Below, in pieces: positions 1-64,000 of a DNA stretch of 64,000 nt. A model generated the notes under the pieces. That model had not been told where the DNA came from and searched no databases. It worked only from the letters and a program-made list of their open reading frames with translations. Positions within the stretch are counted from its first letter, which is position 1. Every line of letters begins with the position of its first letter. The position numbers were made by a program, and so were the translations under genes. The stretch lies in IMG/VR virus record IMGVR_UViG_3300009514_000515, positions 22,576 through 86,575 of that record. The stretch is one strand, 5' to 3'. This stretch comes from a virus.

Positions 1-1638
1 ATCCTGGCCAGGGGGGATACCCGGCCAGTCACTTCGAGCGACACCGTCGGGCGGGTCCTGCCAGTCGTAGAGGACCAGACGGCCATCCCACATCATGTTC
101 TTGAAGTTACGGAACATCTCGGTCCGCTCGACCGGAGAGAACCGCTTGCTCTCAATCTTGCGGAGGCCCTTGCGCTCCAGGTGCTGGACCAGCGGGATGC
201 CGCCGACAGCCTGGTCAAGAAGTCCCTCAGAGATATAGAACCGACGGTGCAGCTTAAGGAACCAATCAGCGATGTGCTCCTCGAAGTCCAGGCGGTCGAC
301 ATCGACGTACTCCCCGATGCCGGCCCGAATCCACCCGAGGTAGTCCAAGACAATTCTCTGGTCCGGACTGATGTGGACCAGGGCAACGGCAGTGCCATCA
401 CCACCCTTGGTGACACCAACGTCGGCCCCCAGAAAATGAGGCCTCTTGGCCGGAGCCCTATGGGACGGCCTGAGCCTCGGGTCGATGCACTTCTCCAGGT
501 CTTCGGACTTCTCAATCCAGGTCAGCTTGCGGCTGTCGAACTGGGCGCCGTACTCAGAGAAGAATCCGGTCGGGTCGTCGACGTACTCGGACTCGAAGAA
601 GTTGCCGGATATGGTCGGGTTGACCTCCCAGGTCGGGGCCTGGATGCACAACACGTCGTCAGGAAGATACCAACCGTCTCGGAACTGCTTGTAGAACCAG
701 CCGCCCCGTCCGTTGGGGGAGCTGATGAGAATGACTTTGGCATCCGTCTGTCCGTCGACCAGGGGCCGATGGGGGTTATTCGGGTCCTTCGGCTCGAACA
801 TGGCACGTGAGGGGCCGACGGCTTTGTAGACCTCCGCGGCCGAGGATTGGCCCTTGTTCACGAAGTGGGCGACCTCGTCCAGAATGATGACGATGTTGCC
901 AGCACCGCGAAGACCCTTGGCCACACAGGAGTAGAACGTGACGAGGACGGTCGACAGCGTCGCATTGTTGTTTGGGTCGAAGCGCCCGTAGGTACCGATG
1001 TCGTACTGAGACTGGAAGCTGCTGTAGGTCTTCGTCATGTTCGCCTGGTAGGGGTCGAACCGCGAACACCCGAGGAAGTGACTCTTGACCTTCGAATAGA
1101 GGATGCCGGCCTGGTCCTTACCGGTGGCGACAGAACAGACCTTGATCTCCTCACCCTGGCCGATACCATAGTGGGCCTGGGGATTGGGAAGTCTCAGGAG
1201 ACGGTCGGTCTCATAGGCCCCAATCCACCCCGCAAGCTCGGTCTTGCCCGAGCGGCGGCCAATCGGGAGGACGAGCTTGCTCCGGACGACTCCTGGCTCG
1301 ACCTCGCGGATGTTGCAGCGCTCGTTGTCGTAGAGCCACCGAAGGTAGTCGGCCTCGGTGAACGACTTGAACTTCTTGCGCCGCCAGTCAGAGATGACAA
1401 CAGCATCCTTGTCCTTCTCGTCGAGGGCGATGCCGTAGAAGGCCTTGAGGATGACCCGCTGTACCGGGAAGGGACGAACACGGCCGGTGGTGTTGAGCCC
1501 CCAGGGCTTCTCGATGAAATCGACAATGTTGGGGCCCCTCGCGGCCACAGTAGAGGCGGTGGACGATGACGTACCGCCCCGGTAGACCCCGCGGGTGAGG
1601 TCCCCAAGACCAGTTCTGCCCCTACTCCTCTTCGCCAC
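1..1638 (-). CDS. terL: Terminase large subunit (partial, 3' end outside window)
   Basis: ATPase-nuclease motor that packages phage DNA into the prohead. The frame is open for 546 codons and runs off the window edge. Visible motifs are Walker A GRRSGKT (residues 127-133), Walker B IILDE (251-255), a coupling motif ISSPNG (about 305-310), and a C-terminal RNase H-like nuclease start, GADVGVTKGGDG (about 404-415), whose acidic residue binds metal. The start is a GTG chosen because a GAGGAGGT ribosome site lies 5 nt upstream. It directly follows the gene ending at 1650, a usual place for a small terminase gene. Family assignment is firm from the motif order. Confidence 0.95.
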   Translation of the reverse strand, partial: MAKRSRGRTGLGDLTRGVYRGGTSSSTASTVAARGPNIVDFIEKPWGLNTTGRVRPFPVQRVILKAFYGIALDEKDKDAVVISDWRRKKFKSFTEADYLRWLYDNERCNIREVEPGVVRSKLVLPIGRRSGKTELAGWIGAYETDRLLRLPNPQAHYGIGQGEEIKVCSVATGKDQAGILYSKVKSHFLGCSRFDPYQANMTKTYSSFQSQYDIGTYGRFDPNNNATLSTVLVTFYSCVAKGLRGAGNIVIILDEVAHFVNKGQSSAAEVYKAVGPSRAMFEPKDPNNPHRPLVDGQTDAKVILISSPNGRGGWFYKQFRDGWYLPDDVLCIQAPTWEVNPTISGNFFESEYVDDPTGFFSEYGAQFDSRKLTWIEKSEDLEKCIDPRLRPSHRAPAKRPHFLGADVGVTKGGDGTAVALVHISPDQRIVLDYLGWIRAGIGEYVDVDRLDFEEHIADWFLKLHRRFYISEGLLDQAVGGIPLVQHLERKGLRKIESKRFSPVERTEMFRNFKNMMWDGRLVLYDWQDPPDGVARSDWPGIPPGQD

Positions 1639-1649
1639 CGCCTACCTCC

Positions 1650-2405
1650 TCAATTCAGTGCAGGAGCAGCGTCGCCGCGCTGACCTTGGAGGGCCTTACT
1701 TCGCCACTCCTCGGTCTCGACCTCACTTGCAAATTCGGAGAGGACCAGGCTGATCATCTCGGCGTCCACACCAGACCTGACCATCGCGTCACGTAGGGTC
1801 TCGACGACGAGAACGAAGATGGCCCGGAAAGCAGAACTCTCCAGGTCGACTTCCTGGTTCTTGAGTTTCTGCTCGATGCGCTTGACCGAGGCGTCTCGGA
1901 GGGACGTCAGGATGATGGAGTGTCGACGAGCCAGTTGGCTGACCGGGGTCCCGAGGCGGACCGCCTCGCCGATCTCGAACTCGATGGACGCCGCCGACTC
2001 CGCCAGCTTCAACATGACCTGGCGAAGGACGTTGACGGACTCGAAGTCCCCCTCGATGGAGCGACGAAGGGGGTCGTTGGCCAGGAACTTCTGACGCTGT
2101 CTCCCCAGCTCCTCGACCATCGCATTAGCAGGCTTGATATCGACGTGGACCTTCTTCTGAGGGCGGCGGCCAGGTTCTCCTCTCTGAACGTTGGGTGTGC
2201 CGTCGCTCTTGAAAATGATGATGTCCTCGTCTCGCAGGTCAGCCAGAGGACGCCACTTGGTCTTGCCCTTCTCGTCAACAACGTTGATACGCTGCACTTC
2301 CTTGGACAGGCCAGCCAGAATCGTCCTCTTCTCCTCAAGAGACTGAGGCTTCTTCGGGATGGTGAGTCCGGCGTTCTTGCCTCCCTTCTTTCGTTTGCTT
2401 GCCAT
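1650..2405 (-). CDS. Hypothetical protein next to terminase; candidate small terminase subunit
   Basis: 251-residue soluble protein with a lysine-rich N-terminus (MASKRKKGGKNAG) and a mostly helical, charged body. I see no recognisable catalytic motif. The ATG at 2405 is preferred over upstream starts because it follows a GAGGGA ribosome site and lies just after the stop of the preceding gene. The gene sits immediately upstream of terL in the same operon, where small terminases or other packaging proteins often lie. That role is inferred from position alone; a head protein is equally possible. Confidence 0.7.
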   Translation of the reverse strand: MASKRKKGGKNAGLTIPKKPQSLEEKRTILAGLSKEVQRINVVDEKGKTKWRPLADLRDEDIIIFKSDGTPNVQRGEPGRRPQKKVHVDIKPANAMVEELGRQRQKFLANDPLRRSIEGDFESVNVLRQVMLKLAESAASIEFEIGEAVRLGTPVSQLARRHSIILTSLRDASVKRIEQKLKNQEVDLESSAFRAIFVLVVETLRDAMVRSGVDAEMISLVLSEFASEVETEEWRSKALQGQRGDAAPALN

Positions 2406-2413
2406 GGTGTCCC

Positions 2414-3244
2414 TCAGCTGATGGCAGGGGGGCCCACGGAGGGACCACCAACAGCCAGCGAACCCCCGTCGGGGGACAGCGTGAAGTGAGTCACCGTACC
2501 CCCCTGGTCGGCCTCGAAGAGAACTTCGCCCGGACCAGCCGGACCGACGATAGTCACGTCGGCACCTACCGAGGACGCGCTGAACCCCGGGAGGTTGTCG
2601 ATGGCCGCGGCGAGAGCCGTGGCAGACGCCGTAGCGTCGCCGAGGGTGGTCTCCCACTGCAACCCGACCACCAGAGTGAAGTCGCCGAGGCGGATAGTCG
2701 TCTTACCCTGAGAGACACCTCCCAGAAGGGAATCCCCACTAAGGGCGATGTCAGTGGGGTTGTCCGTTGCCAGACTGACGTTGCCTGCCGTGCCGGTGGC
2801 CACAGCGACCAAACACACCGAAGGAGACTCGTCTGTCGCAGTGACATCGCCGGAGAAACTGTTGGCGCCGTCATTGATGGCGGCGACAATGTCGGCCACG
2901 ACACCAGCGAGGGTGCCTGAGGAGACACTGAAGTCGTCGGAACCTGGAGTCCTCGCCCCCGCCACTGCGGTCAGGGGGTTGCCGTTGATGGTGATGGTGT
3001 CGCCAGCCGTCGGGACCCCTATCAGAGTAATGACGGCAGTCGCCAGGACGTCCTGGAGGACGAAGTTGGCATCGTCGATGGTGATGGTCCCACCGGAGGC
3101 CGACGGAGCATCTGTCAACAGAGCGAGGCGAGCCTGGTTCTGGTCGTCCAGGACGATCTGCTGAGTGAACTTGCGGCGCGTCGTTCCGGGCGGCGGGGCG
3201 ACCAGAATCTCGAACGGGCCAGGAGCTGTGAACTTGCGGGCCAT
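2414..3244 (-). CDS. Virion protein with a beta-rich repeat domain, paralogous to 58684-59697
   Basis: 276 residues, rich in Gly, Ala, Thr and Asp, with alternating beta-strand patterns typical of phage head-decoration or tail proteins. Residues about 75-185 hold a domain with GDTITINGNPL, VAGARTPGSDDF and ADIVAAINDGANSF. Nearly the same strings occur in the protein at 58684-59697, so the two are paralogues or share a swapped module. A clear GAGGAGGT precedes the ATG. No enzyme motif is present. Assignment as a structural protein rests on composition, the paralogue and position beside the terminase genes. Confidence 0.75.
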   Translation of the reverse strand: MARKFTAPGPFEILVAPPPGTTRRKFTQQIVLDDQNQARLALLTDAPSASGGTITIDDANFVLQDVLATAVITLIGVPTAGDTITINGNPLTAVAGARTPGSDDFSVSSGTLAGVVADIVAAINDGANSFSGDVTATDESPSVCLVAVATGTAGNVSLATDNPTDIALSGDSLLGGVSQGKTTIRLGDFTLVVGLQWETTLGDATASATALAAAIDNLPGFSASSVGADVTIVGPAGPGEVLFEADQGGTVTHFTLSPDGGSLAVGGPSVGPPAIS

Positions 3245-3247
3245 GGG

Positions 3248-5497
3248 TTACCTCCTCGGAGCGAATGTCCAGCCGGCCAGGCGAGGATGCTTGGGCAGCT
3301 CCTCTCGTCCTCGGGGCACTCCCGTAATACCGGGCTCGTCGGTCTCTACGACATACCGCGTTAGCGTCGAGAACTGACGACCACCGGGCATGCGCTTGAT
3401 GTCTTTCTTGGTCGGTGGAGGCCCTTTGGCGCGCTCCGCCGGGATGATGTTGGATAGAGCACCAGAGTCGTGGAACTGCTTGACCTCACGCCGCTCGGGA
3501 TTGTCGAAGAAGTAGCTCTCGGCGGTTAGGGGGTTGATAGGGTGCGAAGCGAACCAAAGGCGACGGAAGTCCTGAGCAGCCTTCTTGCCCTGTTCATCGA
3601 CCATCTTCTGGAGGGACTTCTCGATAACCTCCTCGTCGGGCTTGATGAGCTTGCGCGCCAGTTCGTCGAAGAACTCACCGAAATCGGCCTGGGCAGGAAC
3701 CTCGTCCCCAACCTCGGACTCTTCCTCCCCAGACTCGACCTCGGACTCCTCGGTGGAGAACAAAAGGCGCAAACCGGCTTTCTTGGGCTTCTCGCGCTTC
3801 TCCTTCTTGTGCCCCCTCTCGATCTCTTTGTCCTCGCGGGCTCGCTCGGACTCGACGACTTCCCGCTCGGCTTCTCCAGAGGGGCCCGCCTGGGCGTAGT
3901 CCTCAGTCAGACGAGATATTTCTTTGACGGAGTCTTGGAGGCTCTTGGTCAGTGTGCGGGAGCGGTTGTGGGCATCTGAAACATCCCGCCCACCTTCCTC
4001 GACCTTGTCCTTGAGCTTGCGCAGCTTGTCGTCTTCTGGGTCGAGCTTCTTCTCGGCCTCGGCCAGGTCCTTCTTGGCCTGCTCCAGGGCCTTGGTGGCT
4101 TCGTCCCAGTCCTTGTTCGCCTCGTTGAGCTGAGTCTGCTGGTCTTCCAGCTTGATCTTGGCCTGGTCGTGCTTCTTCGAGTACTCCTGGTACCGCTTGC
4201 GCTTCTCCATCGCCGTCTCGGTGCCCTCGGGCTTGCCGGCGAACTCCAGCATGCTGTCCAGGATGTGTTCGATGGCGAACGCCAGGAACGAAGACGGACG
4301 ACCCTTGGCCACCTCTGGCGGGAGGTTCTTGGCGAGGTTCTCGGCGAACTGGCGCTTGGTCTTCTCATCAGGGATAAGATCGCTAATCTCGGTCGACCCC
4401 TTGGCCTCGACCTCCTCCTGCATCTCCTCCTCGACCTTCGGGAACATCTTCTTCTTGAGGTCCTCGACCTGGCTGTCTAGCTCCTTATCGGTCATCTTAT
4501 CGACCTCAGAGAGCCACTTGACGACCTCACGATTCTTGAGTTTGTTGGCCAAACCGACGATGCGCTGACGAATGCTCGACTTGCTCTTGCCCAAGTACTC
4601 ATCGATGAGCGCCTGGTCGTGTTCTGAGACGTCCTCGGCCTTCCCTTTGGCCTTGTCCTGCTCAGCCTTGAGGTCCTCCGGGGACTCCTCGGGGCGAGCC
4701 TCCTCGGGTTTCTTCTTCTTCGGATGTGGCTTTTCGTCAGGCCCGTCCTTCGAGACCTCGGTCTCATCGAACTTCTGGCGGGTGTCCGGGCGGTCATCGA
4801 ACTTCTGGCGGGTGTCCGGGCGGTCAATCCCCTCTACCCAGTCCCCCCACTCCTTGCGGTTAAGGGCCTTCTCTCCCTTGTCTCTCTTGCGCTTGACGTA
4901 CGCCCGGTAGTCAGGGTCCTGCTCACGACGTTCGACCCCCTTGGCCTCCAAAGAGAACCAGGCGAGGCGGAGCCGGCTTGACGCGAGGCGGTCCATGTCC
5001 CGTCGAGCGATGCGCTGACGCAGGAGGTAGATGTGACTCTCGTGGTCGTTCGCCAGAGACATCAGGAAGTCGTCGAGGCCGAGGGTCAGTACATCCAGTC
5101 TTTTGAGGATGTCGTAGACACTCTTGAGGGCCTTCTGGAGGTCCTGTTCACTCCTCAGACTGCGACGGTGGGGACAAGTGTAGATGGACCAACTACGAAG
5201 CCACTCTGTAGCCTTGTCGACCTGACTCTCGTTGGAGAACGGGTAGATGCCCTCGGCCGGATCTCCCAGGAGGCCAACGACCTTCTCCGCTAGGGTGTCA
5301 ACCTCCTGGCCCAGGTTGTTGTAGAGCCTCTCGAACAACAGGTGGTCGCCGTAGTAGGCGTTACCATGCACCTGCCAGTGGCAGGTCTGGTAATTCCACC
5401 TCTGAGCACGCAGCAGTGCCAACACCTCCGTGAGATACCCACGGAGGGCCTGGCGTGCAGGGTCCGCCACGCGGTCTGTGGGGCGTCGTGTCTGCAT
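3248..5497 (-). CDS. Dps/ferritin-like ferroxidase domain fused to a long charged coiled-coil virion-type protein
   Basis: 749 residues. The N-terminal ~175 residues match the Dps fold: residues H40, H52, E56, D67 and E71 occur at exactly the spacing of the E. coli Dps ferroxidase ligands (H51, H63, D67, D78, E82), within CHWQVHGNAYYGDHLLFER and VDTLAEKV. A helix ending DFLMSLANDHESHIYLLRQR matches the last Dps helix. The rest is a Lys/Glu-rich linker with an in-frame 10-residue duplication, long coiled coil and a C-terminal cap. Start: ATG at 5497, just after the stop of the previous gene. Iron or DNA binding is inferred; the position among virion genes suggests it is packaged in the particle. 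Confidence 0.8.
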   Translation of the reverse strand: MQTRRPTDRVADPARQALRGYLTEVLALLRAQRWNYQTCHWQVHGNAYYGDHLLFERLYNNLGQEVDTLAEKVVGLLGDPAEGIYPFSNESQVDKATEWLRSWSIYTCPHRRSLRSEQDLQKALKSVYDILKRLDVLTLGLDDFLMSLANDHESHIYLLRQRIARRDMDRLASSRLRLAWFSLEAKGVERREQDPDYRAYVKRKRDKGEKALNRKEWGDWVEGIDRPDTRQKFDDRPDTRQKFDETEVSKDGPDEKPHPKKKKPEEARPEESPEDLKAEQDKAKGKAEDVSEHDQALIDEYLGKSKSSIRQRIVGLANKLKNREVVKWLSEVDKMTDKELDSQVEDLKKKMFPKVEEEMQEEVEAKGSTEISDLIPDEKTKRQFAENLAKNLPPEVAKGRPSSFLAFAIEHILDSMLEFAGKPEGTETAMEKRKRYQEYSKKHDQAKIKLEDQQTQLNEANKDWDEATKALEQAKKDLAEAEKKLDPEDDKLRKLKDKVEEGGRDVSDAHNRSRTLTKSLQDSVKEISRLTEDYAQAGPSGEAEREVVESERAREDKEIERGHKKEKREKPKKAGLRLLFSTEESEVESGEEESEVGDEVPAQADFGEFFDELARKLIKPDEEVIEKSLQKMVDEQGKKAAQDFRRLWFASHPINPLTAESYFFDNPERREVKQFHDSGALSNIIPAERAKGPPPTKKDIKRMPGGRQFSTLTRYVVETDEPGITGVPRGREELPKHPRLAGWTFAPRR
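4764..4823. repeat. In-frame 30-bp tandem duplication
   Basis: Two perfect 30-bp copies (4764-4793 and 4794-4823) lie within the Dps-coiled-coil fusion gene. They duplicate the decapeptide DRPDTRQKFD in its charged linker without shifting the frame. Confidence 0.95.
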
Positions 5498-5502
5498 GTG
5501 CC

Positions 5503-7491
5503 TTAGAGGAGGATGAAGCCATCGCCAAACTGGATGTCGAACTCTTCCGTGTCGGGTGACTCCGAATAGAGACTGAAGTTGTTCAAGGTTCCGTTGACCA
5601 GACCGAACTCGGCCGCTGGGTCCACAACGGGCGCGTAGTTCGACGCGGTGCGTGTGGGCATGTTGTCGGCCGTGTACTCCATATTGGAGGCCGTGATGGT
5701 CTGAGCCTGGAAAGCCTGCTTCTCGTTCTCCGGGAAGCCTCCGGCGAGGGGTCGGTTGTACTTGGTGCAGGTGTTGTGCATGTTGCGGAATACACACCCC
5801 GAGCACTTGTCCATTGCGAGGACGTAGGGGGCGGAACTCTTCGAATGGTGCTGAGCACCTGTCTCACACCCCTGGATGCCGGACTCGCCGTAAGCTGCAG
5901 CCTCGATATAGAGGTGTCCGGCCAGTCCCTCGTGCTGAGTCCTCATCGCATGGGTGAGGTGGGTGGAGGCTGTCAGGATGTTGGTGCCAAACTCGGAACG
6001 CATCAGACCGTCGAGCCGATTGCCGGCCCACCCGTCATTGAGGTGCAGGCGGAGGCGCTGGAGCATATTGGTCACCTCGGCGACCTTGACCCCAGCTACG
6101 CCAGCCACCCTCTTCAGCTCCTGTTGCCAGGGGTCGAGCTGAGGAACGGACTGCTCTCCGGCATGTCCCCGGAACACGTCACCCTCGAACTGGCCTTTCT
6201 TGCTCTGCTGCTTGGAGATGTACAACGAAACCATATCCTGGATACCTGCCAGGTGGTGTCCACTCTGGCCCAGAGCGATGGCCTGCTCCTTAGTGAGGTA
6301 CCCCGCTCGGACACATTGGCCGAGGTAGGTGGCTACCTTGCGTGCCATCTGGTCACCCTCTCGGGCTCGCAGGGCAGTGACGGCAATGACAGCTTCGTCG
6401 GCTTTGGCCTCCCGCATCAACTCATCGATGCGGAAGTACTTGTGGCTGTGGTCGACAGGGAAGTCTCGCTCAGGGGTCTCGATGTGGCCCGGAGTCGCGA
6501 ACGCCTGGCGAAGGACCTCCTTAGGGTCTCCTTGCGTAGCGATCTTCACACCCAACGAAGCGAGCCTCGGGACGTAGTATAGATAAGCATGCTCCCAGGG
6601 CACCGAGGCCACCAGACGCCGCTGAAAAATCCCACAGGCGCTGTTCTGGTTGTAGACACACCCCACGCACTTGGAGCTGGCCACGACGTACTGGGCGGAC
6701 TGAGGAACCTGGTTGTTCCAGGTACCCTGCTCACAGCCGGGGTAGACAGACGCTCGGAGGAACACCTTGCCTGCAAGGCCGTGCTCCTCAATGATGGACT
6801 TCATCGCCGACGCAACCCGGTTGGAGTCCTCACCCAGGACCTGAGCCGTCTCGATAAGGATGTTCCGGATAGGGTCTCCCGCGGCAGAGCGACGGGCGGC
6901 TGCTTGAACAACCGCCTGAATCTGACGCATCGAGAACCGCTGCGGACGCGGAGCCTCTTTGTCGGGGTCGGTGAAGTAGCGGGCATGGTCGAGGTCGACG
7001 TTCGAACCTTCCAGCCTCATCTTGGAGCCTTCACTACGGATTCCGTGCGTACGACGGTCGATGCCCCAGGCCTGACTCAGCTCCTCGATACTGAGGTTCG
7101 AGGGGTCTCGGGGAAGGCGGTTCGGGTCCTGCTTCTCCAGGTCTGTCTGGAGTTCCAACCAATCGAGGTTGGGGAGTCGGCTCTCGTGGATGTCTGCGGC
7201 CAGGAACGAACGCAGGTCGAGGCCGTCCTCCTCGGAGAACCAGTTCGTGATACCGGGGTCCTCTTCGGCCCTGACAGTTCGAGGGCCGTAGGGGGCGTTG
7301 TCAAACTTGCCGTGCTCCGAGAGGTTGTTGCCAGGCAGACCGGAGAACCCTTGGGCGGACGGAAGACGTCCTCCCTGCATGACACCTTCGCCAGTGCCCT
7401 CGCCGTCGAAGAGGAACCCGTCGAGGTTCCAGTTCGAGCCAGAAGTCGAGGTGAAGACGCCCTCGGGCAGATTTGACTTGTTGTTCGCCAT
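5503..7491 (-). CDS. Hypothetical protein with a duplicated four-cysteine module
   Basis: 662 residues, no signal peptide or membrane segment. Two copies of a module are visible: HGLAGKVFLRA.. PGC, then KCVGCV, a further Cys and R-x-L; and EGLAGHLYIEA .. QGC, then KCSGCV, a further Cys and RPL. Each copy therefore has the pattern C-x(about 20)-KCxGC-x7-C, suggesting zinc or another metal. The N-terminus is Gly-rich. The gene lies between the Dps-like fusion and a helical protein in the virion cluster, with its stop 5 nt before the next start. I do not recognise the family. Confidence 0.75.
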   Translation of the reverse strand: MANNKSNLPEGVFTSTSGSNWNLDGFLFDGEGTGEGVMQGGRLPSAQGFSGLPGNNLSEHGKFDNAPYGPRTVRAEEDPGITNWFSEEDGLDLRSFLAADIHESRLPNLDWLELQTDLEKQDPNRLPRDPSNLSIEELSQAWGIDRRTHGIRSEGSKMRLEGSNVDLDHARYFTDPDKEAPRPQRFSMRQIQAVVQAAARRSAAGDPIRNILIETAQVLGEDSNRVASAMKSIIEEHGLAGKVFLRASVYPGCEQGTWNNQVPQSAQYVVASSKCVGCVYNQNSACGIFQRRLVASVPWEHAYLYYVPRLASLGVKIATQGDPKEVLRQAFATPGHIETPERDFPVDHSHKYFRIDELMREAKADEAVIAVTALRAREGDQMARKVATYLGQCVRAGYLTKEQAIALGQSGHHLAGIQDMVSLYISKQQSKKGQFEGDVFRGHAGEQSVPQLDPWQQELKRVAGVAGVKVAEVTNMLQRLRLHLNDGWAGNRLDGLMRSEFGTNILTASTHLTHAMRTQHEGLAGHLYIEAAAYGESGIQGCETGAQHHSKSSAPYVLAMDKCSGCVFRNMHNTCTKYNRPLAGGFPENEKQAFQAQTITASNMEYTADNMPTRTASNYAPVVDPAAEFGLVNGTLNNFSLYSESPDTEEFDIQFGDGFILL

Positions 7492-7503
7492 CGTGTCTAC
7501 CTC

Positions 7504-8220
7504 TCAGGTGCGTTCCGACTGGTCCTGGCTGATTTCCTCGTCGGCCCACCCTTCCGGATTCTGCTTGATCTCGTCTGCGTGCTCGATGATGTCCTCGACC
7601 TGACGACTGGACGCGGACCAGTGCGAGGCATGGACTTCGTCATGTAGCGTGTCTGATAGGGCAGATAGTGCCTCGACGACGTTCATGTACGCGCGACGCA
7701 TCTCCGAGATACGCTGGATGTAGCCTCGACCTCCGAGCTTGCCGTCGGGGGAGACCATCCGAGACTTGATTTTGGCGAAGAGAGTGTAGCCGCTCATCGC
7801 GTGGCCAAGAGCGGCATTCGTCGCCCGCAGAGTCTTGGCCAGAGCCTTCACCTGCTTGGGGTCGTAGGTGTAGGCATCGGCGCGAGGCATGTCCCGTTCT
7901 GTCGGCGGAGTGGTGAATGCCCAGGAGGTAGCGTCGTTGGTGTTGTCCTTGACGTGGCGAACCTCTCCGGCCGTCCGAATCATGTAGGCCTGGGCAACCC
8001 TCTGGGCCACGTCGCGCTTGATGTGGGCTAGGACGGAGCGACGGACGTCCTTGAGAACGCCCAAAGGGACGTCCGCACTGGCCGTCCTGAAGCGAGGGTC
8101 CGCCTGTGTCCGCAGGGCCTGTGTCCACTGACGACAAGAGGAGGCCAACTGCTCCTTCGGGGTAGTTGGGGGGAGATGAAAAGACCCCACAACACATCGA
8201 GCGATGTCCCTGCGGTCCAT
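7504..8220 (-). CDS. Hypothetical helical protein in the virion cluster
   Basis: 238 residues, largely predicted alpha-helical with no membrane span. The central part carries the segment MIRTAGEVRHVKDNTND and the C-terminus is acidic (EEISQDQSERT). I recognise no motif. It lies between two virion-type genes with 2-nt and 12-nt gaps, so it is almost certainly co-transcribed with them. A structural or assembly role is inferred from neighbourhood only. Confidence 0.65.
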   Translation of the reverse strand: MDRRDIARCVVGSFHLPPTTPKEQLASSCRQWTQALRTQADPRFRTASADVPLGVLKDVRRSVLAHIKRDVAQRVAQAYMIRTAGEVRHVKDNTNDATSWAFTTPPTERDMPRADAYTYDPKQVKALAKTLRATNAALGHAMSGYTLFAKIKSRMVSPDGKLGGRGYIQRISEMRRAYMNVVEALSALSDTLHDEVHASHWSASSRQVEDIIEHADEIKQNPEGWADEEISQDQSERT

Positions 8221-8222
8221 GG

Positions 8223-8813
8223 TTATACTCCCTTGAGGGGAGACCCGTCCGAGTCGAACAGACGCTCGACGACGTATGTCTCGCCTTCCTTCCGATAGCT
8301 CCAGAGGTCCTGGGTCGATTTGTTCACCAGTTCGTTGTGGCCGTTGAGGAAGAAGCTAGTGAGGTCACCCAGGCTCGTTGCCGTCACCATGACAGAACTG
8401 GCCTGTCGAAGGAGCGGAGGAGCTGGCTTGAGGTGATGAGCAGCGACAGCCCTCAGAAGGCCGTCGTCCCACATCACGAACACTCGCCCATCGAGGGCTG
8501 TCACGTCGCCGGATGCCGTCCGAACCTTGACCACGGTGCCTTCGGCGTCGACCTGACCCCGCAGAGGGGTTGGGAAGTCCGAGTAGGCCAGCATGGCTTC
8601 GGCAGAAGAGACGAAGGACACCCGAGTGCCCGACAGAAGAGGAGCAGGCTCCGGAACGGGCAGCGGAGTGGGAGCTTTCCCAAACAGCACACCGAGGTCG
8701 TCGGTGCCGTCGGTACTGGTGATAGCCCGCCCAATTACGCTGTTGGCGAACCCGATGTCTCCAGAGGAGCCGATGTCGATGTTGCCTTCCAGAAGGTCTT
8801 CCCAGTATCCCAT
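8223..8813 (-). CDS. Hypothetical virion-associated protein with beta-barrel-like centre
   Basis: 196 residues. The N-terminus is acidic and Gly-rich, a Pro-rich linker (PTPLPVPEPAP) follows, then a beta-strand-rich section around GTVVKVRTASGDVTALDG that resembles an SH3-like barrel. The C-terminus reads DLWSYRKEGETYVVERLFD followed by a short G-x-P-L-K tail, a pattern I associate with short phage structural proteins. That association is from memory and not checked. No enzyme motif. Confidence 0.65.
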   Translation of the reverse strand: MGYWEDLLEGNIDIGSSGDIGFANSVIGRAITSTDGTDDLGVLFGKAPTPLPVPEPAPLLSGTRVSFVSSAEAMLAYSDFPTPLRGQVDAEGTVVKVRTASGDVTALDGRVFVMWDDGLLRAVAAHHLKPAPPLLRQASSVMVTATSLGDLTSFFLNGHNELVNKSTQDLWSYRKEGETYVVERLFDSDGSPLKGV

Positions 8814-8824
8814 GGCTACCTACC

Positions 8825-9265
8825 TCACAGTACCGGGACCAGCTCCTTTCGCCGGTCCACGCCGATTCTGTCCCAGTGAATGACAAACCCTTTGTCCTTC
8901 ACCCATGAAAGAACTTTCCTATAGAGAAGGTACAACAGCCGAGCCATGATGGTCGCCGGCAAGAGAGCGAAGGTCCCCAGGCCCGGGAACAAGGTCGCCA
9001 CCAGGAGGCCGATGCCGGATTCCGGCAAGGACCCCAATAGCTCGCCCATCGACAGCCCGCCCGTGAACCCCCTGATGAGACCTTCGACGTCCCACGAAAT
9101 CTCGGCCACATTGAGCCAGACCCAGATGAACGCCGCAGCCATCAGGGGGCGGGCCAAGGTCTTGGCCAGACCCAGATGAACGCCGCAGCCATCAGGGGGC
9201 GGGCCAAGGTCTTGACCACCCTGCTCTTCTCCAACACTCTGTCGATAGGTTGGATGACAATGGGG
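8825..9265 (-). pseudogene. C-terminal fragment of a phage membrane protein, split by the restriction-modification island
   Basis: The frame reads PIDRVLEKSRVVKTLARPL, then, after a 50-bp duplication that shifts the frame, continues through hydrophobic segments (AAFIWVWLNVAEISW, GIGLLVATLFPGLGTFALLP, ARLLYLLYR) to the stop at 8825. Three membrane helices are visible. Its natural N-terminal part is probably the fragment at 14446-14713 on the far side of the foreign block, because both keep phage-like sequence and the same strand. The open frame across the left junction joins a DUF262 fragment to this protein by chance. Confidence 0.7.
9115..9214. repeat. 50-bp tandem duplication that frameshifts the membrane-protein fragment
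   Basis: Positions 9115-9164 and 9165-9214 are identical. Because 50 is not a multiple of three, the duplication moves the reading frame between the encoded KTLARPLMAAAFIWVW in copy one and the same peptide in copy two. It lies about 50 bp from the left edge of the foreign block. Confidence 0.95.
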
Positions 9266-9417
9266 GCGAAGCTTCTGATGGTAGTCGCGGACGAAGTCGT
9301 AGAACTTGTACTGGCGTACATGCTCCCGCTCCACGCTCCAAAACAGAAACGACCCGATGGGGTAGCCTTGCATCAGGCTGTCGAACAGCCGCGCGATCTG
9401 CTCCGGTCGCCTCCGGT
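9266..9417 (-). pseudogene. Fragment of a DUF262 (GmrS-like) protein
   Basis: About 50 codons reading EQIARLFDSLMQGYPIGSFL and FYDFVRDYHQ, which match the N-terminal DUF262 core found in GmrSD-type and related defence proteins. An in-frame stop lies just upstream and phage sequence begins just downstream, so both ends are missing. It cannot encode a working protein and is useful mainly as a marker of the junction. Confidence 0.65.
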
Positions 9418-9487
9418 TTCATATGACCAGCTACGCCCCTGGCGCAGCAGCAGCGAGCCGTGACCAGAAGAACCCGGCACGCGCACA

Positions 9488-9960
9488 TCACGGCACCTCG
9501 ATGCGGTGCGGCTCGAGCAGGTTGAAGACCGCTTCGTGGGCGTACCACCCGTCCAACGCCGGGTTCTCGTCCCAGCCGACATAGGCCGGGCTCGTTGGCG
9601 GAATTCCCTCGACGAGGGAACGGTCTGCAGCGCGACCAACCACGATGCAGGCGTGCCGATGGCGTGTGAGCATGACGCAGAGCCGACCGGGATCGAGATG
9701 GAACTCATCGACGTCGACGAGGCCCGCAAACGGGTGCCACGCGATGACGATCTCGTACGTGAGCCCCTGGAGCTTGTTCGCGGTGTTGACGACGACGTCC
9801 GTCAGACCGGCGTCGTCGAGTGCCACCCTCAACAAGTTCTTCTGATCGTTGTGGCTTACGGCAACTGCAATTTCGTTCGCCTGAACGGGCTTCGCCCTCC
9901 GGTGCGTCTCGCACTGGGCAACGGGACCGCGATCGAGGAGCCGAAGCAGTAGTGGTCGAC
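9488..9960 (-). pseudogene. C-terminal fragment of a superfamily I DNA helicase
   Basis: The frame reads ETHRRAKPVQANEIAVAVSH, then NKLQGLTYEIVIAWHP and PGRLCVMLTRHRHACIVVGR, the last two motifs of an SF1/AAA_12-type helicase, and stops at 9488. No Walker A region or start is present. Upstream it merges into the end of res in another frame, so the join at about 9.96 kb looks like a deletion scar in the donor region. Confidence 0.65.
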
Positions 9961-10004
9961 GTGGAAGGAACGGGTCTCGCCCTCGTGGTCCGACGCCGTC
10001 TGGA

Positions 10005-12275
10005 TCATCTCCGGGAGCGCGTGCACGATGTAGCAGTCATCCGGAGGGGACCCGGGCGGCTCGCGGACGAGTGCGACTCCTTCTCCCAGGCATCAAGCTG
10101 GTACAGCGCACGGAAGACTGCCGGGATGACGTGGTCGTAGAGCAAGTCGTTATGCCGACTGACCCACTCGACGATCTGGTCCAGGAGCTTCGGGGTTTGC
10201 TCGAACAGCTCTTCGATCGCGATGGGGCTCTTGTTGAGATAGCGTGCGACCTCCGCGACGACGGTGAGACGCGAGTGCTGGCGATCCTCCATGTCCACGA
10301 CCTCGGACCGGCTGGACACGTCTCGGCCGTCCCCCCGCAGGCCAGTCTGGATGGTGCGGAGCACCTTGTAGCGCTCAACGAGCTCTTCTGAGAACGACAG
10401 GTCGAGCGGCCTGGGGGAGGCGATGTCCTTTAGCTCCCACAGGTGCCGCTTGCGGCGGATCTCCAGATGAGGGACCGGACGAACCGGACGGACTTCGACC
10501 CGCTGCTTGGACTGTCCGTCCTTCTTGAGTTCGTCGACGGTGAGCTTGTAGTTCTCGTGAAGCTCCTGATCCAGCATCTCCTTGCACTGCGTCGAAAGGT
10601 AGACGCGGCCTGTGCGCGTCGGGGGCATGTCGATGGCGCGGAGGCAGCGCATCGACGCCTGAAGCACGAAGATCTTGGACGTGGGCTTCCGGTAGAGCAC
10701 GACACCGAAGAGCGACCGACAGTTCCAGCCCTCCTTGCCCTTGCCTACCAGGAGGATGAACTGCTTGTCCGAGTCGTGGGTGTCGAGGAGGTTGAACGAG
10801 CGGATGTCATCTGCCGTGGTGTGTTTGGAATCGCCCACGTTCACCAGGACCGATGTGCCTGAGATACCCGCGTCGCCCAGAACCTCGAGGAGCACGCGTC
10901 TCACGGGATCGATGTCTTTGATCTTGGGGACGAAGATCGCGAGCTTGGGAAGCATGCCCTCGTAGCGTCGGCCCCCGCCGTGGTGGCGAATGAAGTCGGC
11001 GACGGCATCCTTGACGAACTTCTTCTCGAGGACCTTTTTCTCGTCGACGTGCTGGACTTCGACCTCCTTGAGATAGCCAGCCTCGATCGCCTGCTTGAGC
11101 CCGTAGGCGTAGACCACCTCCGGGAAGACCTGTCCCTTGGCGTAGGGCGTGCCTGTGAAGTTGTAGCAGCCCACGACGCGCGTTCCGCGCTCCTTCAGGT
11201 CCTGCCCGAGGAGGTCGACTGTTCGCCGTAGGCTCGTAGCGCTCTCGGGGTCGAGGTCCTTGATGAGTGTGTTGCCGAAGGCGTGGTGGGCTTCGTCGAT
11301 GAAGACCCCGAGCTGCTCCATTCTGCGAAGGGTCTCGTACCGCTGGTTCGTGACGATCTCCGCCTCGTTCTCAATCTCCTCGGTGTCGAACAGGTTCCGA
11401 GCCCGCGCTTCGGCGGAGGTCGGCTCGAGCGTCCGGGGCGTCGCCGCAAACAACTTGGCGGTCGCAGACGGCGTCTTGCTCTGCCGCTTGAGAATGATCT
11501 TCTGCGCGTTGCTGACGATGATGTTGAAACGCTGGCGCAGGCCCGTGAGGGTGGCGCCGTCCTCCTCGAGAAACCGAGCTTCCGCCGCGTCGATCACGTG
11601 CATGTACTCGGGCGGGACGACCAGCAAACGGTCGAACTGTTCAATGTCGCGGCGCAGAGTGGCGAGGACGGTCTTGTCCGGGGCGAAGATCAGGGCATTG
11701 TGCGCGTACCGGACATCCTTGGGGTACGTGTTCGCCATCAGAAAGTCATAGAAGATGCACGTCGCCATGAGCAGCGTCTTGCCGGTGCCCATGGTCAACG
11801 CGAAGATGTAGTTCGCGTACTCGACGGCCCCGCCCAGCTTCTTCATCTTCTCGAAGGCAGCCTTGTAGGCTTCCTCTCCGAAGTCCGCGTCGAAGAGCGA
11901 CGCCTGCTCGTCGACCGATAGGCCGATGGCGTCTCGCGTCGCGAACGGCGTCTCCTTCCGGTACCACTTCTCGAAGATCTCGTGGACCGGCCAGGCGCGC
12001 ACGGCGCGGCCGCCCGCGGAGCGTTCGACCATGCGCTCCTTGAGGAAGATGTACATCTCGAGGGCCTGCGCTTGAGGCACGCGCAGGAAGCGAGGACGGG
12101 CGCGCCGCGCTTCCAGCACTTCGTCGTAGCCGAGGGGGGCGTTGTACTCGAGGAACCGTTGCGTCACGCCAGGGTAGTTGGCGCGGATCACGACGCGGTT
12201 CTTGCGGTACCAACCCCATAGCTCGTGGTGGAAGGCCTCGTCGAGCGTGACCACCTTGCGAACCGGCTTAGCCAT
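10005..12275 (-). CDS. res: Type III-like restriction subunit (SF2 helicase), C-terminus frameshifted
   Basis: 756 residues as read. It is an ATP-dependent translocase that cleaves DNA together with Mod. Motifs: Walker A TMGTGKT, DEAH box VFIDEAHH, SAT-like FTGTPY, and motif VI region VLQASMRCLRAID. Its ATG overlaps the mod stop by 8 bp (translational coupling). Near 10082 the listed frame turns into low-quality sequence (SRPGPLRMTATSC), while the neighbouring frame carries VALVREPPGS and CYIVHALPEMIQTASD, so a one-base indel probably truncates the true C-terminal nuclease part. Restriction activity is therefore doubtful. Confidence 0.85.
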   Translation of the reverse strand: MAKPVRKVVTLDEAFHHELWGWYRKNRVVIRANYPGVTQRFLEYNAPLGYDEVLEARRARPRFLRVPQAQALEMYIFLKERMVERSAGGRAVRAWPVHEIFEKWYRKETPFATRDAIGLSVDEQASLFDADFGEEAYKAAFEKMKKLGGAVEYANYIFALTMGTGKTLLMATCIFYDFLMANTYPKDVRYAHNALIFAPDKTVLATLRRDIEQFDRLLVVPPEYMHVIDAAEARFLEEDGATLTGLRQRFNIIVSNAQKIILKRQSKTPSATAKLFAATPRTLEPTSAEARARNLFDTEEIENEAEIVTNQRYETLRRMEQLGVFIDEAHHAFGNTLIKDLDPESATSLRRTVDLLGQDLKERGTRVVGCYNFTGTPYAKGQVFPEVVYAYGLKQAIEAGYLKEVEVQHVDEKKVLEKKFVKDAVADFIRHHGGGRRYEGMLPKLAIFVPKIKDIDPVRRVLLEVLGDAGISGTSVLVNVGDSKHTTADDIRSFNLLDTHDSDKQFILLVGKGKEGWNCRSLFGVVLYRKPTSKIFVLQASMRCLRAIDMPPTRTGRVYLSTQCKEMLDQELHENYKLTVDELKKDGQSKQRVEVRPVRPVPHLEIRRKRHLWELKDIASPRPLDLSFSEELVERYKVLRTIQTGLRGDGRDVSSRSEVVDMEDRQHSRLTVVAEVARYLNKSPIAIEELFEQTPKLLDQIVEWVSRHNDLLYDHVIPAVFRALYQLDAWEKESHSSASRPGPLRMTATSCTRSRR

Positions 12276-14199
12276 GGTTCACCTCGACGCTCGCTTCGAA
12301 GACGTCGGAAAGCACATCCGTGATCTTCACCCGGATGGTGCCGGCGCCATCGGGAATCTCGTACTCCCCGGCGACCATCTCACCGCGAGCCGGGATGTCT
12401 GTCACCGCCGGGCGCAACACAGCACCATCGAAGTTAAAGTCGATGAGCACGCTGTCGACGAACTCGCGCCAGTCGGAGACGGCCGCCTTCTCCATCGACA
12501 GCTTCTGGAGGAGGTTCATGGGGTAGAACCGCTCAATCCGCAGCCGCTGCCGCTTGACCGTGATCTTCGCCTCGCTGTCCCGCTTGAACTGGATGTGATC
12601 CTTGTCGCGAAGAATGTCGACGACCTCGATGTCGACTTTGCAGCCTGGGTCGTTGAGGCTGTTTCGGATCTCAGTGGTCAATTCCGCGGCGATGTCGGGT
12701 TCGTGTCCCATGCAGAGGAGCGTGATTCGCTCTACCGGCTTCTTGGGCGCGTCCACGCGACGACGCGCAAGCTCTCGGTAGTCAAGGTTCTGAACGATGG
12801 GGGCGAGATCGGCCTTGGTGGCGATACGGTTGACCGGCATTACGCGGACTTGTCGGGCCTCGGTGCCTTCTCCAAGCTCCCCATGCCAGAGCGCGCCCCC
12901 TGCGAGCGGGCGCACGCCGATGGCCTCAAGCAGCAGTTCTCGTGCCTCGAGTTCGTTCCGGAAGACCTCGTACTGGTTGACGACGAACACGTCGAAGCCG
13001 GGAAGCGAAGCGGCCTGCGACTGATCATCACGAGGCGTCGGCTTGCCCAGCGAAAGCTGGGATCGCAGGCGATGGATCGTTGTGGTTATCGCCCCTTGAT
13101 TGATGTCGCTCCCGACAAATCGACGGCCCAGCCGAGACGCACAGGCCAACGTCGTTCCAGACCCGGCAAAGCAATCCAGTACGAGCGCCCCTGGCTTGGT
13201 CAGGCCAAGAATGATGCGTTCGAGCAGCAGCTCGGGCTTCTGGGTTGGGTAGCCGATACGTTCTGACGACTTCGGATCAAGCCCCTTCATATCCCAGACC
13301 GAGTCGATGGGTTGCCCGAGGGCCTCGTACACAACGTCATCAGCACCCGGATCTCGGCCGTGTTGCTTCTTCCACTTGTTCAAATAGCGAACAAATCTCG
13401 AATCCTGCGTGGGCATGTTGCCCCCTAGAATCCGCCCGCTCTCGTCCATGTAGGACTTCCAGCGCTTTCCATCGATCGTGTCGGCCAACTGTGTGTCAAA
13501 GAGCTGGTTGTAAGTGAAAGACACGCCTTTCGTGTACCAAAGGAGGGTGTCGTGTTTGCGGGGAAAATAGCCGTGCGTCTGCCCCTGGAAGGTGCGGTAC
13601 CTCCAGACGATCTCGTTCTTGAATCCAGGCGCCCTTCCGTCTCCACCACCGTCGCCGAACACTTCGTCCATTAGGCACCGAAGGTGGTGCATCTTGTGCC
13701 AGTCGCAATGAAGAACGATGGATCCCGTTGAGCTCAGCAACTCGCGCAGCAGGTACAGCCTCTCATACATGAACTGCAGATACTCATCATTGGTCCACAG
13801 GTCCGAGTACTGTCGCTCCTCGAATGCCGTTCCGTCGGATGAGGCGACTCCGGCTCGCTGCACGACCTTCTTCTTGTAGTCGGCCTTCGAGTCGAACGGT
13901 GGGTCGATGTAGACGAAGTCAACTCGTCCTCGGAACTTCCGCAGCAAGTGCCCCATCACCTGCAGGTTGTCGCCCCAGTACAGCTGGTTGCGCCATCCAT
14001 GGACGGCGTCACCGTGGGACTCCTTGTGCTGCGCCGGGTAGTAGTGGACGCCGTTGAACGGCCGCTTCCCCTTCCACCACAGCTCCGGAAACCCGCGCTG
14101 GGGGTCTGGTCGGGAGGTCTCGACCTCGAAGAACTCGGTCTGCTCGGCCTCCGCCGGGACCAGGTCTTGCTGGCCGTCATTCTTCTTCTTCATCGTCAT
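12268..14199 (-). CDS. mod: Type III-like site-specific DNA methyltransferase (adenine or cytosine N4)
   Basis: 643 residues and apparently intact. Beta-class order: catalytic motif IV VYIDPPFDSKADY precedes the SAM-binding motif I CFAGSGTTLA, as in Type III Mod subunits. The target-recognition region should lie between them. DPPF is usually associated with N6-adenine or N4-cytosine methylation. It starts 4 bp inside the end of the truncated helicase gene (ATGA) and is followed by res. It could still methylate phage or host DNA even if res is dead, giving the phage self-protection; that is inference. Confidence 0.9.
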   Translation of the reverse strand: MTMKKKNDGQQDLVPAEAEQTEFFEVETSRPDPQRGFPELWWKGKRPFNGVHYYPAQHKESHGDAVHGWRNQLYWGDNLQVMGHLLRKFRGRVDFVYIDPPFDSKADYKKKVVQRAGVASSDGTAFEERQYSDLWTNDEYLQFMYERLYLLRELLSSTGSIVLHCDWHKMHHLRCLMDEVFGDGGGDGRAPGFKNEIVWRYRTFQGQTHGYFPRKHDTLLWYTKGVSFTYNQLFDTQLADTIDGKRWKSYMDESGRILGGNMPTQDSRFVRYLNKWKKQHGRDPGADDVVYEALGQPIDSVWDMKGLDPKSSERIGYPTQKPELLLERIILGLTKPGALVLDCFAGSGTTLACASRLGRRFVGSDINQGAITTTIHRLRSQLSLGKPTPRDDQSQAASLPGFDVFVVNQYEVFRNELEARELLLEAIGVRPLAGGALWHGELGEGTEARQVRVMPVNRIATKADLAPIVQNLDYRELARRRVDAPKKPVERITLLCMGHEPDIAAELTTEIRNSLNDPGCKVDIEVVDILRDKDHIQFKRDSEAKITVKRQRLRIERFYPMNLLQKLSMEKAAVSDWREFVDSVLIDFNFDGAVLRPAVTDIPARGEMVAGEYEIPDGAGTIRVKITDVLSDVFEASVEVNHG

Positions 14200-14445
14200 C
14201 CTCGCCGGTCGCAGTAGGCTTTCATGTCGCAGTTCTTGCAGAGCTGTTCGGGCCGTTCCTGAATGTCGAAGTCCTTCGACTCGATGCGCGCGACCACGTC
14301 ATCGAACCCTTGCATCGTGCGCTCGATACGCACGGGATCCATGTCGTATGAGATGCGGGGGTTCCCGTGGAGCGCTCCGGTATAGTGCAGGTGGAGCTTG
14401 GTCACTCGCTTGCCGTGGCGCTTCTCCACGAGTTGCCCGTATCCT
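14196..14445 (-). pseudogene. C-terminal fragment of a UvrD-like helicase with PD-(D/E)XK/Fe-S end
   Basis: About 80 codons ending in ERPEQLCKNCDMKAYCDRRG, the cysteine pattern that closes AddB/Cas4-like nuclease domains on bacterial helicases. Preceding text QLVEKRHGKRVTKLHLHYTG fits the same domain. The N-terminal helicase is absent because the sequence turns into phage coding sequence near 14445. In the donor genome this helicase was evidently the first gene of the mod-res operon. Confidence 0.65.
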
Positions 14446-14713
14446 TGATACGAGTCCAGACCTTAGGCGCCCTCTTGAAGAGCTTCAGGAGGCCATTGAG
14501 CTTGCGTCCCAGACCACCCAGGAGTGCCGTGCGTGTCTTCGCGTTGATGGCCGGGAGGGTGAACGCCTCCGCGAACCCAACGAGGACCTCGGGAGTCAGG
14601 TCGTGCAGGCTCGCAGAGCGTTGGTGGAACCCGACCGAGGCGTAGGCTTCGGCGGCCGCGACTCGGATGAAGTACCGGTCGGCGACCCGCTGTGCGATCT
14701 CGGCCTGGACCAT
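14446..14713 (-). pseudogene. N-terminal fragment of the interrupted phage protein
   Basis: About 89 codons from an ATG 4 nt after the previous stop: MVQAEIAQRVADRYFIRVAA through KLFKRAPKVWTRIKDTG, then foreign sequence. It carries a helical, basic N-terminus and no membrane span. With the fragment at 8825-9265 it probably formed one virion membrane protein whose middle is now lost. The pairing is inferred from strand, order and position. Confidence 0.65.
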
Positions 14714-14717
14714 CGAC

Positions 14718-15443
14718 TCACCACACGCTGTGCTGGTAGTCGTAGCCAATCTTCTCCTTGCTCAGCCAGTCGGTGAACCCCTCCCAAGACACACCCTTGA
14801 GGGCCTTAGGGTCCGCCTTCAGGATCTTGAACAGCTTACGTGCTGCCCCGGAGCTTTTCTCCTTAATCTTGGTGTAATAGGGGTCCTGTAACTGGAAGTC
14901 AGAGCTGGGGGAGTAGGCACTGAACTCTGTCCACTCCGAGGTCACGGCGAAGTCCTTGGCCTCGGCAGTGATTGGCTGGACGTCGAGAGGAACCACCTTG
15001 AGGTAGAACACCTGCTTCTCGGAGACGCGCACGCCATCGTCCTTGTCGAGGCCCTTCTTCTCGACAGCCTTACGAGCCTTGTCGACCGCCCCTTTGAGAG
15101 CCTTGAGGACCTTGTCGTAGTCCATGCTCTTCGAAAGCTTGGCGTCGTTGATGAGGTTGATACCGAGGAACTCGTCGAGGTGGAGAGTCTGCACCGCATA
15201 CCACATCGTGATTTCAGTGTATCCCATCTGCCTCTTGAACTTCTTGCCTGGGATTTCCTCTACCAGGATGTACGCGTTGTGGTAACTGACCCGGACGTCC
15301 TTGCCAATCCAGACCGCGTCCCAACGCCCACCTCCGCGAGCCCACTTGGCTCGGGCATCGTGGTTGAACACCAAGGGAACCAGTGTCTCCCGAAACTCGG
15401 GGCGTTGACTGGCCAAACGAATAACGGCCTCGCGAAGACCCAT
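14718..15443 (-). CDS. Hypothetical virion-cluster protein
   Basis: 241 residues. The N-terminus MGLREAVIRLASQRPEFRET resembles the short leader of several proteins in this genome (compare MRNLREEMIRLAASTDN at 47699-47875). The rest is a mixed alpha/beta protein with an acidic middle and the end KIGYDYQHSVW. The ATG at 15443 lies 5 nt after an AGGAGG inside the end of the tail spike gene and overlaps its stop (TGATG). I recognise no enzymatic motif. The leader similarity hints at a common signal, possibly for packaging or proteolysis. Confidence 0.7.
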   Translation of the reverse strand: MGLREAVIRLASQRPEFRETLVPLVFNHDARAKWARGGGRWDAVWIGKDVRVSYHNAYILVEEIPGKKFKRQMGYTEITMWYAVQTLHLDEFLGINLINDAKLSKSMDYDKVLKALKGAVDKARKAVEKKGLDKDDGVRVSEKQVFYLKVVPLDVQPITAEAKDFAVTSEWTEFSAYSPSSDFQLQDPYYTKIKEKSSGAARKLFKILKADPKALKGVSWEGFTDWLSKEKIGYDYQHSVW

Positions 15444-16648
15444 CACAACCTCCTGTGGACGGCATACTTGACCGTCGTCGTCTGAGCGCCTGAGAAGGAC
15501 GCGGTGAACCCAGAGGCCGTAGGACTGGTTGTCCCGAGGGCTTCGGTCAGTTCCGTCTCGTAGGTCACATGGTAATCATCGTCGGGGCCGTCCACCGCGA
15601 AGGAGACGGCCTCAGAAGACGATGCTGTAAAAGAAATCGTACCTCTCTGGAGGTCCTCGGCGATGGTACCGGCCCCTGCGATGGAGGTTCTCTTGCAACC
15701 CCGCATGACGAGAGGGGCAGAGTTGTTGACCACCACCGAATCGAGGTCGCTGTTCGCCGCCTCGAAAGTTCCGACCCCGTCTCCGTCAAGAGTGAGGCCA
15801 CCACCAGACCCAGACCTCATAACGCTGTCGATGGACAAGCTGCCCACGCCCGTCAGGGTCGACATGATGTTGCCGAGCAGCGCCATGCTGGCCAGGTGGT
15901 AAGACGAACTCACCAGGGAAGGAATGGGGTTGCCGGAGTCGTAGTCGAGCTGAAGGTGAACGGCCTGGTCGATGTCGCGAATCGAGCACCGGGCACATTG
16001 GGTGATGCGAGTCAGGGACGTCGAGTGACTTCCCGCCCAGGTGCCTCCTTGGATGCGGATGTTGTTGACAGTGGTCGCTCGGACCTGGAACGCCCCGGCG
16101 CCCGAGGCGACCAGGTCGCAGTCAACGATGCCGACCTCGGCAGAGCCGATAACGGACGTAGCTCCACCGATGATGTCGATGCAGGGGTCGCCTGCGAAAC
16201 TGTTGGCAATGCGCAGGTTCTGGATATGAAGCCAGTTCGGGTCTGTACCGACGGCCGACTGGACGATGATGGTCGCCCCTGCTGAGGGCGCCTCGATGGA
16301 GGCCCCTCCAGGACTCATGAGCCAGATGCCGTCCTTCTCGATGGTCACCTGCTCGGCGTACACCCCCGCAAGAATGTAGACGATGCTGGGGTCTGTCAGG
16401 CTGCTCGTCGCCAGGACGGCATCGACGGCGGCCTGGATGGTATTGTACTGAGCACCGCTGCCACTCTTGCCGACGACGAACACGTTGGCGATGGAACGCA
16501 GACCGGCCAAGTCGGCCACAGTGAGACCGGCCACCGTTGGGTCGGTGATGCGGATGGCACCAGTCGCGGGGTCTCGCTCAATGAGACGCGTCCCGGTCTC
16601 TCCGGGAGCAATCTGGATGGCGTCGACTTGGATGGGGTCCTGGGGCAT
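15443..16648 (-). CDS. Tail spike or fibre with right-handed beta-helix (pectin-lyase-like)
   Basis: 401 residues. After an N-terminal attachment part, the segment GSGAQYNTIQAAVDAVLA followed by YILAGVYAEQVTIEKDGIWL is the standard opening of a pectinesterase-like parallel beta-helix. Repeated hydrophobic turns (LHIQNLRIAN, VGIVDCDLVAS, NNIRIQGGTW) follow. The C-terminus is a beta-sandwich. Such proteins bind or degrade host surface glycans. No clear catalytic Asp pair can be assigned, so binding and depolymerase functions cannot be separated. Confidence 0.8.
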   Translation of the reverse strand: MPQDPIQVDAIQIAPGETGTRLIERDPATGAIRITDPTVAGLTVADLAGLRSIANVFVVGKSGSGAQYNTIQAAVDAVLATSSLTDPSIVYILAGVYAEQVTIEKDGIWLMSPGGASIEAPSAGATIIVQSAVGTDPNWLHIQNLRIANSFAGDPCIDIIGGATSVIGSAEVGIVDCDLVASGAGAFQVRATTVNNIRIQGGTWAGSHSTSLTRITQCARCSIRDIDQAVHLQLDYDSGNPIPSLVSSSYHLASMALLGNIMSTLTGVGSLSIDSVMRSGSGGGLTLDGDGVGTFEAANSDLDSVVVNNSAPLVMRGCKRTSIAGAGTIAEDLQRGTISFTASSSEAVSFAVDGPDDDYHVTYETELTEALGTTSPTASGFTASFSGAQTTTVKYAVHRRL

Positions 16649-16659
16649 CTCGAACTACC

Positions 16660-17088
16660 TCACACAAAGACGTCGAAGCCAACGGTTCCGGTGATGGGGG
16701 CGGAAAGCTCGATAGTGAACCCGGTGGTGGCCTTGTTGGTCACCCGCCAGTCCACGAACTCGGGCAGTTCGGGGTGAACCCGGTAATTCGTGTTCGAGAA
16801 CGCAATGCCGAACACGAAAGAAGCAGTGACGGCGTTGGTAAAGGTGAGCTGGCCGCCCACCGCGCTGGTCTGTGCCACGAGGTCCTCCACTTGTCCGATG
16901 GCCGTTTGGATGTCGTTGATGACCTCCTCGGGGAGTCCCGTGACGGAGTCCGTAACGCGTCCCGTGGGAGTGACGATATTGCGGACGGTGACGTTGCTCA
17001 GGGTGTCCTGAGCGACCTCGAAAGTGTAGAACACCCCGCCGCCGCCGGACCGAAACGTCAGTGCTGTCTCTTGACGGACTAGTACCAT
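16660..17088 (-). CDS. Putative tail fibre tip with H-type-lectin-like end
   Basis: 142 residues. The N-terminal half is helical (LPEEVINDIQTAIGQVEDL) and probably trimerises. The C-terminal half has the pattern NTNYRVHPELPEFVDW ... TTGFTIELSAPITGTVGFDV, typical of beta-sandwich receptor-binding tips in tail fibres. It lies 11 nt upstream of the tail spike gene, which fits a host-recognition module. The lectin-like assignment is by pattern only. Confidence 0.65.
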   Translation of the reverse strand: MVLVRQETALTFRSGGGGVFYTFEVAQDTLSNVTVRNIVTPTGRVTDSVTGLPEEVINDIQTAIGQVEDLVAQTSAVGGQLTFTNAVTASFVFGIAFSNTNYRVHPELPEFVDWRVTNKATTGFTIELSAPITGTVGFDVFV

Positions 17089-17098
17089 CCCGACGTCC

Positions 17099-17416
17099 TC
17101 ACCAGATTCCAGAGGTCTCCATATCCCGGCCCTCAGCCCAGTCCCTCAACGTGACCAAAGCCTCATAATCCGAAGACCAGACCGACACAGAGTCAAATCC
17201 GGACTCCACTCCTAGATCAGGAATCGTCTTGACGTTGGCAATCTTCGTCTTGCCGTCCCTCATCGCCCGAAGCAGACCAGACATGTTGCGCGTGTAAGTC
17301 CCACTGGCGTAGATGGTCAGACGATACTCAGGCTTGGCTCGGCGTTCGAGCCAGCGTCGAGCGACCTTCTTCGCCATGACAACACGTGTCGCGGATGTCG
17401 CGGATTGCTTTGACAT
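17099..17416 (-). CDS. Hypothetical small basic protein
   Basis: 105 residues with a basic helical N-terminus (VVMAKKVARRWLERRAKPEY) and a mixed C-terminal part. No motif is recognised. It is the first gene of the tail-fibre group, preceded by 77 nt of non-coding sequence after the sigma-like gene, and ends 10 nt before the fibre-tip gene. Confidence 0.6.
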   Translation of the reverse strand: MSKQSATSATRVVMAKKVARRWLERRAKPEYRLTIYASGTYTRNMSGLLRAMRDGKTKIANVKTIPDLGVESGFDSVSVWSSDYEALVTLRDWAEGRDMETSGIW

Positions 17417-17493
17417 GGGTCCCTACCAGGATGATGCCTCGGACTCCGAGACTCCTATGGAGAGAGACTCGATAGGGACTTTAGTGGAGCCCC

Positions 17494-18096
17494 TCAAGCA
17501 ACCCTGTAGGTCACAGTCGCATCCTTGGACGAGCGACGGACCTCTCGGAGGATGTTGAGGTTGTTCTGGATGGCCTCGAAGAGTTGGACGTAACGGTCCA
17601 TGTCCTCGGCCTCCTTCATACGACGCAGAGAACGGATGAACCGATGACGTACCAGTCCCTGGCTCTCCCCCAGACGCTTGGCCACCGCACTCTGACACGT
17701 CGTCTCAAACATCAGGACCATGATGCGGACATCCTTGGGATCATCCAGGAACTCGCCCAGGACCTCCTCCAGCTCCGCCTCGGTGACGTCCGGTAGGTGG
17801 AGAAGGAACATGATACGGGCCGTCGCCCTCTGAAGGCGATAGCAGACCGTGGGCTGACTGACCCCATATAGCTCTGCGATGGCCGTCTGCTTCATGTGCC
17901 GGAAGTAGTAGAGCTTGACGAAGTCTGACTCCCTCGCTGGCAGGTTATCGAGGATGGCCTTGATGCGCTCCATCTTCTCCTGACTCTCCTCGGACGGTGC
18001 CGAGAAGACGGAGTCCATGTGAGCCATCGAATCCTGGACGCTGAATCGAGAAGATAGCTCGACCGGGTCGATTACCTGGTGTCCTGGCCACATCAT
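17494..18096 (-). CDS. Sigma-region-4-like transcription factor
   Basis: 200 residues. The segment LPARESDFVKLYYFRHMKQ followed by TAIAELYGVSQPTVCYRLQR is a classic sigma-70 region 4 helix-turn-helix. A second, weaker copy follows (CQSAVAKRLGESQGLVRHRF). Region 2 is not evident, so it may be an accessory sigma-like regulator. The ATG ATG at 18096 follows a GGGAG site, downstream of the NusG-like gene. It is a candidate partner for the recurrent phage promoter motif in this window. Confidence 0.75.
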   Translation of the reverse strand: MMWPGHQVIDPVELSSRFSVQDSMAHMDSVFSAPSEESQEKMERIKAILDNLPARESDFVKLYYFRHMKQTAIAELYGVSQPTVCYRLQRATARIMFLLHLPDVTEAELEEVLGEFLDDPKDVRIMVLMFETTCQSAVAKRLGESQGLVRHRFIRSLRRMKEAEDMDRYVQLFEAIQNNLNILREVRRSSKDATVTYRVA

Positions 18097-18137
18097 GTCC
18101 GCACTCCCTGTCGTCGCTGTTTGCACAGCACCAAGAC

Positions 18138-19193
18138 CTAGACGAGGACTGCCTCTCCCTCTTCGTCCTCTACTGCGAGGAACATCCGAGGAAAACACAG
18201 AGTGGCCCGAAGAGACTGAAGCCCCTCCGTTTCAACGATGACGAGGTCGTCCTCCAGGAAGCACAATACCTTGACCGTCAGGCCCTTGAGACGACCCTCA
18301 ACAACTCGGGCCCGGTCTCCAATGCCGAGATCGCGAACACACAGACCACGCAGACTGACCCGCATGGACTCAATCTCTGCGTCAGAAACACAGTGGAGGA
18401 CTCGGATGCCGTTGGTCCCCACCGAGGACATGACCTGGTTGACATAGTTGGTCCTGGTCTCCAGGCTGAAATACTTGACCTCGGACAGGCCAGAGGCTAC
18501 GAACACGTACCCCTGAATCAAGGTCTTGGTCACGACACGGTCAGGGCGGTGGTAGGTCACCGCGGGCACGAAAATCAGGTGGCCCTCGTCGATGTCCAGG
18601 TCACGGCGAAGGGTGCTCTCCAGGGTCCCTTCCTCAACCCGGACCTCCCCCGCATGTCCCAGCTCGATGACGACCCAGGTTTGTCGGTCCCTAGGATCAC
18701 CCTTAGCTGTCTGGGATAGTTGCTCGGCGGTGTCTTCGAGAAGCCTCCCCGGAGTCGCCTTCTCGGGGACGGACTCGGCGAACTCCTCTGGCTGTCCATA
18801 AAGGTACTGAGACCTCTCGACCCCGTCCTCCGTCAGACCCCAAAGACCTCGGCCCAGACTCAAACAGAAAGAGGAGCGGCGACCAGAATACCTGACCGCC
18901 CTACCACTCTTGTGAGAGACTCTATCTGGTCGTTGGTTGCGGTGAGCCCACCCAATGACCCGGTAGAGGCCCAGAGGCTTAGATCCCCTCAAAGGCCACG
19001 GGCTATTCCGTGGGTCGATACCCACCTCCCCCAGAACCTCGTCAAGCACCGTCTGGTATGGAACCCCGACGTAAGCTGAGAACCCTGTCAGGCGACCGAG
19101 GACCTTGACCAGGGGATCAAAGAACTCCTGCGCCGTCGGACGTGGCCTCGACTGCTCCTGGGGAGCCTTGTCCTGAATCTCTGTCAATCCCAC
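18138..19193 (-). CDS. NusG-like antitermination factor with an extra N-terminal domain shared with 45237-46664
   Basis: About 351 residues. The C-terminal half looks like NusG: an NGN-type region with QGYVFVASGL, then a KOW motif GDRARVVEGRLKGLTVKV. The N-terminal ~130 residues (GVPYQTVLDEVL, SKPLGLYRVIGWAHRNQR, GLWGLTEDGVE) match the N-terminus of the sigma-like protein at 45237. Binding to host RNA polymerase is inferred from family. The start is uncertain: a GTG at 19193 or TTG at 19187 or 19220; all overlap the end of the gamma/tau gene. Confidence 0.7.
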   Translation of the reverse strand: MGLTEIQDKAPQEQSRPRPTAQEFFDPLVKVLGRLTGFSAYVGVPYQTVLDEVLGEVGIDPRNSPWPLRGSKPLGLYRVIGWAHRNQRPDRVSHKSGRAVRYSGRRSSFCLSLGRGLWGLTEDGVERSQYLYGQPEEFAESVPEKATPGRLLEDTAEQLSQTAKGDPRDRQTWVVIELGHAGEVRVEEGTLESTLRRDLDIDEGHLIFVPAVTYHRPDRVVTKTLIQGYVFVASGLSEVKYFSLETRTNYVNQVMSSVGTNGIRVLHCVSDAEIESMRVSLRGLCVRDLGIGDRARVVEGRLKGLTVKVLCFLEDDLVIVETEGLQSLRATLCFPRMFLAVEDEEGEAVLV

Positions 19194-20682
19194 CCTGCCC
19201 CACCGAACGCTGCATACCAAGCTCTAGAAGACGGCTGCGGAGCAGGGAACAGAACTCCCCTAATCCCATCTGGTCAGTCTCACCGGAGCCCGTCTGCTGA
19301 ACCTGAGGTGCTGGGGACGGGACCGGCTTGGAGACACTCGACTCTGCCTTGCCAACCGGACTCGCCCCGAAGCTATTTCGGTTCACCGCACGGGGATCAA
19401 CGTAGACTCCACCCTCGATGTACGTCTCGTCAGCCATACTGATGAGACGTGCAGAACCCTCTGACACCGTCACCGAATCTTCTCCGGAAACTTTCTCCGC
19501 AGAAGTTACATCCGGCTCCGAGTTTTCCAGAGAAGGGTGGGGTAGGTCAAGTCTTCTGTCAATAAGCACTGGAGAGGAATTCCTCGTTTCCAAAAGCGAG
19601 AAACAACCCCCCAAAAATTGGCGGTGTAGTAGGAACAGGTCACACTCCAACATCTCCCGAGTGGGTCGTCGGGGGCGGGAGGCGAGGGACTCACTTACAA
19701 GAAGGAGTCCGTCCCGATGTCTCTGTCCGATGCCGGTTAGTCTCTCGGAGTCCCAGTAGGTGGGGGCTTTCTCAACTGAGAGCGCCACCTTGAAGGCCAG
19801 GAGAGCCGCCTCGGACAGGCGCTTGTACAAAGTTGCTGGTGAAACTTTCTCCAGCAGAGTTTGGGTGGCCTGGAGGGACTTGGGGATGTCCGTCCCCAGG
19901 CCTTCGAGGATCTCAAGAACCAGTTCATTGAGGTCGTCCCCGAGGAGCTGACGGACGGACTCCAGGGTGATAGGACCTGGGAGTCGGGCGAGGCTCTCCA
20001 GGGATTTGATAGCGGCTCGAATGCCGCCCTCGGCCCCTTCAGCGATACGTAACAAGGCCTCGTCCTCGGCCTCGAATCCCTCCTGGTCACAGATGAAGCG
20101 CAGGCGCTCTGCAATCTTCTTCGGGGAGACGACACGGATGACGAACGTTGGCCCACAGCGGTTGGCCACCGTGTTCCGCATCTTCTCCGGCTCGGTGGTG
20201 CAGAAGATGCACGTCAGACGGCGACTCCCCGTCTCCTGGTCCGTGTCCTCCATGGGCTTCAGCAGAGCATCCATCGCGTCCTTGGAGAGCTGGTGTGCCT
20301 CGTCGAACAGGTAGAACCGCCGACGTCCTGAGAACGTGGCATACTCGATGTTGCTCAGGATGGAGCGAATGTTCTCCTTACCACTATTGGTGGCGGCATC
20401 GATTTCCGTGAAGGCATCCGAGACACCTCCCCGGAGAACCTCGACGCAAGAGCTGCACTGGTCGCAGGCCTCACCCCTGGCGGGAGACTCACAGAGAAGG
20501 GCCCTCGCCAGAATGCGACCAAGGGTCGTCTTGCCGGAACCGGACAGACCGGCGAAGAGATACGACTGGTGGCGGCCTTCCCCGCTCGCCACTATCTGGC
20601 GGAGCATCGTCTTGGTGTGCCCTTGACCAAGAACCTCGTCGTACCTCTTCGGCCGGTACTTGATGTCCAGCGGCTCCCCCAT
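19117..20682 (-). CDS. dnaX: DNA polymerase III gamma/tau-like clamp-loader ATPase
   Basis: 521 residues. AAA+ motor that opens the sliding clamp. Visible: KYRPKRYDEVLGQ N-terminus, Walker A GLSGSGKTT (45-53), a zinc site with Cys 64, 73, 76 and 79, Walker B FYLFDEAHQL, and sensor region IFCTTEPEKM. The C-terminal third is Ser/Pro-rich and low in conservation, so there is no obvious tau polymerase-binding domain. The start overlaps the previous stop (TAATG). With delta, delta' and beta clamp also encoded here, the phage seems to own a full clamp-loading system. Confidence 0.92.
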   Translation of the reverse strand: MGEPLDIKYRPKRYDEVLGQGHTKTMLRQIVASGEGRHQSYLFAGLSGSGKTTLGRILARALLCESPARGEACDQCSSCVEVLRGGVSDAFTEIDAATNSGKENIRSILSNIEYATFSGRRRFYLFDEAHQLSKDAMDALLKPMEDTDQETGSRRLTCIFCTTEPEKMRNTVANRCGPTFVIRVVSPKKIAERLRFICDQEGFEAEDEALLRIAEGAEGGIRAAIKSLESLARLPGPITLESVRQLLGDDLNELVLEILEGLGTDIPKSLQATQTLLEKVSPATLYKRLSEAALLAFKVALSVEKAPTYWDSERLTGIGQRHRDGLLLVSESLASRPRRPTREMLECDLFLLHRQFLGGCFSLLETRNSSPVLIDRRLDLPHPSLENSEPDVTSAEKVSGEDSVTVSEGSARLISMADETYIEGGVYVDPRAVNRNSFGASPVGKAESSVSKPVPSPAPQVQQTGSGETDQMGLGEFCSLLRSRLLELGMQRSVGQGGIDRDSGQGSPGAVEATSDGAGVL

Positions 20683-21191
20683 TACTCCTCACTCCCCTCG
20701 TCTTCAGAGGCGGACTCTTCCTCCTCGGCGAACAACTCCTCGATGGCCGAGGCACTTTCTTCGGCGGTGTCGTCCTCCGTATCGTACTTCATCCAGAAGC
20801 CGAAGAGCTTGATGTTCTCGTAGAACACCGAGGCGTCAGGAGGCCGCACGAAGTACCTCTCCGTCCCGTCCTCCTTCTCTTCAACCCCGCAGCAGCACAG
20901 GAGATGGTGCAGGGCGGCCATCTTGGTCTCGTCGGAGAACGTCAGCCACTCGTCGTTCCCGATCTCCAGGAGGAACACCAGCTCCCCTCGCTCCTTGGTC
21001 AGGGCCTGGATGACCGCCGACGCCTTCTTCGACTTCCCGAAGATGACCTGACCCCCGGACTTCGTCGCCTTCTCCTTGAAGAGAATGGCGATCTTGTCAT
21101 CGACAGTTGCCAAGTGAGGCAGGTGTTCCTTGATGATGTACTCCATCAACTCCCGGGTGGCTCCGGTTGCTTCCCAAATTTTCGACGACAT
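20682..21191 (-). CDS. Putative phage metallopeptidase-fold protein with degenerate active site
   Basis: 169 residues. The layout matches the putative phage metallopeptidase family (PF18894 as I recall it): AILFKEKATKSGGQVIFGKS, a central ExGNDEW segment, then a motif that is usually HELCHC. Here residues 96-101 read HLLCCC, so the catalytic Glu and second His are replaced. The C-terminal tail is highly acidic (EELFAEEEESASEDEGSEE). ATG at 21191 lies inside the end of the primase gene. Peptidase activity is unlikely; a binding or inhibitory role is possible. Confidence 0.7.
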   Translation of the reverse strand: MSSKIWEATGATRELMEYIIKEHLPHLATVDDKIAILFKEKATKSGGQVIFGKSKKASAVIQALTKERGELVFLLEIGNDEWLTFSDETKMAALHHLLCCCGVEEKEDGTERYFVRPPDASVFYENIKLFGFWMKYDTEDDTAEESASAIEELFAEEEESASEDEGSEE

Positions 21192-21870
21192 TGCGCCCTC
21201 CAATAGCGTGAGCAAATGCTTCGAGGAGGACCTCTCGTCCTCCTCGCTCCCAAATTTCGCCGGGGTCCTTGCCTCCGATATAGGCAACCTCCCGACACCC
21301 GATAGGTACGTCAAGTAGGTCCTTGATGGCCCTACTTGACCCGGAACGGCCAGCCTCGTCGTTATCGTAGACGACGTAGACGAATCTGGAAAACCGGCGA
21401 AGGAACTGGAGGTGACTGAATCCGAGACGGGCTCTTCCAGTGGCCAGGACGACCTCGGAGTGGGGAACCACCCACTCCATCGCGAAGAGATCGAAAAGAC
21501 CCTCGACCAACCAGACAACTCCGTGGACCCAAATCTGTTCGACCCCCTTCGCCGCCCCCAGAAACACGGGGTTCCACCGAGATTCCGGAAGGCGGAACTC
21601 GGTCTTCCAGTCACCCCGACGACCGATGAGCCCCAGAACGCGACCCTGGGGACACAGAAGCGGCGCTACGAGACACCCGTCCAATTTCTGGCCCCGAGAC
21701 CCGTATCTCTTCCGGAACTCCTTAGAGGGCGCGTCGCTTGGTGCTGTATCCCATGTCGTGAGCTGCATCCTCTGAAAAGAGTCGAACCTGGCTCCCCGGG
21801 CCAAAAGCATCTCCTCATGGTCGGGAGACAGCTCGCACGAGCCCAGAACACCACTCAACCATTCCCTCAT
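21097..21870 (-). CDS. DnaG-type primase catalytic core (TOPRIM)
   Basis: 257 residues. The TOPRIM signature is clear: catalytic Glu in VWLVEGLFDLFAMEW and the acidic pair in YDNDEAGRSG, followed by GGKDPGEIW. The preceding FRKRYGSRGQKLDG and WNPVFLGA match the DnaG core N-terminal subdomain. No zinc-binding domain or helicase-binding domain is present, so it is a minimal primase. It overlaps its upstream neighbour by ATGA and its downstream neighbour by 95 bp. It should make RNA primers for the phage replisome. Confidence 0.85.
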   Translation of the reverse strand: MREWLSGVLGSCELSPDHEEMLLARGARFDSFQRMQLTTWDTAPSDAPSKEFRKRYGSRGQKLDGCLVAPLLCPQGRVLGLIGRRGDWKTEFRLPESRWNPVFLGAAKGVEQIWVHGVVWLVEGLFDLFAMEWVVPHSEVVLATGRARLGFSHLQFLRRFSRFVYVVYDNDEAGRSGSSRAIKDLLDVPIGCREVAYIGGKDPGEIWERGGREVLLEAFAHAIGGRNVVENLGSNRSHPGVDGVHHQGTPASLGNCR

Positions 21871-22475
21871 GTCTCCTTGCCCTTCCTGCTCTTCTTCTTG
21901 AGTGAGCGGGGCGGTGTCTTGCGTGCCACCGAGATTCCTCGGACAGCGTTCTGGACAACGGCGAACATCCCCGAACTCCCGGCCAGGGTCACCATGCCCA
22001 CGAAGGATCTCTCCTTGGGCAGAGCAACGGCCGTGTACTCCGGAACCCACTCGGCGCCAACGACGGGGTAGTCACCGATGGTACCCCGCTTGAGATACCT
22101 CTTCCCCGAAAGGGGAGACACCAGAAGCTCGATGTCGCGAAGGCCAAAACTGGAGACGTAGTCTCCCGCCGCCTCCATCCCCTTGAGGGTGAACGGATGG
22201 GTGTTCCCGTACTCCAGCTCATGACCACGCTCAACGATGGCATCGATAACCAGGCAGAAAAAGGCCGCCAGGTCCTGGCCTGGCCTGACCCCTGCCCGTA
22301 CGGTCCCGTTCCCCAGGGGGCGTTCGTACCAATAGAGGGGGGTTTTTAGCGACACGTTGGTCGTCAGGATGGCATCGAGACGAGGGTCTACAGGAACGAC
22401 GACCGCGAGTGCTTGGGCACCCTCGCGGACGAACTTGGGGTCTCGGTACACAGACAGGAGCGGGTTGTCCATCAT
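21867..22475 (-). CDS. Conserved-type hypothetical protein of the replication cluster
   Basis: 203 residues, mixed alpha/beta, with a basic C-terminus (RKTPPRSLKKKSRKGKET). Notable segments are ALAVVVPVDPRLDAILTTN, THPFTLKGMEAAGDYVSSFG and GDYPVVGAEWVPEYT. I recognise no catalytic motif. Two adjacent ATG codons (22475 and 22472) are possible starts. It overlaps both neighbours by 4 bp, so it is co-translated with the primase; a replication-linked role is inferred from this alone. Confidence 0.7.
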   Translation of the reverse strand: MMDNPLLSVYRDPKFVREGAQALAVVVPVDPRLDAILTTNVSLKTPLYWYERPLGNGTVRAGVRPGQDLAAFFCLVIDAIVERGHELEYGNTHPFTLKGMEAAGDYVSSFGLRDIELLVSPLSGKRYLKRGTIGDYPVVGAEWVPEYTAVALPKERSFVGMVTLAGSSGMFAVVQNAVRGISVARKTPPRSLKKKSRKGKET

Positions 22476-23206
22476 TCCTCCGTCGCCTCTCGGCGCCAGA
22501 ACATGAACCAGACCAGCACGCGACGCCACCAAGGTAGGGCGTAGTGAGCCAAGGAGTAGTTCGTCTCCACGATGATCCCACTCTCTTGGGGGTCCCCTAC
22601 CTCTCCACCGCTAGAAGTAGAAGCCGATACAGAATCGGACTGGCCACCTTCAACACCCAGATCAGAAACTGGAACAACATCGTCTACCTCGTCTTCGGGG
22701 ACTTCTGACCCCTCGTCTTCGTCATCGTCCTCCCCGTCACCTTCGACCTCTCCGGGTTCCTTCGGGGAGGCCTCCTCGTCAACAGAGGCCACAGCCTCCG
22801 AGGCGACGGGACCATCGTACAAGACCCAAAGCAGAGAGCCGACGTCGGGGTACTCGGCCACCAAAGGACCCATCTCCCCGTCCCTGGCTCTATTTAGGAG
22901 GTCCTGCATATGGAGGACGAACTGGCCTTTTGCCTCATCCTTGGTCAATCGGGACTCCAAATGAGGACACCCCTTCGCTGTCGAGAGACACTCCGGCATA
23001 TCATCGTCGCAGACAACGACGGACCACTTCACTCCCTCCGGCGGAGTGAACCGACACACCCCGACCTCCTTTCCGGAGACCGAGGCGACCCTGTCGTTGT
23101 GCTTGCATCGGCAAGGAACACGACGGAAGTTATCCTTGAGGACCTTACTCTGGTGTCTCCAGATGACCTGCTGAAGCTTGCGTCGGACCTTGCCTTCGCT
23201 CTTCAT
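22472..23206 (-). CDS. Hypothetical protein with N-terminal cysteine cluster and acidic C-terminus
   Basis: 244 residues. The N-terminal ~85 residues are basic and contain six cysteines (PCRCKHN, VCRF, VVCDDDMPEC, GCPHLESR), suggesting zinc or iron-sulfur binding. The middle is very acidic (EGDGEDDDEDEGSEVPEDE). A hydrophobic aromatic stretch (WWRRVLVWFMFW) lies close to the C-terminus and might touch a membrane. Overlaps the stop of the split-Rad50 gene upstream. Function unknown. Confidence 0.65.
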   Translation of the reverse strand: MKSEGKVRRKLQQVIWRHQSKVLKDNFRRVPCRCKHNDRVASVSGKEVGVCRFTPPEGVKWSVVVCDDDMPECLSTAKGCPHLESRLTKDEAKGQFVLHMQDLLNRARDGEMGPLVAEYPDVGSLLWVLYDGPVASEAVASVDEEASPKEPGEVEGDGEDDDEDEGSEVPEDEVDDVVPVSDLGVEGGQSDSVSASTSSGGEVGDPQESGIIVETNYSLAHYALPWWRRVLVWFMFWRREATEE

Positions 23207-23868
23207 CTCTGAACCTCGTTCTCCAGGGTGAACTTCGCCGTGTCCTTCCTGGCTTGACGAACCCGGTACGACCTGTGAGACGCGTCCACGAACGTCTGGT
23301 TGTGTGTGATAATGAGGATATCCAAACCCAAACGATCACACAAAGCCACCAGGAACCGGCCCATGTTTGTAGCGTAGCGAGGGTCGAACGCCGGCAAGGC
23401 CTCGTCGAGGAGAAGGAACCTCCTCATATCACGCTTCGCCAGGATAAGCACTCGCAAGAGTACCGACTCGACCGTGGTCACAGAGCCGCCGAACGCCTCG
23501 CGACTGATTCCCTTCTGGACAGCACCGTCCGAGAGGGTCTTAGTCGTCACCAAATCAACTGCGACCTTGCCGCGCTCGACGGCGACCCGCGTCTCAACAG
23601 ACAACTCCTGGTCGTCAAACACCGCCTTGAGGGCCTCGGATTGGAGCCCCTCAAGGGTGGTCACGGCATCCTTGATTTCGGCGTCGATGAGACTCCGGAA
23701 CAGGGCACTGACGTGCTCCAGGACGGACTCCTCGTCACGAAGCTCCTCGACCTCTTTGTCCACTCGGCGAAGACTGGCCCGGAGCGCAGAGCGGCGTCCC
23801 TGGGCCCTACTGAAGTGGGTCTTGAGGGAGTCCAGGTCCGGGAGTTCTGGTAGAAGGGACATCATCAT
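23203..23868 (-). CDS. C-terminal ATPase half of a split Rad50/SbcC-like protein
   Basis: 221 residues. After about 85 residues of coiled coil come the ABC signature region REAFGGSVTTVESVLLRVL, Walker B FLLLDEALPAFD and a switch histidine in ILIITHN. These are the C-lobe elements of SMC/Rad50 ATPases. There is no Walker A; that lies in the separate gene at 27303-28553. The coil is short and has no zinc hook. Overlaps the stop of the sliding-clamp gene. The two halves probably assemble into one ATPase that works with the SbcD-like nuclease. Confidence 0.85.
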   Translation of the reverse strand: MMMSLLPELPDLDSLKTHFSRAQGRRSALRASLRRVDKEVEELRDEESVLEHVSALFRSLIDAEIKDAVTTLEGLQSEALKAVFDDQELSVETRVAVERGKVAVDLVTTKTLSDGAVQKGISREAFGGSVTTVESVLLRVLILAKRDMRRFLLLDEALPAFDPRYATNMGRFLVALCDRLGLDILIITHNQTFVDASHRSYRVRQARKDTAKFTLENEVQR

Positions 23869-25019
23869 CCCGCCTTGGCCGATACCCAGGACAGGACGGT
23901 GAGCCGTTTGCTATCCCCGATCTCCTCGCAGAAGGAGACCCACCCTCCCTTGTTCTGGGAGGAGACACCCATGACCACCCTGTCGCCAGAATACTGGCTC
24001 ACGATCTTGGTGAGATACTCGTAGTTGAGGGTGAACCCCTTGTCTGGGAGGGTGCCTTCGGCGGTGTTCTCTTCCAGCTCCAGAAGAGGGACTGAAAGGG
24101 ACACCGTATCCCCGGTGGCCGACACCAGGCTCATCTCGATGAAGGACCCTTCGACGCGATAGGTCGACCTCCTCCAGTTGTCCTCGTAGTTGGCACTGCT
24201 CGACAGAATGTCCAGGGCGGTTAGCATCTCGGACTTGTCGAACGTCCACTTCTGGTGAGCGTTCGAGAAGGCTGACGCCACTCGACCCATCTTGGGGAAG
24301 TCCTTGCCCTGACGCTCACTGCCGAATAGACGGCCGTCGGGGGACCGGAGGAAAAAACCCCGACTGTGCTCGTAAATTTCGACTTCGCACCCGACCACGT
24401 CGAGAAATTTACAGGACTTACCGATCTCACGTCCGGGGACTCGGAGGCTGGACTCCTCCATGCCGGGAACGGTGACGCGGACGCAGGACGCCCCGTCGGT
24501 TGCGAGAAGCGCTCCGCCCCGGAACTGGCAGTTGCAGAGGTGGGGCTCCATCGTCTCGTTCTTCGAGACGAAGTGCTTGGCGTACCCAAGGGCGGCGGCC
24601 AGGTCGGATGACTGAATCTTGGCCGTCGTCTTGGCCTCCTCCAGGGTCTTGTCCCAGAAGGGGAAGGAGGTCGGGTCCTTCGATCGGAACTTGACCGACC
24701 CGCGAGGGCTCGTGGCCTTGACTACACCCCGGTGGTGTTCGAACACTAGGGCCGAGTCATCGACGGCCCCCACCCATCGACGCAGGCGCTTCGACTCAAT
24801 GGTGAACTGGTTATGCCGATTGTCGTCATCCAGGCCTTCGACACGACAAATCATCGGAGATCCCGAGAAGAAGCTCTCGTTGTAGCTCAGGACCTCGATC
24901 TCTCCGTCGACGTGACGAAAGATGAAGTCGGCGTTGATGTTGTCGCCGCTGGCCGCGACGGTGTTGCTTGTAATTGCGAGAGCTGACTCCAAGTCGCTCT
25001 TTGCCACTGTGACCTTCAT
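23865..25019 (-). CDS. dnaN: DNA polymerase III beta-type sliding clamp
   Basis: 384 residues, the usual length for bacterial beta clamps (about 366-380). N-terminus MKVTVAKSDLESALAITSN, middle LAAALGYAKHFVSK followed by an ATDGASCVRV strand, and late SGDRVVMGVSSQ all follow the three-domain beta-clamp pattern. It forms a ring that tethers the polymerase to DNA, loaded by gamma/tau, delta and delta' also present in this window. It lies in an overlapping operon with recombination genes. Confidence 0.85.
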   Translation of the reverse strand: MKVTVAKSDLESALAITSNTVAASGDNINADFIFRHVDGEIEVLSYNESFFSGSPMICRVEGLDDDNRHNQFTIESKRLRRWVGAVDDSALVFEHHRGVVKATSPRGSVKFRSKDPTSFPFWDKTLEEAKTTAKIQSSDLAAALGYAKHFVSKNETMEPHLCNCQFRGGALLATDGASCVRVTVPGMEESSLRVPGREIGKSCKFLDVVGCEVEIYEHSRGFFLRSPDGRLFGSERQGKDFPKMGRVASAFSNAHQKWTFDKSEMLTALDILSSSANYEDNWRRSTYRVEGSFIEMSLVSATGDTVSLSVPLLELEENTAEGTLPDKGFTLNYEYLTKIVSQYSGDRVVMGVSSQNKGGWVSFCEEIGDSKRLTVLSWVSAKAG

Positions 25020-25303
25020 GTGTCTCCTTCGATGAAAGGGGCCAATTCGGCCTCCACTGCCTCAACCTCTGCGACGGCGGCCTCGACCTTCTCTCGGTAC
25101 GCCTTGTGAAGTTTAGCCAGGAACCCGTCGATGTTGTCGGGGTCGATGTTCTTCTCCCGGCACTTCTCGCGGAGCTGCTGCATGTTCTTGCGAGACTGCT
25201 CCAGAGCCCCAGTCTTGCGGTTCTTGATTGCCTGAAGCTCCTCGCGACGCTTGGCTGCCGCGTGAAGTCGGTCGTGTAAAGAACTATGTGCTGACGCTGC
25301 CAT
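25016..25303 (-). CDS. Small coiled-coil protein
   Basis: 95 residues, almost entirely coiled coil with a break at KCREKNIDPDNID that contains a single cysteine, then a second helix. It overlaps the clamp gene start by 4 bp. Its place between the clamp, Cas4-like nuclease and split Rad50 genes suggests it is an accessory of that machine, perhaps standing in for part of the missing Rad50 arm. That is speculation. Confidence 0.6.
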   Translation of the reverse strand: MAASAHSSLHDRLHAAAKRREELQAIKNRKTGALEQSRKNMQQLREKCREKNIDPDNIDGFLAKLHKAYREKVEAAVAEVEAVEAELAPFIEGDT

Positions 25304-25333
25304 TCCTCTACCTCATACTGTCGGTCGGCGGAC

Positions 25334-26329
25334 CTACTTGAACCCGATGGTCTTGAATTCCCCACCCTCGATGTCCAGGGCAGGGTCCACCTTCTTACTC
25401 TTCGGTCTCCTCTTACGTCGATTGATCTCTTTCTGGGCCTGACGTTGGGGACAATTGTCCTCCCAATCACAGAGCTTGCACATCGGAGGTGACGGTCTGG
25501 CCTCGAATTCCTGGCGGTCGATGCCGCGGCGGGCGTCGACCGCTCGCTGGGCCAGACCCCGGACATCTTTCTTGTCGTACTCGACCCACTCAACCCCTTG
25601 TTCGATCTCATCGGTGTCCGACCCTAGTCGCGTCCCGTAAGGGAACCGGTAGTAGACGAACCCCAGGCGGTCGGGAAGGACGCCATGGGACAGGTAGAGC
25701 AGAAGCGCGTACCAACGGAGCTGGTCAGGGCTGCTATAACGACCCTTGTACTTGCTGTTCTTGCCGTCGATGATAGTGATGCCCGTGGCGGGGCGTCCGG
25801 GCTTCTCGTCCCGACGAAGGATGACGTCCGCGACACCTCCCACCGGGGTCTTGTCATCGACAAACCCCAGAAGACGGAACTCAGCTCGGACCCATTCTCC
25901 TAAAAGGTGGTGGGCCCGCATGGTCTTGAGATAGCCCAGGACGCCCTTGACGCAGGTCTCCAGCAGGTCACCAGGAGCAGGAGACTTGCGCCAGTCGATG
26001 AACGTGTCCTCGTCCGAAGTCTCCCGGTCAAACACCTTATTGGTCATATCCTTGAGCGTATTGGCCAGGTCTCGGGCATTCATCTCCCCTCGCTTGATGG
26101 CCTTCCACATCTCATTGTTGTAGAAAGCCTCGATGACCTCCTGGATGACCGTCCCCATGATCATGTGGTGCTCTGAGCGCCGCTCTGGGAGGGGCTTTGG
26201 ACGTCCTACTCCACCTCCCTGATCGACCCCAGGGATGCCGTATTTGAAGGCAAACTTCTGGGGACAGTCCTCGTACATGCTGAGAGAGGACCAGTAGAGG
26301 GCTTTGATCTTCTTCTTCGGTCTGGCCAT
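25334..26329 (-). CDS. PD-(D/E)XK nuclease with Cas4/AddB-like iron-sulfur cysteines
   Basis: 331 residues. Nuclease core: GGVADVILRR (Asp) and ITIIDGKNSKYKG (Asp-x-Lys). A first Cys in YEDCPQKF pairs with the C-terminal CKLCDWEDNCPQR to give the four-cysteine pattern of Cas4 and AddB nucleases. The C-terminal tail is basic. It sits downstream of the SbcD-like gene (start within 3 nt of its stop). A role in DNA-end resection during recombination is the likely one. Confidence 0.85.
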   Translation of the reverse strand: MARPKKKIKALYWSSLSMYEDCPQKFAFKYGIPGVDQGGGVGRPKPLPERRSEHHMIMGTVIQEVIEAFYNNEMWKAIKRGEMNARDLANTLKDMTNKVFDRETSDEDTFIDWRKSPAPGDLLETCVKGVLGYLKTMRAHHLLGEWVRAEFRLLGFVDDKTPVGGVADVILRRDEKPGRPATGITIIDGKNSKYKGRYSSPDQLRWYALLLYLSHGVLPDRLGFVYYRFPYGTRLGSDTDEIEQGVEWVEYDKKDVRGLAQRAVDARRGIDRQEFEARPSPPMCKLCDWEDNCPQRQAQKEINRRKRRPKSKKVDPALDIEGGEFKTIGFK

Positions 26330-26331
26330 GG

Positions 26332-27306
26332 TCACACCGCCATCTCAAGGTAGCAGAGAGCCTTCTCCTTCACCGTCTGTGGAACTCCTGGCAACCCACG
26401 GACCTGGTCTTCAAGGGGGACCTTGACACTACCGTCCAGACCACTCTCCATCCGTCGGACAAAGTCCTCGATGACCACGGAGCGCGCTTCCTGGCGTACC
26501 CGTCCTGCGATGTCAAACACCTCGTCCGACGGTTCCACGTCCAGGTCAAATCGAACGTATCGAACGCGGTCCTCGTCGAATGTGAGGACCACCGCTGCGG
26601 GAGAGCGGTCTATATGGTCCTCCGAGATCGAACCCCGGGTGAGACTGCCCACGTTCACCACGAACTTGGTCTCTCCCTTCGAGGACACCAGTTCCGTGAC
26701 GCCCTGGTCCTTGTGCCAGTGCCCGAACATGAAAACATCAGCATCAAGGTCGGCCAGGTCACCGTGGCCGACGATGTCTTCTCCCTCGAACATGCTACCC
26801 CCGGCCTCGCTGGCCAGGACGTGGGCAACCACGACGAGGTAGTCCTCGTCGCCCTTGACGACTTTGAACCTCTCCATGTCGTAGGAGGTCCCGTGGTAGG
26901 GAACACCCACCACCCGGACCTTGACTCCGCCCTTCTCGAACACGGCCTCGTGTTCGTCGTAGAGACGACGGAACACCCCCGCCTCAAACAGGACGCCCAA
27001 GGGCTGTTGAGGGAGCTTGGTGTAGTCTCCGTAGACACAATCGTGATTGCCGACGCAGGCGTAGACGGGGCAGGGATAGCTCTCATGGGCCTCGATGACT
27101 CGACGGACGAGGTGGTGCGTATTACGGCTCGGGGACTTCACATGAAAGAAGTCCCCTCCGTCGAGGACGGCATCAGCCTGGACACGTCGAGCGATATTCT
27201 CGACCTGGCGTAGCTTGCCGAACACCGTCTCTGCCCAGTCGTCCAGACGGGACTGGGGCGCTCTGTCGGCCAGGTGAACGTCAGTCCTCCACACCAAATT
27301 TATCAT
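26332..27306 (-). CDS. sbcD: SbcD/Mre11-like nuclease
   Basis: 324 residues. Metallophosphoesterase motifs in order: TDVHLAD, LDGGDFFH, VGNHDC, VVVAHVL, FGHWHKD and NVGSLTRG. The ATG at 27306 overlaps the stop of the Rad50 N-half (ATGA), so the nuclease and its ATPase partner are translationally coupled. Expected to act with the split Rad50 in cutting DNA ends and hairpins. Confidence 0.9.
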   Translation of the reverse strand: MINLVWRTDVHLADRAPQSRLDDWAETVFGKLRQVENIARRVQADAVLDGGDFFHVKSPSRNTHHLVRRVIEAHESYPCPVYACVGNHDCVYGDYTKLPQQPLGVLFEAGVFRRLYDEHEAVFEKGGVKVRVVGVPYHGTSYDMERFKVVKGDEDYLVVVAHVLASEAGGSMFEGEDIVGHGDLADLDADVFMFGHWHKDQGVTELVSSKGETKFVVNVGSLTRGSISEDHIDRSPAAVVLTFDEDRVRYVRFDLDVEPSDEVFDIAGRVRQEARSVVIEDFVRRMESGLDGSVKVPLEDQVRGLPGVPQTVKEKALCYLEMAV

Positions 27307-28553
27307 CCCAAAACCCTCGCTTCGTGCCGGGGAACGGACCCACACACGGGACACTCCTCCAACCCTTCCAGTTCGTTCCCGATGAACTCGGTCAACCCCT
27401 CAATCTTCTGGTCCAACCCTTCGATCTCAGACTCTAGGAAAATCACCTGGCCGGTGACCTTTATTAGTTCCTTGGCCAAACGAGCGACAACTTCGTGAGC
27501 CCTCTCGGCCTTGCGGGCTATCCTCTCATGATGGTCGTCACTGAGGTCGACCCCCTCGAATGCCTCCAAGGCCTCCTCATGGGAGAGAACCTCGTCTCGG
27601 AGGCTCTCAACCTCGGCGAAAATGGACTCCCCTTCCTGAACCTGTCCCCAGAGTGCAGTCGCTTCGGCGAGAGACGAGATGGAGAGATCCACCTCGTCGA
27701 CGCCGGACAATCTCTCGGCAACCCCCTTCTCATGATCGAACTGAGACTTGAGACGCTCAACAGAGCGAATCTCGGCCGCAACGTCAAGGGCATCCTGTAT
27801 ATTGGCGTCGGAGGGCATAACGACCGCCTCAACGCCCGATAGGTCAGCAATGATTTCGGCCTCCCGGTCGAGCTGGACCTGGATGCGTTCCAGCTCAGAG
27901 ACACCACGGCGAATCCGTCTCGCCTTCTTGACCGTGGGACCCAGAGAGTCCATTCGAGTCTGAATGTCATCCAGAGCCTTGTAAGGCACCAACTCCTCAG
28001 CGAAGCGGGTTTGGTCCTTCAGCCGGACCTTCAGGGTGGAGTGGACCGATCTCAGGTCCTTCTCTGACGCCTTCAGGGCCTTGTTGATCCGGCCGACACG
28101 TTCGACGTCGGCAATGGCCTCAGCCAGGACGGACCCCGGCATATCTGGGGCCAGGAGGAACATGGTGTCCACGAACTGACGAGAGATTTGGGGCCACAAA
28201 GTGCGTGAGGCCGCCATGATAGGGTGAACCCCCAGGACGTCGACAACCTCCGGGGGGACTCCTTTGCCCACGTTCTCCATCCACTTGCCGCCGTTGACCT
28301 GATAGCGGTTGATCTTTTTGCCCTTCTCCCAGGTCACCGTCGAGTCGTCGTCGAAGCGCATCTCGACATGGGAGAACTCGGCTCCGTGGCGGACGAAGTC
28401 ATGTCCTGGAGCGTTGCAACACAATCCCCGAACGGCCCGGAAAAACGCCGACTTGCCGATATTGTTCCCTCCGGTGATAGAGGTCAGTCCGTCGACAACA
28501 AGGGTGGCGTCCTCGATGGACTGGAAGTTCTGAACGTGGATGGTGATGGGCAT
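27303..28553 (-). CDS. N-terminal half of a split Rad50/SbcC-like protein ending at the zinc hook
   Basis: 416 residues. N-lobe: MPITIHVQNFQSIEDA then Walker A GGNNIGKS (28-35). About 270 residues of coiled coil follow, and the protein ends with the zinc-hook motif EECPVCGSVP a few residues before the stop. In ordinary Rad50 the hook lies mid-protein, so this gene stops just where the chain would turn back. The matching C-lobe is encoded 3.4 kb downstream. No sign of frameshift: the stop overlaps the next start cleanly. Confidence 0.88.
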   Translation of the reverse strand: MPITIHVQNFQSIEDATLVVDGLTSITGGNNIGKSAFFRAVRGLCCNAPGHDFVRHGAEFSHVEMRFDDDSTVTWEKGKKINRYQVNGGKWMENVGKGVPPEVVDVLGVHPIMAASRTLWPQISRQFVDTMFLLAPDMPGSVLAEAIADVERVGRINKALKASEKDLRSVHSTLKVRLKDQTRFAEELVPYKALDDIQTRMDSLGPTVKKARRIRRGVSELERIQVQLDREAEIIADLSGVEAVVMPSDANIQDALDVAAEIRSVERLKSQFDHEKGVAERLSGVDEVDLSISSLAEATALWGQVQEGESIFAEVESLRDEVLSHEEALEAFEGVDLSDDHHERIARKAERAHEVVARLAKELIKVTGQVIFLESEIEGLDQKIEGLTEFIGNELEGLEECPVCGSVPRHEARVLG

Positions 28554-29866
28554 CAGTCGTCCTTGACCTGATTCTGGCCGTCGAGGATTTGAGCATCGAT
28601 GTCGGCTGCGGAGAGGGAGGGCCCCTTGTACGCCATCCCCTCAGCGAGGAACATGTCCGCCCCGTCTCCCGTGGACATAAGGCGACGAGCATGAGCCAAC
28701 ATCTCCTCGCGACCTCCGGGGAGGTCGTTGATACCTTCAAGGAACTTGCCCAAGCCTTGTTTCCTGAACTCCTCTCCGTTCTGGCGAATCCAGGTGTACC
28801 AACTCCCACCCTGCTTCACGACGCCGCGATTCTCCAAGACGGTCGAAGCCGCGAGCACGGGGTCGAACCCGATACCCCTGATTAGAGGGACCTCAACCTC
28901 TCGGTTCTGCTGCATCGACACTTTGGATTTGCGGATTTGGACCTTGACCTTGTGGCCGATGGGGGTGCTCACATTCTTGCCGAGGACGGGGTTGTAGACC
29001 GAGTTGTTGATGAGACCCCCCTTGAACACCCGCGACAGCTCGATACGCAGAGCCGCATAGAACTTCCAGGCGTTGCCTCCCTGGACGGTCTTCGACCCCA
29101 TGCCGCTTCGCGTCTGAGAGATACCGATGAGCGCGGTGTTGCCGTCCGACAAGTAGCCGCAAATCTTCGGTAGGTAGAAGCTCCAGGCCGCCGCGACAGC
29201 ACCTAGACGACCCCTCTCGCCGGCCTCGATCTCTTCGAGGGACTGGTCGGCAACAGTCTTGGGAACAGCCGCTCCCGCAGAGTCCAGAACAACAAGGTCC
29301 ACTCCGTTATCGGCAGCAGCGATGATAGCGGACACGCCCTCTTCCAGGGTCCGAGGTTGGAGAACCCCCCAGAGGTCCGGGTCGGTGACCGGAATGCCCA
29401 AGCTCTGGCAGTAGAGAAGGTCCAGGGCATGTTCGAAGTCCACGAAGAGGACACACCCACCCTGTTCAATCACGCCGGCAGCACAATGCAGCGCAAGGGT
29501 GGTCTTCCCCGAGCTGAAGTCCCCGTAGATGTTGGTTACCTTGCCCCTGGGAGGGCCAGGGCATTGGTTGAGTCCCTGGCGATTGTGTTCGCCGCCTATG
29601 ACGAACTCGAAAAGGATGTTGTTTGTGGGGACGTGAGGCTTGACTGTCCTCAAGGAACGTTCGTCACAGGGGACGAAATTTTCCGTACTGGCGTTCTTCA
29701 TTCCCCCCAGCAGCTTGCGAGTGCTCGCAAGGGCGGTGGTCTTTTTCTTGGGCTTGGGCTTCGACTTAGCCTTCGTCGCCTTCGTCGCCTTCGACTTGGT
29801 CGACTCTGTCTTCGTCGCCGCGGCTTTCGTGGCGGCCGCCTTCGTCTTCGCTTTCTTCGCTGCCAT
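28553..29866 (-). CDS. recA: RecA recombinase with a histone-H1-like N-terminal tail
   Basis: 437 residues. RecA core: Walker A GDFSSGKTT (115-123), catalytic Glu region FVDFEHALD, Walker B LVVLDSAG, and L1/L2 region with GISQTRSGMGSK. Before it lie about 45 residues made mostly of Lys, Ala, Thr and Ser (AAKKAKTKAAATKAAATK and onward), like a histone H1 tail. The start follows a weak site and lies inside the resolvase gene end. The tail probably adds non-specific DNA binding; this is inference. Confidence 0.93.
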   Translation of the reverse strand: MAAKKAKTKAAATKAAATKTESTKSKATKATKAKSKPKPKKKTTALASTRKLLGGMKNASTENFVPCDERSLRTVKPHVPTNNILFEFVIGGEHNRQGLNQCPGPPRGKVTNIYGDFSSGKTTLALHCAAGVIEQGGCVLFVDFEHALDLLYCQSLGIPVTDPDLWGVLQPRTLEEGVSAIIAAADNGVDLVVLDSAGAAVPKTVADQSLEEIEAGERGRLGAVAAAWSFYLPKICGYLSDGNTALIGISQTRSGMGSKTVQGGNAWKFYAALRIELSRVFKGGLINNSVYNPVLGKNVSTPIGHKVKVQIRKSKVSMQQNREVEVPLIRGIGFDPVLAASTVLENRGVVKQGGSWYTWIRQNGEEFRKQGLGKFLEGINDLPGGREEMLAHARRLMSTGDGADMFLAEGMAYKGPSLSAADIDAQILDGQNQVKDD

Positions 29867-30518
29867 CTGTTGCTCCAAACTTCGACCACAGGAAGAACCT
29901 GTCGTCCTCTCTGTGGATGATGCCCGTCTTGATGACCTTCCCCTCAAACTTGCCCCTCACAGGGAGATGAATGGCGGTGAAGGTTTTGCGCTCGTATGGG
30001 GTCAGGTCCTCGATGCTCAGAGAGCCGTCGAACAACTCCCAGAATCGTCCGCCGAGAAGAGCGGCCATGTAGGCATCTGCCTCGTCCCCACTCCAGCGGG
30101 ACTTGGAGGTGTCTGTGTCGAGGGCCGCCGCCTCCCTCATGTCCTCCTTCTCCATCTTCCATCCCTGGGGGCGCTTCAGCATTCGAAAGCCGAGTGCCTT
30201 GGTCTGGTTGTTGGCGAAGAACACGACGTCCAGATGGGCGAGTAGGAGGGCCTCGCACGAGTAAAGGAAAAGACCGTAGAGGCCCTCCGACCAGAGATCG
30301 TTGAAGATGGGATACTCTATAGCCACTCGGTCAGGGCTGTACTCGGCCACCAACCCGAGGAGACACGTCCGCATGTAGATGTAGCGACTGAGGAACAGTT
30401 CGTCCGCTTTCGTACGAAATCGGCCTCGGGCAGGACATCTTGCCCGGCCCGAGGCTTCCGTATCATGCAGCGCCCACCCGAACGCAGTCAGGGATGGGTC
30501 CAGGCCGAGGACGAGCAC
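29766..30518 (-). CDS. RuvC-like Holliday junction resolvase
   Basis: 250 residues. RNase H-fold catalytic residues: Asp in LVLGLDPSLTAFGWAL, Glu in VAIEYP, and Asp pair in GDEADAYMAAL. This is the RuvC pattern. GTG start 1-2 nt after the upstream stop. The C-terminal ~35 residues are strongly acidic and overlap the RecA start by about 100 bp, so this tail may be dictated by the overlap. It probably resolves recombination and packaging junctions. Confidence 0.8.
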   Translation of the reverse strand: MLVLGLDPSLTAFGWALHDTEASGRARCPARGRFRTKADELFLSRYIYMRTCLLGLVAEYSPDRVAIEYPIFNDLWSEGLYGLFLYSCEALLLAHLDVVFFANNQTKALGFRMLKRPQGWKMEKEDMREAAALDTDTSKSRWSGDEADAYMAALLGGRFWELFDGSLSIEDLTPYERKTFTAIHLPVRGKFEGKVIKTGIIHREDDRFFLWSKFGATDGSEESEDEGGRHESRGDEDRVDQVEGDEGDEG

Positions 30519-30519
30519 C

Positions 30520-31266
30520 TCACTCGTCCTCGGCGTCGTCCACCAGGTCGCCGAGCATGTTATCGAAGTCTTCCTCGTCCAGAGCGACCTCTCCGGGGCC
30601 GGAATCTCCCGTGAGCCCCTCAGACTCCATGCCGAGCTTCTCGCGGAGGCGGTCGAGGCTCATGTCCGAGCCGATGAGCCAGTGGAGCTGCTTCGCGCAG
30701 TCCTTGATCTCTTCGAGAGCCTCGGCGAAACGCTTCCTCCCCTTGCTGCCCATCAGTGTGCGAAGCATGTTCTTCTTCACAGGAGTAAGGGTGATCTTCT
30801 GGTACTGGGTGTCCGTACAGGTCACCTTCACGTCGCACTCGCCGAAGTGCCAGTCCAGGTGAAGATCCTTGAACTGGTTGAACTTCTTGTCTGAGAAGAC
30901 GTAGGGCTCGACTGACCACTTTCCTTCGCGGACTGCTGTCTGGTCGAGCTGACCATTGCGGTCGAGTGGCCAGACCACGATCACTGTCGCGAATCGTTGC
31001 TTCGGACTTTCCCCGGCCAGCTTTGTGTACTCTGGGCCCTTGTTGATGACGTGACCCACATCTTCTATGTAGTTGGTGGCGTTCATCTCGATGCTCGGGG
31101 AAGCCTCGTCGAACTTGAGGACCTCGCGGCCGTCTTCCTCGACGATGGGCCAGAGGGCAAAGCTGATGCGGTACTTCTTGCTCTCCTCGAACTTGAACTT
31201 CTTGCGCTTGCCTTTGCTGACCTTCTCGTCACCAACTCCGAACCCGATGGTTTCGAACGTGCTCAT
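30520..31266 (-). CDS. Putative single-stranded DNA-binding protein
   Basis: 248 residues. A basic N-terminus (KVSKGKRKKFKFEESKKYR) leads into a beta-rich centre (KYRISFALWP, FATVIVVWPL, VKVTCTDTQYQKITLTP) and a very acidic C-terminal tail (ALDEEDFDNMLGDLVDDAEDE), the usual architecture of phage SSBs such as gp32. It is first in the SSB-resolvase-RecA-SbcCD-clamp transcription unit and directly follows a recurrent promoter motif. The fold is inferred, not demonstrated. Confidence 0.6.
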   Translation of the reverse strand: MSTFETIGFGVGDEKVSKGKRKKFKFEESKKYRISFALWPIVEEDGREVLKFDEASPSIEMNATNYIEDVGHVINKGPEYTKLAGESPKQRFATVIVVWPLDRNGQLDQTAVREGKWSVEPYVFSDKKFNQFKDLHLDWHFGECDVKVTCTDTQYQKITLTPVKKNMLRTLMGSKGRKRFAEALEEIKDCAKQLHWLIGSDMSLDRLREKLGMESEGLTGDSGPGEVALDEEDFDNMLGDLVDDAEDE

Positions 31267-31333
31267 GTCTTCTTTCCTTGGTCTTGGGGCTAGTCAGGGA
31301 CAGTAGGTTTGGTCTTGGACGCCCCGAAACTAT

Positions 31334-31364
31334 CTTATACGACACCAGGTCCGGAAATGGACCC
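31334..31364 (-). promoter_or_regulatory. Recurrent phage promoter motif, copy 1
   Basis: On the minus strand: GGGTCC, 14 nt, TGTCG, then TATAAG. The same elements with the same spacing occur at three other sites. The TATAAG lies about 67 nt before the ATG of the putative SSB gene. Promoter function is inferred from repetition, location and the -10-like sequence. Confidence 0.7.
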
Positions 31365-31366
31365 AC

Positions 31367-32401
31367 TTAACTGAGAATACTTTCGTCCAGGGCGTCCCCA
31401 CCGCCGTCCGCGTCGAACAGGAGGTCGACATCGACATCGTCATCGTCGTCATCGATCTCCTTCGCCACGATGTCGGAGAAGTCGATATCGAGGAAGTCAT
31501 CGATCTCACCCTCGGAAGAGGTTCCAGCGAAAGCGACGTTCGGGTCCTGTTGGGACTCGGGCTGTGGCTTGGCAGACTCGATCTCCTGCGTGGCAGCGAC
31601 AGGTTCGGGCTGTGGCTTGGCGTCGGGCTGTGGCTTGGCGTCGGACTGTGGCTTGGCGGACTCGGGCTCCTGGGCAGCGACAGGTTCGGGCTCCGGTTGA
31701 GGGACCGAAGGTGTCGCCTGAAGATTCTCGCCGTCCTCGTCGTCCTGGACCCCAACCAACTCATCTCGGGGAGGAAGAGAGAGATCCACGCCGAGATCGT
31801 CCAACAGCTCGTCGACGCTGTCAACCGCCATTGCTGCGGCCACCAGGTCGGGTTTGGGGTTCGTGTCGATTTCCGAGGGGGGCTTCTGAGAACCCCACCG
31901 GGCATTCAGAGAGACCTCCGTCTGGCAGAGCTTGATTTGGTCCCGGATGCCCGTGATGGTGGCCCCGAGGTCGCGCTTCTTCGTCTTGATGGCCTCCAGG
32001 ACCATAATGACGTCCAGGACCGCAAGGTCCAGGGCGACCTTCTCGGCCAATTCATCCTGGAGCTTGTGATACGCCAAGGCCTCTCTCGCCTTCTGAGAGG
32101 AACCTGCCCTGACCAGGGGGTCTGTAGCCATGAGGCTCATCACTGCGACATCCAAGGAGGCTTCGGCAGCCCTCTGGGCGGCCTTCAGGTCATGAGCCAC
32201 ACGATGCACCCGGAGGAAGAACTCCTGAACCCGAGTCAGGTAGTTGCGGGCCTTCGCCATCTTCTCGTTGAGGCGCTTGGGTCCGTAGATCAGAGGATTT
32301 TCGTCGAGCTTGACCTCCATGACCAGCATCTCGTCGTAGATGAGCTGCATCGCCTCTGGCGTGATGCCCCTTATCGGCTTGGGCTGGTTCAACTCACTCA
32401 T
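31367..32401 (-). CDS. Hypothetical protein with helical N-half and acidic, repetitive C-half
   Basis: 344 residues. The first ~190 residues are helical (KMAKARNYLTRVQEFFLRVH) with a Cys-containing turn. The C-half is low complexity with repeats of PEPVAA and AKPQ(S/P)DAKPQP and ends in a poly-acidic tract (EIDDDDDDVDVDLLF). No family recognised. It precedes the promoter ahead of the SSB gene and overlaps the upstream small gene by 8 bp. Confidence 0.65.
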   Translation of the reverse strand: MSELNQPKPIRGITPEAMQLIYDEMLVMEVKLDENPLIYGPKRLNEKMAKARNYLTRVQEFFLRVHRVAHDLKAAQRAAEASLDVAVMSLMATDPLVRAGSSQKAREALAYHKLQDELAEKVALDLAVLDVIMVLEAIKTKKRDLGATITGIRDQIKLCQTEVSLNARWGSQKPPSEIDTNPKPDLVAAAMAVDSVDELLDDLGVDLSLPPRDELVGVQDDEDGENLQATPSVPQPEPEPVAAQEPESAKPQSDAKPQPDAKPQPEPVAATQEIESAKPQPESQQDPNVAFAGTSSEGEIDDFLDIDFSDIVAKEIDDDDDDVDVDLLFDADGGGDALDESILS

Positions 32402-32717
32402 CCGTAGTGCCTCTGATGCTTGCGACATGGGCCATCGCCAACGCGCCGTAGTTGTTCCGGGCAGACCGGACCTGGTCATGATAGTGCTGGTCGCTGATAA
32501 GGCCGCTCGCCCTGGCGTGAGTCAGGACACCGATCTCGACCTCGACCTGGGCAAGAACAGCCGCCAGTCGAGCCTCGTCCAAGGTCATTCCACCTTCCAG
32601 GGAAACCTCATACTCCAGCTCGACGGAACCTGACTGGTCCATCCTCTTGACCTTCAGAGACGTGACCTTCGCTGACGCCCGAATCCGATCTCGTATTTCT
32701 CTATCTGACTCTGACAT
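32394..32717 (-). CDS. Hypothetical small protein
   Basis: 107 residues: a charged N-terminus (MSESDREIRDRIRASAKVTS), a beta hairpin region (VELEYEVSLEGG) and a helical C-terminus. The start could also be a GTG at 32726, overlapping the helicase stop. No motif recognised; co-transcribed with the RecD-like helicase upstream. Confidence 0.6.
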   Translation of the reverse strand: MSESDREIRDRIRASAKVTSLKVKRMDQSGSVELEYEVSLEGGMTLDEARLAAVLAQVEVEIGVLTHARASGLISDQHYHDQVRSARNNYGALAMAHVASIRGTTDE

Positions 32718-32722
32718 GTGCC

Positions 32723-35137
32723 TCACGCTGGGGTAGGGACCGCAATCTCGCAGGCCGCCACATCGTCCTCAGAGAACGCCGCCACCAGTCTGTCCACGAA
32801 CAGGGTGTTGCGAGTGTCCTCCTTGTTGTTCTCCACCGCCTTGGCGAGAGCCTTTCGGCTACCCACCAAGATGACCCGCTGACGTGCTCGCGTGATGGCC
32901 GTGTACAGGAGGTTACGTTGGAGCTGGCGCCCAAACCCCATAACCAGAGGCATCACAACCGTGTCGACCTCCAAACCCTGATACTTGTGGACCGTACAGG
33001 CGTAAGCAAGCCTCAGATGAGACGAGGCCTGTACCAAATTGAACGAAATATGGCGAGGAGGAGAATCCAGGACCTCGACGATGACCAGCTTGTGCTTGCG
33101 ACTGATTCTTCGAATCTTACCCACATCCCCGTTGTACACACCAAGGTCGTAGTTGTTCTTGACCACCATCACGCGATCACCCTCTCGGGCACTCTCGACG
33201 CCGACCTTCAGCTCCTGGACACCCTTGGAACGGGGGTTGAGGCGGGCCCTGATGTGGTTGTTGAGGTTGGTCACCCCAACCGTGCCGCCATGGCGAGGAG
33301 AGAGCACCTGGAACGTCGGGCCAATGCCCTCACCCTTGTAGGCCTTCGCCTGCTTGTAGAGGCGCTCACAGACTTTCAGGATGGCGTTGAGCACCTTCTT
33401 GTCAGTCGACACGGGAGCCAAGGCGAAGTCGGTCCCGATGCTCGTAGCCGGGACCTCCCCTCGATAGATGGCATGAGCCGCATGGACAATGGCGCTGGTG
33501 TCCTCTTGGCGGAAAATCTTGGTTAAATTGACCGTCGGGAACGCCTCTGACTTGATAAGATCACGAAGGACGTTGCCTGGTCCTACTGAGGGAAGTTGGG
33601 CGGCATCTCCAATCATAACCAACCGGGTCGACAGCTTAGTGCCTGTCAGGATGCGCCACATCAGATGCTGGTCGACCATGCTGAACTCATCGACGATGAC
33701 AACGTCAGCGGGGTGGGGGTTGTCTGGGCCAAACTCCCAGATCTCTCCTCGGCCGCCGTGGCCCACCTTCTTCGTGGCCGAACCAACGATGCCCTTGTAG
33801 GTCGACTTGCGGCCGTCGTCCTCCTTGCTCCCCCGGGCCCCGAAAGCCCGGTGAATGGTCGATGCCGGATGCTTCGAGACTGTTGCGAGACGCTTGGCCG
33901 CGATGCCTGTGGGGGCAACCATGAGAAAGGGCACTTGAATCGACTGGAGCAGCCGCACCAGGACCTTCATAGAGGTCGACTTCCCCGTCCCAGGCAGACC
34001 CGTCAAGATGCTGACAGGCTCCATCAGTGCATTGTAGAGTCCCTGGGCCTGCTTATCAGAGAGCTGGAACCCGGAGGAGTCTGCACACTCGTTGAGGGCC
34101 GTGTACACGATGTCATCATCTGACGCGTCTGAGTCCTCCACCACCGCTCTCGTCACCGGACCCACTCGGGCCAGGAGATCGACATCGTCCCCGTCGACGA
34201 CCGCTTCCGCAATTCTCTGTCGGAGGAACAGGGAGGATTCCTCCTCTGTCCTGTGCATCCAGGGGTCGTAGATGGCCGTCATTCCCGTCCGAGTCTTGCG
34301 GTCCAGGACGATGTTCCCCCGTTGGTGTCCGTCCTTGATAGCCACTGCGATGGACTTGGGTCTCGTCCCTGGAAGGAGCTTGCCGACTTCAGTGAGAATC
34401 TGACCAGCTACGAGAAACATGTCCCCTTGTTGGCGGCCTCGACGTGTCGCGTGGACAACCGCAGCCACCCTCCGGTCGGAGTTATCCAGGTCGATGCCCA
34501 TCTGTTTGGCGACGTTGTCGAGGTCGGCCCAAGGAATACCGTCGATATCGACCAGAGCCCAAGGGTTCTTGGTCAGAAGCTCCTCCGTCTCGTCCCCGAA
34601 TGTCGCCCAAATCTCCCCCACCTTGTGGCGCGGGAGGTTCATGTTGTTAAGTGTCTCCAGGACCTTGAGGCGATTGATGACGGCCTTCCACCGGGTCACC
34701 AGAAACTCAGCTTCCAGAACACCGACACCCAGGCCCTTCTTGATCTCATCCGTATCCTGGAGTGCCTTGAACAGACCCTCTCCAAACACCTTTGTCAGAC
34801 GCCGAACGACCCGGTCGGGTAGTTGACCATCGGAGGTGAGCATCTCCGAGATCACCTCGGGGGCGATATGGTCTCGAATGACCGGCGCCTTGGTGACTGA
34901 AATCTGCAAACCGTACTTGGGGTCGTTGATCCACTTGCCCTGGAACCCGAACCAAACCCCAGGCTTAATCTCGACCCCTGGGACATACCCCTTGACCACA
35001 ACCTCCTTCCAGAGGAGAGCCTTCTCCTCATCCAGGTCGTCTGGAGGAGTCCCGTCGAGAGTCATCTTGACGATATTGAAACACTGGTCCTCGTTCTTGA
35101 AAAAGACCGCCAACACTCTGCCTGAAAAATAAGCCAT
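32723..35137 (-). CDS. RecD-like superfamily I helicase
   Basis: 804 residues. Long N-terminal region with RecD2-type helix-hairpin-helix-like sequence, then helicase motifs: Walker A ILTGLPGTGKST, motif II VVIVDEFSMVD, motif III MIGDAAQLPSVGPG, and late AYACTVHKYQGLEVDTVV plus YTAITRARQRVILVG. It unwinds DNA 5' to 3' in known relatives. The ATG at 35137 overlaps the previous stop (TGATG). Probably a replication or recombination helicase of the phage. Confidence 0.9.
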   Translation of the reverse strand: MAYFSGRVLAVFFKNEDQCFNIVKMTLDGTPPDDLDEEKALLWKEVVVKGYVPGVEIKPGVWFGFQGKWINDPKYGLQISVTKAPVIRDHIAPEVISEMLTSDGQLPDRVVRRLTKVFGEGLFKALQDTDEIKKGLGVGVLEAEFLVTRWKAVINRLKVLETLNNMNLPRHKVGEIWATFGDETEELLTKNPWALVDIDGIPWADLDNVAKQMGIDLDNSDRRVAAVVHATRRGRQQGDMFLVAGQILTEVGKLLPGTRPKSIAVAIKDGHQRGNIVLDRKTRTGMTAIYDPWMHRTEEESSLFLRQRIAEAVVDGDDVDLLARVGPVTRAVVEDSDASDDDIVYTALNECADSSGFQLSDKQAQGLYNALMEPVSILTGLPGTGKSTSMKVLVRLLQSIQVPFLMVAPTGIAAKRLATVSKHPASTIHRAFGARGSKEDDGRKSTYKGIVGSATKKVGHGGRGEIWEFGPDNPHPADVVIVDEFSMVDQHLMWRILTGTKLSTRLVMIGDAAQLPSVGPGNVLRDLIKSEAFPTVNLTKIFRQEDTSAIVHAAHAIYRGEVPATSIGTDFALAPVSTDKKVLNAILKVCERLYKQAKAYKGEGIGPTFQVLSPRHGGTVGVTNLNNHIRARLNPRSKGVQELKVGVESAREGDRVMVVKNNYDLGVYNGDVGKIRRISRKHKLVIVEVLDSPPRHISFNLVQASSHLRLAYACTVHKYQGLEVDTVVMPLVMGFGRQLQRNLLYTAITRARQRVILVGSRKALAKAVENNKEDTRNTLFVDRLVAAFSEDDVAACEIAVPTPA

Positions 35138-35583
35138 CAGCTCTTGCCCCGGAGCTTCACTAGAAGATCGCGTAGAGCAGTCGCTCTTTGCTGCAACGCT
35201 TCCACCTTCCCCGTCCCACCCCGATCTCGGTCCCGGAGATGGGCCACCACTACCTGTGAGTGGTGACCCTCCAGGAAAAGTAGGGGTACTTCGACGTCTT
35301 GGATGAACCAACGCCGACCATCCCTGCTCAGAACTCCTATCTGAGTGAACAACAGAAGCTCCGCTGGCTCCTTATGGTGTCCCGCCGGACACTCTGAAGG
35401 CTCCCAAAGACATGACCCCTGACCCCAACGCTTCGTCTGAGGAGGGGCTGGAGGCTGATGACATACGTGGACCGCCACCCGACGGCCTTCATAGCCTGCC
35501 ATGAGTTCGGTCACGTTGACGTCAGTTCCGTCTTCCTGAATGAGGATGTTGCCCTCTTCGAGGAAGGCAACACCGCTCGCCAT
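35137..35583 (-). CDS. Hypothetical small protein, first gene after promoter copy 2
   Basis: 148 residues with an acidic N-terminus, two cysteines in SCLWEPSECPAGH, and a basic helical end (RATALRDLLVKLRGKS). The ATG at 35583 lies 38 nt downstream of the TATATA of the promoter motif and after a GGTGTCC region. No family recognised. It heads the transcription unit containing the RecD-like helicase. Confidence 0.6.
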   Translation of the reverse strand: MASGVAFLEEGNILIQEDGTDVNVTELMAGYEGRRVAVHVCHQPPAPPQTKRWGQGSCLWEPSECPAGHHKEPAELLLFTQIGVLSRDGRRWFIQDVEVPLLFLEGHHSQVVVAHLRDRDRGGTGKVEALQQRATALRDLLVKLRGKS

Positions 35584-35620
35584 CGACACTCTCGGCTCCA
35601 AGGGACACCTCCTCAACCCG

Positions 35621-35651
35621 TATATACGACATTGGAGAGGAAAGTGGACCC
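35621..35651 (-). promoter_or_regulatory. Recurrent phage promoter motif, copy 2
   Basis: Minus strand GGGTCC, 14 nt, TGTCG, TATATA; same 31-nt span as the other copies. It lies just outside the IS1182 element and drives the small gene ending at 35137 and the RecD-like helicase. Confidence 0.7.
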
Positions 35652-35679
35652 CCTTAACCTAGAAGTGAAGAACCTTGAG

Positions 35680-38007
35680 GCCGTCGTAAAAAGCCTGGTG
35701 TGACGTACGAGCACTCGAATTCTGCCTCCGAGATCATTCGGTATCGCATCTCGCTCCTTCCTGCCACCTCTGCTCCTTCTCTGCCATGTTGAAAGAGCTG
35801 TCACGTCACAGGACCACGACGACTCAGTCGACCGGCCTTCACACTGCCAGAGCCGCTGTCGATCCGTTTCGTAGTTGCTCGAGACCGTGGAACACCGCCC
35901 GCTTCACGTTCAGTGAGAGTATCTTGAAGTGCGCCGAGAGATTCACCCTCTCCCTCCCTCGAACTCTCAGATTTCCACCGCCGTGCCGCCCCTTGAACTC
36001 ATGATTTGTGGCCTCGATCGAACTCCGCGCTCGGTACTCGTCTTTGAACGCCCCCGTCTGTTGCTCCACCTGTCGCACTGCAGTAGCGAGTTGATGCGGT
36101 CCGCGTCGGAGCGTCCGCCGTCCATCGCTGAGCTTTCGCGTCGGGCAGAGCCCTGCAAGTCCGCACTCAGCGCATGCCTCGGCCCCGAATGTGGCGGTCA
36201 GGCCCCGGCGATGTTGGGTCTGCTCCACTGGGCGGTGTCCTGTTGGGCAACTCTCTACCAGCTCGAATGTCGAGCTGAAGGCGAACTCTGCAAGTTCGAG
36301 GTCCTCATCAGTCCCATCACTATATTCTCTGCTTTCCGGTCGCATCGTGGTTTCGTCGAACGGGTCGCGGCGACTCTCACCCTTGTGCGGATCACGAACT
36401 GGCGCGACCAATCGCACTCCCCTCTTCGCGCTGTTCACGATATTGGCACCGCTTCCATACCCAGTGTCTGCGAGGATTTCAGTCGGCGACATCTGGTCCC
36501 GTTCCAGCTGGTTGAGCATCGGAATCAGCGCTTTCTGGTCCGACTCGTGCGCGCCGTTGAGCGCTACTCCCGTCACCAATTGATAGGGGTTGCCACCAGC
36601 ACAGGTCTCGCTGAGCTGAAGCTCATAGCCTTTGCCCTTGTGGCCATATGTCGCATCCAAATCGTGGGGGCTCTGCAGCGAAGTGCTTTGCACCGTCTCT
36701 GGGTCCCGAAGTTGGACTCGACGAGTTCGTCCACTCCGACGGCCGAGCTTGCGTCGATTCTTTGCCTTGCGCTTGGGCTTGCGGGACAGCGGGCTTGCCT
36801 CACTCCCGCCCAATCCGGCTGCGTCGGCCTCATCGGCCTCGTCGGCCTCGTCGGCTTCGTCGGCTTCGTCGGCCTCGTCGGCTTCGTCGGCTTCGTCGGC
36901 CTCGTCGGCTTCGTCGGCTTCGTCGGCCTCGTCGGCTTCGTCGGCCTCGTCGGCTTCGTCGGCCTCGTCGGCCTCGTCGGCCTTGTCGGCTTCGTCGGCC
37001 TTGTCGGCTTCGTCGGCCTCTTCGGCCTCGTCGGCCTCGTCGGTGAACTCACTCACCTTGGCCTCCGGCTCGGACCGGGAGCGGACTTTTACGGGGTCAA
37101 CCGTGCCCGCAGAGCCGGCGCAACCACCTTCATCGTACGGCTCATCGATGAGTTCGCACTGCTCCTCGAAGAGCCGAACCAGGAGCGAATAGGCTCCAAG
37201 CGTCGACACGAGCTCGTCGCCTCGGAACATCTCGATCAGCTCATAGAGGTCCTGCGCAACGATCCCGAGACGCCGCTTGGCTTGGCTGCGTTTGGCGTCA
37301 CAGAAGTAGCCCTCGCGGTCGAGATACCGCTTGAGAGTGATCGGCTCCAGGACCGAGAGTCGCCCAGGCGTCTCCTTGCGGACTTCGCGCAGGAATTTCG
37401 AGATGGTCTCGACGAAGAGCGTCAGTCGCGAGAGCACCGCGATGTTGGACATGATGTGAGTCGAGTCGAGCCGCTGGAGTGCCCAGGAGACGCCATCGGC
37501 CTCAGCGAGGGCGCGTGTCAGCTGGGCAAACATAGTCTCCACACGGTCGTTTTTGGCGGCACGGACGCGGAAGTTGTGCAGGCTCTTCTGGCAGCTGTGG
37601 GCGGACTCAGGCTCGACAGCCAGCGCGTAGTGCCACTGGAGATTGTACTCCAGCTGCTCCAGGACTTGCTCGTCGGTCAGGTCATTGAGCTCCTTGAGCA
37701 AGTGCAAACTCACCAGAAGACGGATAGACATATTGGGGCGGCCCGTCCCGTCACTGAACGCACTCCGGAAGACCAGCTCGTCGATGAGCGGAAGCACAGT
37801 GTGGCGGAAGACATGGGCCCAGGATTCCTTCAGGCGCTTGGTCTTCTTCGGCGAGAGAAGATACTGCGCTTCGAGAAGAGAGAGTTGGGGGTCGGTCTCA
37901 CGAAACATCGTTCACTCCAGCATCGGTCGGTCTCCTTCGAGGATCTCACAGTGAGCTCGTCGGGTCGATCCCTGATCAACCGGCTGGCGACTTTTTACGA
38001 GGGTCTC
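35680..38007 (-). mobile_element. IS1182-family insertion sequence
   Basis: 2,328 bp. The ends carry imperfect inverted repeats: CCGTCGTAAAAAGCC at 35681 and, on the other strand, CCCTCGTAAAAAGTC at 38003 (13 of 15 match). The 9-bp AACCTTGAG flanks both sides (35671-35679 and 38008-38016) as a target duplication. Removing the element and one repeat rebuilds a longer end for the ribonucleotide reductase gene. One transposase gene is inside. Confidence 0.85.
35839..37908 (-). CDS. IS1182-family transposase with a long Ala-Asp-Glu repeat insert
   Basis: 689 residues. N-terminal domain with [20 protein letters not shown] and [15 protein letters not shown]-like text, catalytic DDE-type core with [12 protein letters not shown] and [14 protein letters not shown], and C-terminal [20 protein letters not shown]. 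Between the domains is a run of about 30 ADE/ADK tripeptides, encoded by 9-bp and 6-bp direct repeats from about 36820 to 37050. Such loops vary in this family but this one is unusually long. The frame is intact, so transposition could still occur. Confidence 0.9.
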
Positions 38008-40192
38008 AACCTTGAGATGCCATCTCCCCCCCATAATCGCCAAACCGATCTGGTTCCGTAGGACAAATCCCGCTTTCGCAAGCAAGGTGATCAGGGTCAT
38101 ATGCCTCACGGTCGAACCGACGAATCGCAACCATGTAGGAGTCATAGACCTCTTTCGAAATCCTCTCCTCAGGCAAATACACGTAGGCCGAGGCATCTTC
38201 CTGAGGCATCACCGAACAAGCTCGTACCGTAGGCTGGTTGCGCAGAATTGACCCCATGTAGTCCTCGTAGGACACCTCCCTAGGGTCGTACTTCAGCGTA
38301 TAGGAGACGTTGTTCCCCTTGGGGCCAATCCAGTATTTCTCCAGAAGTCTGAGCCACTCGAAGTGCTGGTCAGGAGAGGGTTCGCCCGCGCAGACCACTT
38401 CGCTACCCATGAGATCAGCTATGGGCATGGAGGTGGGGAATCCCACGACGACCCGGCCCGAGTACTGACTGCTGATGTCTTTGACCGGATAACCCCGGAG
38501 TCGATGGTCTTGGACCTCTGGCGAGTCCGCGGAAAACTGAACCCACCGCATGTAGTGGGCGTAGGCCGGGAGGTGGGCACCTTCAGTGCAACTACACACC
38601 TTACTCACAGTCCCGCTCGGTTTGATGGTGGTCACTGTGTGTGGGACCGAGAGCCCTCGGGCCTTGCTGTATTGGCTGGCTTCGTCCTCAGCAAGAGTGC
38701 GCAACTCAGCGAGGAAGCCCCAGAAGGGCTGGGATTTGCTCTCATCAATGAGATCCCAGAAGGTGTAGCCGAAGTGTTTCCAGGCGAACTCATGGATGCC
38801 TGTGAGACCCACGCCGATACGGTTGGTGCGCTTCACCTCCGCGTCGTAGAAGAAGGTCATCGTGTTGGTGCGGATCAGGAACTGGGCCATCAGTCTGGCA
38901 GCGTCCCGAGCTTCGTCAAGATGCTGGACAAGGGCCAGGCAGATGTCACCGATTACACAGTAACCCCCCCACACGGCCAGGACGATCTCACCGCATGGAT
39001 TAACGAGGAATGGAAACATCTTGCGCTTGGCGTACTCCAGCACAGAGCCCATCATCTCATGGGTTCGTAGATGGAGGTTGAGAGGCTTGAGGGAATTTTC
39101 CTTCACCATCGTCTCTGGGGTGATGTTATCTACTCCCTCGTTGTTCCAAGCCATGCGAGAGACCACCAGAGCACCAGGCTCCCCCGTCTCATCGAAATAC
39201 CCGGCGGAACACATGGCCTCGAACACGCGTCGGGCATGACTCGGCGCAGGAGACCTTGCCCTCTCCCAGAACTCCTCGTCTGTGGAGACAGAGTTGTTGG
39301 CCGTGTAGAGCCACCCACCCCTCTTGAGATCGATGAAATCGATGATGTCGCGGTCGCGCCAGGTCTTGACAGCGATCCTTGCAGATCGACGGATGCCCCC
39401 GAGGGCCACACAGTCACTGAGGTAGTGGTCGATGAACATCGCCTGTTTCCAGGGGCGCATGCCGGCCCCTTTGATAGAGGCGACCTTCATGAGTGCCTCA
39501 ATGAGAGGCACCGGACCTGACGCGGGCCGTCCCTGCTGACCGAGTATCGGGGAGTCCCTCCTCCGTACAGGAGTGAAGTCGAAGATGAATAGCTTGTTCG
39601 CATGTTTGGCCTGCCAGGCAGCTGTCTCCAGGATCTCCACGACCTTGGCCCAGCCCTCAGCAGAATCTCCTACAGCAAACCAGCGAACATCCTCTGACTC
39701 GGAGTCATATTTGTGCTGCGCCGCCTGGAGGGTCTCGATCCAGGGCTCGTAGTCGGGGTGCCCACCGGTGTTCGTCTTAGGGTCAGGACCTTCCAAGACG
39801 AACCGCACATTAGGCATGTTGTCCCAGTTCACTCGACATAGGTCGCCGTCGTAGCATCGACCGACACCACTCCCCTTCAGGAGGAGCCAGAACTTGGTGA
39901 AGCTGAACATGGCCGTGGTACAATTGCAGTAGATCTCTCCGATCTTCTTCGACTGATTCCGGTCCCCGTGCTGAAGATGTCTGCCACTAAAGGGCATGAC
40001 ACCAGCCCGAGCCAGCCCCAGTGTACGACTGTAGTCCACCGTCGATGCTGTTTCGTCCAGGGAGAAATTACCCTCGACCACCTCGGCAACCCGCTCCCCC
40101 CAGCTCTGAAAAGAACCGTCCGCTTTTCGGCGGCTGTACTTATTCTCGAAAATGGACCGGGGCATACCTTCGGCGACCGAAAATGTCCGCAT
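38006..40192 (-). CDS. Class II (B12-dependent) ribonucleotide reductase, 3' end altered by the IS
   Basis: 728 residues. Makes deoxyribonucleotides. Fits the monomeric adenosylcobalamin-dependent triphosphate reductase type: Cys-rich [10 protein letters not shown], loop [20 protein letters not shown], active-site [19 protein letters not shown] and C-terminal redox region [19 protein letters not shown]. The stop TGA is created at the IS1182 junction: the reading frame before insertion would have added SSLLG. Start ATG 40192 follows AGAGGA. Loss of four or five tail residues is probably harmless but untested. Confidence 0.88.
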
Positions 40193-40264
40193 GGATTCCT
40201 CTGAAACAGAGCCGGATTGAAGCAAAAATAAACCCCCACTACCGGCACTCGCAGGGGAATCCAC

Positions 40265-40287
40265 CCTTAGTTTTTGAACCACTAAGG
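40265..40287. other. Perfect 7-bp hairpin between delta-subunit and reductase genes
   Basis: CCTTAGT and ACTAAGG flank a 9-nt loop, about 35 nt after the delta-subunit stop in the other direction of transcription is not the case: on the minus strand it lies downstream of neither a stop nor a U-run but in the reductase leader (40193-40321). It may be a leader structure; no terminator tail is seen. Confidence 0.35.
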
Positions 40288-40321
40288 ACGAGGTATCGAA
40301 CGCCTATCATCCCCGCTACCA

Positions 40322-41305
40322 CTAGCGCGTACCGATCTCACGACAGGCCCTCAGGAGACCTGCACAGAATCTGAGCCAGGGAGACACGCTGCCCTTGAGG
40401 ACACCCCTCTCGGCCCGTCTCAGGGTTCCCATAAGCTCGAAAAGACGACGACGGCTCCACCGCTTCGCGACGGGCAGCAACTTGTTCTTGTGATACCAGG
40501 AGTTGAGGTTGAGATCGGAGGCTGCTTCCCCTGGTGACACCCCCTTCTCGTGTAGATCAGCAACGGCCAACCACTTGGTCAGCGAGGGATACATGAACCC
40601 GACGACTTTCATCGTCGGGTCTCCTGGGTGAGTACGCCCGACCCAGGAGAGCTGACGAGACACCCGGCGCACGTTCGCCGTACCGACGGCGTCAATAAGG
40701 GGCTGCACCCCTGAGGCCTCGACCTGGGAGACAACACCCCAGACGTGCTTCGTCGTGGCTTCCTCCTCTCCTCGGGCTTCCAGGAGGGTGCAGAGCTTGA
40801 ATACCTCCCAGTGCAGAATCCCGAGGTTGGGACCGACGACGCTCACCAGTATCTCGGCCGCCTCCACAGGAAGACTCTTGCCCCTCTCCTTGGTCTCCTC
40901 GACACACATGCGGACGGCATCGTCAGGCTGCTTGAAGAACGGTGGCAAAGCGAACCGCTGATGGAGACTCTTCGGAAGGACTGTCACCAACTTCGCGAAA
41001 GTCCCTGACTTCTTCGGGGCACCCTCATTGACCACAGCCAGGGTGACCCCCGGCTGTGGGTCGTGATAGTGGTCGAGGATAGTGTCCACGTCGGCCTTGT
41101 CCGGTTGACTGACCAGGACCAGCTCCTTGCTCTCGAACAGCACCGACCCGGAGATGGCGTTCACGAGGTCGAGGTGGTCGCCCCCCTCGACCCAGGTCAC
41201 CTGGTAGCCCTCTGACAGAAGGCCTCTCTCCAGAGAGAGGACGGCCTGGCGCCGGCGATACTCGTCCGTCCCCGAGAACAGAACCACAGGAAACTCACGA
41301 GCCAC
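40322..41305 (-). CDS. holA: DNA polymerase III delta-like clamp-loader subunit
   Basis: 327 residues. N-terminal VVLFSGTDEYRRRQAVLSLE, then VSQPDKADVDTILDHYHD and AVVNEGAPKKSGTFAK reproduce the delta subunit pattern (nucleotide-fold without Walker A), followed by a helical collar domain. GTG start at 41305 chosen for the GAGG site 6 nt upstream; it overlaps the delta' end by 11 bp. Delta contacts and opens the beta clamp. Confidence 0.8.
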   Translation of the reverse strand: MAREFPVVLFSGTDEYRRRQAVLSLERGLLSEGYQVTWVEGGDHLDLVNAISGSVLFESKELVLVSQPDKADVDTILDHYHDPQPGVTLAVVNEGAPKKSGTFAKLVTVLPKSLHQRFALPPFFKQPDDAVRMCVEETKERGKSLPVEAAEILVSVVGPNLGILHWEVFKLCTLLEARGEEEATTKHVWGVVSQVEASGVQPLIDAVGTANVRRVSRQLSWVGRTHPGDPTMKVVGFMYPSLTKWLAVADLHEKGVSPGEAASDLNLNSWYHKNKLLPVAKRWSRRRLFELMGTLRRAERGVLKGSVSPWLRFCAGLLRACREIGTR

Positions 41306-41927
41306 GGAACACCTCACAGGCGCTGAGGAGGGCGTGAGAGACGCCTATCTTGGAGGGGTTCGTGAAGGCCATCTCCGGCCGAAGACGTTCCCAAACCGCC
41401 AGGGCAGAGAGGTCTCCCTTCTGAAACCTCTCGGACACCTCACGAGCCACTCCGTCCCCGAGAGCCCTGAGGTCTTTCGAGTCCCTTACCAGGCGGGAGA
41501 TGAGGTTGAGATCGTTGGTGGTGACTGCGTCCACGAGCTGTACCGCCCTGACCTCCACCTCCTTATCGAGAACAGTCCTGTCCCCTCCTTTCCAGACACA
41601 GAGACAACGGTTCACGATGGTCTCACGAACCTCCGAGAGGTCGTTAGCCCAGAGGATGGGGAAGGTGCCCTCGGGGTCTATCTCCTCGATGGACTTCAGG
41701 AGGACGTCACAGGACTTGTCATTGGCCAGGTCCATAGGACCTAGCACCAGGACGCCGCGCCTCTCCCCGATAGTTCTCGTCGAGAGGATGCGAACGGCCT
41801 CTCGGGCTTGGGCAACGCGCAACCCATCCTCTCCCATCGGAGGTGCCATGGGGCGACCCTCCCGGGCTTTCTCCAGCGCACCACCCTGGGCGGCTGGACC
41901 ATGAAAGAGGTAACACGAACTCTCCAT
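41295..41927 (-). CDS. holB: DNA polymerase III delta'-like clamp-loader subunit
   Basis: 210 residues. AAA+-like but without a P-loop, as in delta': GVLVLGPMDLANDKSCDVLL and EEIDPEGTFPILWANDL, then ETIVNRC corresponding to the sensor/arginine region. The ATG at 41927 follows AGGGA and lies about 30 nt after the promoter motif; an alternative ATG at 41951 would leave almost no leader. Pairs with delta and gamma/tau to make a complete loader. Confidence 0.75.
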   Translation of the reverse strand: MESSCYLFHGPAAQGGALEKAREGRPMAPPMGEDGLRVAQAREAVRILSTRTIGERRGVLVLGPMDLANDKSCDVLLKSIEEIDPEGTFPILWANDLSEVRETIVNRCLCVWKGGDRTVLDKEVEVRAVQLVDAVTTNDLNLISRLVRDSKDLRALGDGVAREVSERFQKGDLSALAVWERLRPEMAFTNPSKIGVSHALLSACEVFRGS

Positions 41928-41958
41928 CTTCCCTGATCGGTTGGCGGGCATCCTTGCT

Positions 41959-41989
41959 CTAGTACGACACCGAGGGCGTCAGAGGACCT
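41959..41989 (-). promoter_or_regulatory. Recurrent phage promoter motif, copy 3
   Basis: Minus strand AGGTCC, 14 nt, TGTCG, TACTAG, with the same spacing as the other copies. It overlaps the stop of the small zinc-ribbon gene and precedes the clamp-loader delta' and delta genes. Confidence 0.65.
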
Positions 41990-42194
41990 AGTGTCTCACG
42001 GTGAAGGTCCGGTTGCAGGTCAGGCACCTGTAGCGGGCTCGTCGTCCGGAGTATCCGAACTCGCCAATCACGTCAACGTCATTCTCGACAACAACATACC
42101 GCCCCTCACAGTCCTTGGCGGCCTTGCAAGGGAACAGGAGCTTCTTCGAGGAGTCGACGGGGCGTTGCCGAACCTTGTCGCTTTCGATGGTCAT
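41988..42194 (-). CDS. Small zinc-ribbon-like protein
   Basis: 68 residues. Cys pattern CKAAKDC near the middle and RYRCLTCNRTFTVRH at the end, i.e. C-x5-C and C-x2-C, a likely zinc ribbon. Such small proteins often regulate transcription or translation. It overlaps the upstream gene by ATGA. Function not known. Confidence 0.65.
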   Translation of the reverse strand: MTIESDKVRQRPVDSSKKLLFPCKAAKDCEGRYVVVENDVDVIGEFGYSGRRARYRCLTCNRTFTVRH

Positions 42195-42754
42195 GGAACG
42201 TAACTCTCTGGGAGGAACCCGGCGTCGACGAACGAACGGCGCAGAGCGGACTCGATGCCTCGAATATACTCGGGGAACCTGCCCGGATTCAACATCGCCT
42301 GGTTGATGGGGAGACTGGCGTCGAACGCATCATCCTCCAACACCGGCACCACGCCGAACTTCCAAATCCTCCAACCCGACTGCACAGGGAAGATGTTCCG
42401 ATCTCCAGAACGAATGAGAGGGCGGTTCGTCTGATCAATCCGAACCACAGGAGATTGAGAACCTCGTCGCGTCTTCGGGAAGGTCGGAGTCGCCGACCCC
42501 ACCAGGATGTAGGCACACCCCAGAGCCAAGACCGAGAGCCCCAAAGCATCTCCCGTGAACGTCGGCAGGTCCTCCGGCTGTATGACCTGGTTGCCGTTGA
42601 CCCCCTCGACACCTCCCAGAAGAGCCTCGGGACCCATGGGCACCAGACCGATGCGTTCCTCTCCCGTTGGAGGAGGGGGGTTCTTCTTGAACCCCTGTTG
42701 ACTCGGGACCCGCCTGTTTGGATGACAGCTCTGCTGCTTGATGTTGAACGGCAC
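42191..42754 (-). CDS. Hypothetical protein downstream of the iteron region
   Basis: 187 residues, Pro- and Gly-rich N-terminus, globular C-terminus (GWRIWKFGVVPVLEDDAF). GTG start 42754 with a GGGGGGAG site upstream. It is the first minus-strand gene after the 42.8-43.6 kb gene-poor region. No motif recognised; an origin-linked role cannot be judged. Confidence 0.6.
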   Translation of the reverse strand: MPFNIKQQSCHPNRRVPSQQGFKKNPPPPTGEERIGLVPMGPEALLGGVEGVNGNQVIQPEDLPTFTGDALGLSVLALGCAYILVGSATPTFPKTRRGSQSPVVRIDQTNRPLIRSGDRNIFPVQSGWRIWKFGVVPVLEDDAFDASLPINQAMLNPGRFPEYIRGIESALRRSFVDAGFLPESYVP

Positions 42755-43572
42755 TTGTTTCTCCCCCCAATTTTCGGGGCAATTGTTTCAACTTTGTTCT
42801 AGTTTGCCCTAGTCCGCACCACCCCTAGAGTTCCCCGAGAGGGAAAGTTACGAAACTTTGTTTGCGAAAGTTTGAGAAAGTTTGAGAAAGTTTGAGAAAG
42901 TTTGAGAAAGTTTCACCACACCGAAGCTGAGAGGGCGCAGGTGCCCCTACCCCATGGCGTCGATAGCCTTTCTAGGCTTGCCAGGGGCTGCTCCCGATTA
43001 GGTTCCCGTAGAGGTCTAGGTTCTACCTGTTACTCGTAGGGTTGATACCATAAGGGAGAGTATCTGCCGTCTTATCGAGGACTGAGGTTGCGATTCCACC
43101 AGTTTGAGCGGTTTCAGTCGTGTTCGATGAAGGTGAAGCGTTGAGGTCGGTGTTGGTGGGTTGGGTAGCGACATCGGTAGTTTCACTACCTCTGTCCAAC
43201 CTATTAGAGGTTAGTAGAGATAGAGAACTCCGATGACGGCGGTTCTGGTCTTCCTGTGCTCTGCTCCTCGGCACTGACCAGGTACGCCCAAACCCTTCTC
43301 GCTCCTGTCGGGGCAACCTCTGGGGTTGAGCCTGTCGGGAGGAGGGTAGGGTCTCGTCTGAGTGCTTTCGGGAACCTCGATGGTCTCTGGTGGCTACTTC
43401 GGAAGTGTCTCTTTTCGCCTCGACCAACTACTCGCTCCCCAACCCCAGCATGCAGCCCGTAACATAGGCACTCGTCGTGCCCCCTCAGAGGTCCTGTTAG
43501 GCTCTCTGAAGGACGCCCTCAATAGAGGGAGGGGTTGAAGCCTCGGAGGGTAGTCCGAGGTCTCTCAGGCTG
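42755..43572. other. Longest gene-poor region, candidate replication origin or control region
   Basis: 818 bp without a convincing gene between the hypothetical gene at 42191 and a virion-type gene at 43573. It contains AT-rich tracts, the 10-bp iterons described separately, and several short inverted repeats. An open frame at 43023-43427 (minus) lacks a ribosome site and reads as low-complexity Ser/Thr text, so I do not call it. Confidence 0.6.
42861..42913. repeat. 10-bp iterons, helically phased
   Basis: Four perfect copies of TTTGAGAAAG (42871-42910), preceded by one variant TTTGCGAAAG and followed by TTT. The exact 10-bp period places each copy on the same face of the helix, as in replication-initiator or regulator binding arrays. 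An inverted relative (GAAACTTTG) lies just before them at about 42853. Confidence 0.9.
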
Positions 43573-44979
43573 TCAAGGGAGGTTCTCAGGCGTCGACGTC
43601 AGGATGGGCGTCGACCATCTTCCGGAGCTTGGCGTAGTAGCGGTCGAGGTGCTTGATGACCTGGGCCGAGGTGCTTGATGACCTGGGCGGGAGCGCATCC
43701 AGTCTCGTCGGAGGCTGGCTTTCCAGTCGGAACCGACGGCGTCGGCATAGTCACGGATGGCTTGGAGTTGCTTTGCGTTGGGTTGCCTTCCTGCTCGGCG
43801 TCGACGCTGGAACGCGGCCCGGATACGCTGACGGCTGTAGGCCTCCTGCTTGTGCAGGAACGACTTCCAGGCCTGCTGGACGTCTCCCGGGGCCGAATCC
43901 ATGATGGTGTCGATGCCCTGGCTGGCGAGCCACTTGCGGACGGTCTGCATGCGAGAGTCGACGAATCGACGGTCGATGACCTCCTCTCCGGCCTCCAGGC
44001 GGTCGGCGATAGCCTGGCCTCGGGAACCGCTATTGCGCAGGATGCGCAGGACAATCGGAAGACGCTCGTTGACGATGCCCCTGGACCGGGCGGCAACCTG
44101 GTCGACAAACCCGCCCGAGGGACTTGGGTCCGTGGCTCGGGCGACCTCCAGGAACGCCTGCATGATGAGGCCGTTGATGAGGTTGCGCTCCTTCACCAGG
44201 CTGACGATGTAGCCGAGCATCGTCTCCGCGTCGTCTTTGACGTGCTTGCCGGGGAAGAGGATCATGTCGGCTGTGATCTCTTCCTTGGTGGCCGAAGGCA
44301 TCGCGGTGGACCACACGCTCTCGTCACTGTCGTCCATGACGAGGCCAGATACCTCCTCGGAGGCACGGGCTCGCTCCATCTCGCGGATGTACTTGCCGGC
44401 GGCCTGGATAGCCCAGCGACGCAGACGACCAATGAGGTTCTTGTTCTGGGGCGTCGAAGAGCCCTCCAGAATGGGGGCGACGGCCTTCTGGTCGTTGTTG
44501 CCTGCGTAGTGGAACAGGCTCGCCCATCCCATCTTCCTCTTGGCGCCCATGACCATCTGCTGGGCCACGTCGTCGTAGTCGGCGTAAGGGTGCTGGGCGA
44601 GCATGCCGCCTACCGGCTCCATCACGTAGGAGAAGAATCCGGTGTTGCGAGAACTCAGCCACCCCTTGTTGTCCGTCAGGGCGCCCATGTCGGCGAAGGG
44701 GTACTCGGCCTCGACGGCCTTGCCGGCTTGCTTCAGGCCCTGGCCAGGATGGCCTCGTCGAGACCACTCGTATGGGCGTCCGAGAACCCCCTCGATGTAC
44801 TGAAGGCGAGCCAGCATGTCGAGCTGGCTCTCCAGGACCGCCTTGACGTGACGAAAGGCCACGCGCCGAGCGACCTGTTTCTGGGGGCTTGCTTCCTTCT
44901 GGCGGAGGGATGCCTTGAGGCGGCGATACGTGCTGAACAACACCTGCATATGGGGATTCAGCGGAATCTGGCGGTCCAT
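43573..44979 (-). CDS. Helical virion-type protein, C-terminus frameshifted by a duplication
   Basis: 468 residues as read. Predominantly helical with a central section TDNKGWLSSRNTGFFSYVME and the charged middle GKYIREMERARASEEVSGLV. No catalytic motif. ATG 44979 follows AGAGGAAA. The last ~35 codons are out of frame: the neighbouring frame carries AQVIKHLDRYYAKLRKMVDA and stops at about the same place. A 22-bp tandem duplication (43645-43688) and one more base change account for this. The intended C-terminus is probably the latter. Confidence 0.65.
   Translation of the reverse strand: MDRQIPLNPHMQVLFSTYRRLKASLRQKEASPQKQVARRVAFRHVKAVLESQLDMLARLQYIEGVLGRPYEWSRRGHPGQGLKQAGKAVEAEYPFADMGALTDNKGWLSSRNTGFFSYVMEPVGGMLAQHPYADYDDVAQQMVMGAKRKMGWASLFHYAGNNDQKAVAPILEGSSTPQNKNLIGRLRRWAIQAAGKYIREMERARASEEVSGLVMDDSDESVWSTAMPSATKEEITADMILFPGKHVKDDAETMLGYIVSLVKERNLINGLIMQAFLEVARATDPSPSGGFVDQVAARSRGIVNERLPIVLRILRNSGSRGQAIADRLEAGEEVIDRRFVDSRMQTVRKWLASQGIDTIMDSAPGDVQQAWKSFLHKQEAYSRQRIRAAFQRRRRAGRQPNAKQLQAIRDYADAVGSDWKASLRRDWMRSRPGHQAPRPRSSSTSTATTPSSGRWSTPILTSTPENLP
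43645..43688. repeat. 22-bp tandem duplication near a gene 3' end
   Basis: Positions 43645-43666 and 43667-43688 are identical. The 22-bp step shifts the reading frame of the surrounding gene. Confidence 0.95.
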
Positions 44980-45144
44980 GCTTTCCTCTCGGTCCAGGTA
45001 CTCCCGGTGAAACAACTACAGGGCAGGTGATATAGTCAAACGAACGCGTCGAAAACCCCGGTGGAAACCAGGCCGAACTTCCCCCGAAACTTTTTCTAGA
45101 GCCGCCTTGACAGGGGGTTCTAGATCGAAGTAGCGTCGTGGACA

Positions 45145-45183
45145 GGCTGCGGTCTTGACCGAAGACCGTCCGTTTCCGCAGCC
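45145..45183 (+). promoter_or_regulatory. Structured leader upstream of the plus-strand sigma-like gene
   Basis: Two overlapping perfect stems: CGGTCTT/AAGACCG around a 5-nt loop and an outer GGCTGCGG/CCGCAGCC. The two share bases, so alternative pairings are possible, as in attenuators. A TTGACA lies at 45107 with a weak -10 after it. It sits 54 nt before the ATG at 45237 in the only long non-coding stretch between divergent genes (44980-45236). Confidence 0.55.
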
Positions 45184-45236
45184 TACCGTATCCGCTGAGG
45201 CTCTTTGAGCCCAAGTGACAAACGAGGTTATACGTC

Positions 45237-46664
45237 ATGGCCAAATTGAGCCAGAAGTGGTTTCGTGACCCTGTTGTTCTCGCGCTCGGCGAGCTGTGTG
45301 ACTTCGAGCCCGGTATAGGCATCCCAAGACGTGATGTCGTGGACCGTGTTCTGGAGAACACGGACATCGATGAGATGGCCGAGGGCTACTCCCCGAGTAA
45401 GAAGAGCAAGCCCCAGATCGCGCTCTGGATTGAACATGCCTTTCGGAACCAACGAGGAGGCAGGTACAACAAGAGGAACGCCAAAACCATCTCCATCGAC
45501 CCTGCCAACTGGCGGACACACGGTGGCCTCTGGGGGCTCACTGAGCTGGGTGTTCGCAGGGCTTTGGAATTGGCCGAAGCGAACCCCTCGTCGGGTAATG
45601 GCGGCGGAGGTAATGGCGGCGGAGGTAATGGCGGCGAAGGTAATGGCGGCGGAGGTAATGGCGGCGGAGGCTTGTCCGAGACCGTCGAGACCGTCGAGGA
45701 AGAGGTCCCGCTCCTCGTCGTCGAGCCCGATACTGAGGAGGACGGCCACCTATTCAAGGTCGAGGAGCCCGTCGTCGAAGATCCGGTCGAGGAGCCGGTC
45801 GTCGAAGAGCCGGTCGTCGAAGAGCCGGTCGGGGTCGAGACGATCTTTCCCGTAGTCGAGCCCGACATCACCGCCGAAGATATCGAGGTGGTCCCCGGCG
45901 TCGCCGAAGAGATTGCTCACGAACTGGCCCAAGACGAGGTGGTCTGTCAGACGGAAGAGACCATCCGCATCGTCGAGGAGGAGCCGGAGACACCGTCCAC
46001 GAACCTGACTGGACAGTACCTCGGGGACCACTGGGAGGAGTGCTGGAGCACCATGCTCGCGGCCGTGCGTAAACGCTGGAAGCGCTCTGACGATCTAGGC
46101 CTGGTCGAGGACCACGTCTCGATTTACGTCACCAACCTCATCAATCGGGACGGCCTGCGCAAACACATCCTGGACCCCGAGTTCAAACTGTCCTCTCGTC
46201 ACCTGGCTTTCTGGTGTGCTCAGGACTGCGTCAGCCAGCAACATCGGTGGGGCAGGGACCCGAGCGCCAGGACCCTGCGCAACGCCAAGACTCGATTCGA
46301 CCTGAACAACAAAATCGATGCCCGCATCGACCCGGACCTTTCCGGTCGGTTCGTCTGGAACACCGACCGAGGGATTCAATCCTTCGCCATCGTCGACAAC
46401 GCGCACGAGGCCATGCTCGACCATCTCTCGATGAAGGAAGCCATGGGGAAGATGGAGGATATCATCCACGACAATATGAAGTCCGGAGCGGCTGAGCGCT
46501 ATGTCTCTATCCTCCGAAGCATGGTCGAGGACGAGTGTTCCATCGTCGACGTCGCCGAACAGGAGCAGGTCACCCGCAATCGCGCCGCCAGCATCATAGG
46601 GACTCTGCGTTCCCTTCTCCGCGGTGCGCAGCGAGTCGGCTACCTTGAGGGCTACCTCAACTGA
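45237..46664 (+). CDS. Sigma-factor-like protein with N-terminal domain shared with the NusG-like protein
   Basis: 475 residues, one of few plus-strand genes. N-terminal ~115 residues (GIPRRDVVDRVLE, ALWIEHAFRNQRGGRYN, GGLWGLTELGVRRALEL) match the N-terminus of the protein at 18138. Then a GNGGGG repeat linker, an acidic VEEPVVEEPVV repeat, and a C-terminal part resembling sigma factors: VEDHVSIYVTNLINRDGLR, WCAQDCVSQQHRWGRDPSAR, and an HTH in CSIVDVAEQEQVTRNRAASI. Likely a phage-specific initiation factor; sigma assignment is moderate. Confidence 0.7.
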   Translation: MAKLSQKWFRDPVVLALGELCDFEPGIGIPRRDVVDRVLENTDIDEMAEGYSPSKKSKPQIALWIEHAFRNQRGGRYNKRNAKTISIDPANWRTHGGLWGLTELGVRRALELAEANPSSGNGGGGNGGGGNGGEGNGGGGNGGGGLSETVETVEEEVPLLVVEPDTEEDGHLFKVEEPVVEDPVEEPVVEEPVVEEPVGVETIFPVVEPDITAEDIEVVPGVAEEIAHELAQDEVVCQTEETIRIVEEEPETPSTNLTGQYLGDHWEECWSTMLAAVRKRWKRSDDLGLVEDHVSIYVTNLINRDGLRKHILDPEFKLSSRHLAFWCAQDCVSQQHRWGRDPSARTLRNAKTRFDLNNKIDARIDPDLSGRFVWNTDRGIQSFAIVDNAHEAMLDHLSMKEAMGKMEDIIHDNMKSGAAERYVSILRSMVEDECSIVDVAEQEQVTRNRAASIIGTLRSLLRGAQRVGYLEGYLN

Positions 46665-46762
46665 GCTGAGCCCTCAGCTTCCTCACCTCGGCCTTGAGGT
46701 CCGCGACCTGTTTCGACAGATCGCGGACCATGCCGTACACCTCAGCGGCATCGGCAACCCTT

Positions 46763-47164
46763 GGAGTTTGACGAGTACCGGGGAGTCAAGACCTCGGGTT
46801 GGAAGTAAACCCCGCTTACACGTCTCAGGAGTGCCCCTCCTGTGGCTACATCTCACGCCGGAACCGCTCCGGTACAAGATTCGTCTGCCGTTCGTGTGGG
46901 CGGAAATCTCACGCCGATTGGGTGGGAGCAAGTGGTGTCCTCAGACGTTCTGGGAATCAAGGCATCACTTGCAAAGACCACCATCGGAAAGTGAAGCGAT
47001 TGCTGAGAGAGCGATACCGTCTCAGGCGGGCCAGTTCCTCGGGAGTCGTCCAGCGGCTTGCGCCGCCTTACGCGCCCTCACCGTTGGGCCGGAAGTTTAC
47101 TACCAGGGTACCTCCGTTAGGAGGGACTGGCACAGCTTCAAATTCGATACCTAGCTTTGCCTAG
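46763..47164 (+). pseudogene. TnpB C-terminal remnant (IS200/IS605-type element)
   Basis: Frame reads LEVNPAYTSQECPSCGYISR, then FVCRSCGRKSHADWVGA: the zinc finger and third RuvC aspartate of TnpB. The rest of TnpB upstream is missing; it begins just after the sigma-like gene. It ends at a TAG inside a hairpin that resembles the end of the second TnpB gene at 63823. The protein cannot be active. Confidence 0.75.
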
Positions 47165-47169
47165 GTTTT
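47149..47169 (+). repeat. Right-end hairpin of the TnpB remnant
   Basis: ACCTAG and CTAGGT form a 6-bp stem followed by TTTT. The TnpB gene at the right edge of the window ends in the same CCTAGGTTTT with a similar stem (63821-63844), so this is probably the element's right end and the 3' scaffold of a guide RNA. Confidence 0.55.
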
Positions 47170-47221
47170 GAAGAACGGTTCGGACTCTCTTTCTGGTCGT
47201 TCATACTGGTCTCAGGCTTGA

Positions 47222-47581
47222 CTACCCCGCCCAGTCACTCTGGAGGTCGGTCTCGTTGAGGGCTCGCTCCACCTGGTCCGGCTCGGGGTTGTACTCGATG
47301 TCCTTGGGGAGGGTGATGGCTTGCGTCTCGGGCTCGCGCATCATCCCCACCAGGTCATAGTACCCCTCAGCCGGAGGTTGTTCACCAAGGTCAGCAAACC
47401 TTTTCGCGAAGCGACGCATGATGCCCGTGACCTCTGCGGCCGTGTAGTCCTCGTCGTCGATGAGGCGGGAGGCGAACTGGAGGGTGTTCGCCGCCGAAGC
47501 CTTCGACCACAGGAAGTGGCCCGAGAGAGTCGAAATGTACTGACCCCACTCCTCGGGGGTCCTCGGATTCGCGATGCTCAT
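47222..47581 (-). CDS. Hypothetical protein
   Basis: 119 residues, helical and acidic, starting MSIANPRTPEEWGQYISTLS. The ATG overlaps the stop of the 48-residue gene upstream (ATGA). No motif recognised. It lies at the end of a group of three small genes downstream of the SNF2-type helicase. Confidence 0.65.
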   Translation of the reverse strand: MSIANPRTPEEWGQYISTLSGHFLWSKASAANTLQFASRLIDDEDYTAAEVTGIMRRFAKRFADLGEQPPAEGYYDLVGMMREPETQAITLPKDIEYNPEPDQVERALNETDLQSDWAG

Positions 47582-47724
47582 AGCGTTCTCATCTCGGCGA
47601 TGACCAAGGGCACCACCTTGTCCACATCCCAGTACACATTGGGGTATTGGTCTTTGATCTCCCACTCGATTGACGCGGCCCCTGCTCGGGGGTCATCGTC
47701 ATACATTTCGAGAGTGGATTTCAT
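47578..47724 (-). CDS. Hypothetical 48-residue protein
   Basis: Short frame MKSTLEMYDDDPRAGAASIE to IAEMRTL, with ATGA overlap to the next gene and a 26-bp overlap with the gene upstream. The coupling supports it being real. No function can be proposed. Confidence 0.55.
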   Translation of the reverse strand: MKSTLEMYDDDPRAGAASIEWEIKDQYPNVYWDVDKVVPLVIAEMRTL

Positions 47725-47875
47725 CCCCAATATGGACCCAGTTTTCCTTTCGGTTCAGAATACGCAGAGACTGAGTCGAGGCGTGCTTCTCCAGGATGTC
47801 CAGAATAGCTTCCTTGAGTTGGGGGTTGTCGGTTGACGCCGCCAGGCGGATCATTTCCTCTCGTAGATTTCTCAT
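47699..47875 (-). CDS. Hypothetical 58-residue protein with a leader-like N-terminus
   Basis: MRNLREEMIRLAASTDNPQL resembles the start of the protein at 14718 (MGLREAVIRLASQRPEF). It lies 8 nt after the helicase stop with a GAGGTAG site. The shared leader may mark a processing or packaging signal; otherwise unknown. Confidence 0.55.
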   Translation of the reverse strand: MRNLREEMIRLAASTDNPQLKEAILDILEKHASTQSLRILNRKENWVHIGDEIHSRNV

Positions 47876-47883
47876 CGACTACC

Positions 47884-50800
47884 TCACATCATGATGGGCA
47901 GGCCGCCCAGCCAGGGAGACATGGCCATCTCGAAAGTGTCCTGGTCGAGCTTGAGGAAGCTCGCCATGCGCTTCTCCATCTCCTCAGTCCACTCCTTACC
48001 CAGCTCCGTCGTCTGTGCCTCTTTGACGATTTTGTCGAAGAGCTTGCCCGACAGGACCTGGAACAAGGCTCGAATCTCGTCCATCGTCCGGTCGAGGTCG
48101 TCCTTGGGCTGGTCGTACTTCATGTCGAGGATGATTTCGTGCACCGGCATGTCCTGGCCCTGTCGCCAGCTACGCGCCGTGCGCTGTTTCATCTCCTCGT
48201 TGTTCCAGGTGTCGCGGTCGAGATGGATGACCGTTCCGAAGGCCTGGAGGTTCTGTCCCGTGCTGTAGCTCTTGCCGTGCAGGGTGCAGGTGGCGACGTC
48301 GGAGTCCGGTTGGACAATCTGGTTGAGGACGAAGGAAGCCCAGTCGGCTTTGTTGTAGTGACGGTTCTCGACGGGGTCCGCGTCCAGCTCCAGGAAAAGC
48401 CGATAGGGCCGCGGAGTCCAGGGCAGCTTGTGTGCATGGTCTACGGACTGGCCCTTGACCTCGCCACGGACGGTGTACTGCTTGATTTCGGAACCGTCTC
48501 GGAAGAAGTGGCCCTTGCTCCCGAGCATGGCGACGTGGACCTTGCCCGGAATCTTCTCCGAAAGCCCCTTGGCGGTCTTGAGGACCATCTTCGGGTCGTC
48601 GGTGAAGAGGAGAGAGCGGCCGCCGTCGACGAGCTTGTCGCGGACGATGCGAGTCGACTCCTCAATCTTCGGGTTCTTCTTGAGGTCGACATGGGCCTCG
48701 GGATAGAGCGCCAGCTCCCACAGGAGCCGGATGACGGGCTTCATGTTCTTCGAGGCCCACTGCTCAATCTTCGGGTCGTGAGCCGCCGGAATCTTCCGGA
48801 TGCTCTTGATATCCCCAGTCGAGGGGTCGGAGAGACGCAGGACCGTTGTCGGCCTCGCACCCTGTTCCGTCGCCGGACCTTCCGTCACGACCTCTCGGAC
48901 GTAGCCGCCTTTCTCGTACTTCTCGACGAGGGCCCGGAGCTGGCCCACAATCTTCTTCGAAGCCTTGCGGTACTCCTTCTCGACCGTCTTCGGCATGACG
49001 ACCGTGCGGGTCTCCTGCTCTAATTCGGGCAGGGCGAACTCTTCGACGTCTTCCTTGTCGGCGTAGAAGATGTTGCGCTTCGACCAGGTGTGTAGGTCTC
49101 GCTTGGCCAGCTCCTCTTCCTCGGTGGCGCCGGGACGGGTCTTTTTCAGACCCACGATGCGGCCTCCGACCTCCTCACAGAACCGCTCCTTGAACAGGCG
49201 CATGTTGCGACGGAGACGACGACCCTCCTCGCCTTTCTGGGAGATGTCGATATTGTTGCAGACGGAAGTCAGGACGTAGGCGTCCATGGGCTCGTTCTCC
49301 ATCGGAGAGGCCGTCAGGCAAATCTTGCGCGGGTGGTTGAGGCTCAGAGCAGCCTGGGAGGTCTTGTTCCTGTAGTTGGACAGCTCCTGGGCCTCGTCGA
49401 AGTAGATGATGATGTACTTGCCCGGCTCCCAAGGGTCGTAGGTGAAGGTCTCCACCTTGGTTCCCATCTTGCGCTTGACCGTGACTTTGCCCCTCTTGCG
49501 GGCATTGCGGAACTGGGCGTAGCTCAGTACGTCGAGCCGGCCAATGAGGTCGGCGGCGGCCTCCCTGGTCAGGAAGTCGTAAACCTGGTCCTTGATATTG
49601 CCGACCAGGTTCTTCGGGGCGACGTAGAGGAACCGTCCGTTGGTTCCGCTGCCGGGCTCGGCCCACCCGTCGCGAAGCATCTTCTGCATCGAGGCGATAG
49701 AGGTGAGGGTGTTGTGGTTCATGAGCCCATTACCGACAAAGCAGTGGCTCGGGTCATCAACCTCGATGTCCATGACCACCGCCGAGCCCTCCTGGAGGTC
49801 CACGATGGGGTCGTAGAAGTAGTTGCGGTCGATGATGTTCTGAATCTCCCGGTAGGCGTTAGACTTGACCATGGTCAAGCTGTCGAACACGTCCAGGAGT
49901 TCCCGCAGGAACCGGTAGCTGGCATTTCGACGACCGAGGCGGATGTGATTCATCGTATTGTGCACCGACGAACCAAACCGGTCTCGGAACGAAGCGACGT
50001 TACCCCCCCAAATGGACAGGATGGCCGCGTGCATCTGCTGCACAAGGTGCGCCACATGAGGGACGATGTCGTGATTGGTATTGCCGGGCCTCTCCAGAAC
50101 CGGAACAAGAGCCTCGATCTTGCGTTGAGACACCAGGCCAATATTCTGCATGAACAGACGGGCACTCTCACCGAAGATGTGCGTCACCCAGTAGGTGTGG
50201 TCGTACCCCTTGACCTTCTTGGGGCGGCGTCTCGCAACGACGCCAAACCGCAGGAGCATTATCTGAATAGTCCTGGACAGCTCCTTCGAAGCCGAGGACA
50301 ACTCGATACCTTGGGTGGGGCTAATGCTACATTCGGCGTCGATATATCCTCTCAGGAACTGACGCATCGACTCTCGGGTCGAACGTAGAACCGCAGGAGG
50401 CACGACTTTGTCTTTGGACAACCGCCCCATGACCTTCAATTCGTCTGAGCCGAGGAAGGCGCAGAGATACTTACTGGACACCTGAATGTCCTCACCTTGG
50501 TAGGCACCGCTGGACCACCCGAACTGAGACCGAAGGAGGCTCTCTATGTCCGCTCTCACCTCGGGGTTGATGTCCCCGTCTTGCGACAGGGAAAACTTGT
50601 CGCTTCCGTTCGTCCACCCCTCTCCGATGAGGTATCCGAGAAAACGAGACAGTTCGGGGTTCATCCGGTCGGGAACCTCGTAGACGTTCCCAAGATTGTG
50701 GCGAAACACCTCGTCCGGGTGCGGCCAGTACAACTCCGGCTCCTCCGTCGGAAAGCACCCCTCACTACGGTCTACGCAGAGGTAGTCGCCCACGACCAGG

Positions 50801-52923
50801 TCAGGGGTCTTGACCCACTCCAAAGAACCTCCCGGTATCCGCACCAGAAGAGGGTGGATAAGGCTCCCCTCCAATTCAAACTCGTACCGGGTAGTTGCCC
50901 TGATGGTAGGTTTCTCGCCCCCATAGTAGAAGTTCTTTAGGGGCAACATACGACCCCCCACCACCACGGACACACCTTCGACCGGGGCCGTCGTATCAGG
51001 CGTTGTGAGACCCGGGTTCAGCTCATGAAGCTGTAGTAGACCCCGGTCAGTTGCACAGAAAGTATTGTATTTCGCGCACTTCCCAACTCCGGTATCTAGG
51101 GCGACAACGCCCTTATCTTCGTTGGCCTCCAGCCAAGCCAGGGCCTGCTTCTGCTTCGTGAGGAGTTTGAGCGTACGGGCCGGTTTACCCGGCTTCTTGA
51201 CCGCCTTGCGGAACCCGCCGAGCTGCTCGGCTTCGTAGAACTTGAGATTCTCCTTCTCCGTCGCCTGCTCCGCACGAGCCAGGTCGGCGAAGTAGGAGTC
51301 CAACATCTTCATCGAAGACCGAGACAAAGACATGCCTCCGATCTCCTGGCGAACCAGGGCGAAGTTCTCTGGACTGACGTAGTAGGAGGCCTTGTACTGA
51401 GTCTTGCCCCTGTAGCTCTTCGTTTTTGTCTTGCCGGCTAGGATGATTCCTGGAGGACCCACTCGCTTGGAGAGTTTCTCCATGATCTCCTTGACGACAG
51501 TGTCAACATGTTTGCCGCCGCCACGAGGACCAATCTTGCCCGGAAGGGACAGGAACATGTGTCCGGGATGTTCCTCTGAGGTGGTGGCGTACGGTTCGAG
51601 GTCTGATGGGTCGATGCGCTTCTTGACTCGGCTGCCTCGTCGAGTGCCGGGCTGATAGATGTACCCGGTACCTTCGATGAGGCGTCCTTGTTCGTTGACT
51701 AGGTCGTCAACAAAACACCCCTTATAGCGACCAGACACGACGACCTTGCGTTCCAGGTAAGTCTCTGGATCAGTCATCTCCTGGACCGCGTAGACCTTCG
51801 TGGTCGCCTGATGTTTCACAGCATCGTCGGTCAGAGCCACGTAGCTCTTGGGCGTGTCGAGGCTACCCAAAGTCGCGTCGTCGACCTTCCGAAGGGCCGC
51901 AATCTGCTCTTCGGGGAGAAGCTTCTTCTTGGCTTTGGACCTTCTCTCTCGGTCCTGGAGAACCCACTCCTTGTACTGGTCGACGCTCATCACGTCGCCG
52001 CCCAAGGTGTAAACCGTCGTGGAGTTCTGGCGCAACTCGGCCATCCGGGTGGTCCAAGTATCCCAGGCAGCCTTCTGGGCTGACCATCGGTCGGTAGGTT
52101 CCTCTCCCTTCTTGAGGCGGCGAGGTTTCGTAGGCTTCTGGGCCTCGTGCTGGCGAAGTTCGTCCATCCAGATGGGGTCGACACCGACCTTCACCCGGTG
52201 ACGCATGACGGTCAGAGTCTCGGAGACGAACCCCTCAGCTTCGATGTCACTCTCGATGCGGGACTCAATCTGACCTCGGGTCAGACGAGAGAGCATCACG
52301 GCCTCGTAGGCCTGCGGGTCCTCGTCCTTGAGACGCTCGGTGGTCTCTTCCTTCGGCCGCATCTTGCGGAACACCTGCCACCGCTGAGGACCAACTCGGC
52401 GGCCCTTCATGAACACGCCCTTGTCACGGCTGATGCGGACGATATCCTGGGAGTAGTTCTCGACAATACGACGCCAGGTCGGGTCTCCTATGAGACCGCC
52501 ACGCTCGATTCTTTTGAGCCACCCCCTCATCTTCGGCATGCGATCGATGAGATCGTTGATGATGGGTGGCGAAATCTTGCGGCCGTCGTATGGACTCTTG
52601 ATTCGAGTCAGGAGACGGACGGACTTGACATACTGGTCCGACAAGTCCTCGGGCGGCGACTCACCCAGACTGATGCGCTTCAGCGTGACATAGAGCAGGA
52701 AGAACGGCAGCGCCTTGGGAGAGAGATGTCGGCGGACCATGTTGCGCAGAGTCTGCGACAACATCTTGCCAGCTTGGGCCAGTTCCTTCTCCAGGTCCTC
52801 CTGGACCTTGGGGAGGACAGCCGGCGGAGCATCCGCTTGGCGCTGGTCGAAGTCGTCGTCCTCAAAGAGGTACTGGGCCGCGACGTTGGCAGCGATTTCG
52901 CGGAGGTCAGATTGAAGTCTCAT
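47884..52923 (-). CDS. SNF2/SF2-type helicase containing an intein
   Basis: 1,679-residue precursor; 1,223 residues after splicing. The extein has a ~600-residue N-terminal region, Walker A VALDTGVGK-T (split by the intein), DEAQ box IIIYFDEAQELSNYRNK, SAT-like ICLTASPMENEPMDAY, and motif VI QRTARSWRQGQDMPV. The latter (QRxxRxxRxGQ) is typical of SNF2-like remodelling ATPases. ATG 52923 chosen at the start of continuous homology. It lies among virion genes next to a peptidase fusion, so it may be a virion-carried enzyme. Confidence 0.85.
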   Translation of the reverse strand: MRLQSDLREIAANVAAQYLFEDDDFDQRQADAPPAVLPKVQEDLEKELAQAGKMLSQTLRNMVRRHLSPKALPFFLLYVTLKRISLGESPPEDLSDQYVKSVRLLTRIKSPYDGRKISPPIINDLIDRMPKMRGWLKRIERGGLIGDPTWRRIVENYSQDIVRISRDKGVFMKGRRVGPQRWQVFRKMRPKEETTERLKDEDPQAYEAVMLSRLTRGQIESRIESDIEAEGFVSETLTVMRHRVKVGVDPIWMDELRQHEAQKPTKPRRLKKGEEPTDRWSAQKAAWDTWTTRMAELRQNSTTVYTLGGDVMSVDQYKEWVLQDRERRSKAKKKLLPEEQIAALRKVDDATLGSLDTPKSYVALTDDAVKHQATTKVYAVQEMTDPETYLERKVVVSGRYKGCFVDDLVNEQGRLIEGTGYIYQPGTRRGSRVKKRIDPSDLEPYATTSEEHPGHMFLSLPGKIGPRGGGKHVDTVVKEIMEKLSKRVGPPGIILAGKTKTKSYRGKTQYKASYYVSPENFALVRQEIGGMSLSRSSMKMLDSYFADLARAEQATEKENLKFYEAEQLGGFRKAVKKPGKPARTLKLLTKQKQALAWLEANEDKGVVALDTGVGKCAKYNTFCATDRGLLQLHELNPGLTTPDTTAPVEGVSVVVGGRMLPLKNFYYGGEKPTIRATTRYEFELEGSLIHPLLVRIPGGSLEWVKTPDLVVGDYLCVDRSEGCFPTEEPELYWPHPDEVFRHNLGNVYEVPDRMNPELSRFLGYLIGEGWTNGSDKFSLSQDGDINPEVRADIESLLRSQFGWSSGAYQGEDIQVSSKYLCAFLGSDELKVMGRLSKDKVVPPAVLRSTRESMRQFLRGYIDAECSISPTQGIELSSASKELSRTIQIMLLRFGVVARRRPKKVKGYDHTYWVTHIFGESARLFMQNIGLVSQRKIEALVPVLERPGNTNHDIVPHVAHLVQQMHAAILSIWGGNVASFRDRFGSSVHNTMNHIRLGRRNASYRFLRELLDVFDSLTMVKSNAYREIQNIIDRNYFYDPIVDLQEGSAVVMDIEVDDPSHCFVGNGLMNHNTLTSIASMQKMLRDGWAEPGSGTNGRFLYVAPKNLVGNIKDQVYDFLTREAAADLIGRLDVLSYAQFRNARKRGKVTVKRKMGTKVETFTYDPWEPGKYIIIYFDEAQELSNYRNKTSQAALSLNHPRKICLTASPMENEPMDAYVLTSVCNNIDISQKGEEGRRLRRNMRLFKERFCEEVGGRIVGLKKTRPGATEEEELAKRDLHTWSKRNIFYADKEDVEEFALPELEQETRTVVMPKTVEKEYRKASKKIVGQLRALVEKYEKGGYVREVVTEGPATEQGARPTTVLRLSDPSTGDIKSIRKIPAAHDPKIEQWASKNMKPVIRLLWELALYPEAHVDLKKNPKIEESTRIVRDKLVDGGRSLLFTDDPKMVLKTAKGLSEKIPGKVHVAMLGSKGHFFRDGSEIKQYTVRGEVKGQSVDHAHKLPWTPRPYRLFLELDADPVENRHYNKADWASFVLNQIVQPDSDVATCTLHGKSYSTGQNLQAFGTVIHLDRDTWNNEEMKQRTARSWRQGQDMPVHEIILDMKYDQPKDDLDRTMDEIRALFQVLSGKLFDKIVKEAQTTELGKEWTEEMEKRMASFLKLDQDTFEMAMSPWLGGLPIMM
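49711..51078 (-). mobile_element. Intein with LAGLIDADG homing endonuclease in the helicase P-loop
   Basis: Residues 616-1071 of the precursor (456 aa). It begins with Cys (CAKYNTFCATDRG), contains a block-B-like IHPLLVRIPG, endonuclease motifs LSRFLGYLIGEG and FLRGYIDAECS, and ends VGNGLMNHN followed by a Thr as the first C-extein residue. Insertion lies exactly between the Lys and Thr of the Walker A motif, so the helicase depends on splicing. Both splice-site residues and both endonuclease motifs look intact. Confidence 0.92.
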
Positions 52924-52939
52924 GGTGTCCACCCGTTCC

Positions 52940-55294
52940 TTACAGCCAGACGAGCTGGCCCTTCTCTGTGCCGGAGAAGTCGGTCGAGGCCACCTTGTTA
53001 CCTTCGGCCTCGTGGTTCTGTACCCAGGTACTCCAGGAGCCGACGAAGAAGGCCTTGCGGCCAGTGTCATAGATGAGAGTCGTCGCCTCGGGGTCGCCCA
53101 TCTCGGCATACACCGCCGCGACCTTGCCATAGAAGTTGTCCCAGGCCCGGTCGTCCTTGATGGTGCCGACCGCGTGGGCGTCGAGGGCCAGAGAAGCCAG
53201 GTTCAGCACACGGCTGACCTGGCTCCCGGTCCTGGCATTCGTGATGCCCTCGGCGAGAGCTGAGGCTGCCTTGTCGTTGAGGGAGAAGGACTCCTTGAGG
53301 GTCTCTGGGGAGAGGGTCGCCGTCTTGGGCTTCTCGGACCTCCAGGAGAGGCGCTGACGCTCGCCGGCCTTCTTGTCCTTCTTGTCGCCGGGGCCTTTGC
53401 CCTTGTCGACCACGTCCTCGTGCTTGTCCGTGTTCTTCTTCCACTCCGGCCCTGCCTGCTCAGCCATCTCCTCTTGAGAGACCTCTTCGCCTTCGGCCCA
53501 CCGGCCCAGGCGCTGAGCCATTTCGGTGAGGGAGAGCATGGACGAGGCCTTCTTGCTGGTCCGGACGTATTCGTCCTTGACCTTCTTGAGGACTCCCTCG
53601 TCGACGAGCTTCTTCCAGACCTTTTTGACCTCCTCGGGGGAGGTCTTGTGGAACTTGGCGACTTCGTCGGCGTCGGCAGAAATGGCCTCTTCGACCTTCA
53701 TGCGACGGAGGATGCCTTCCATCTTCTTCGCACCGCCGCCCGAGGCCCTCTTGGGCTTCCCTTTCGGCTTGCTCTTGCTGATGACGAAATCGACCTCGGG
53801 ATCGTCTTTCTTGAAACGGGCAAGCCACTGGTGCTCCGTTTCGTCGGTCACGTTTCGTTCGTGAGTCCAATAGCCTGTGATTTTGTTGTATCTCCAGAGA
53901 GCTTTGCTTCTTGCAGCCTTCTTCTCTTTCTTGTCGCCAGGGCCCTTGTCTTTATCGACGACGTCTTCGTACTTGTCGTTCTGCGTCTTCCACTCAGGTC
54001 CGTGTGTCTTGACCATCTCCTCCATGGAGACCTCTTCGCCCTCTTCGTATCGGGCCTGGACGGTCAGATTCCGTCCCGGAACGAGACCTCCTACCTGGGC
54101 GTCCTGAAGGAGCTTGTCCTTGTCAGGGGAGCCCATCAACTTCACCTTGTGGGGGCCACGAAGGACATTCAGGACCCACATCTCCTTCTGACCTCGAATC
54201 GGACTCCGTCCCCTTTCGATGAGGTGTTGTTCGTTCGGGTCGAGGGACGGTCCTTTGAGGCCCCAGAAACCCGCCAGACGTCGCTGGAGAGCCTCGGCGG
54301 AGAACATGCCCGGGCGGGTGTACTCGGTTCGGAGAGTGCTGGCCCGTCGAGCGTCGGCAAGGCCATCGGCGAACTGCTGTACGGTCAGCTCTTTCATGGG
54401 GTTGCTCCTTTGGGAAGCCAGTCGGATACCGAACGTGTCGGCGACCTTGTCGAAGACGGGGAGAGCATCCTCGTCGCTCATGCTGCGGGCCATTGCATCC
54501 AGCAGCTCGTCAACGTCAATGTGACGAAGGAAGTCGTGGAGAAGGTTGAGCGCAGGAGCACCCGCCACCTCGATGGGGTAGTGGTGCTTCGTTGCGATGG
54601 CCCCAAAGACCTTGCGGCAGAGATCGTCCCCCATGGCCTTGGCAAGCTCCTGAGCCAGCTTCTCAGCATAGATGTGTCGGCGCAGGATGCGCAGAGGAAG
54701 AAAGCGGTCGGCCATGTTGGCGGTCTTCTTGTCCATGGTTCTCTCGCTCGCCATCACCTGTTTTCCGTCAGATGTGATCTCACGTGTGATGCGCATCGCC
54801 GGCCTCCGCACCATGTACTTCGGCCACTTCTCCGACCACTTTCCGTAGAACTCTCGGAAGGGTACTTCCCGGACCACCTGGGTTGGGTCCGGACAATTTG
54901 GGTCTGCGACATGAACTTTCACGTCGTCCACGTCGAAAATTACAGAGGCGTGACTCCAGGGGCGGCCCTCGGGATTCCAACCAATCATGGCGGGATCACC
55001 CTGGTCGGTCCAGTTCTTGACTAGACCAAGTGTCGCCGGGATGACCAACTCGATACGGCAGCCGTAGTGCTGAGCACAGGCGGCCGCATCTTCCCAGGTC
55101 GCTCCCCTCAGAGGATGACAGCCCATCACCTGGGCCACTTCATCCTCGTCACATTTGACGCCGAGAGCCTGGAGGCACATCGCCATTGATGCAGCCATAC
55201 AAGAAAATTGGCTTCTCTGACGTACGGGGGTCACTTTGGCTCTGGCCGTCTTCTCTATCATCTCGCGGCAGTCCACCCAGGAGGCATCTCGCAT
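52940..55294 (-). CDS. C39-like papain-fold peptidase fused to a virion-type repeat protein
   Basis: 784 residues. N-terminus has a C39-type active site: Gln29 and Cys32 in QRSQFSCMAAS, His115 in WSHASVIFDVDD and Asp131 in VADPN. The remaining ~600 residues are charged and helical and contain two copies (about 415-465 and 598-650) of a segment with GEEVSxEEM, GPEWK and KxKGPGDKKxKKA. A winged-helix-like piece (SPEEVKKVWKKLVDEGVLKK) lies between. It could be a maturation or virion protease; the duplicated segment may be its cleavage or docking site. Confidence 0.75.
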   Translation of the reverse strand: MRDASWVDCREMIEKTARAKVTPVRQRSQFSCMAASMAMCLQALGVKCDEDEVAQVMGCHPLRGATWEDAAACAQHYGCRIELVIPATLGLVKNWTDQGDPAMIGWNPEGRPWSHASVIFDVDDVKVHVADPNCPDPTQVVREVPFREFYGKWSEKWPKYMVRRPAMRITREITSDGKQVMASERTMDKKTANMADRFLPLRILRRHIYAEKLAQELAKAMGDDLCRKVFGAIATKHHYPIEVAGAPALNLLHDFLRHIDVDELLDAMARSMSDEDALPVFDKVADTFGIRLASQRSNPMKELTVQQFADGLADARRASTLRTEYTRPGMFSAEALQRRLAGFWGLKGPSLDPNEQHLIERGRSPIRGQKEMWVLNVLRGPHKVKLMGSPDKDKLLQDAQVGGLVPGRNLTVQARYEEGEEVSMEEMVKTHGPEWKTQNDKYEDVVDKDKGPGDKKEKKAARSKALWRYNKITGYWTHERNVTDETEHQWLARFKKDDPEVDFVISKSKPKGKPKRASGGGAKKMEGILRRMKVEEAISADADEVAKFHKTSPEEVKKVWKKLVDEGVLKKVKDEYVRTSKKASSMLSLTEMAQRLGRWAEGEEVSQEEMAEQAGPEWKKNTDKHEDVVDKGKGPGDKKDKKAGERQRLSWRSEKPKTATLSPETLKESFSLNDKAASALAEGITNARTGSQVSRVLNLASLALDAHAVGTIKDDRAWDNFYGKVAAVYAEMGDPEATTLIYDTGRKAFFVGSWSTWVQNHEAEGNKVASTDFSGTEKGQLVWL

Positions 55295-55369
55295 TCTCTC
55301 GCGTCCCTACTCACTGACGGTATAACCTAACCAACGCCAACGGAGAGAGACCTCCAGGAGAGGGCAAGG

Positions 55370-55711
55370 ATGAAATACCAGGAGCTGGTACAAACCATCG
55401 CAGAACAGACCAGGTGGCCCCAGGAAGCCGTCAAGGACATCCTGGATGCCCTCCCCGAGGTTCTCGTGAGCATGCGCTTTGGGGAGAAGACCTGGACCCC
55501 CTTCGGCTACTTTACAATGCGTCACCAGAAACCCCGGTCCGTGACTGTCAAGAGGAACAGCAGGGAGAACAAGGAGGGTCGGTTCGAGGCGGCCGTGCCC
55601 GAGAAGGCGGTCGTCCGCCTCAAGTCCAACCATCGACTGACCGTCCTACCGGGTGACGTCCAATGGAGGTTCGTTACGTCCCCTCCCCCGAAGAAGGGTC
55701 CTCCTCCGTAG
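55370..55711 (+). CDS. HU/IHF-family DNA-binding protein
   Basis: 113 residues, plus strand. MKYQELVQTIAEQTRWPQEA, then WTPFGYFTMRHQKPRSV and VPEKAVVRLKSN follow the HU pattern of two helices, beta saddle and DNA-grasping arm. A Pro-rich tail follows. It is transcribed divergently from the peptidase gene across a 75-bp gap that contains a TATAAC (55311-55320 region). HU-like proteins bend DNA and may assist replication or compaction. Confidence 0.88.
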   Translation: MKYQELVQTIAEQTRWPQEAVKDILDALPEVLVSMRFGEKTWTPFGYFTMRHQKPRSVTVKRNSRENKEGRFEAAVPEKAVVRLKSNHRLTVLPGDVQWRFVTSPPPKKGPPP

Positions 55712-56132
55712 ACAGGTTCGCCCCCATCATCGCCAGGACCTCGGCAGCGACCCCAGAGGCGACCTTGGAGACGTTGCGCAACATGATGCTGGCGAACTGG
55801 TTGGCCACCTCTGTCTCGACCTCCAGCCGACTCTCGTCGCCCCCCTGGACGTACCTCGCCATGAACTCCCGGTCCTCGGTGAGTCTGGCCAGAATGGAAA
55901 GGAAGGCCTCTCGCCGACACGCTTCGAGGAACAGGGAGAAGGAGGTTTGTTCCTCCCCCATGGTCCTCAGACTTTCGGCGAGCCTCTGGTCCGTCTGCGA
56001 CTGATATGTGTGGTGGCTGAACAGAGCCCCAGAGCTGTCCTGGCAGACGTGCACCTCGACCACGTAGGAGGTGTAGTCGTCGCTCTTCCCCTTACGCCAC
56101 GGGAACTCTGGCGGGTTGCGATGCTCAGGCAT
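55674..56132 (-). CDS. Hypothetical protein convergent with HU
   Basis: 152 residues. N-terminus is basic and aromatic (MPEHRNPPEFPWRKGKSDDY), then beta strands (SYVVEVHVCQDSSGALFSHH) and a helical C-half. Its 3' end overlaps the HU gene by 38 bp on the opposite strand. It overlaps the next upstream gene by 8 bp. No motif recognised. Confidence 0.6.
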   Translation of the reverse strand: MPEHRNPPEFPWRKGKSDDYTSYVVEVHVCQDSSGALFSHHTYQSQTDQRLAESLRTMGEEQTSFSLFLEACRREAFLSILARLTEDREFMARYVQGGDESRLEVETEVANQFASIMLRNVSKVASGVAAEVLAMMGANLSTEEDPSSGEGT

Positions 56133-56526
56133 GTTCGTTCTCCGGGAACTCTTCTGGGTTCGACGCCTCCGAATTGATGCGACGCCACCGACCAATGACG
56201 TTGACACGAACCACCTCAATCTCGGCAAGAGAGACAGGACGTCCCTTCCAGGACATGACCAACACAGTCCTCTGGTCGGAGAGGACCAGACGGCAGTCGC
56301 GGTCATCCCCCGAGAGAAACCGGACAAGGAGGACGTCGTCGAGGGCGTTCCGGTGATCTAGCTCATCAGTGAGCCACAGGTCCAAAACCACCAGGGCTTT
56401 CTTGAGGGCGATGGCGGCGTGGGTTGCCACCTCCAGGTCGAACTTCCCGGCTTCGCGAAGAGCCTTGATGCCGCTGATGGTTTCTCGGACGAGCTTGAGC
56501 GCTGTTTCTGCCTGGACTGCTCTCAT
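56125..56526 (-). CDS. Hypothetical protein between GroEL and its neighbour
   Basis: 133 residues, helical first half (RETISGIKALREAGKFDLEV), beta-rich second half (RLVLSDQRTVLVMSWKGRPV). The ATG overlaps the GroEL stop by 4 bp. It is too unlike GroES to be the co-chaperonin. Function unknown. Confidence 0.6.
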   Translation of the reverse strand: MRAVQAETALKLVRETISGIKALREAGKFDLEVATHAAIALKKALVVLDLWLTDELDHRNALDDVLLVRFLSGDDRDCRLVLSDQRTVLVMSWKGRPVSLAEIEVVRVNVIGRWRRINSEASNPEEFPENEHA

Positions 56527-58133
56527 CGTTTCCTCGCTATGACTGCGTTGGTCATCACCAGGGTAGATACTGCTGACACAGCATACCGCACGGCACCGGA
56601 CACGACCTTCGAAGCGTCTGCGACCATCGGGTCATCGTACAGCAGACGTACCTCGTCCCTCAGGGCATCCCAACCAACCCAAAGGTCGTCCTCAGCCGTC
56701 TCCTGAAGCCTCTGGACGCGCCGGGAAATGTCGGCCACCTCCCGGCCCGCATTGTGACAGAGGACTCTCAGGGGCGTCCTGAGGGCCTCTGAGAGAGCTT
56801 GCCAACCTCGACTCTGGTCCGGGTGTTCGATGAGATTCTCATGGTGGAGAAAGTCGAGCCAGTCCGCCGCATTGGCCAAGGCTGTGCCCCCTCCGGGGAC
56901 GATGCCGAATTCCAAAGCGGCCCGAAGAGATCCCAGGGTGTCTTCGATGCGTGCTCTCCTCTCTTTCGTCTCAGCCTCGGTGACTCCTCCGACGCGAAGG
57001 ACACAGAAACCCCCGTCAAGGCGGGCCATCCTCTCGCGAAGACGATCTTTCTCCCAGGTGCTGTTCGTGTTTTCCTGTTGAGTCTTGAGGCTTGCAAGAC
57101 GTTCGCGGACCCGAAGGTCAGTGTCCTCGTCGTCGTAGCCACAGAGCAAGGACCGATTGCGTTCGATGGTCGCCGTCTGGACGGACCCGAACCACTCGGG
57201 GTCCCACTCCGTGATGTCCATGCCCGCCTTGAAGTCGAACACGGTGGCCCCAGACAGAGCCGCCAGGTCGTCCAGCCACCCTCGTTTGCGAAACCCCGTG
57301 CCTGGGGTCTTGACGACGTGCAGGTCGAAGTGTCTGTGCCGGGAGTTCACAGCGTAGGTAGCCAAGGCCTCAGCCTCGAACGCGTGGGTCACGATGAGCA
57401 GAGGGTGAGGCCACTGGGAGGCCTCCTCAGCCACAGACCGAAATTCGCGATAGGAGGACATACCACAGTCGAACAGGGCAACCAGAGGCTGTTCGAGGGT
57501 GCCCCTCCCACTCTCGGGAAGGAACAGACGATGGATGTACCCCTCGTCAATCTCCATCCCGTCCCGGATGACGAGGTCGCAGTCTACGCCACGGCCGTCC
57601 TCGATGCTGACGCTGCCGTCCTTGCCGACAGCCATGACGGCCCTCGTGAGGAGGTTAGATATCTCCTCGTCGTGGTTCGACGCAACCATCGCCACCGCAT
57701 GAATATCCTCCTCCGTGGTCACCGGGGCGGAGGTGTCCTCCAAGAACTGCAACACCTCGTCCAGGGCCTTGTTGATGCCACGAACCAAGTCAACGGAGGC
57801 GAAGCCTCCGACCAGGAGTCTCTCGCAGGTCTTCAGAAGAGAGCCCGCGATGATGGCAGTGGTTGTCGTACCATCCCCGACAGCCTCGCTCATAGCCAGG
57901 CTCGGTTGCTTGATGACCTCGGCCCCCAGAGTCTCCAGGGCGTCCTCAAACCTCAGCTCTCGGACGACGGTCGCCCCGTCTTTGGTCGCAATGGTGCCCG
58001 CAGCGCGCTCCAAGAGCACCGTACGGCCGCAAGGACCGTAGGTGACCCCGGCGGCCTTGGACACTTTCAGAGCACCTCTGACGAGACCTGCGCGCGCTTC
58101 CCTGCCGAGTGTGATTCGAGTGGGTTTTCTCAT
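56523..58133 (-). CDS. groEL: GroEL-like chaperonin
   Basis: 536 residues. Group I chaperonin signatures: YGPCGRTVLLE near the start, ATP-site VGDGTTTTAIIAG, and GIVPGGGTALANA. The GGM-rich C-terminal tail of bacterial GroEL is missing and the apical region is divergent. No GroES gene is seen in the window, so it may work alone or with host GroES, as proposed for some phage chaperonins. Probably folds capsid or other virion proteins. A 110-bp gap precedes it. Confidence 0.92.
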   Translation of the reverse strand: MRKPTRITLGREARAGLVRGALKVSKAAGVTYGPCGRTVLLERAAGTIATKDGATVVRELRFEDALETLGAEVIKQPSLAMSEAVGDGTTTTAIIAGSLLKTCERLLVGGFASVDLVRGINKALDEVLQFLEDTSAPVTTEEDIHAVAMVASNHDEEISNLLTRAVMAVGKDGSVSIEDGRGVDCDLVIRDGMEIDEGYIHRLFLPESGRGTLEQPLVALFDCGMSSYREFRSVAEEASQWPHPLLIVTHAFEAEALATYAVNSRHRHFDLHVVKTPGTGFRKRGWLDDLAALSGATVFDFKAGMDITEWDPEWFGSVQTATIERNRSLLCGYDDEDTDLRVRERLASLKTQQENTNSTWEKDRLRERMARLDGGFCVLRVGGVTEAETKERRARIEDTLGSLRAALEFGIVPGGGTALANAADWLDFLHHENLIEHPDQSRGWQALSEALRTPLRVLCHNAGREVADISRRVQRLQETAEDDLWVGWDALRDEVRLLYDDPMVADASKVVSGAVRYAVSAVSTLVMTNAVIARKR

Positions 58134-58243
58134 GGGGTCACCTTACCGGGTAGAGTACAACCATGACCGCCTGGAAAGAACTCGCGACAGCACTTCCCTG
58201 GGGGAAACGGGTAGGACCCAGTGTCTACGTTCATCGAGAGGGT

Positions 58244-58681
58244 CTAGGTGACGAAGTCCTCTGCGAACCCCTTCTGGAAAGTGCCGGACCGAGTCCGGAA
58301 CCCGTCTCCGGTGGTCTCCCAGTTGTTCCGAGCAAGTTCCTTCTGGCTACGGACGGCAACGAGAATAGCAGCCCCCGATAGGAGGTGCTGTTGCAGAGAG
58401 AGCAGACACCTCACCCTGTCGTCCGCGTCCTCGATGACATTCAGGACGTAGATGAGCAAGGCGGACTCAAAGGTCGCTAGAGCTGGCTTCTCGGGTCGGT
58501 AGAACGGGTCGTACCCGACCGCCCGAAATCCGAGAGACCGCAGCCACTCTGTGTCGGCCCCTCGGCCGCACCCCCAATCGAGGATAGAACTCCCCGACTG
58601 GAGGAACCCACCCAGAACAGCGTCCTGGGTGGGTCGGGAGGGAGTCTTGCGAACGATGGCCGTTCGGTGGGAGGGGTCCAC
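58244..58681 (-). CDS. Small SAM-dependent methyltransferase-like protein
   Basis: 145 residues. Class I methyltransferase motif I in ILDWGCGRGADTEWL, motif II acidic residue in VGYDPFY, then NVIEDADDRVRCLL. N-terminus SHRTAIVRKTPSRPTQ and end TTGDGFRTRSGTFQKGF are conserved-looking ends I associate with a phage/bacterial methyltransferase family of unknown substrate. GTG start 3 nt after the upstream stop. Confidence 0.75.
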   Translation of the reverse strand: MDPSHRTAIVRKTPSRPTQDAVLGGFLQSGSSILDWGCGRGADTEWLRSLGFRAVGYDPFYRPEKPALATFESALLIYVLNVIEDADDRVRCLLSLQQHLLSGAAILVAVRSQKELARNNWETTGDGFRTRSGTFQKGFAEDFVT

Positions 58682-58683
58682 CC

Positions 58684-59697
58684 TTAGAACAGGGTGCCAT
58701 CGTCGTTGAGGACAACCACGGCCTCGCCCTGGGTGTCACCGACGCCGTCGACGGTGTAGCCCGAGTCGAGGAGCTTGCTCAGGTGCCCCTCATTGACGGA
58801 GAGCACCAGGTACATCCCTTCGACGATGCGACGGACAGGACCGAGAGACGGACCACCCGCGGCACCGACAGCCGGCGAAGCACCGAACACGCCCGAGGAG
58901 TCGATCTCAACACCCGCCGGGATGGTGAACTCGCGTCCGGCCAGCATGTCGAGAAGTTCGGTGAGCTGACCTGCCGAAATGGTGCCCGTCGTCAGGGCGC
59001 CGTTGACCGCAGCCAGGTCGACGTCACCGGCAGCCGTGGTCAGGTCGTCGAAGGCGATGAGAGCCAGGACGTCGTCGGCATTGGTCACGGCCTCCGAGGA
59101 GGTCAGAGCAGACTCGTCGCTACCGCCTTCCAGGGTCGAACCAGAGATGGCCAGCTCGACAGGATCGTTGGTCGCCAGGGTGACGGCATTGCCGAGAGCA
59201 CCCACAGGAACTGCTGTGATGGTCACAACGGCGCCTACGTTGGCTGCCGTGACAAGGGCGGCAAAGCTGTTGGCGCCGTCGTTGATAGCGGCGACAATGT
59301 CAGCGGCCGCAGTAGAGAGGCCAGCAGTGACGTCGAAGTCATCGGAGCCGGGGGTGCGAGCACCGGCAACACCCACAAGGGGTACGCCCCCGATGGTGAT
59401 AGTGTCTCCCGCCCCAGGAGCAGGCCCCACCGTGATGGTTGCCGTTGCCTGGATGGGCGTGTCGTTGCCCACATTGGCGAGGAACCAAGCCTCGATACCC
59501 GTGGCCTCGCGGAACAGGAACGTCGAACCGCCCTGAGTAGCGAGTTGAGGTGTGCTCCTCTGGACAGACTCCAAGTACTTGGTCTGCCACGCAGGGCGGT
59601 AGGAGAAATTGGCCAGGGACGTGTTCGGCTTCAGGTCAAGGACCTGGAGGCGACGACTGGCAGCAGCGTCTGTTCGTTTGACAATGATGTGTGGCAT
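58684..59697 (-). CDS. Virion protein paralogous to 2414-3244
   Basis: 337 residues. Residues ~95-205 hold GDTITIGGVPLVGVAGARTP, GSDDFDVTAG and ADIVAAINDGANSFAAL, nearly the strings found in the terminase-side protein. The N-terminus (KPNTSLANFSYRPAWQTKYL) is unique and the C-terminus has AGREFTIPAGVEID. Likely a head or tail structural protein. Its ribosome site lies within a hairpin (59701-59739). Confidence 0.75.
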   Translation of the reverse strand: MPHIIVKRTDAAASRRLQVLDLKPNTSLANFSYRPAWQTKYLESVQRSTPQLATQGGSTFLFREATGIEAWFLANVGNDTPIQATATITVGPAPGAGDTITIGGVPLVGVAGARTPGSDDFDVTAGLSTAAADIVAAINDGANSFAALVTAANVGAVVTITAVPVGALGNAVTLATNDPVELAISGSTLEGGSDESALTSSEAVTNADDVLALIAFDDLTTAAGDVDLAAVNGALTTGTISAGQLTELLDMLAGREFTIPAGVEIDSSGVFGASPAVGAAGGPSLGPVRRIVEGMYLVLSVNEGHLSKLLDSGYTVDGVGDTQGEAVVVLNDDGTLF

Positions 59698-59700
59698 CGG

Positions 59701-59739
59701 GGTCCTCCTGTTGACGATGCGTCCAAACAGGGGAGGACC
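59701..59739 (-). promoter_or_regulatory. Hairpin covering the ribosome site of the structural gene
   Basis: On the minus strand GGTCCT and CCTGTT pair with AACAGG and AGGACC, with a 2-nt bulge. The AGGAGG ribosome site before the ATG at 59697 falls within the 3' arm, so translation may depend on opening this stem or on processing of the transcript. Confidence 0.5.
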
Positions 59740-59748
59740 ATAGGAGCC

Positions 59749-60114
59749 CTATTGAGGGGGTGGGAGAGCATCTAGAAGTGCCGTTCTTTTCCTCGTCAAG
59801 GACGTGGCGTAGTAGACCAGAGGAGGCAGGAGGCCCAGGAATAGGACCCCCAAGACCACATTGACGGCGTCGGGTCCCTCGTGTCCCGTCTCGTACACCA
59901 CCATGCCGATGGCCACCACGACCGTGAAAACCAAGAACCAGAGCAGAGAAATGACGGTGAGGAACACCCTCGACTTGCTCCGGACGAACTTCTCCAGTTT
60001 GTCTCGGGGCCACTTCTCCAGGTCAACGGCCCCAACAACCCCCAAGGTGCTGAGCACAACTAGGGACGCAGGTATCTCGATGATGCCGCCACAGATGCAG
60101 CTGATAAATTCCAT
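59749..60114 (-). CDS. Small membrane protein
   Basis: 121 residues. Hydrophobic segments: IIEIPASLVVLSTLGVVGAV, VFLTVISLLWFLVFTVVVAI and VNVVLGVLFLGLLPPLVYY, about three transmembrane helices, with a basic linker between. It lies just downstream of tRNA-Thr and just upstream of a structural gene. A holin-like or host-membrane role is possible, but the lysin is not adjacent. Confidence 0.65.
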   Translation of the reverse strand: MEFISCICGGIIEIPASLVVLSTLGVVGAVDLEKWPRDKLEKFVRSKSRVFLTVISLLWFLVFTVVVAIGMVVYETGHEGPDAVNVVLGVLFLGLLPPLVYYATSLTRKRTALLDALPPPQ

Positions 60115-60128
60115 GCTCTTACCTCCAA

Positions 60129-60200
60129 GCTGACGGAGGGAATCGAACCCCCAATCTGCTGATTACAAATCAGCTGCTCTGCCAATTGAGCTACGCCAGC
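60129..60200 (-). tRNA. tRNA-Thr (anticodon TGT)
   Basis: 72 nt cloverleaf on the minus strand: acceptor GCTGGCG pairing with CGTCAGC (one G-U), D-arm GCTC/GAGC, anticodon stem GCTGA/TCAGC around TTTGTAA, T-arm with GTTCGATTC. The CCA end is not encoded. It lies between the HIT gene and the small membrane-protein gene and is probably co-transcribed. Confidence 0.93.
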
Positions 60201-60201
60201 G

Positions 60202-60565
60202 CTAGCCGGGCGGCCAGTCGAACTTTCGTCCCCCAAGGACGTGGACATGTGGGTACGGAACCGTCCCCTCGTCCGTCCTGGTGTTTAGGACCATACGGTA
60301 CGATTCACATCCAAGCTCCTCTGCTTGTCGGGCACCAACCCGAAGCAGACGACCGACCACGACGATGTCGCAGATATCCTTGATAGTCTCCTTCTCCCCC
60401 CACGGGGTCCCCGTCCGAGTCGAGGTAGTCCGGGTCGGGTATCACCAACAAGTGGACGGGTGCTTGAGGATTGGCGTCCCGAATGACGAAACAGAAGGGC
60501 TCCCGATAGAGGACCTCCGCTTGGACATCGCCTCGGGCAATCTTATGGAACACGGTCTCGGCCAT
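60202..60565 (-). CDS. HIT-family (histidine triad) protein with an apparent frameshift
   Basis: N-terminal frame: MAETVFHKIARGDVQAEVLY and NPQAPVHLLVIPDP, as in HIT nucleotide hydrolases. After a GGGGGG run near 60405 the homology continues only in the +1 frame: KETIKDICDIVVVGRLLRVG and PYPHVHVLGGRKFDWPPG, which carries the HxH catalytic motif. One extra G would explain it, as mutation or sequencing error; programmed frameshifting is less likely. Start ATG 60565 follows GGAGGAG, and promoter copy 4 lies just upstream. Confidence 0.7.
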
Positions 60566-60587
60566 TGTCTCCTCCGGGTCTCCCCTT

Positions 60588-60618
60588 CGTATACGACAAC
60601 GTACCACGGAGAGGACCC
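60588..60618 (-). promoter_or_regulatory. Recurrent phage promoter motif, copy 4
   Basis: Minus strand GGGTCC, 14 nt, TGTCG, TATACG, same span as the other three. It precedes the HIT gene, tRNA-Thr and the membrane-protein gene, with about 23 nt to the HIT start. Confidence 0.7.
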
Positions 60619-60793
60619 ACTAGAGGTCCGGCAGGTCAGGTCCGCCTTCATATCCTCAGTGAGGGGCCAGTACCGGAGACTCCCCAGGAATGTACAGAAT
60701 CGGACGCTGCTGTAGCGTCTCCATCCGTGGAGACACCAGACGGTCACCCACCCCCATTCGCCGTTCATCTGGGGCGACACCACCACAAAATCC

Positions 60794-61513
60794 TCACCCG
60801 AACTCGTCGATGTGGAAGGGAGCCCCCATCAACTTGAGGGCTTCGAGCACCAGCCCGTCCGAGCTGTAGGAGGAGATACGTCGACTGGGTTTGATGAGGT
60901 CGATGATCTTACGAGCCGGGTCGCTCAGGAAGGCCGTGTAGTAGACCCGCTCCTCAGACCCAAGCATCTCCACCCGGGCCAGGGTGTCGTCCTCCCTCAG
61001 GACGACCCGGAACGTGTCACGTCCGCTTACCCCCTCCACGAGAACGCGAGGGCGAAGCTCCACCCCCAACCACTCGAACATCCCCCGGATGGTCTGAGTC
61101 CCCCTGCCCGAAGTCCCTTTCGCCTTCGAGCGAGCGTCTTTGAGAGACGTCTTGGCTCGGGTCAGCTTCGTGGTCAGGGAGTCGACCTCCCGTTCCAACT
61201 CTTTGATCCTGGCTTTGGCTTTCTCATTCGTAGTGCGAAGACCAAGGGCCGTATTCTGGAGCTTCTTGTTGCGGGTCTTGAACTCCCTGGCCTGTTCAAC
61301 CAGAGAATTCATCCGTTCGAGAACGTCCCTAACCTCGGCCAGGTTCCTCTGGGATTCCCCAAGAAGCCTCCCCAACTCCTCGATGCGTTCCTGTCTCGAC
61401 TCGGCGTCGAGCTTCGCCTTCCAGTAGGAACTGAGAGGCTTTCCGTCGGGTCCAATTCCTCGGACTTGCTTTCTTCCGTTGGCGGTGGCGGGCAAACTAC
61501 CCTCCCAGGTCAA
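60794..61513 (-). CDS. Hypothetical coiled-coil protein
   Basis: 239 residues. Central ~100 residues are coiled coil (QRNLAEVRDVLERMNSLVEQ, then KARIKELEREVDSLTTKLTR); the C-terminus is a small mixed domain (RPRVLVEGVSGRDTFRVVLR). TTG start is uncertain; a TTG at 61495 follows a GGGAGGG site and gives a shorter protein. It lies after the lysin gene and before the promoter copy 4 region. No function recognised. Confidence 0.6.
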   Translation of the reverse strand: MTWEGSLPATANGRKQVRGIGPDGKPLSSYWKAKLDAESRQERIEELGRLLGESQRNLAEVRDVLERMNSLVEQAREFKTRNKKLQNTALGLRTTNEKAKARIKELEREVDSLTTKLTRAKTSLKDARSKAKGTSGRGTQTIRGMFEWLGVELRPRVLVEGVSGRDTFRVVLREDDTLARVEMLGSEERVYYTAFLSDPARKIIDLIKPSRRISSYSSDGLVLEALKLMGAPFHIDEFG

Positions 61514-62435
61514 GGCAGTACTTGCGATACTCTCGCTTCGTCTCTTCCCACACCCGAAGAGGGCGGGTCAAGGAGCGAATCGAGGAGAGCACCTTCTTCA
61601 TCTTACGCTTCTTGAACCCGGATTGACCACACATAACGTCCCGATGGTCGGTTCCAGTCTTGAGGTGTGCGTGCCACTCGTGGTGTACCTTCACGCCCGT
61701 GGCCAGTTCTTTCTCATGGCTCACATGAGCTTCTCGGAGGACGTAGGCGGCGACCCTCAGGTTGATGGCCGGGTCGAAGAGGCCGTCGTCACCGTGGATG
61801 GCCCGCCAGTATTTCTTGGTCTCGTACTGGAAGTTTCCTTTCCAGTCCAAGATGGGCTCACCGTCTTTGTCCTTCACCAGAACGGTGACCTCATACTGCT
61901 CGACCTCACCCTTGGCCATGCTGGCGCAGTCTCCCCTGGGCCACCCCTCCTTCTTGCAGTCTCGGCGAGCCTTGAAAACCCACCCCGGCTTGAGCTGGGC
62001 AATACCCTGTTCGCCTCCGGTCTTGTTCAGCGCGTCGGACTCGAAGTCGATGTGTTTGCAGTCACGCTGGACGGAGGTCAGAAAACTGAAGTCCTTGATC
62101 CTGTGGCTGTGTTCGGAGATGACGTACCCGGCCAAATCGTAGGGGTCGATGTCCATCTCTCGGGAGTGGTGCCAGATGAGGGTGGTGAACTCAGGGGGGA
62201 AGCACATCGCGGTGTACAGGTGTACCGCCGCAAAGGTGCCCATGGCCTCCGTCTGGACGAACTCCTTGGCTAGGGCCCCATACGCAGGCTGGGCCACGTC
62301 CTCCAGGAACCGGCCGTCTTTCTCGGATACGGTCGGGGTCGTTCTGGTGTCGGATAGGCGTCCCGCGGGCTCTCCGGCAAACACAGGAGAGCACAGGAGG
62401 ATAACGAGGAAGGTGAGGGTGAGGTTTCGGAACAT
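61497..62435 (-). CDS. Secreted lysin, lytic-transglycosylase-like
   Basis: 312 residues. A signal peptide is clear: MFRNLTLTFLVILLCSPVFA followed by GEPAG. The body carries GGEQGIAQLKPGWVFKAR and later FDPAINLRVAAYVLREA, the GxxGLxQ and DP..N..Y pattern of SLT-type peptidoglycan lyases; a Glu in YVISEHSH could be catalytic. Six Cys residues suggest disulfides outside the cytoplasm. Likely endolysin exported by the host Sec system. Confidence 0.7.
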   Translation of the reverse strand: MFRNLTLTFLVILLCSPVFAGEPAGRLSDTRTTPTVSEKDGRFLEDVAQPAYGALAKEFVQTEAMGTFAAVHLYTAMCFPPEFTTLIWHHSREMDIDPYDLAGYVISEHSHRIKDFSFLTSVQRDCKHIDFESDALNKTGGEQGIAQLKPGWVFKARRDCKKEGWPRGDCASMAKGEVEQYEVTVLVKDKDGEPILDWKGNFQYETKKYWRAIHGDDGLFDPAINLRVAAYVLREAHVSHEKELATGVKVHHEWHAHLKTGTDHRDVMCGQSGFKKRKMKKVLSSIRSLTRPLRVWEETKREYRKYCLDLGG

Positions 62436-62453
62436 GGTGACATCCCTGATGGT

Positions 62454-62530
62454 CGTCTGCGACCCGCAGACGGAGGCCCTGGATTCCTGCCAGGGTTATG
62501 CAAGGGCGCCAGTCCTACGAAAAAGGACCC
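62454..62530 (-). promoter_or_regulatory. Three-hairpin leader upstream of the lysin gene
   Basis: On the minus strand, in order: a GGTCC/GGACC stem with a T5 loop (62512-62529), CCCTGG/CCAGGG (62477-62495) and CGTCTGC/GCAGACG (62454-62472). All lie in the 101-bp gap before the lysin ATG at 62435. They could act as a terminator for the gene upstream or control lysin expression. Confidence 0.5.
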
Positions 62531-62536
62531 CAAATG

Positions 62537-62764
62537 TCAACTCTCGTCGATCTCCACGGGGTGTCCGTAGAGGTCGATGGCCGTCCATCCTTCAGGAAGG
62601 CTCCCTTGCCGAGCCTTACGCACCTCGTCGAGGGCCCCCCTCGCATCCTCGTCGATCTTCTCCTCCAGTCTGGTGACCACCCAACCGTCCAACTTGAAGT
62701 CCTCGGGCTTGGTGTCCAACAGGTCCCTGTGGGCGATATGGCGGCGGATGAACTTCTCTTTCAT
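62537..62764 (-). CDS. Hypothetical small protein
   Basis: 75 residues: MKEKFIRRHIAHRDLLDTKP, then helical acidic text and GWTAIDLYGHPVEIDES. The ATG 62764 lies 4 nt after the upstream stop. No motif recognised. Confidence 0.55.
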   Translation of the reverse strand: MKEKFIRRHIAHRDLLDTKPEDFKLDGWVVTRLEEKIDEDARGALDEVRKARQGSLPEGWTAIDLYGHPVEIDES

Positions 62765-62768
62765 GGCC

Positions 62769-63032
62769 TCAGAACCGACCACTTAGTTCGAGTTCCTTGA
62801 GAGCTACAAGGAGGTCCTTCAGCCGGCTGATCTCCTCTCCCGCCAGGGATGAGGACTCAGTGCTGCTCTCGGCCTCAACCAGAGCCAGGACGCGCTTCTG
62901 TTGTAGCTTGCAGACAGCCCGAAGCATGCCCTCTGCGTCGGTTTTGAGGGAGGTTCCGTTGTGGGTGTAGGTGTCGAAGTCGACGGTAAACTTCTGGGCG
63001 CCCGCTTGGCGGATTTCTATCGGTGATGCCAT
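62769..63032 (-). CDS. Hypothetical small protein
   Basis: 87 residues: beta-type start (IEIRQAGAQKFTVDFDTY) and a helical second half with EEISRLKDLLVALKELELS. GGAGTAATCG precedes the ATG. No motif recognised. It belongs to a run of four small genes between the tRNA-like element and the lysin. Confidence 0.55.
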   Translation of the reverse strand: MASPIEIRQAGAQKFTVDFDTYTHNGTSLKTDAEGMLRAVCKLQQKRVLALVEAESSTESSSLAGEEISRLKDLLVALKELELSGRF

Positions 63033-63035
63033 CGA

Positions 63036-63284
63036 TTACTCCTGGGGTTCGGACAGGCTGTTTGCGAGGTAGGTCCGCCGGTGCCGCCAGCGGGAGGACT
63101 TCTGGCGCTTCTCCAGGGACCACACGTCGATGACGGTGTCGTACTTCCCTGGATGCTCCTTCTGGAGTTCCCTCCATCTTCCGAAGGCCTCGACAAGGTC
63201 CTCGGCGTCAACGACGAACTCAGCGTGCCCCTCACCAGGGACGGGCCAGTGGCGGAATAGGAAACGGGTAGGGTTCTCAGTCAC
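63036..63284 (-). CDS. Hypothetical small protein
   Basis: 82 residues, aromatic and charged (RFLFRHWPVPGEGHAEFVVD; IDVWSLEKRQKSSRWRHRRT). GTG start. No motif recognised. Confidence 0.55.
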   Translation of the reverse strand: MTENPTRFLFRHWPVPGEGHAEFVVDAEDLVEAFGRWRELQKEHPGKYDTVIDVWSLEKRQKSSRWRHRRTYLANSLSEPQE

Positions 63285-63288
63285 GGCC

Positions 63289-63546
63289 CTATCTCGTACT
63301 CACGACTTCGAGAACCGAGTCGTAGACCTCATCACACAGGTACTCCAACTCGGGTCTGTTTGCGCTCACGTGAATGTCGACAACGTCATCGACGGTCAGA
63401 ATGAGGTTCAGACGACCGTCACGGTCGACGCTGAAGGGGACTGTGCCCCGGCTGTAGTCGTTGACCACAAGTTCAATCTCGTCAGAGTGGACGAAGGCTT
63501 GGCAGGTGTAGCGATGCTGGACTGGGGTGGCTGGGAACGGTTCCAT
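63289..63546 (-). CDS. Hypothetical small protein
   Basis: 85 residues, beta-rich (FVHSDEIELVVNDYSRGTVP; LNLILTVDDVVDIHVSANRP). The internal ATG at 63546 is preferred over 63564 because AAGGAG lies 5 nt before it. No motif recognised. It follows the tRNA-like element. Confidence 0.55.
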   Translation of the reverse strand: MEPFPATPVQHRYTCQAFVHSDEIELVVNDYSRGTVPFSVDRDGRLNLILTVDDVVDIHVSANRPELEYLCDEVYDSVLEVVSTR

Positions 63547-63608
63547 GACGACTCCTTCCATCAATGGGGAGCCATCACCTTACCACGCCTACCTGGGATG
63601 TTGAGGAC

Positions 63609-63680
63609 GCCCTCGGCAGGATTCAAACCTGCGACACGACGGGCTAGAACCGCCTGCTCTTATCGCTGAGCTACTCGTGA
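63609..63680 (-). tRNA. tRNA-like element with CUA anticodon; acceptor stem mismatched
   Basis: D-arm GCTC/GAGC, anticodon arm GGCGG/CCGTC with loop TTCTAGC, 5-nt variable region and T-arm GCAGG/CCTGC with loop TTTGAAT all fit a tRNA. The anticodon would be CUA, reading amber. But acceptor strands TCACGAG and CGAGGGC do not pair, so it is probably a damaged tRNA gene. A GCCCTAG 17 nt upstream pairs 6 of 7 with the 3' strand, hinting at a small insertion. Confidence 0.55.
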
Positions 63681-63690
63681 AAAGTCGACT

Positions 63691-63820
63691 CTAGGGCCGC
63701 TCCTCTTGCCAGATGTACTCCTGGGAGAGTTGCCTAGCCTGTTCTTTCTGCTCCTTGGAGAAGGAGTCGAAGAGGGCGCGGACCTGGTCGTAGGGCGACC
63801 GTTCTCCGAAACTTATGAAA
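63691..63820 (-). pseudogene. 3' fragment of a phage gene cut by the TnpB element
   Basis: About 40 codons reading SFGERSPYDQVRALFDSF, then SKEQKEQARQLSQEYIWQEE and a TAG, with no start codon. It begins at the right end of the TnpB element. The codon quality resembles neighbouring phage genes. The other half would lie beyond the window. Confidence 0.55.
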
Positions 63821-63822
63821 AC

Positions 63823-64000
63823 CTAGGTGCTGGTGCATCTAGATCTCCTATTCGGTTCCTGCTTCATCGAGGTCGCCATCAGGTGAGCAAGCTCTCCTGG
63901 TGGTCTTACGTCCTCTCCACAGGCTGACACCGCCGAACTGGCGGCCAACTGCTTCAAATTGATTGCGGCGTTCAGGTCTCGATCTAGTTTGAGACCGCAC
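63823..64000 (-). CDS. tnpB: TnpB-like RNA-guided nuclease (IS200/IS605), 5' end outside window
   Basis: Partial: 58 codons to the stop. It reads CGLKLDRDLNAAINLKQLAA, then SACGEDVRPPGELAHL: the end of the zinc finger, the third RuvC aspartate region (DRDLNAA) and the typical CGE tail of TnpB. The stop lies within a hairpin that ends in CCTAGGTTTT, the presumed element right end. Whether the full protein is intact cannot be seen. Confidence 0.8.
   Translation of the reverse strand, partial: CGLKLDRDLNAAINLKQLAASSAVSACGEDVRPPGELAHLMATSMKQEPNRRSRCTST

Follow-up and report, generated by a model that had tools for sequence, protein, structure and literature searches.

In the window (the whole stretch of 64,000 nucleotides analysed here, which covers bases 22576-86575 of a virus record of 86.6 kb in IMG/VR), a NusG-like protein and a sigma-like protein encoded 26 kb apart have homologous N-terminal domains some 115 residues long. 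Profile comparisons and structural models indicate that this domain is most likely a winged helix distantly related to the DNA-binding N-terminus of Mrr. The domain is a usual front end of ECF-type sigma-like proteins in this clade of huge phages, and its fusion to NusG is found only in the window's phage, in one contig among 56 loci. We favor, with moderate confidence, a reading in which a sigma-borne winged-helix DNA-binding module has been fused onto NusG and tethers this elongation factor to sigma-like DNA addresses.

Genes and features of the window

The first-pass annotation had placed both genes correctly and left the strand of the NusG-like gene unstated; it proves to be the minus strand. 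The open reading frame has its stop at 18138 and a GTG start at 19193, with a TTG start at 19220 also possible. Translation of minus-strand positions 18138-19220 gives 360 open codons, and the plus-strand reading of 18138-19193 is interrupted by stops. The features considered are as follows.

17494..18198, minus: sigma-region-4-like protein with a second HTH-like segment (Sigma70_r4 E 4e-11; SigF match)
18138..19193, minus: NusG-like gene with an N-terminal winged-helix fusion (translation; NusG/KOW by Pfam, PHROG and PDB profile)
18141..18695, minus: NusG body, NGN and KOW (alignment; profile matches to bacterial NusG and Spt5 KOW)
18696..18794, minus: linker from the winged helix to the NusG body (no match to the NusG family or domain profile)
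18795..19139, minus: predicted Mrr_N-like winged helix of the NusG protein, H1-H2-H3-E-E-H4 (homology; AlphaFold; Mrr match)
19117..20682, minus: DnaX-like clamp-loader gene, overlapping the NusG start (Pfam; position 5' of NusG)
43573..45015, minus: conserved gene divergent from the sigma-like gene, marking sigma orthology (related neighbor at several sigma loci)
45237..46664, plus: ECF-type sigma-like gene (Sigma70 r4/r2 in relatives; fold matches to sigma factors)
45237..45593, plus: predicted Mrr_N-like winged helix of the sigma-like protein (homology to the NusG copy; AlphaFold model)
45594..45989, plus: low-complexity linker, NGGGG repeats and then an E/V/P-rich part (sequence; pLDDT mostly below 50, predicted to be largely disordered)
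46005..46280, plus: sigma region-2-like helices (alignment; model; Sigma70_r2 in the relative L016)
46398..46637, plus: sigma region-4-like helix-turn-helix (Sigma70_r4 in relatives; model)

The window also has an N6/N4 methylase gene, which adjoins a Res-like gene.

Homology of the two N-terminal domains

The N-termini of the NusG-like and sigma-like proteins are 36% identical over 110 aa (BLASTP, E 1e-13), and phmmer scores the pair at 41 bits. Their Smith-Waterman score is 126, compared with a mean of 28 and a maximum of 59 for shuffled sequences; none of 5000 shuffles reached it, which rules out chance similarity. When the window's ORFs of 80 aa or more were searched with an HMM of the domain that was derived from 28 relatives and contained neither window row, the two proteins were the sole matches (E 7e-28 and 3e-22); of 1000 shuffled copies, none was hit. 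A domain search of the whole 86.6 kb record likewise returned these two copies only. The motifs quoted in the first-pass annotation, which had proposed the homology, are present in the pair (VGVP/GIGIP, VLDEVL/VVDRVL, SKP...RNQR and GLWGLTE-D/L-GV), and the proposal held in both comparisons suggested for checking it: a profile without the NusG copy matched the NusG-like protein (P0002) at residues 23-145 with a probability of 99.3% and E 5e-20, and the two AlphaFold models have the same helix-helix-helix-strand-strand-helix order.

The shared domain as a probable Mrr_N-like winged helix

Modeled from a 30-row alignment, the NusG copy reached a mean pLDDT of 83, with helices mostly above 90, and the model of the sigma copy likewise forms a winged helix. 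Residues 2-89 of E. coli Mrr were matched by the profile of the 30 rows, with a probability of 96% and E 3e-9 in hhalign and with 30.5 bits in HMMER, and the N-terminus of EcoKMrr is a winged-helix binding domain (PMC12707154). Pfam Mrr_N (PF14338) matched 11 of the 30 domain members (best E 1.6e-5), several of them over nearly the full profile. The best scores, about 24-27 bits, lie under the curated gathering cut-off of 29.5 bits, and we therefore file the domain as Mrr_N-like and not as a formal Mrr_N member; it is not entirely unfamiliar, as the earlier description had it. The H3-to-wing segment has a net positive charge in 29 of the 30 members; in the window's NusG copy this charge is +9. 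Taken together, the Mrr profile match, the fold and the basic H3/wing segment suggest an Mrr_N-like domain that probably binds DNA.

Foldseek with the domain alone gave no significant match in PDB or BFVD, the top rows being mostly winged-helix DNA-binding domains, and no credible match was found among PDB sequence profiles. Matches to ribosomal S24 and HopQ were taken as chance. A PD-QxK nuclease domain was sought in the two window proteins and not found, their C-termini being NusG or sigma.

The sigma-like protein

The C-terminus of the window's sigma-like protein (P0001), searched alone, had no match above threshold in Pfam. Among its relatives, Sigma70_r4 was matched in 6 of 16 (E 2.6e-5) and Sigma70_r2 in L016 only, at E 0.0012, with a score below the cut-off. 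The best structural neighbors of the model are nearly all sigma factors, including the ECF proteins SigL and SigW, none with an E under 0.001; the whole-model fold match to ECF SigL has a probability of 0.99 and an E of 0.012. The family matches and the structural neighbors make a protein of the sigma70 type, with both region 2 and region 4, the most likely identity, which agrees with the linker and sigma-like helices initially described after the N-terminal domain and specifies their type.

The NusG-like protein and its locus

The window's NusG body aligns as an ortholog of the domain-less NusG proteins of related phages. Pfam NusG and KOW matches are weak in the window protein and better in relatives (Pfam NusG E 6.9e-6 in one of them). 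The body also matches PHROG 6386, 'transcription antiterminator' (E 5e-5), and its profile aligns over bacterial NusG (8ehq, E 1.4e-4) and Spt5 KOW, so that the KOW domain recognized earlier behind the N-terminal domain is supported by Pfam, PHROG and PDB profiles.

A search of IMG/VR with the NusG body returned 55 loci, some of them near-identical contigs, in records of up to 619 kb. With the window included, all 56 loci have the order DnaX-like gene, NusG and sigma4x2 (a protein with two sigma-region-4-like segments, at 17494..18198 in the window), and the genes usually overlap or nearly do so; the protein directly downstream of NusG is without the winged-helix domain. In stop-to-stop frames, at most 50 residues precede the NusG body in the 55 other loci, compared with 175 in the window, so that within this set only the window's phage has the winged-helix fusion. 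A domain general to the NusG proteins of this clade is thereby ruled out, and the sharing between NusG and sigma is not general, a point that the first reading missed: the domain belongs to the clade's sigma-like proteins and sits on NusG only here.

The main caution about the fusion is that it is seen in a single contig. It might be a functionless accident of recombination or assembly, and it would suit a chance transfer that the NusG copy resembles the domains on sigma-like proteins of other phages more closely than the one on the window's sigma-like protein. Against this, the fusion ORF is intact, both flanking genes retain their ancestral order and overlap, the winged-helix part and the NusG body are similar in GC and third-position GC, and the NusG copy has retained the conserved core W-LTE-GV and the basic helix. 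We regard an accident as improbable, about as much so as the docking function discussed below.

Distribution of the domain in related huge phages

The domain profile was found in 15 of 40 whole records, at 27 places. Most of its carriers fall into two families. Sigma-like carriers have one copy (L093, L094, L095, L099, L102, L117, L015 and L016), two copies (L097, L098, L101 and L107) or three tandem copies (L019/L020). In the second family (L103:916-1818, L104, L105, L109, L111, L112, L114 and one in record G010), a single copy is followed by Cys-rich motifs, without a sigma or NusG part. L096 consists of the domain and little else. The sigma orthologs of G006 (L037) and LR745208.1 (L003) are without the domain and have short repeats of the LGG..A.NPL type instead, so that the sigma N-terminus is an exchangeable module. 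The orthology of several sigma genes is supported by a related, divergently transcribed neighbor.

These orthologs came to light in searches with the bodies of NusG, sigma4x2 and sigma; an IMG/VR scan with the two window domain copies alone returned nothing, and no relative was found in bacterial and archaeal genomes scanned for the pattern W-LTE-GV. The NusG copy is nearer to sigma domains from other phages (L093, 46% identity) than to that of the window's sigma (31-36%). Transfer from another phage could account for this, as could drift of the window's sigma copy. The domain tree is poorly resolved, with 2 of 27 branches well supported, and we therefore leave the donor of the NusG copy unnamed.

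A possible link between initiation and elongation

RNAP beta subunit (PF00562) was not found in 14 large relatives, while the controls were positive, 14 of 14, with the reservation that the records may be incomplete; these phages therefore probably use the host RNA polymerase. The favored reading, a sigma-type DNA-binding module on NusG, would then work in the following steps. The winged helix on the sigma factor would add promoter or template contacts beside sigma regions 2 and 4. A sigma-type copy would have been fused to NusG in the lineage of the window's phage, where the NusG body of the fusion would travel with the host polymerase. If the winged helix of NusG bound phage DNA at sites identical or similar to those of the sigma factor's winged helix, polymerases that had initiated at phage promoters would be loaded with, or enriched in, the elongation factor. 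It is hypothetical that the two copies recognize the same sites and thereby couple initiation to elongation; with an identity of only 36% between them, and with the NusG copy nearer to the sigma domains of other phages, they need not share a target site. A crude search for a motif common to upstream regions gave nothing above shuffles. A bolder version, in which a DNA-address module shared by sigma and NusG loads the phage elongation factor right at the promoter sites, possibly through modified DNA, and so couples initiation genetically to elongation, is in our view possible but doubtful.

The first-pass annotation had seen in the domain a means of docking on the host RNA polymerase or on a phage factor, by which the phage would steer both initiation and elongation. 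Such a protein-binding winged helix, holding sigma and NusG on the host polymerase or on a common phage factor, would fit the presence of the domain on two polymerase-associated factors, and protein binding is common among the winged helices of the transcription machinery. However, its nearest known relative is the DNA-binding domain of a nuclease, and the tandem copies and the Cys-rich carrier, which is neither sigma nor NusG, suit DNA binding better. The domain is, moreover, missing from the sigma orthologs of G006 and LR745208.1 and from 55 of the 56 NusG loci, and is therefore dispensable for polymerase contact. We consider docking unlikely: the profile, fold and basic charge point instead to a DNA-binding winged helix of the Mrr_N kind, and the steering of both phases of transcription is plausible through DNA but not through polymerase docking.

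Also unlikely, in our view, is recognition of modified phage DNA by the domain, which would label the phage's own templates for both sigma and NusG: the domain is related to Mrr, EcoKMrr acts on 6mA/5mC DNA in vivo (PMC12707154), and the window encodes an N6/N4 methylase, but methylases are common in large phages and hence not specific, and with N6_N4_Mtase in 12 of 14 large relatives the presence of a methylase does not discriminate.

Comparison with known systems

The window domain and the Mrr_N (PF14338) of EcoKMrr have in common the order of helices and wing and the signature F..P.L..L and RG-W-LT-G, and their profiles match significantly. The window domain differs in scoring under the Pfam cut-off, in its longer loops around H3 and in being joined to sigma and NusG, where Mrr has a PD-QxK nuclease. 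The window's sigma-like protein resembles the ECF-type sigma70 factors, which have regions 2 and 4 only (SigW, SigL), in its two-part helical C-terminus, whereas the phage proteins have an additional N-terminal winged helix or array, a long linker (in the window copy) and low sequence similarity.

Specialized NusG proteins are aimed by DNA elements through polymerase contacts. The window's NusG has the NGN and KOW body in common with NusG/Spt5 and specialized paralogs such as RfaH, and differs from them in its N-terminal domain of DNA-binding type. Known extra domains of NusG proteins are different in kind, as in domain DII of T. maritima NusG and the multiple KOWs of Spt5 (PMC7819879). Phage-encoded recruiters of host polymerase include T4 gp33 and the jumbo-phage sigma factors (minimal HTH, RpoD-like) treated in the available sections of a survey, which describe no winged-helix arrays on sigma and in which the term NusG is absent (PMC7824862). 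No description of winged-helix fusions to sigma or NusG was found in the literature searched, mainly open-licence papers; the new elements here are arrays of winged helices on sigma factors of phages and the presence of this domain on a NusG. If the favored reading is true, promoter choice and elongation would be joined in a new way, by a NusG that has a DNA-binding-type domain of its own in common with a sigma factor encoded in the same genome. The sigma factors with one to three Mrr_N-like winged helices offer many natural variants whose domains, in number and kind, can be set against promoter sequence, and the idea is thereby directly testable.

Carriers of the winged-helix domain

The sigma-like gene (45237-46664, plus strand) is the only large plus-strand gene recognised in the window. 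The gap upstream of it (45016-45236) contains a TTGACA hexamer, a motif that would be compatible with expression by the host sigma70. Among related phage records (stretches with L-numbers), the number of Mrr_N-like winged-helix domains on sigma-like proteins differs from phage to phage, with three in tandem in L019:5242-7095 and L020:5242-7095 and two each in L097, L098, L101, and L107. The orthologous proteins L003:4634-5770 and L037:1486-2424 have a different N-terminus, built from repeats of approximately 30 residues containing LGG..A.NPL.

Another protein family, often co-occurring with the sigma carrier in one genome, combines a single Mrr_N-like domain with a Cys-rich region (C..CP/I...C, plus CxxC...HxxC at the C-terminus):

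L111, L112:991-1818, L109, L105, L104, L114, L103:916-1794, L121 (record G010): Cys-rich Mrr_N-like carriers

Other genes and the DnaX-NusG cluster

The window also encodes a DDE transposase ORF whose central part holds a long tract of EADEAD-type repeats (35839-37908), a phage-encoded Cpn60/TCP-1 chaperonin-like protein (56523-58133), and a 1748 aa SNF2-type helicase ORF with a LAGLIDADG intein-like insert (47884-53130). An intein-like insert is also present in DnaX of LR745208.1 (L003:13182-15068), and was not seen in the window's DnaX. The latter belongs to a cluster kept in all 56 loci compared:

17494-20682: DnaX and NusG, together with a protein in which two segments resemble sigma region 4

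A ResIII helicase-like protein adjoins an N6/N4 DNA methylase (10005-14199), phage-borne neighbours resembling a type III Mod-Res pair. The clamp loader adjoining transcription factors in the DnaX-NusG cluster may, by analogy, recall the clamp-dependent late transcription of T4.
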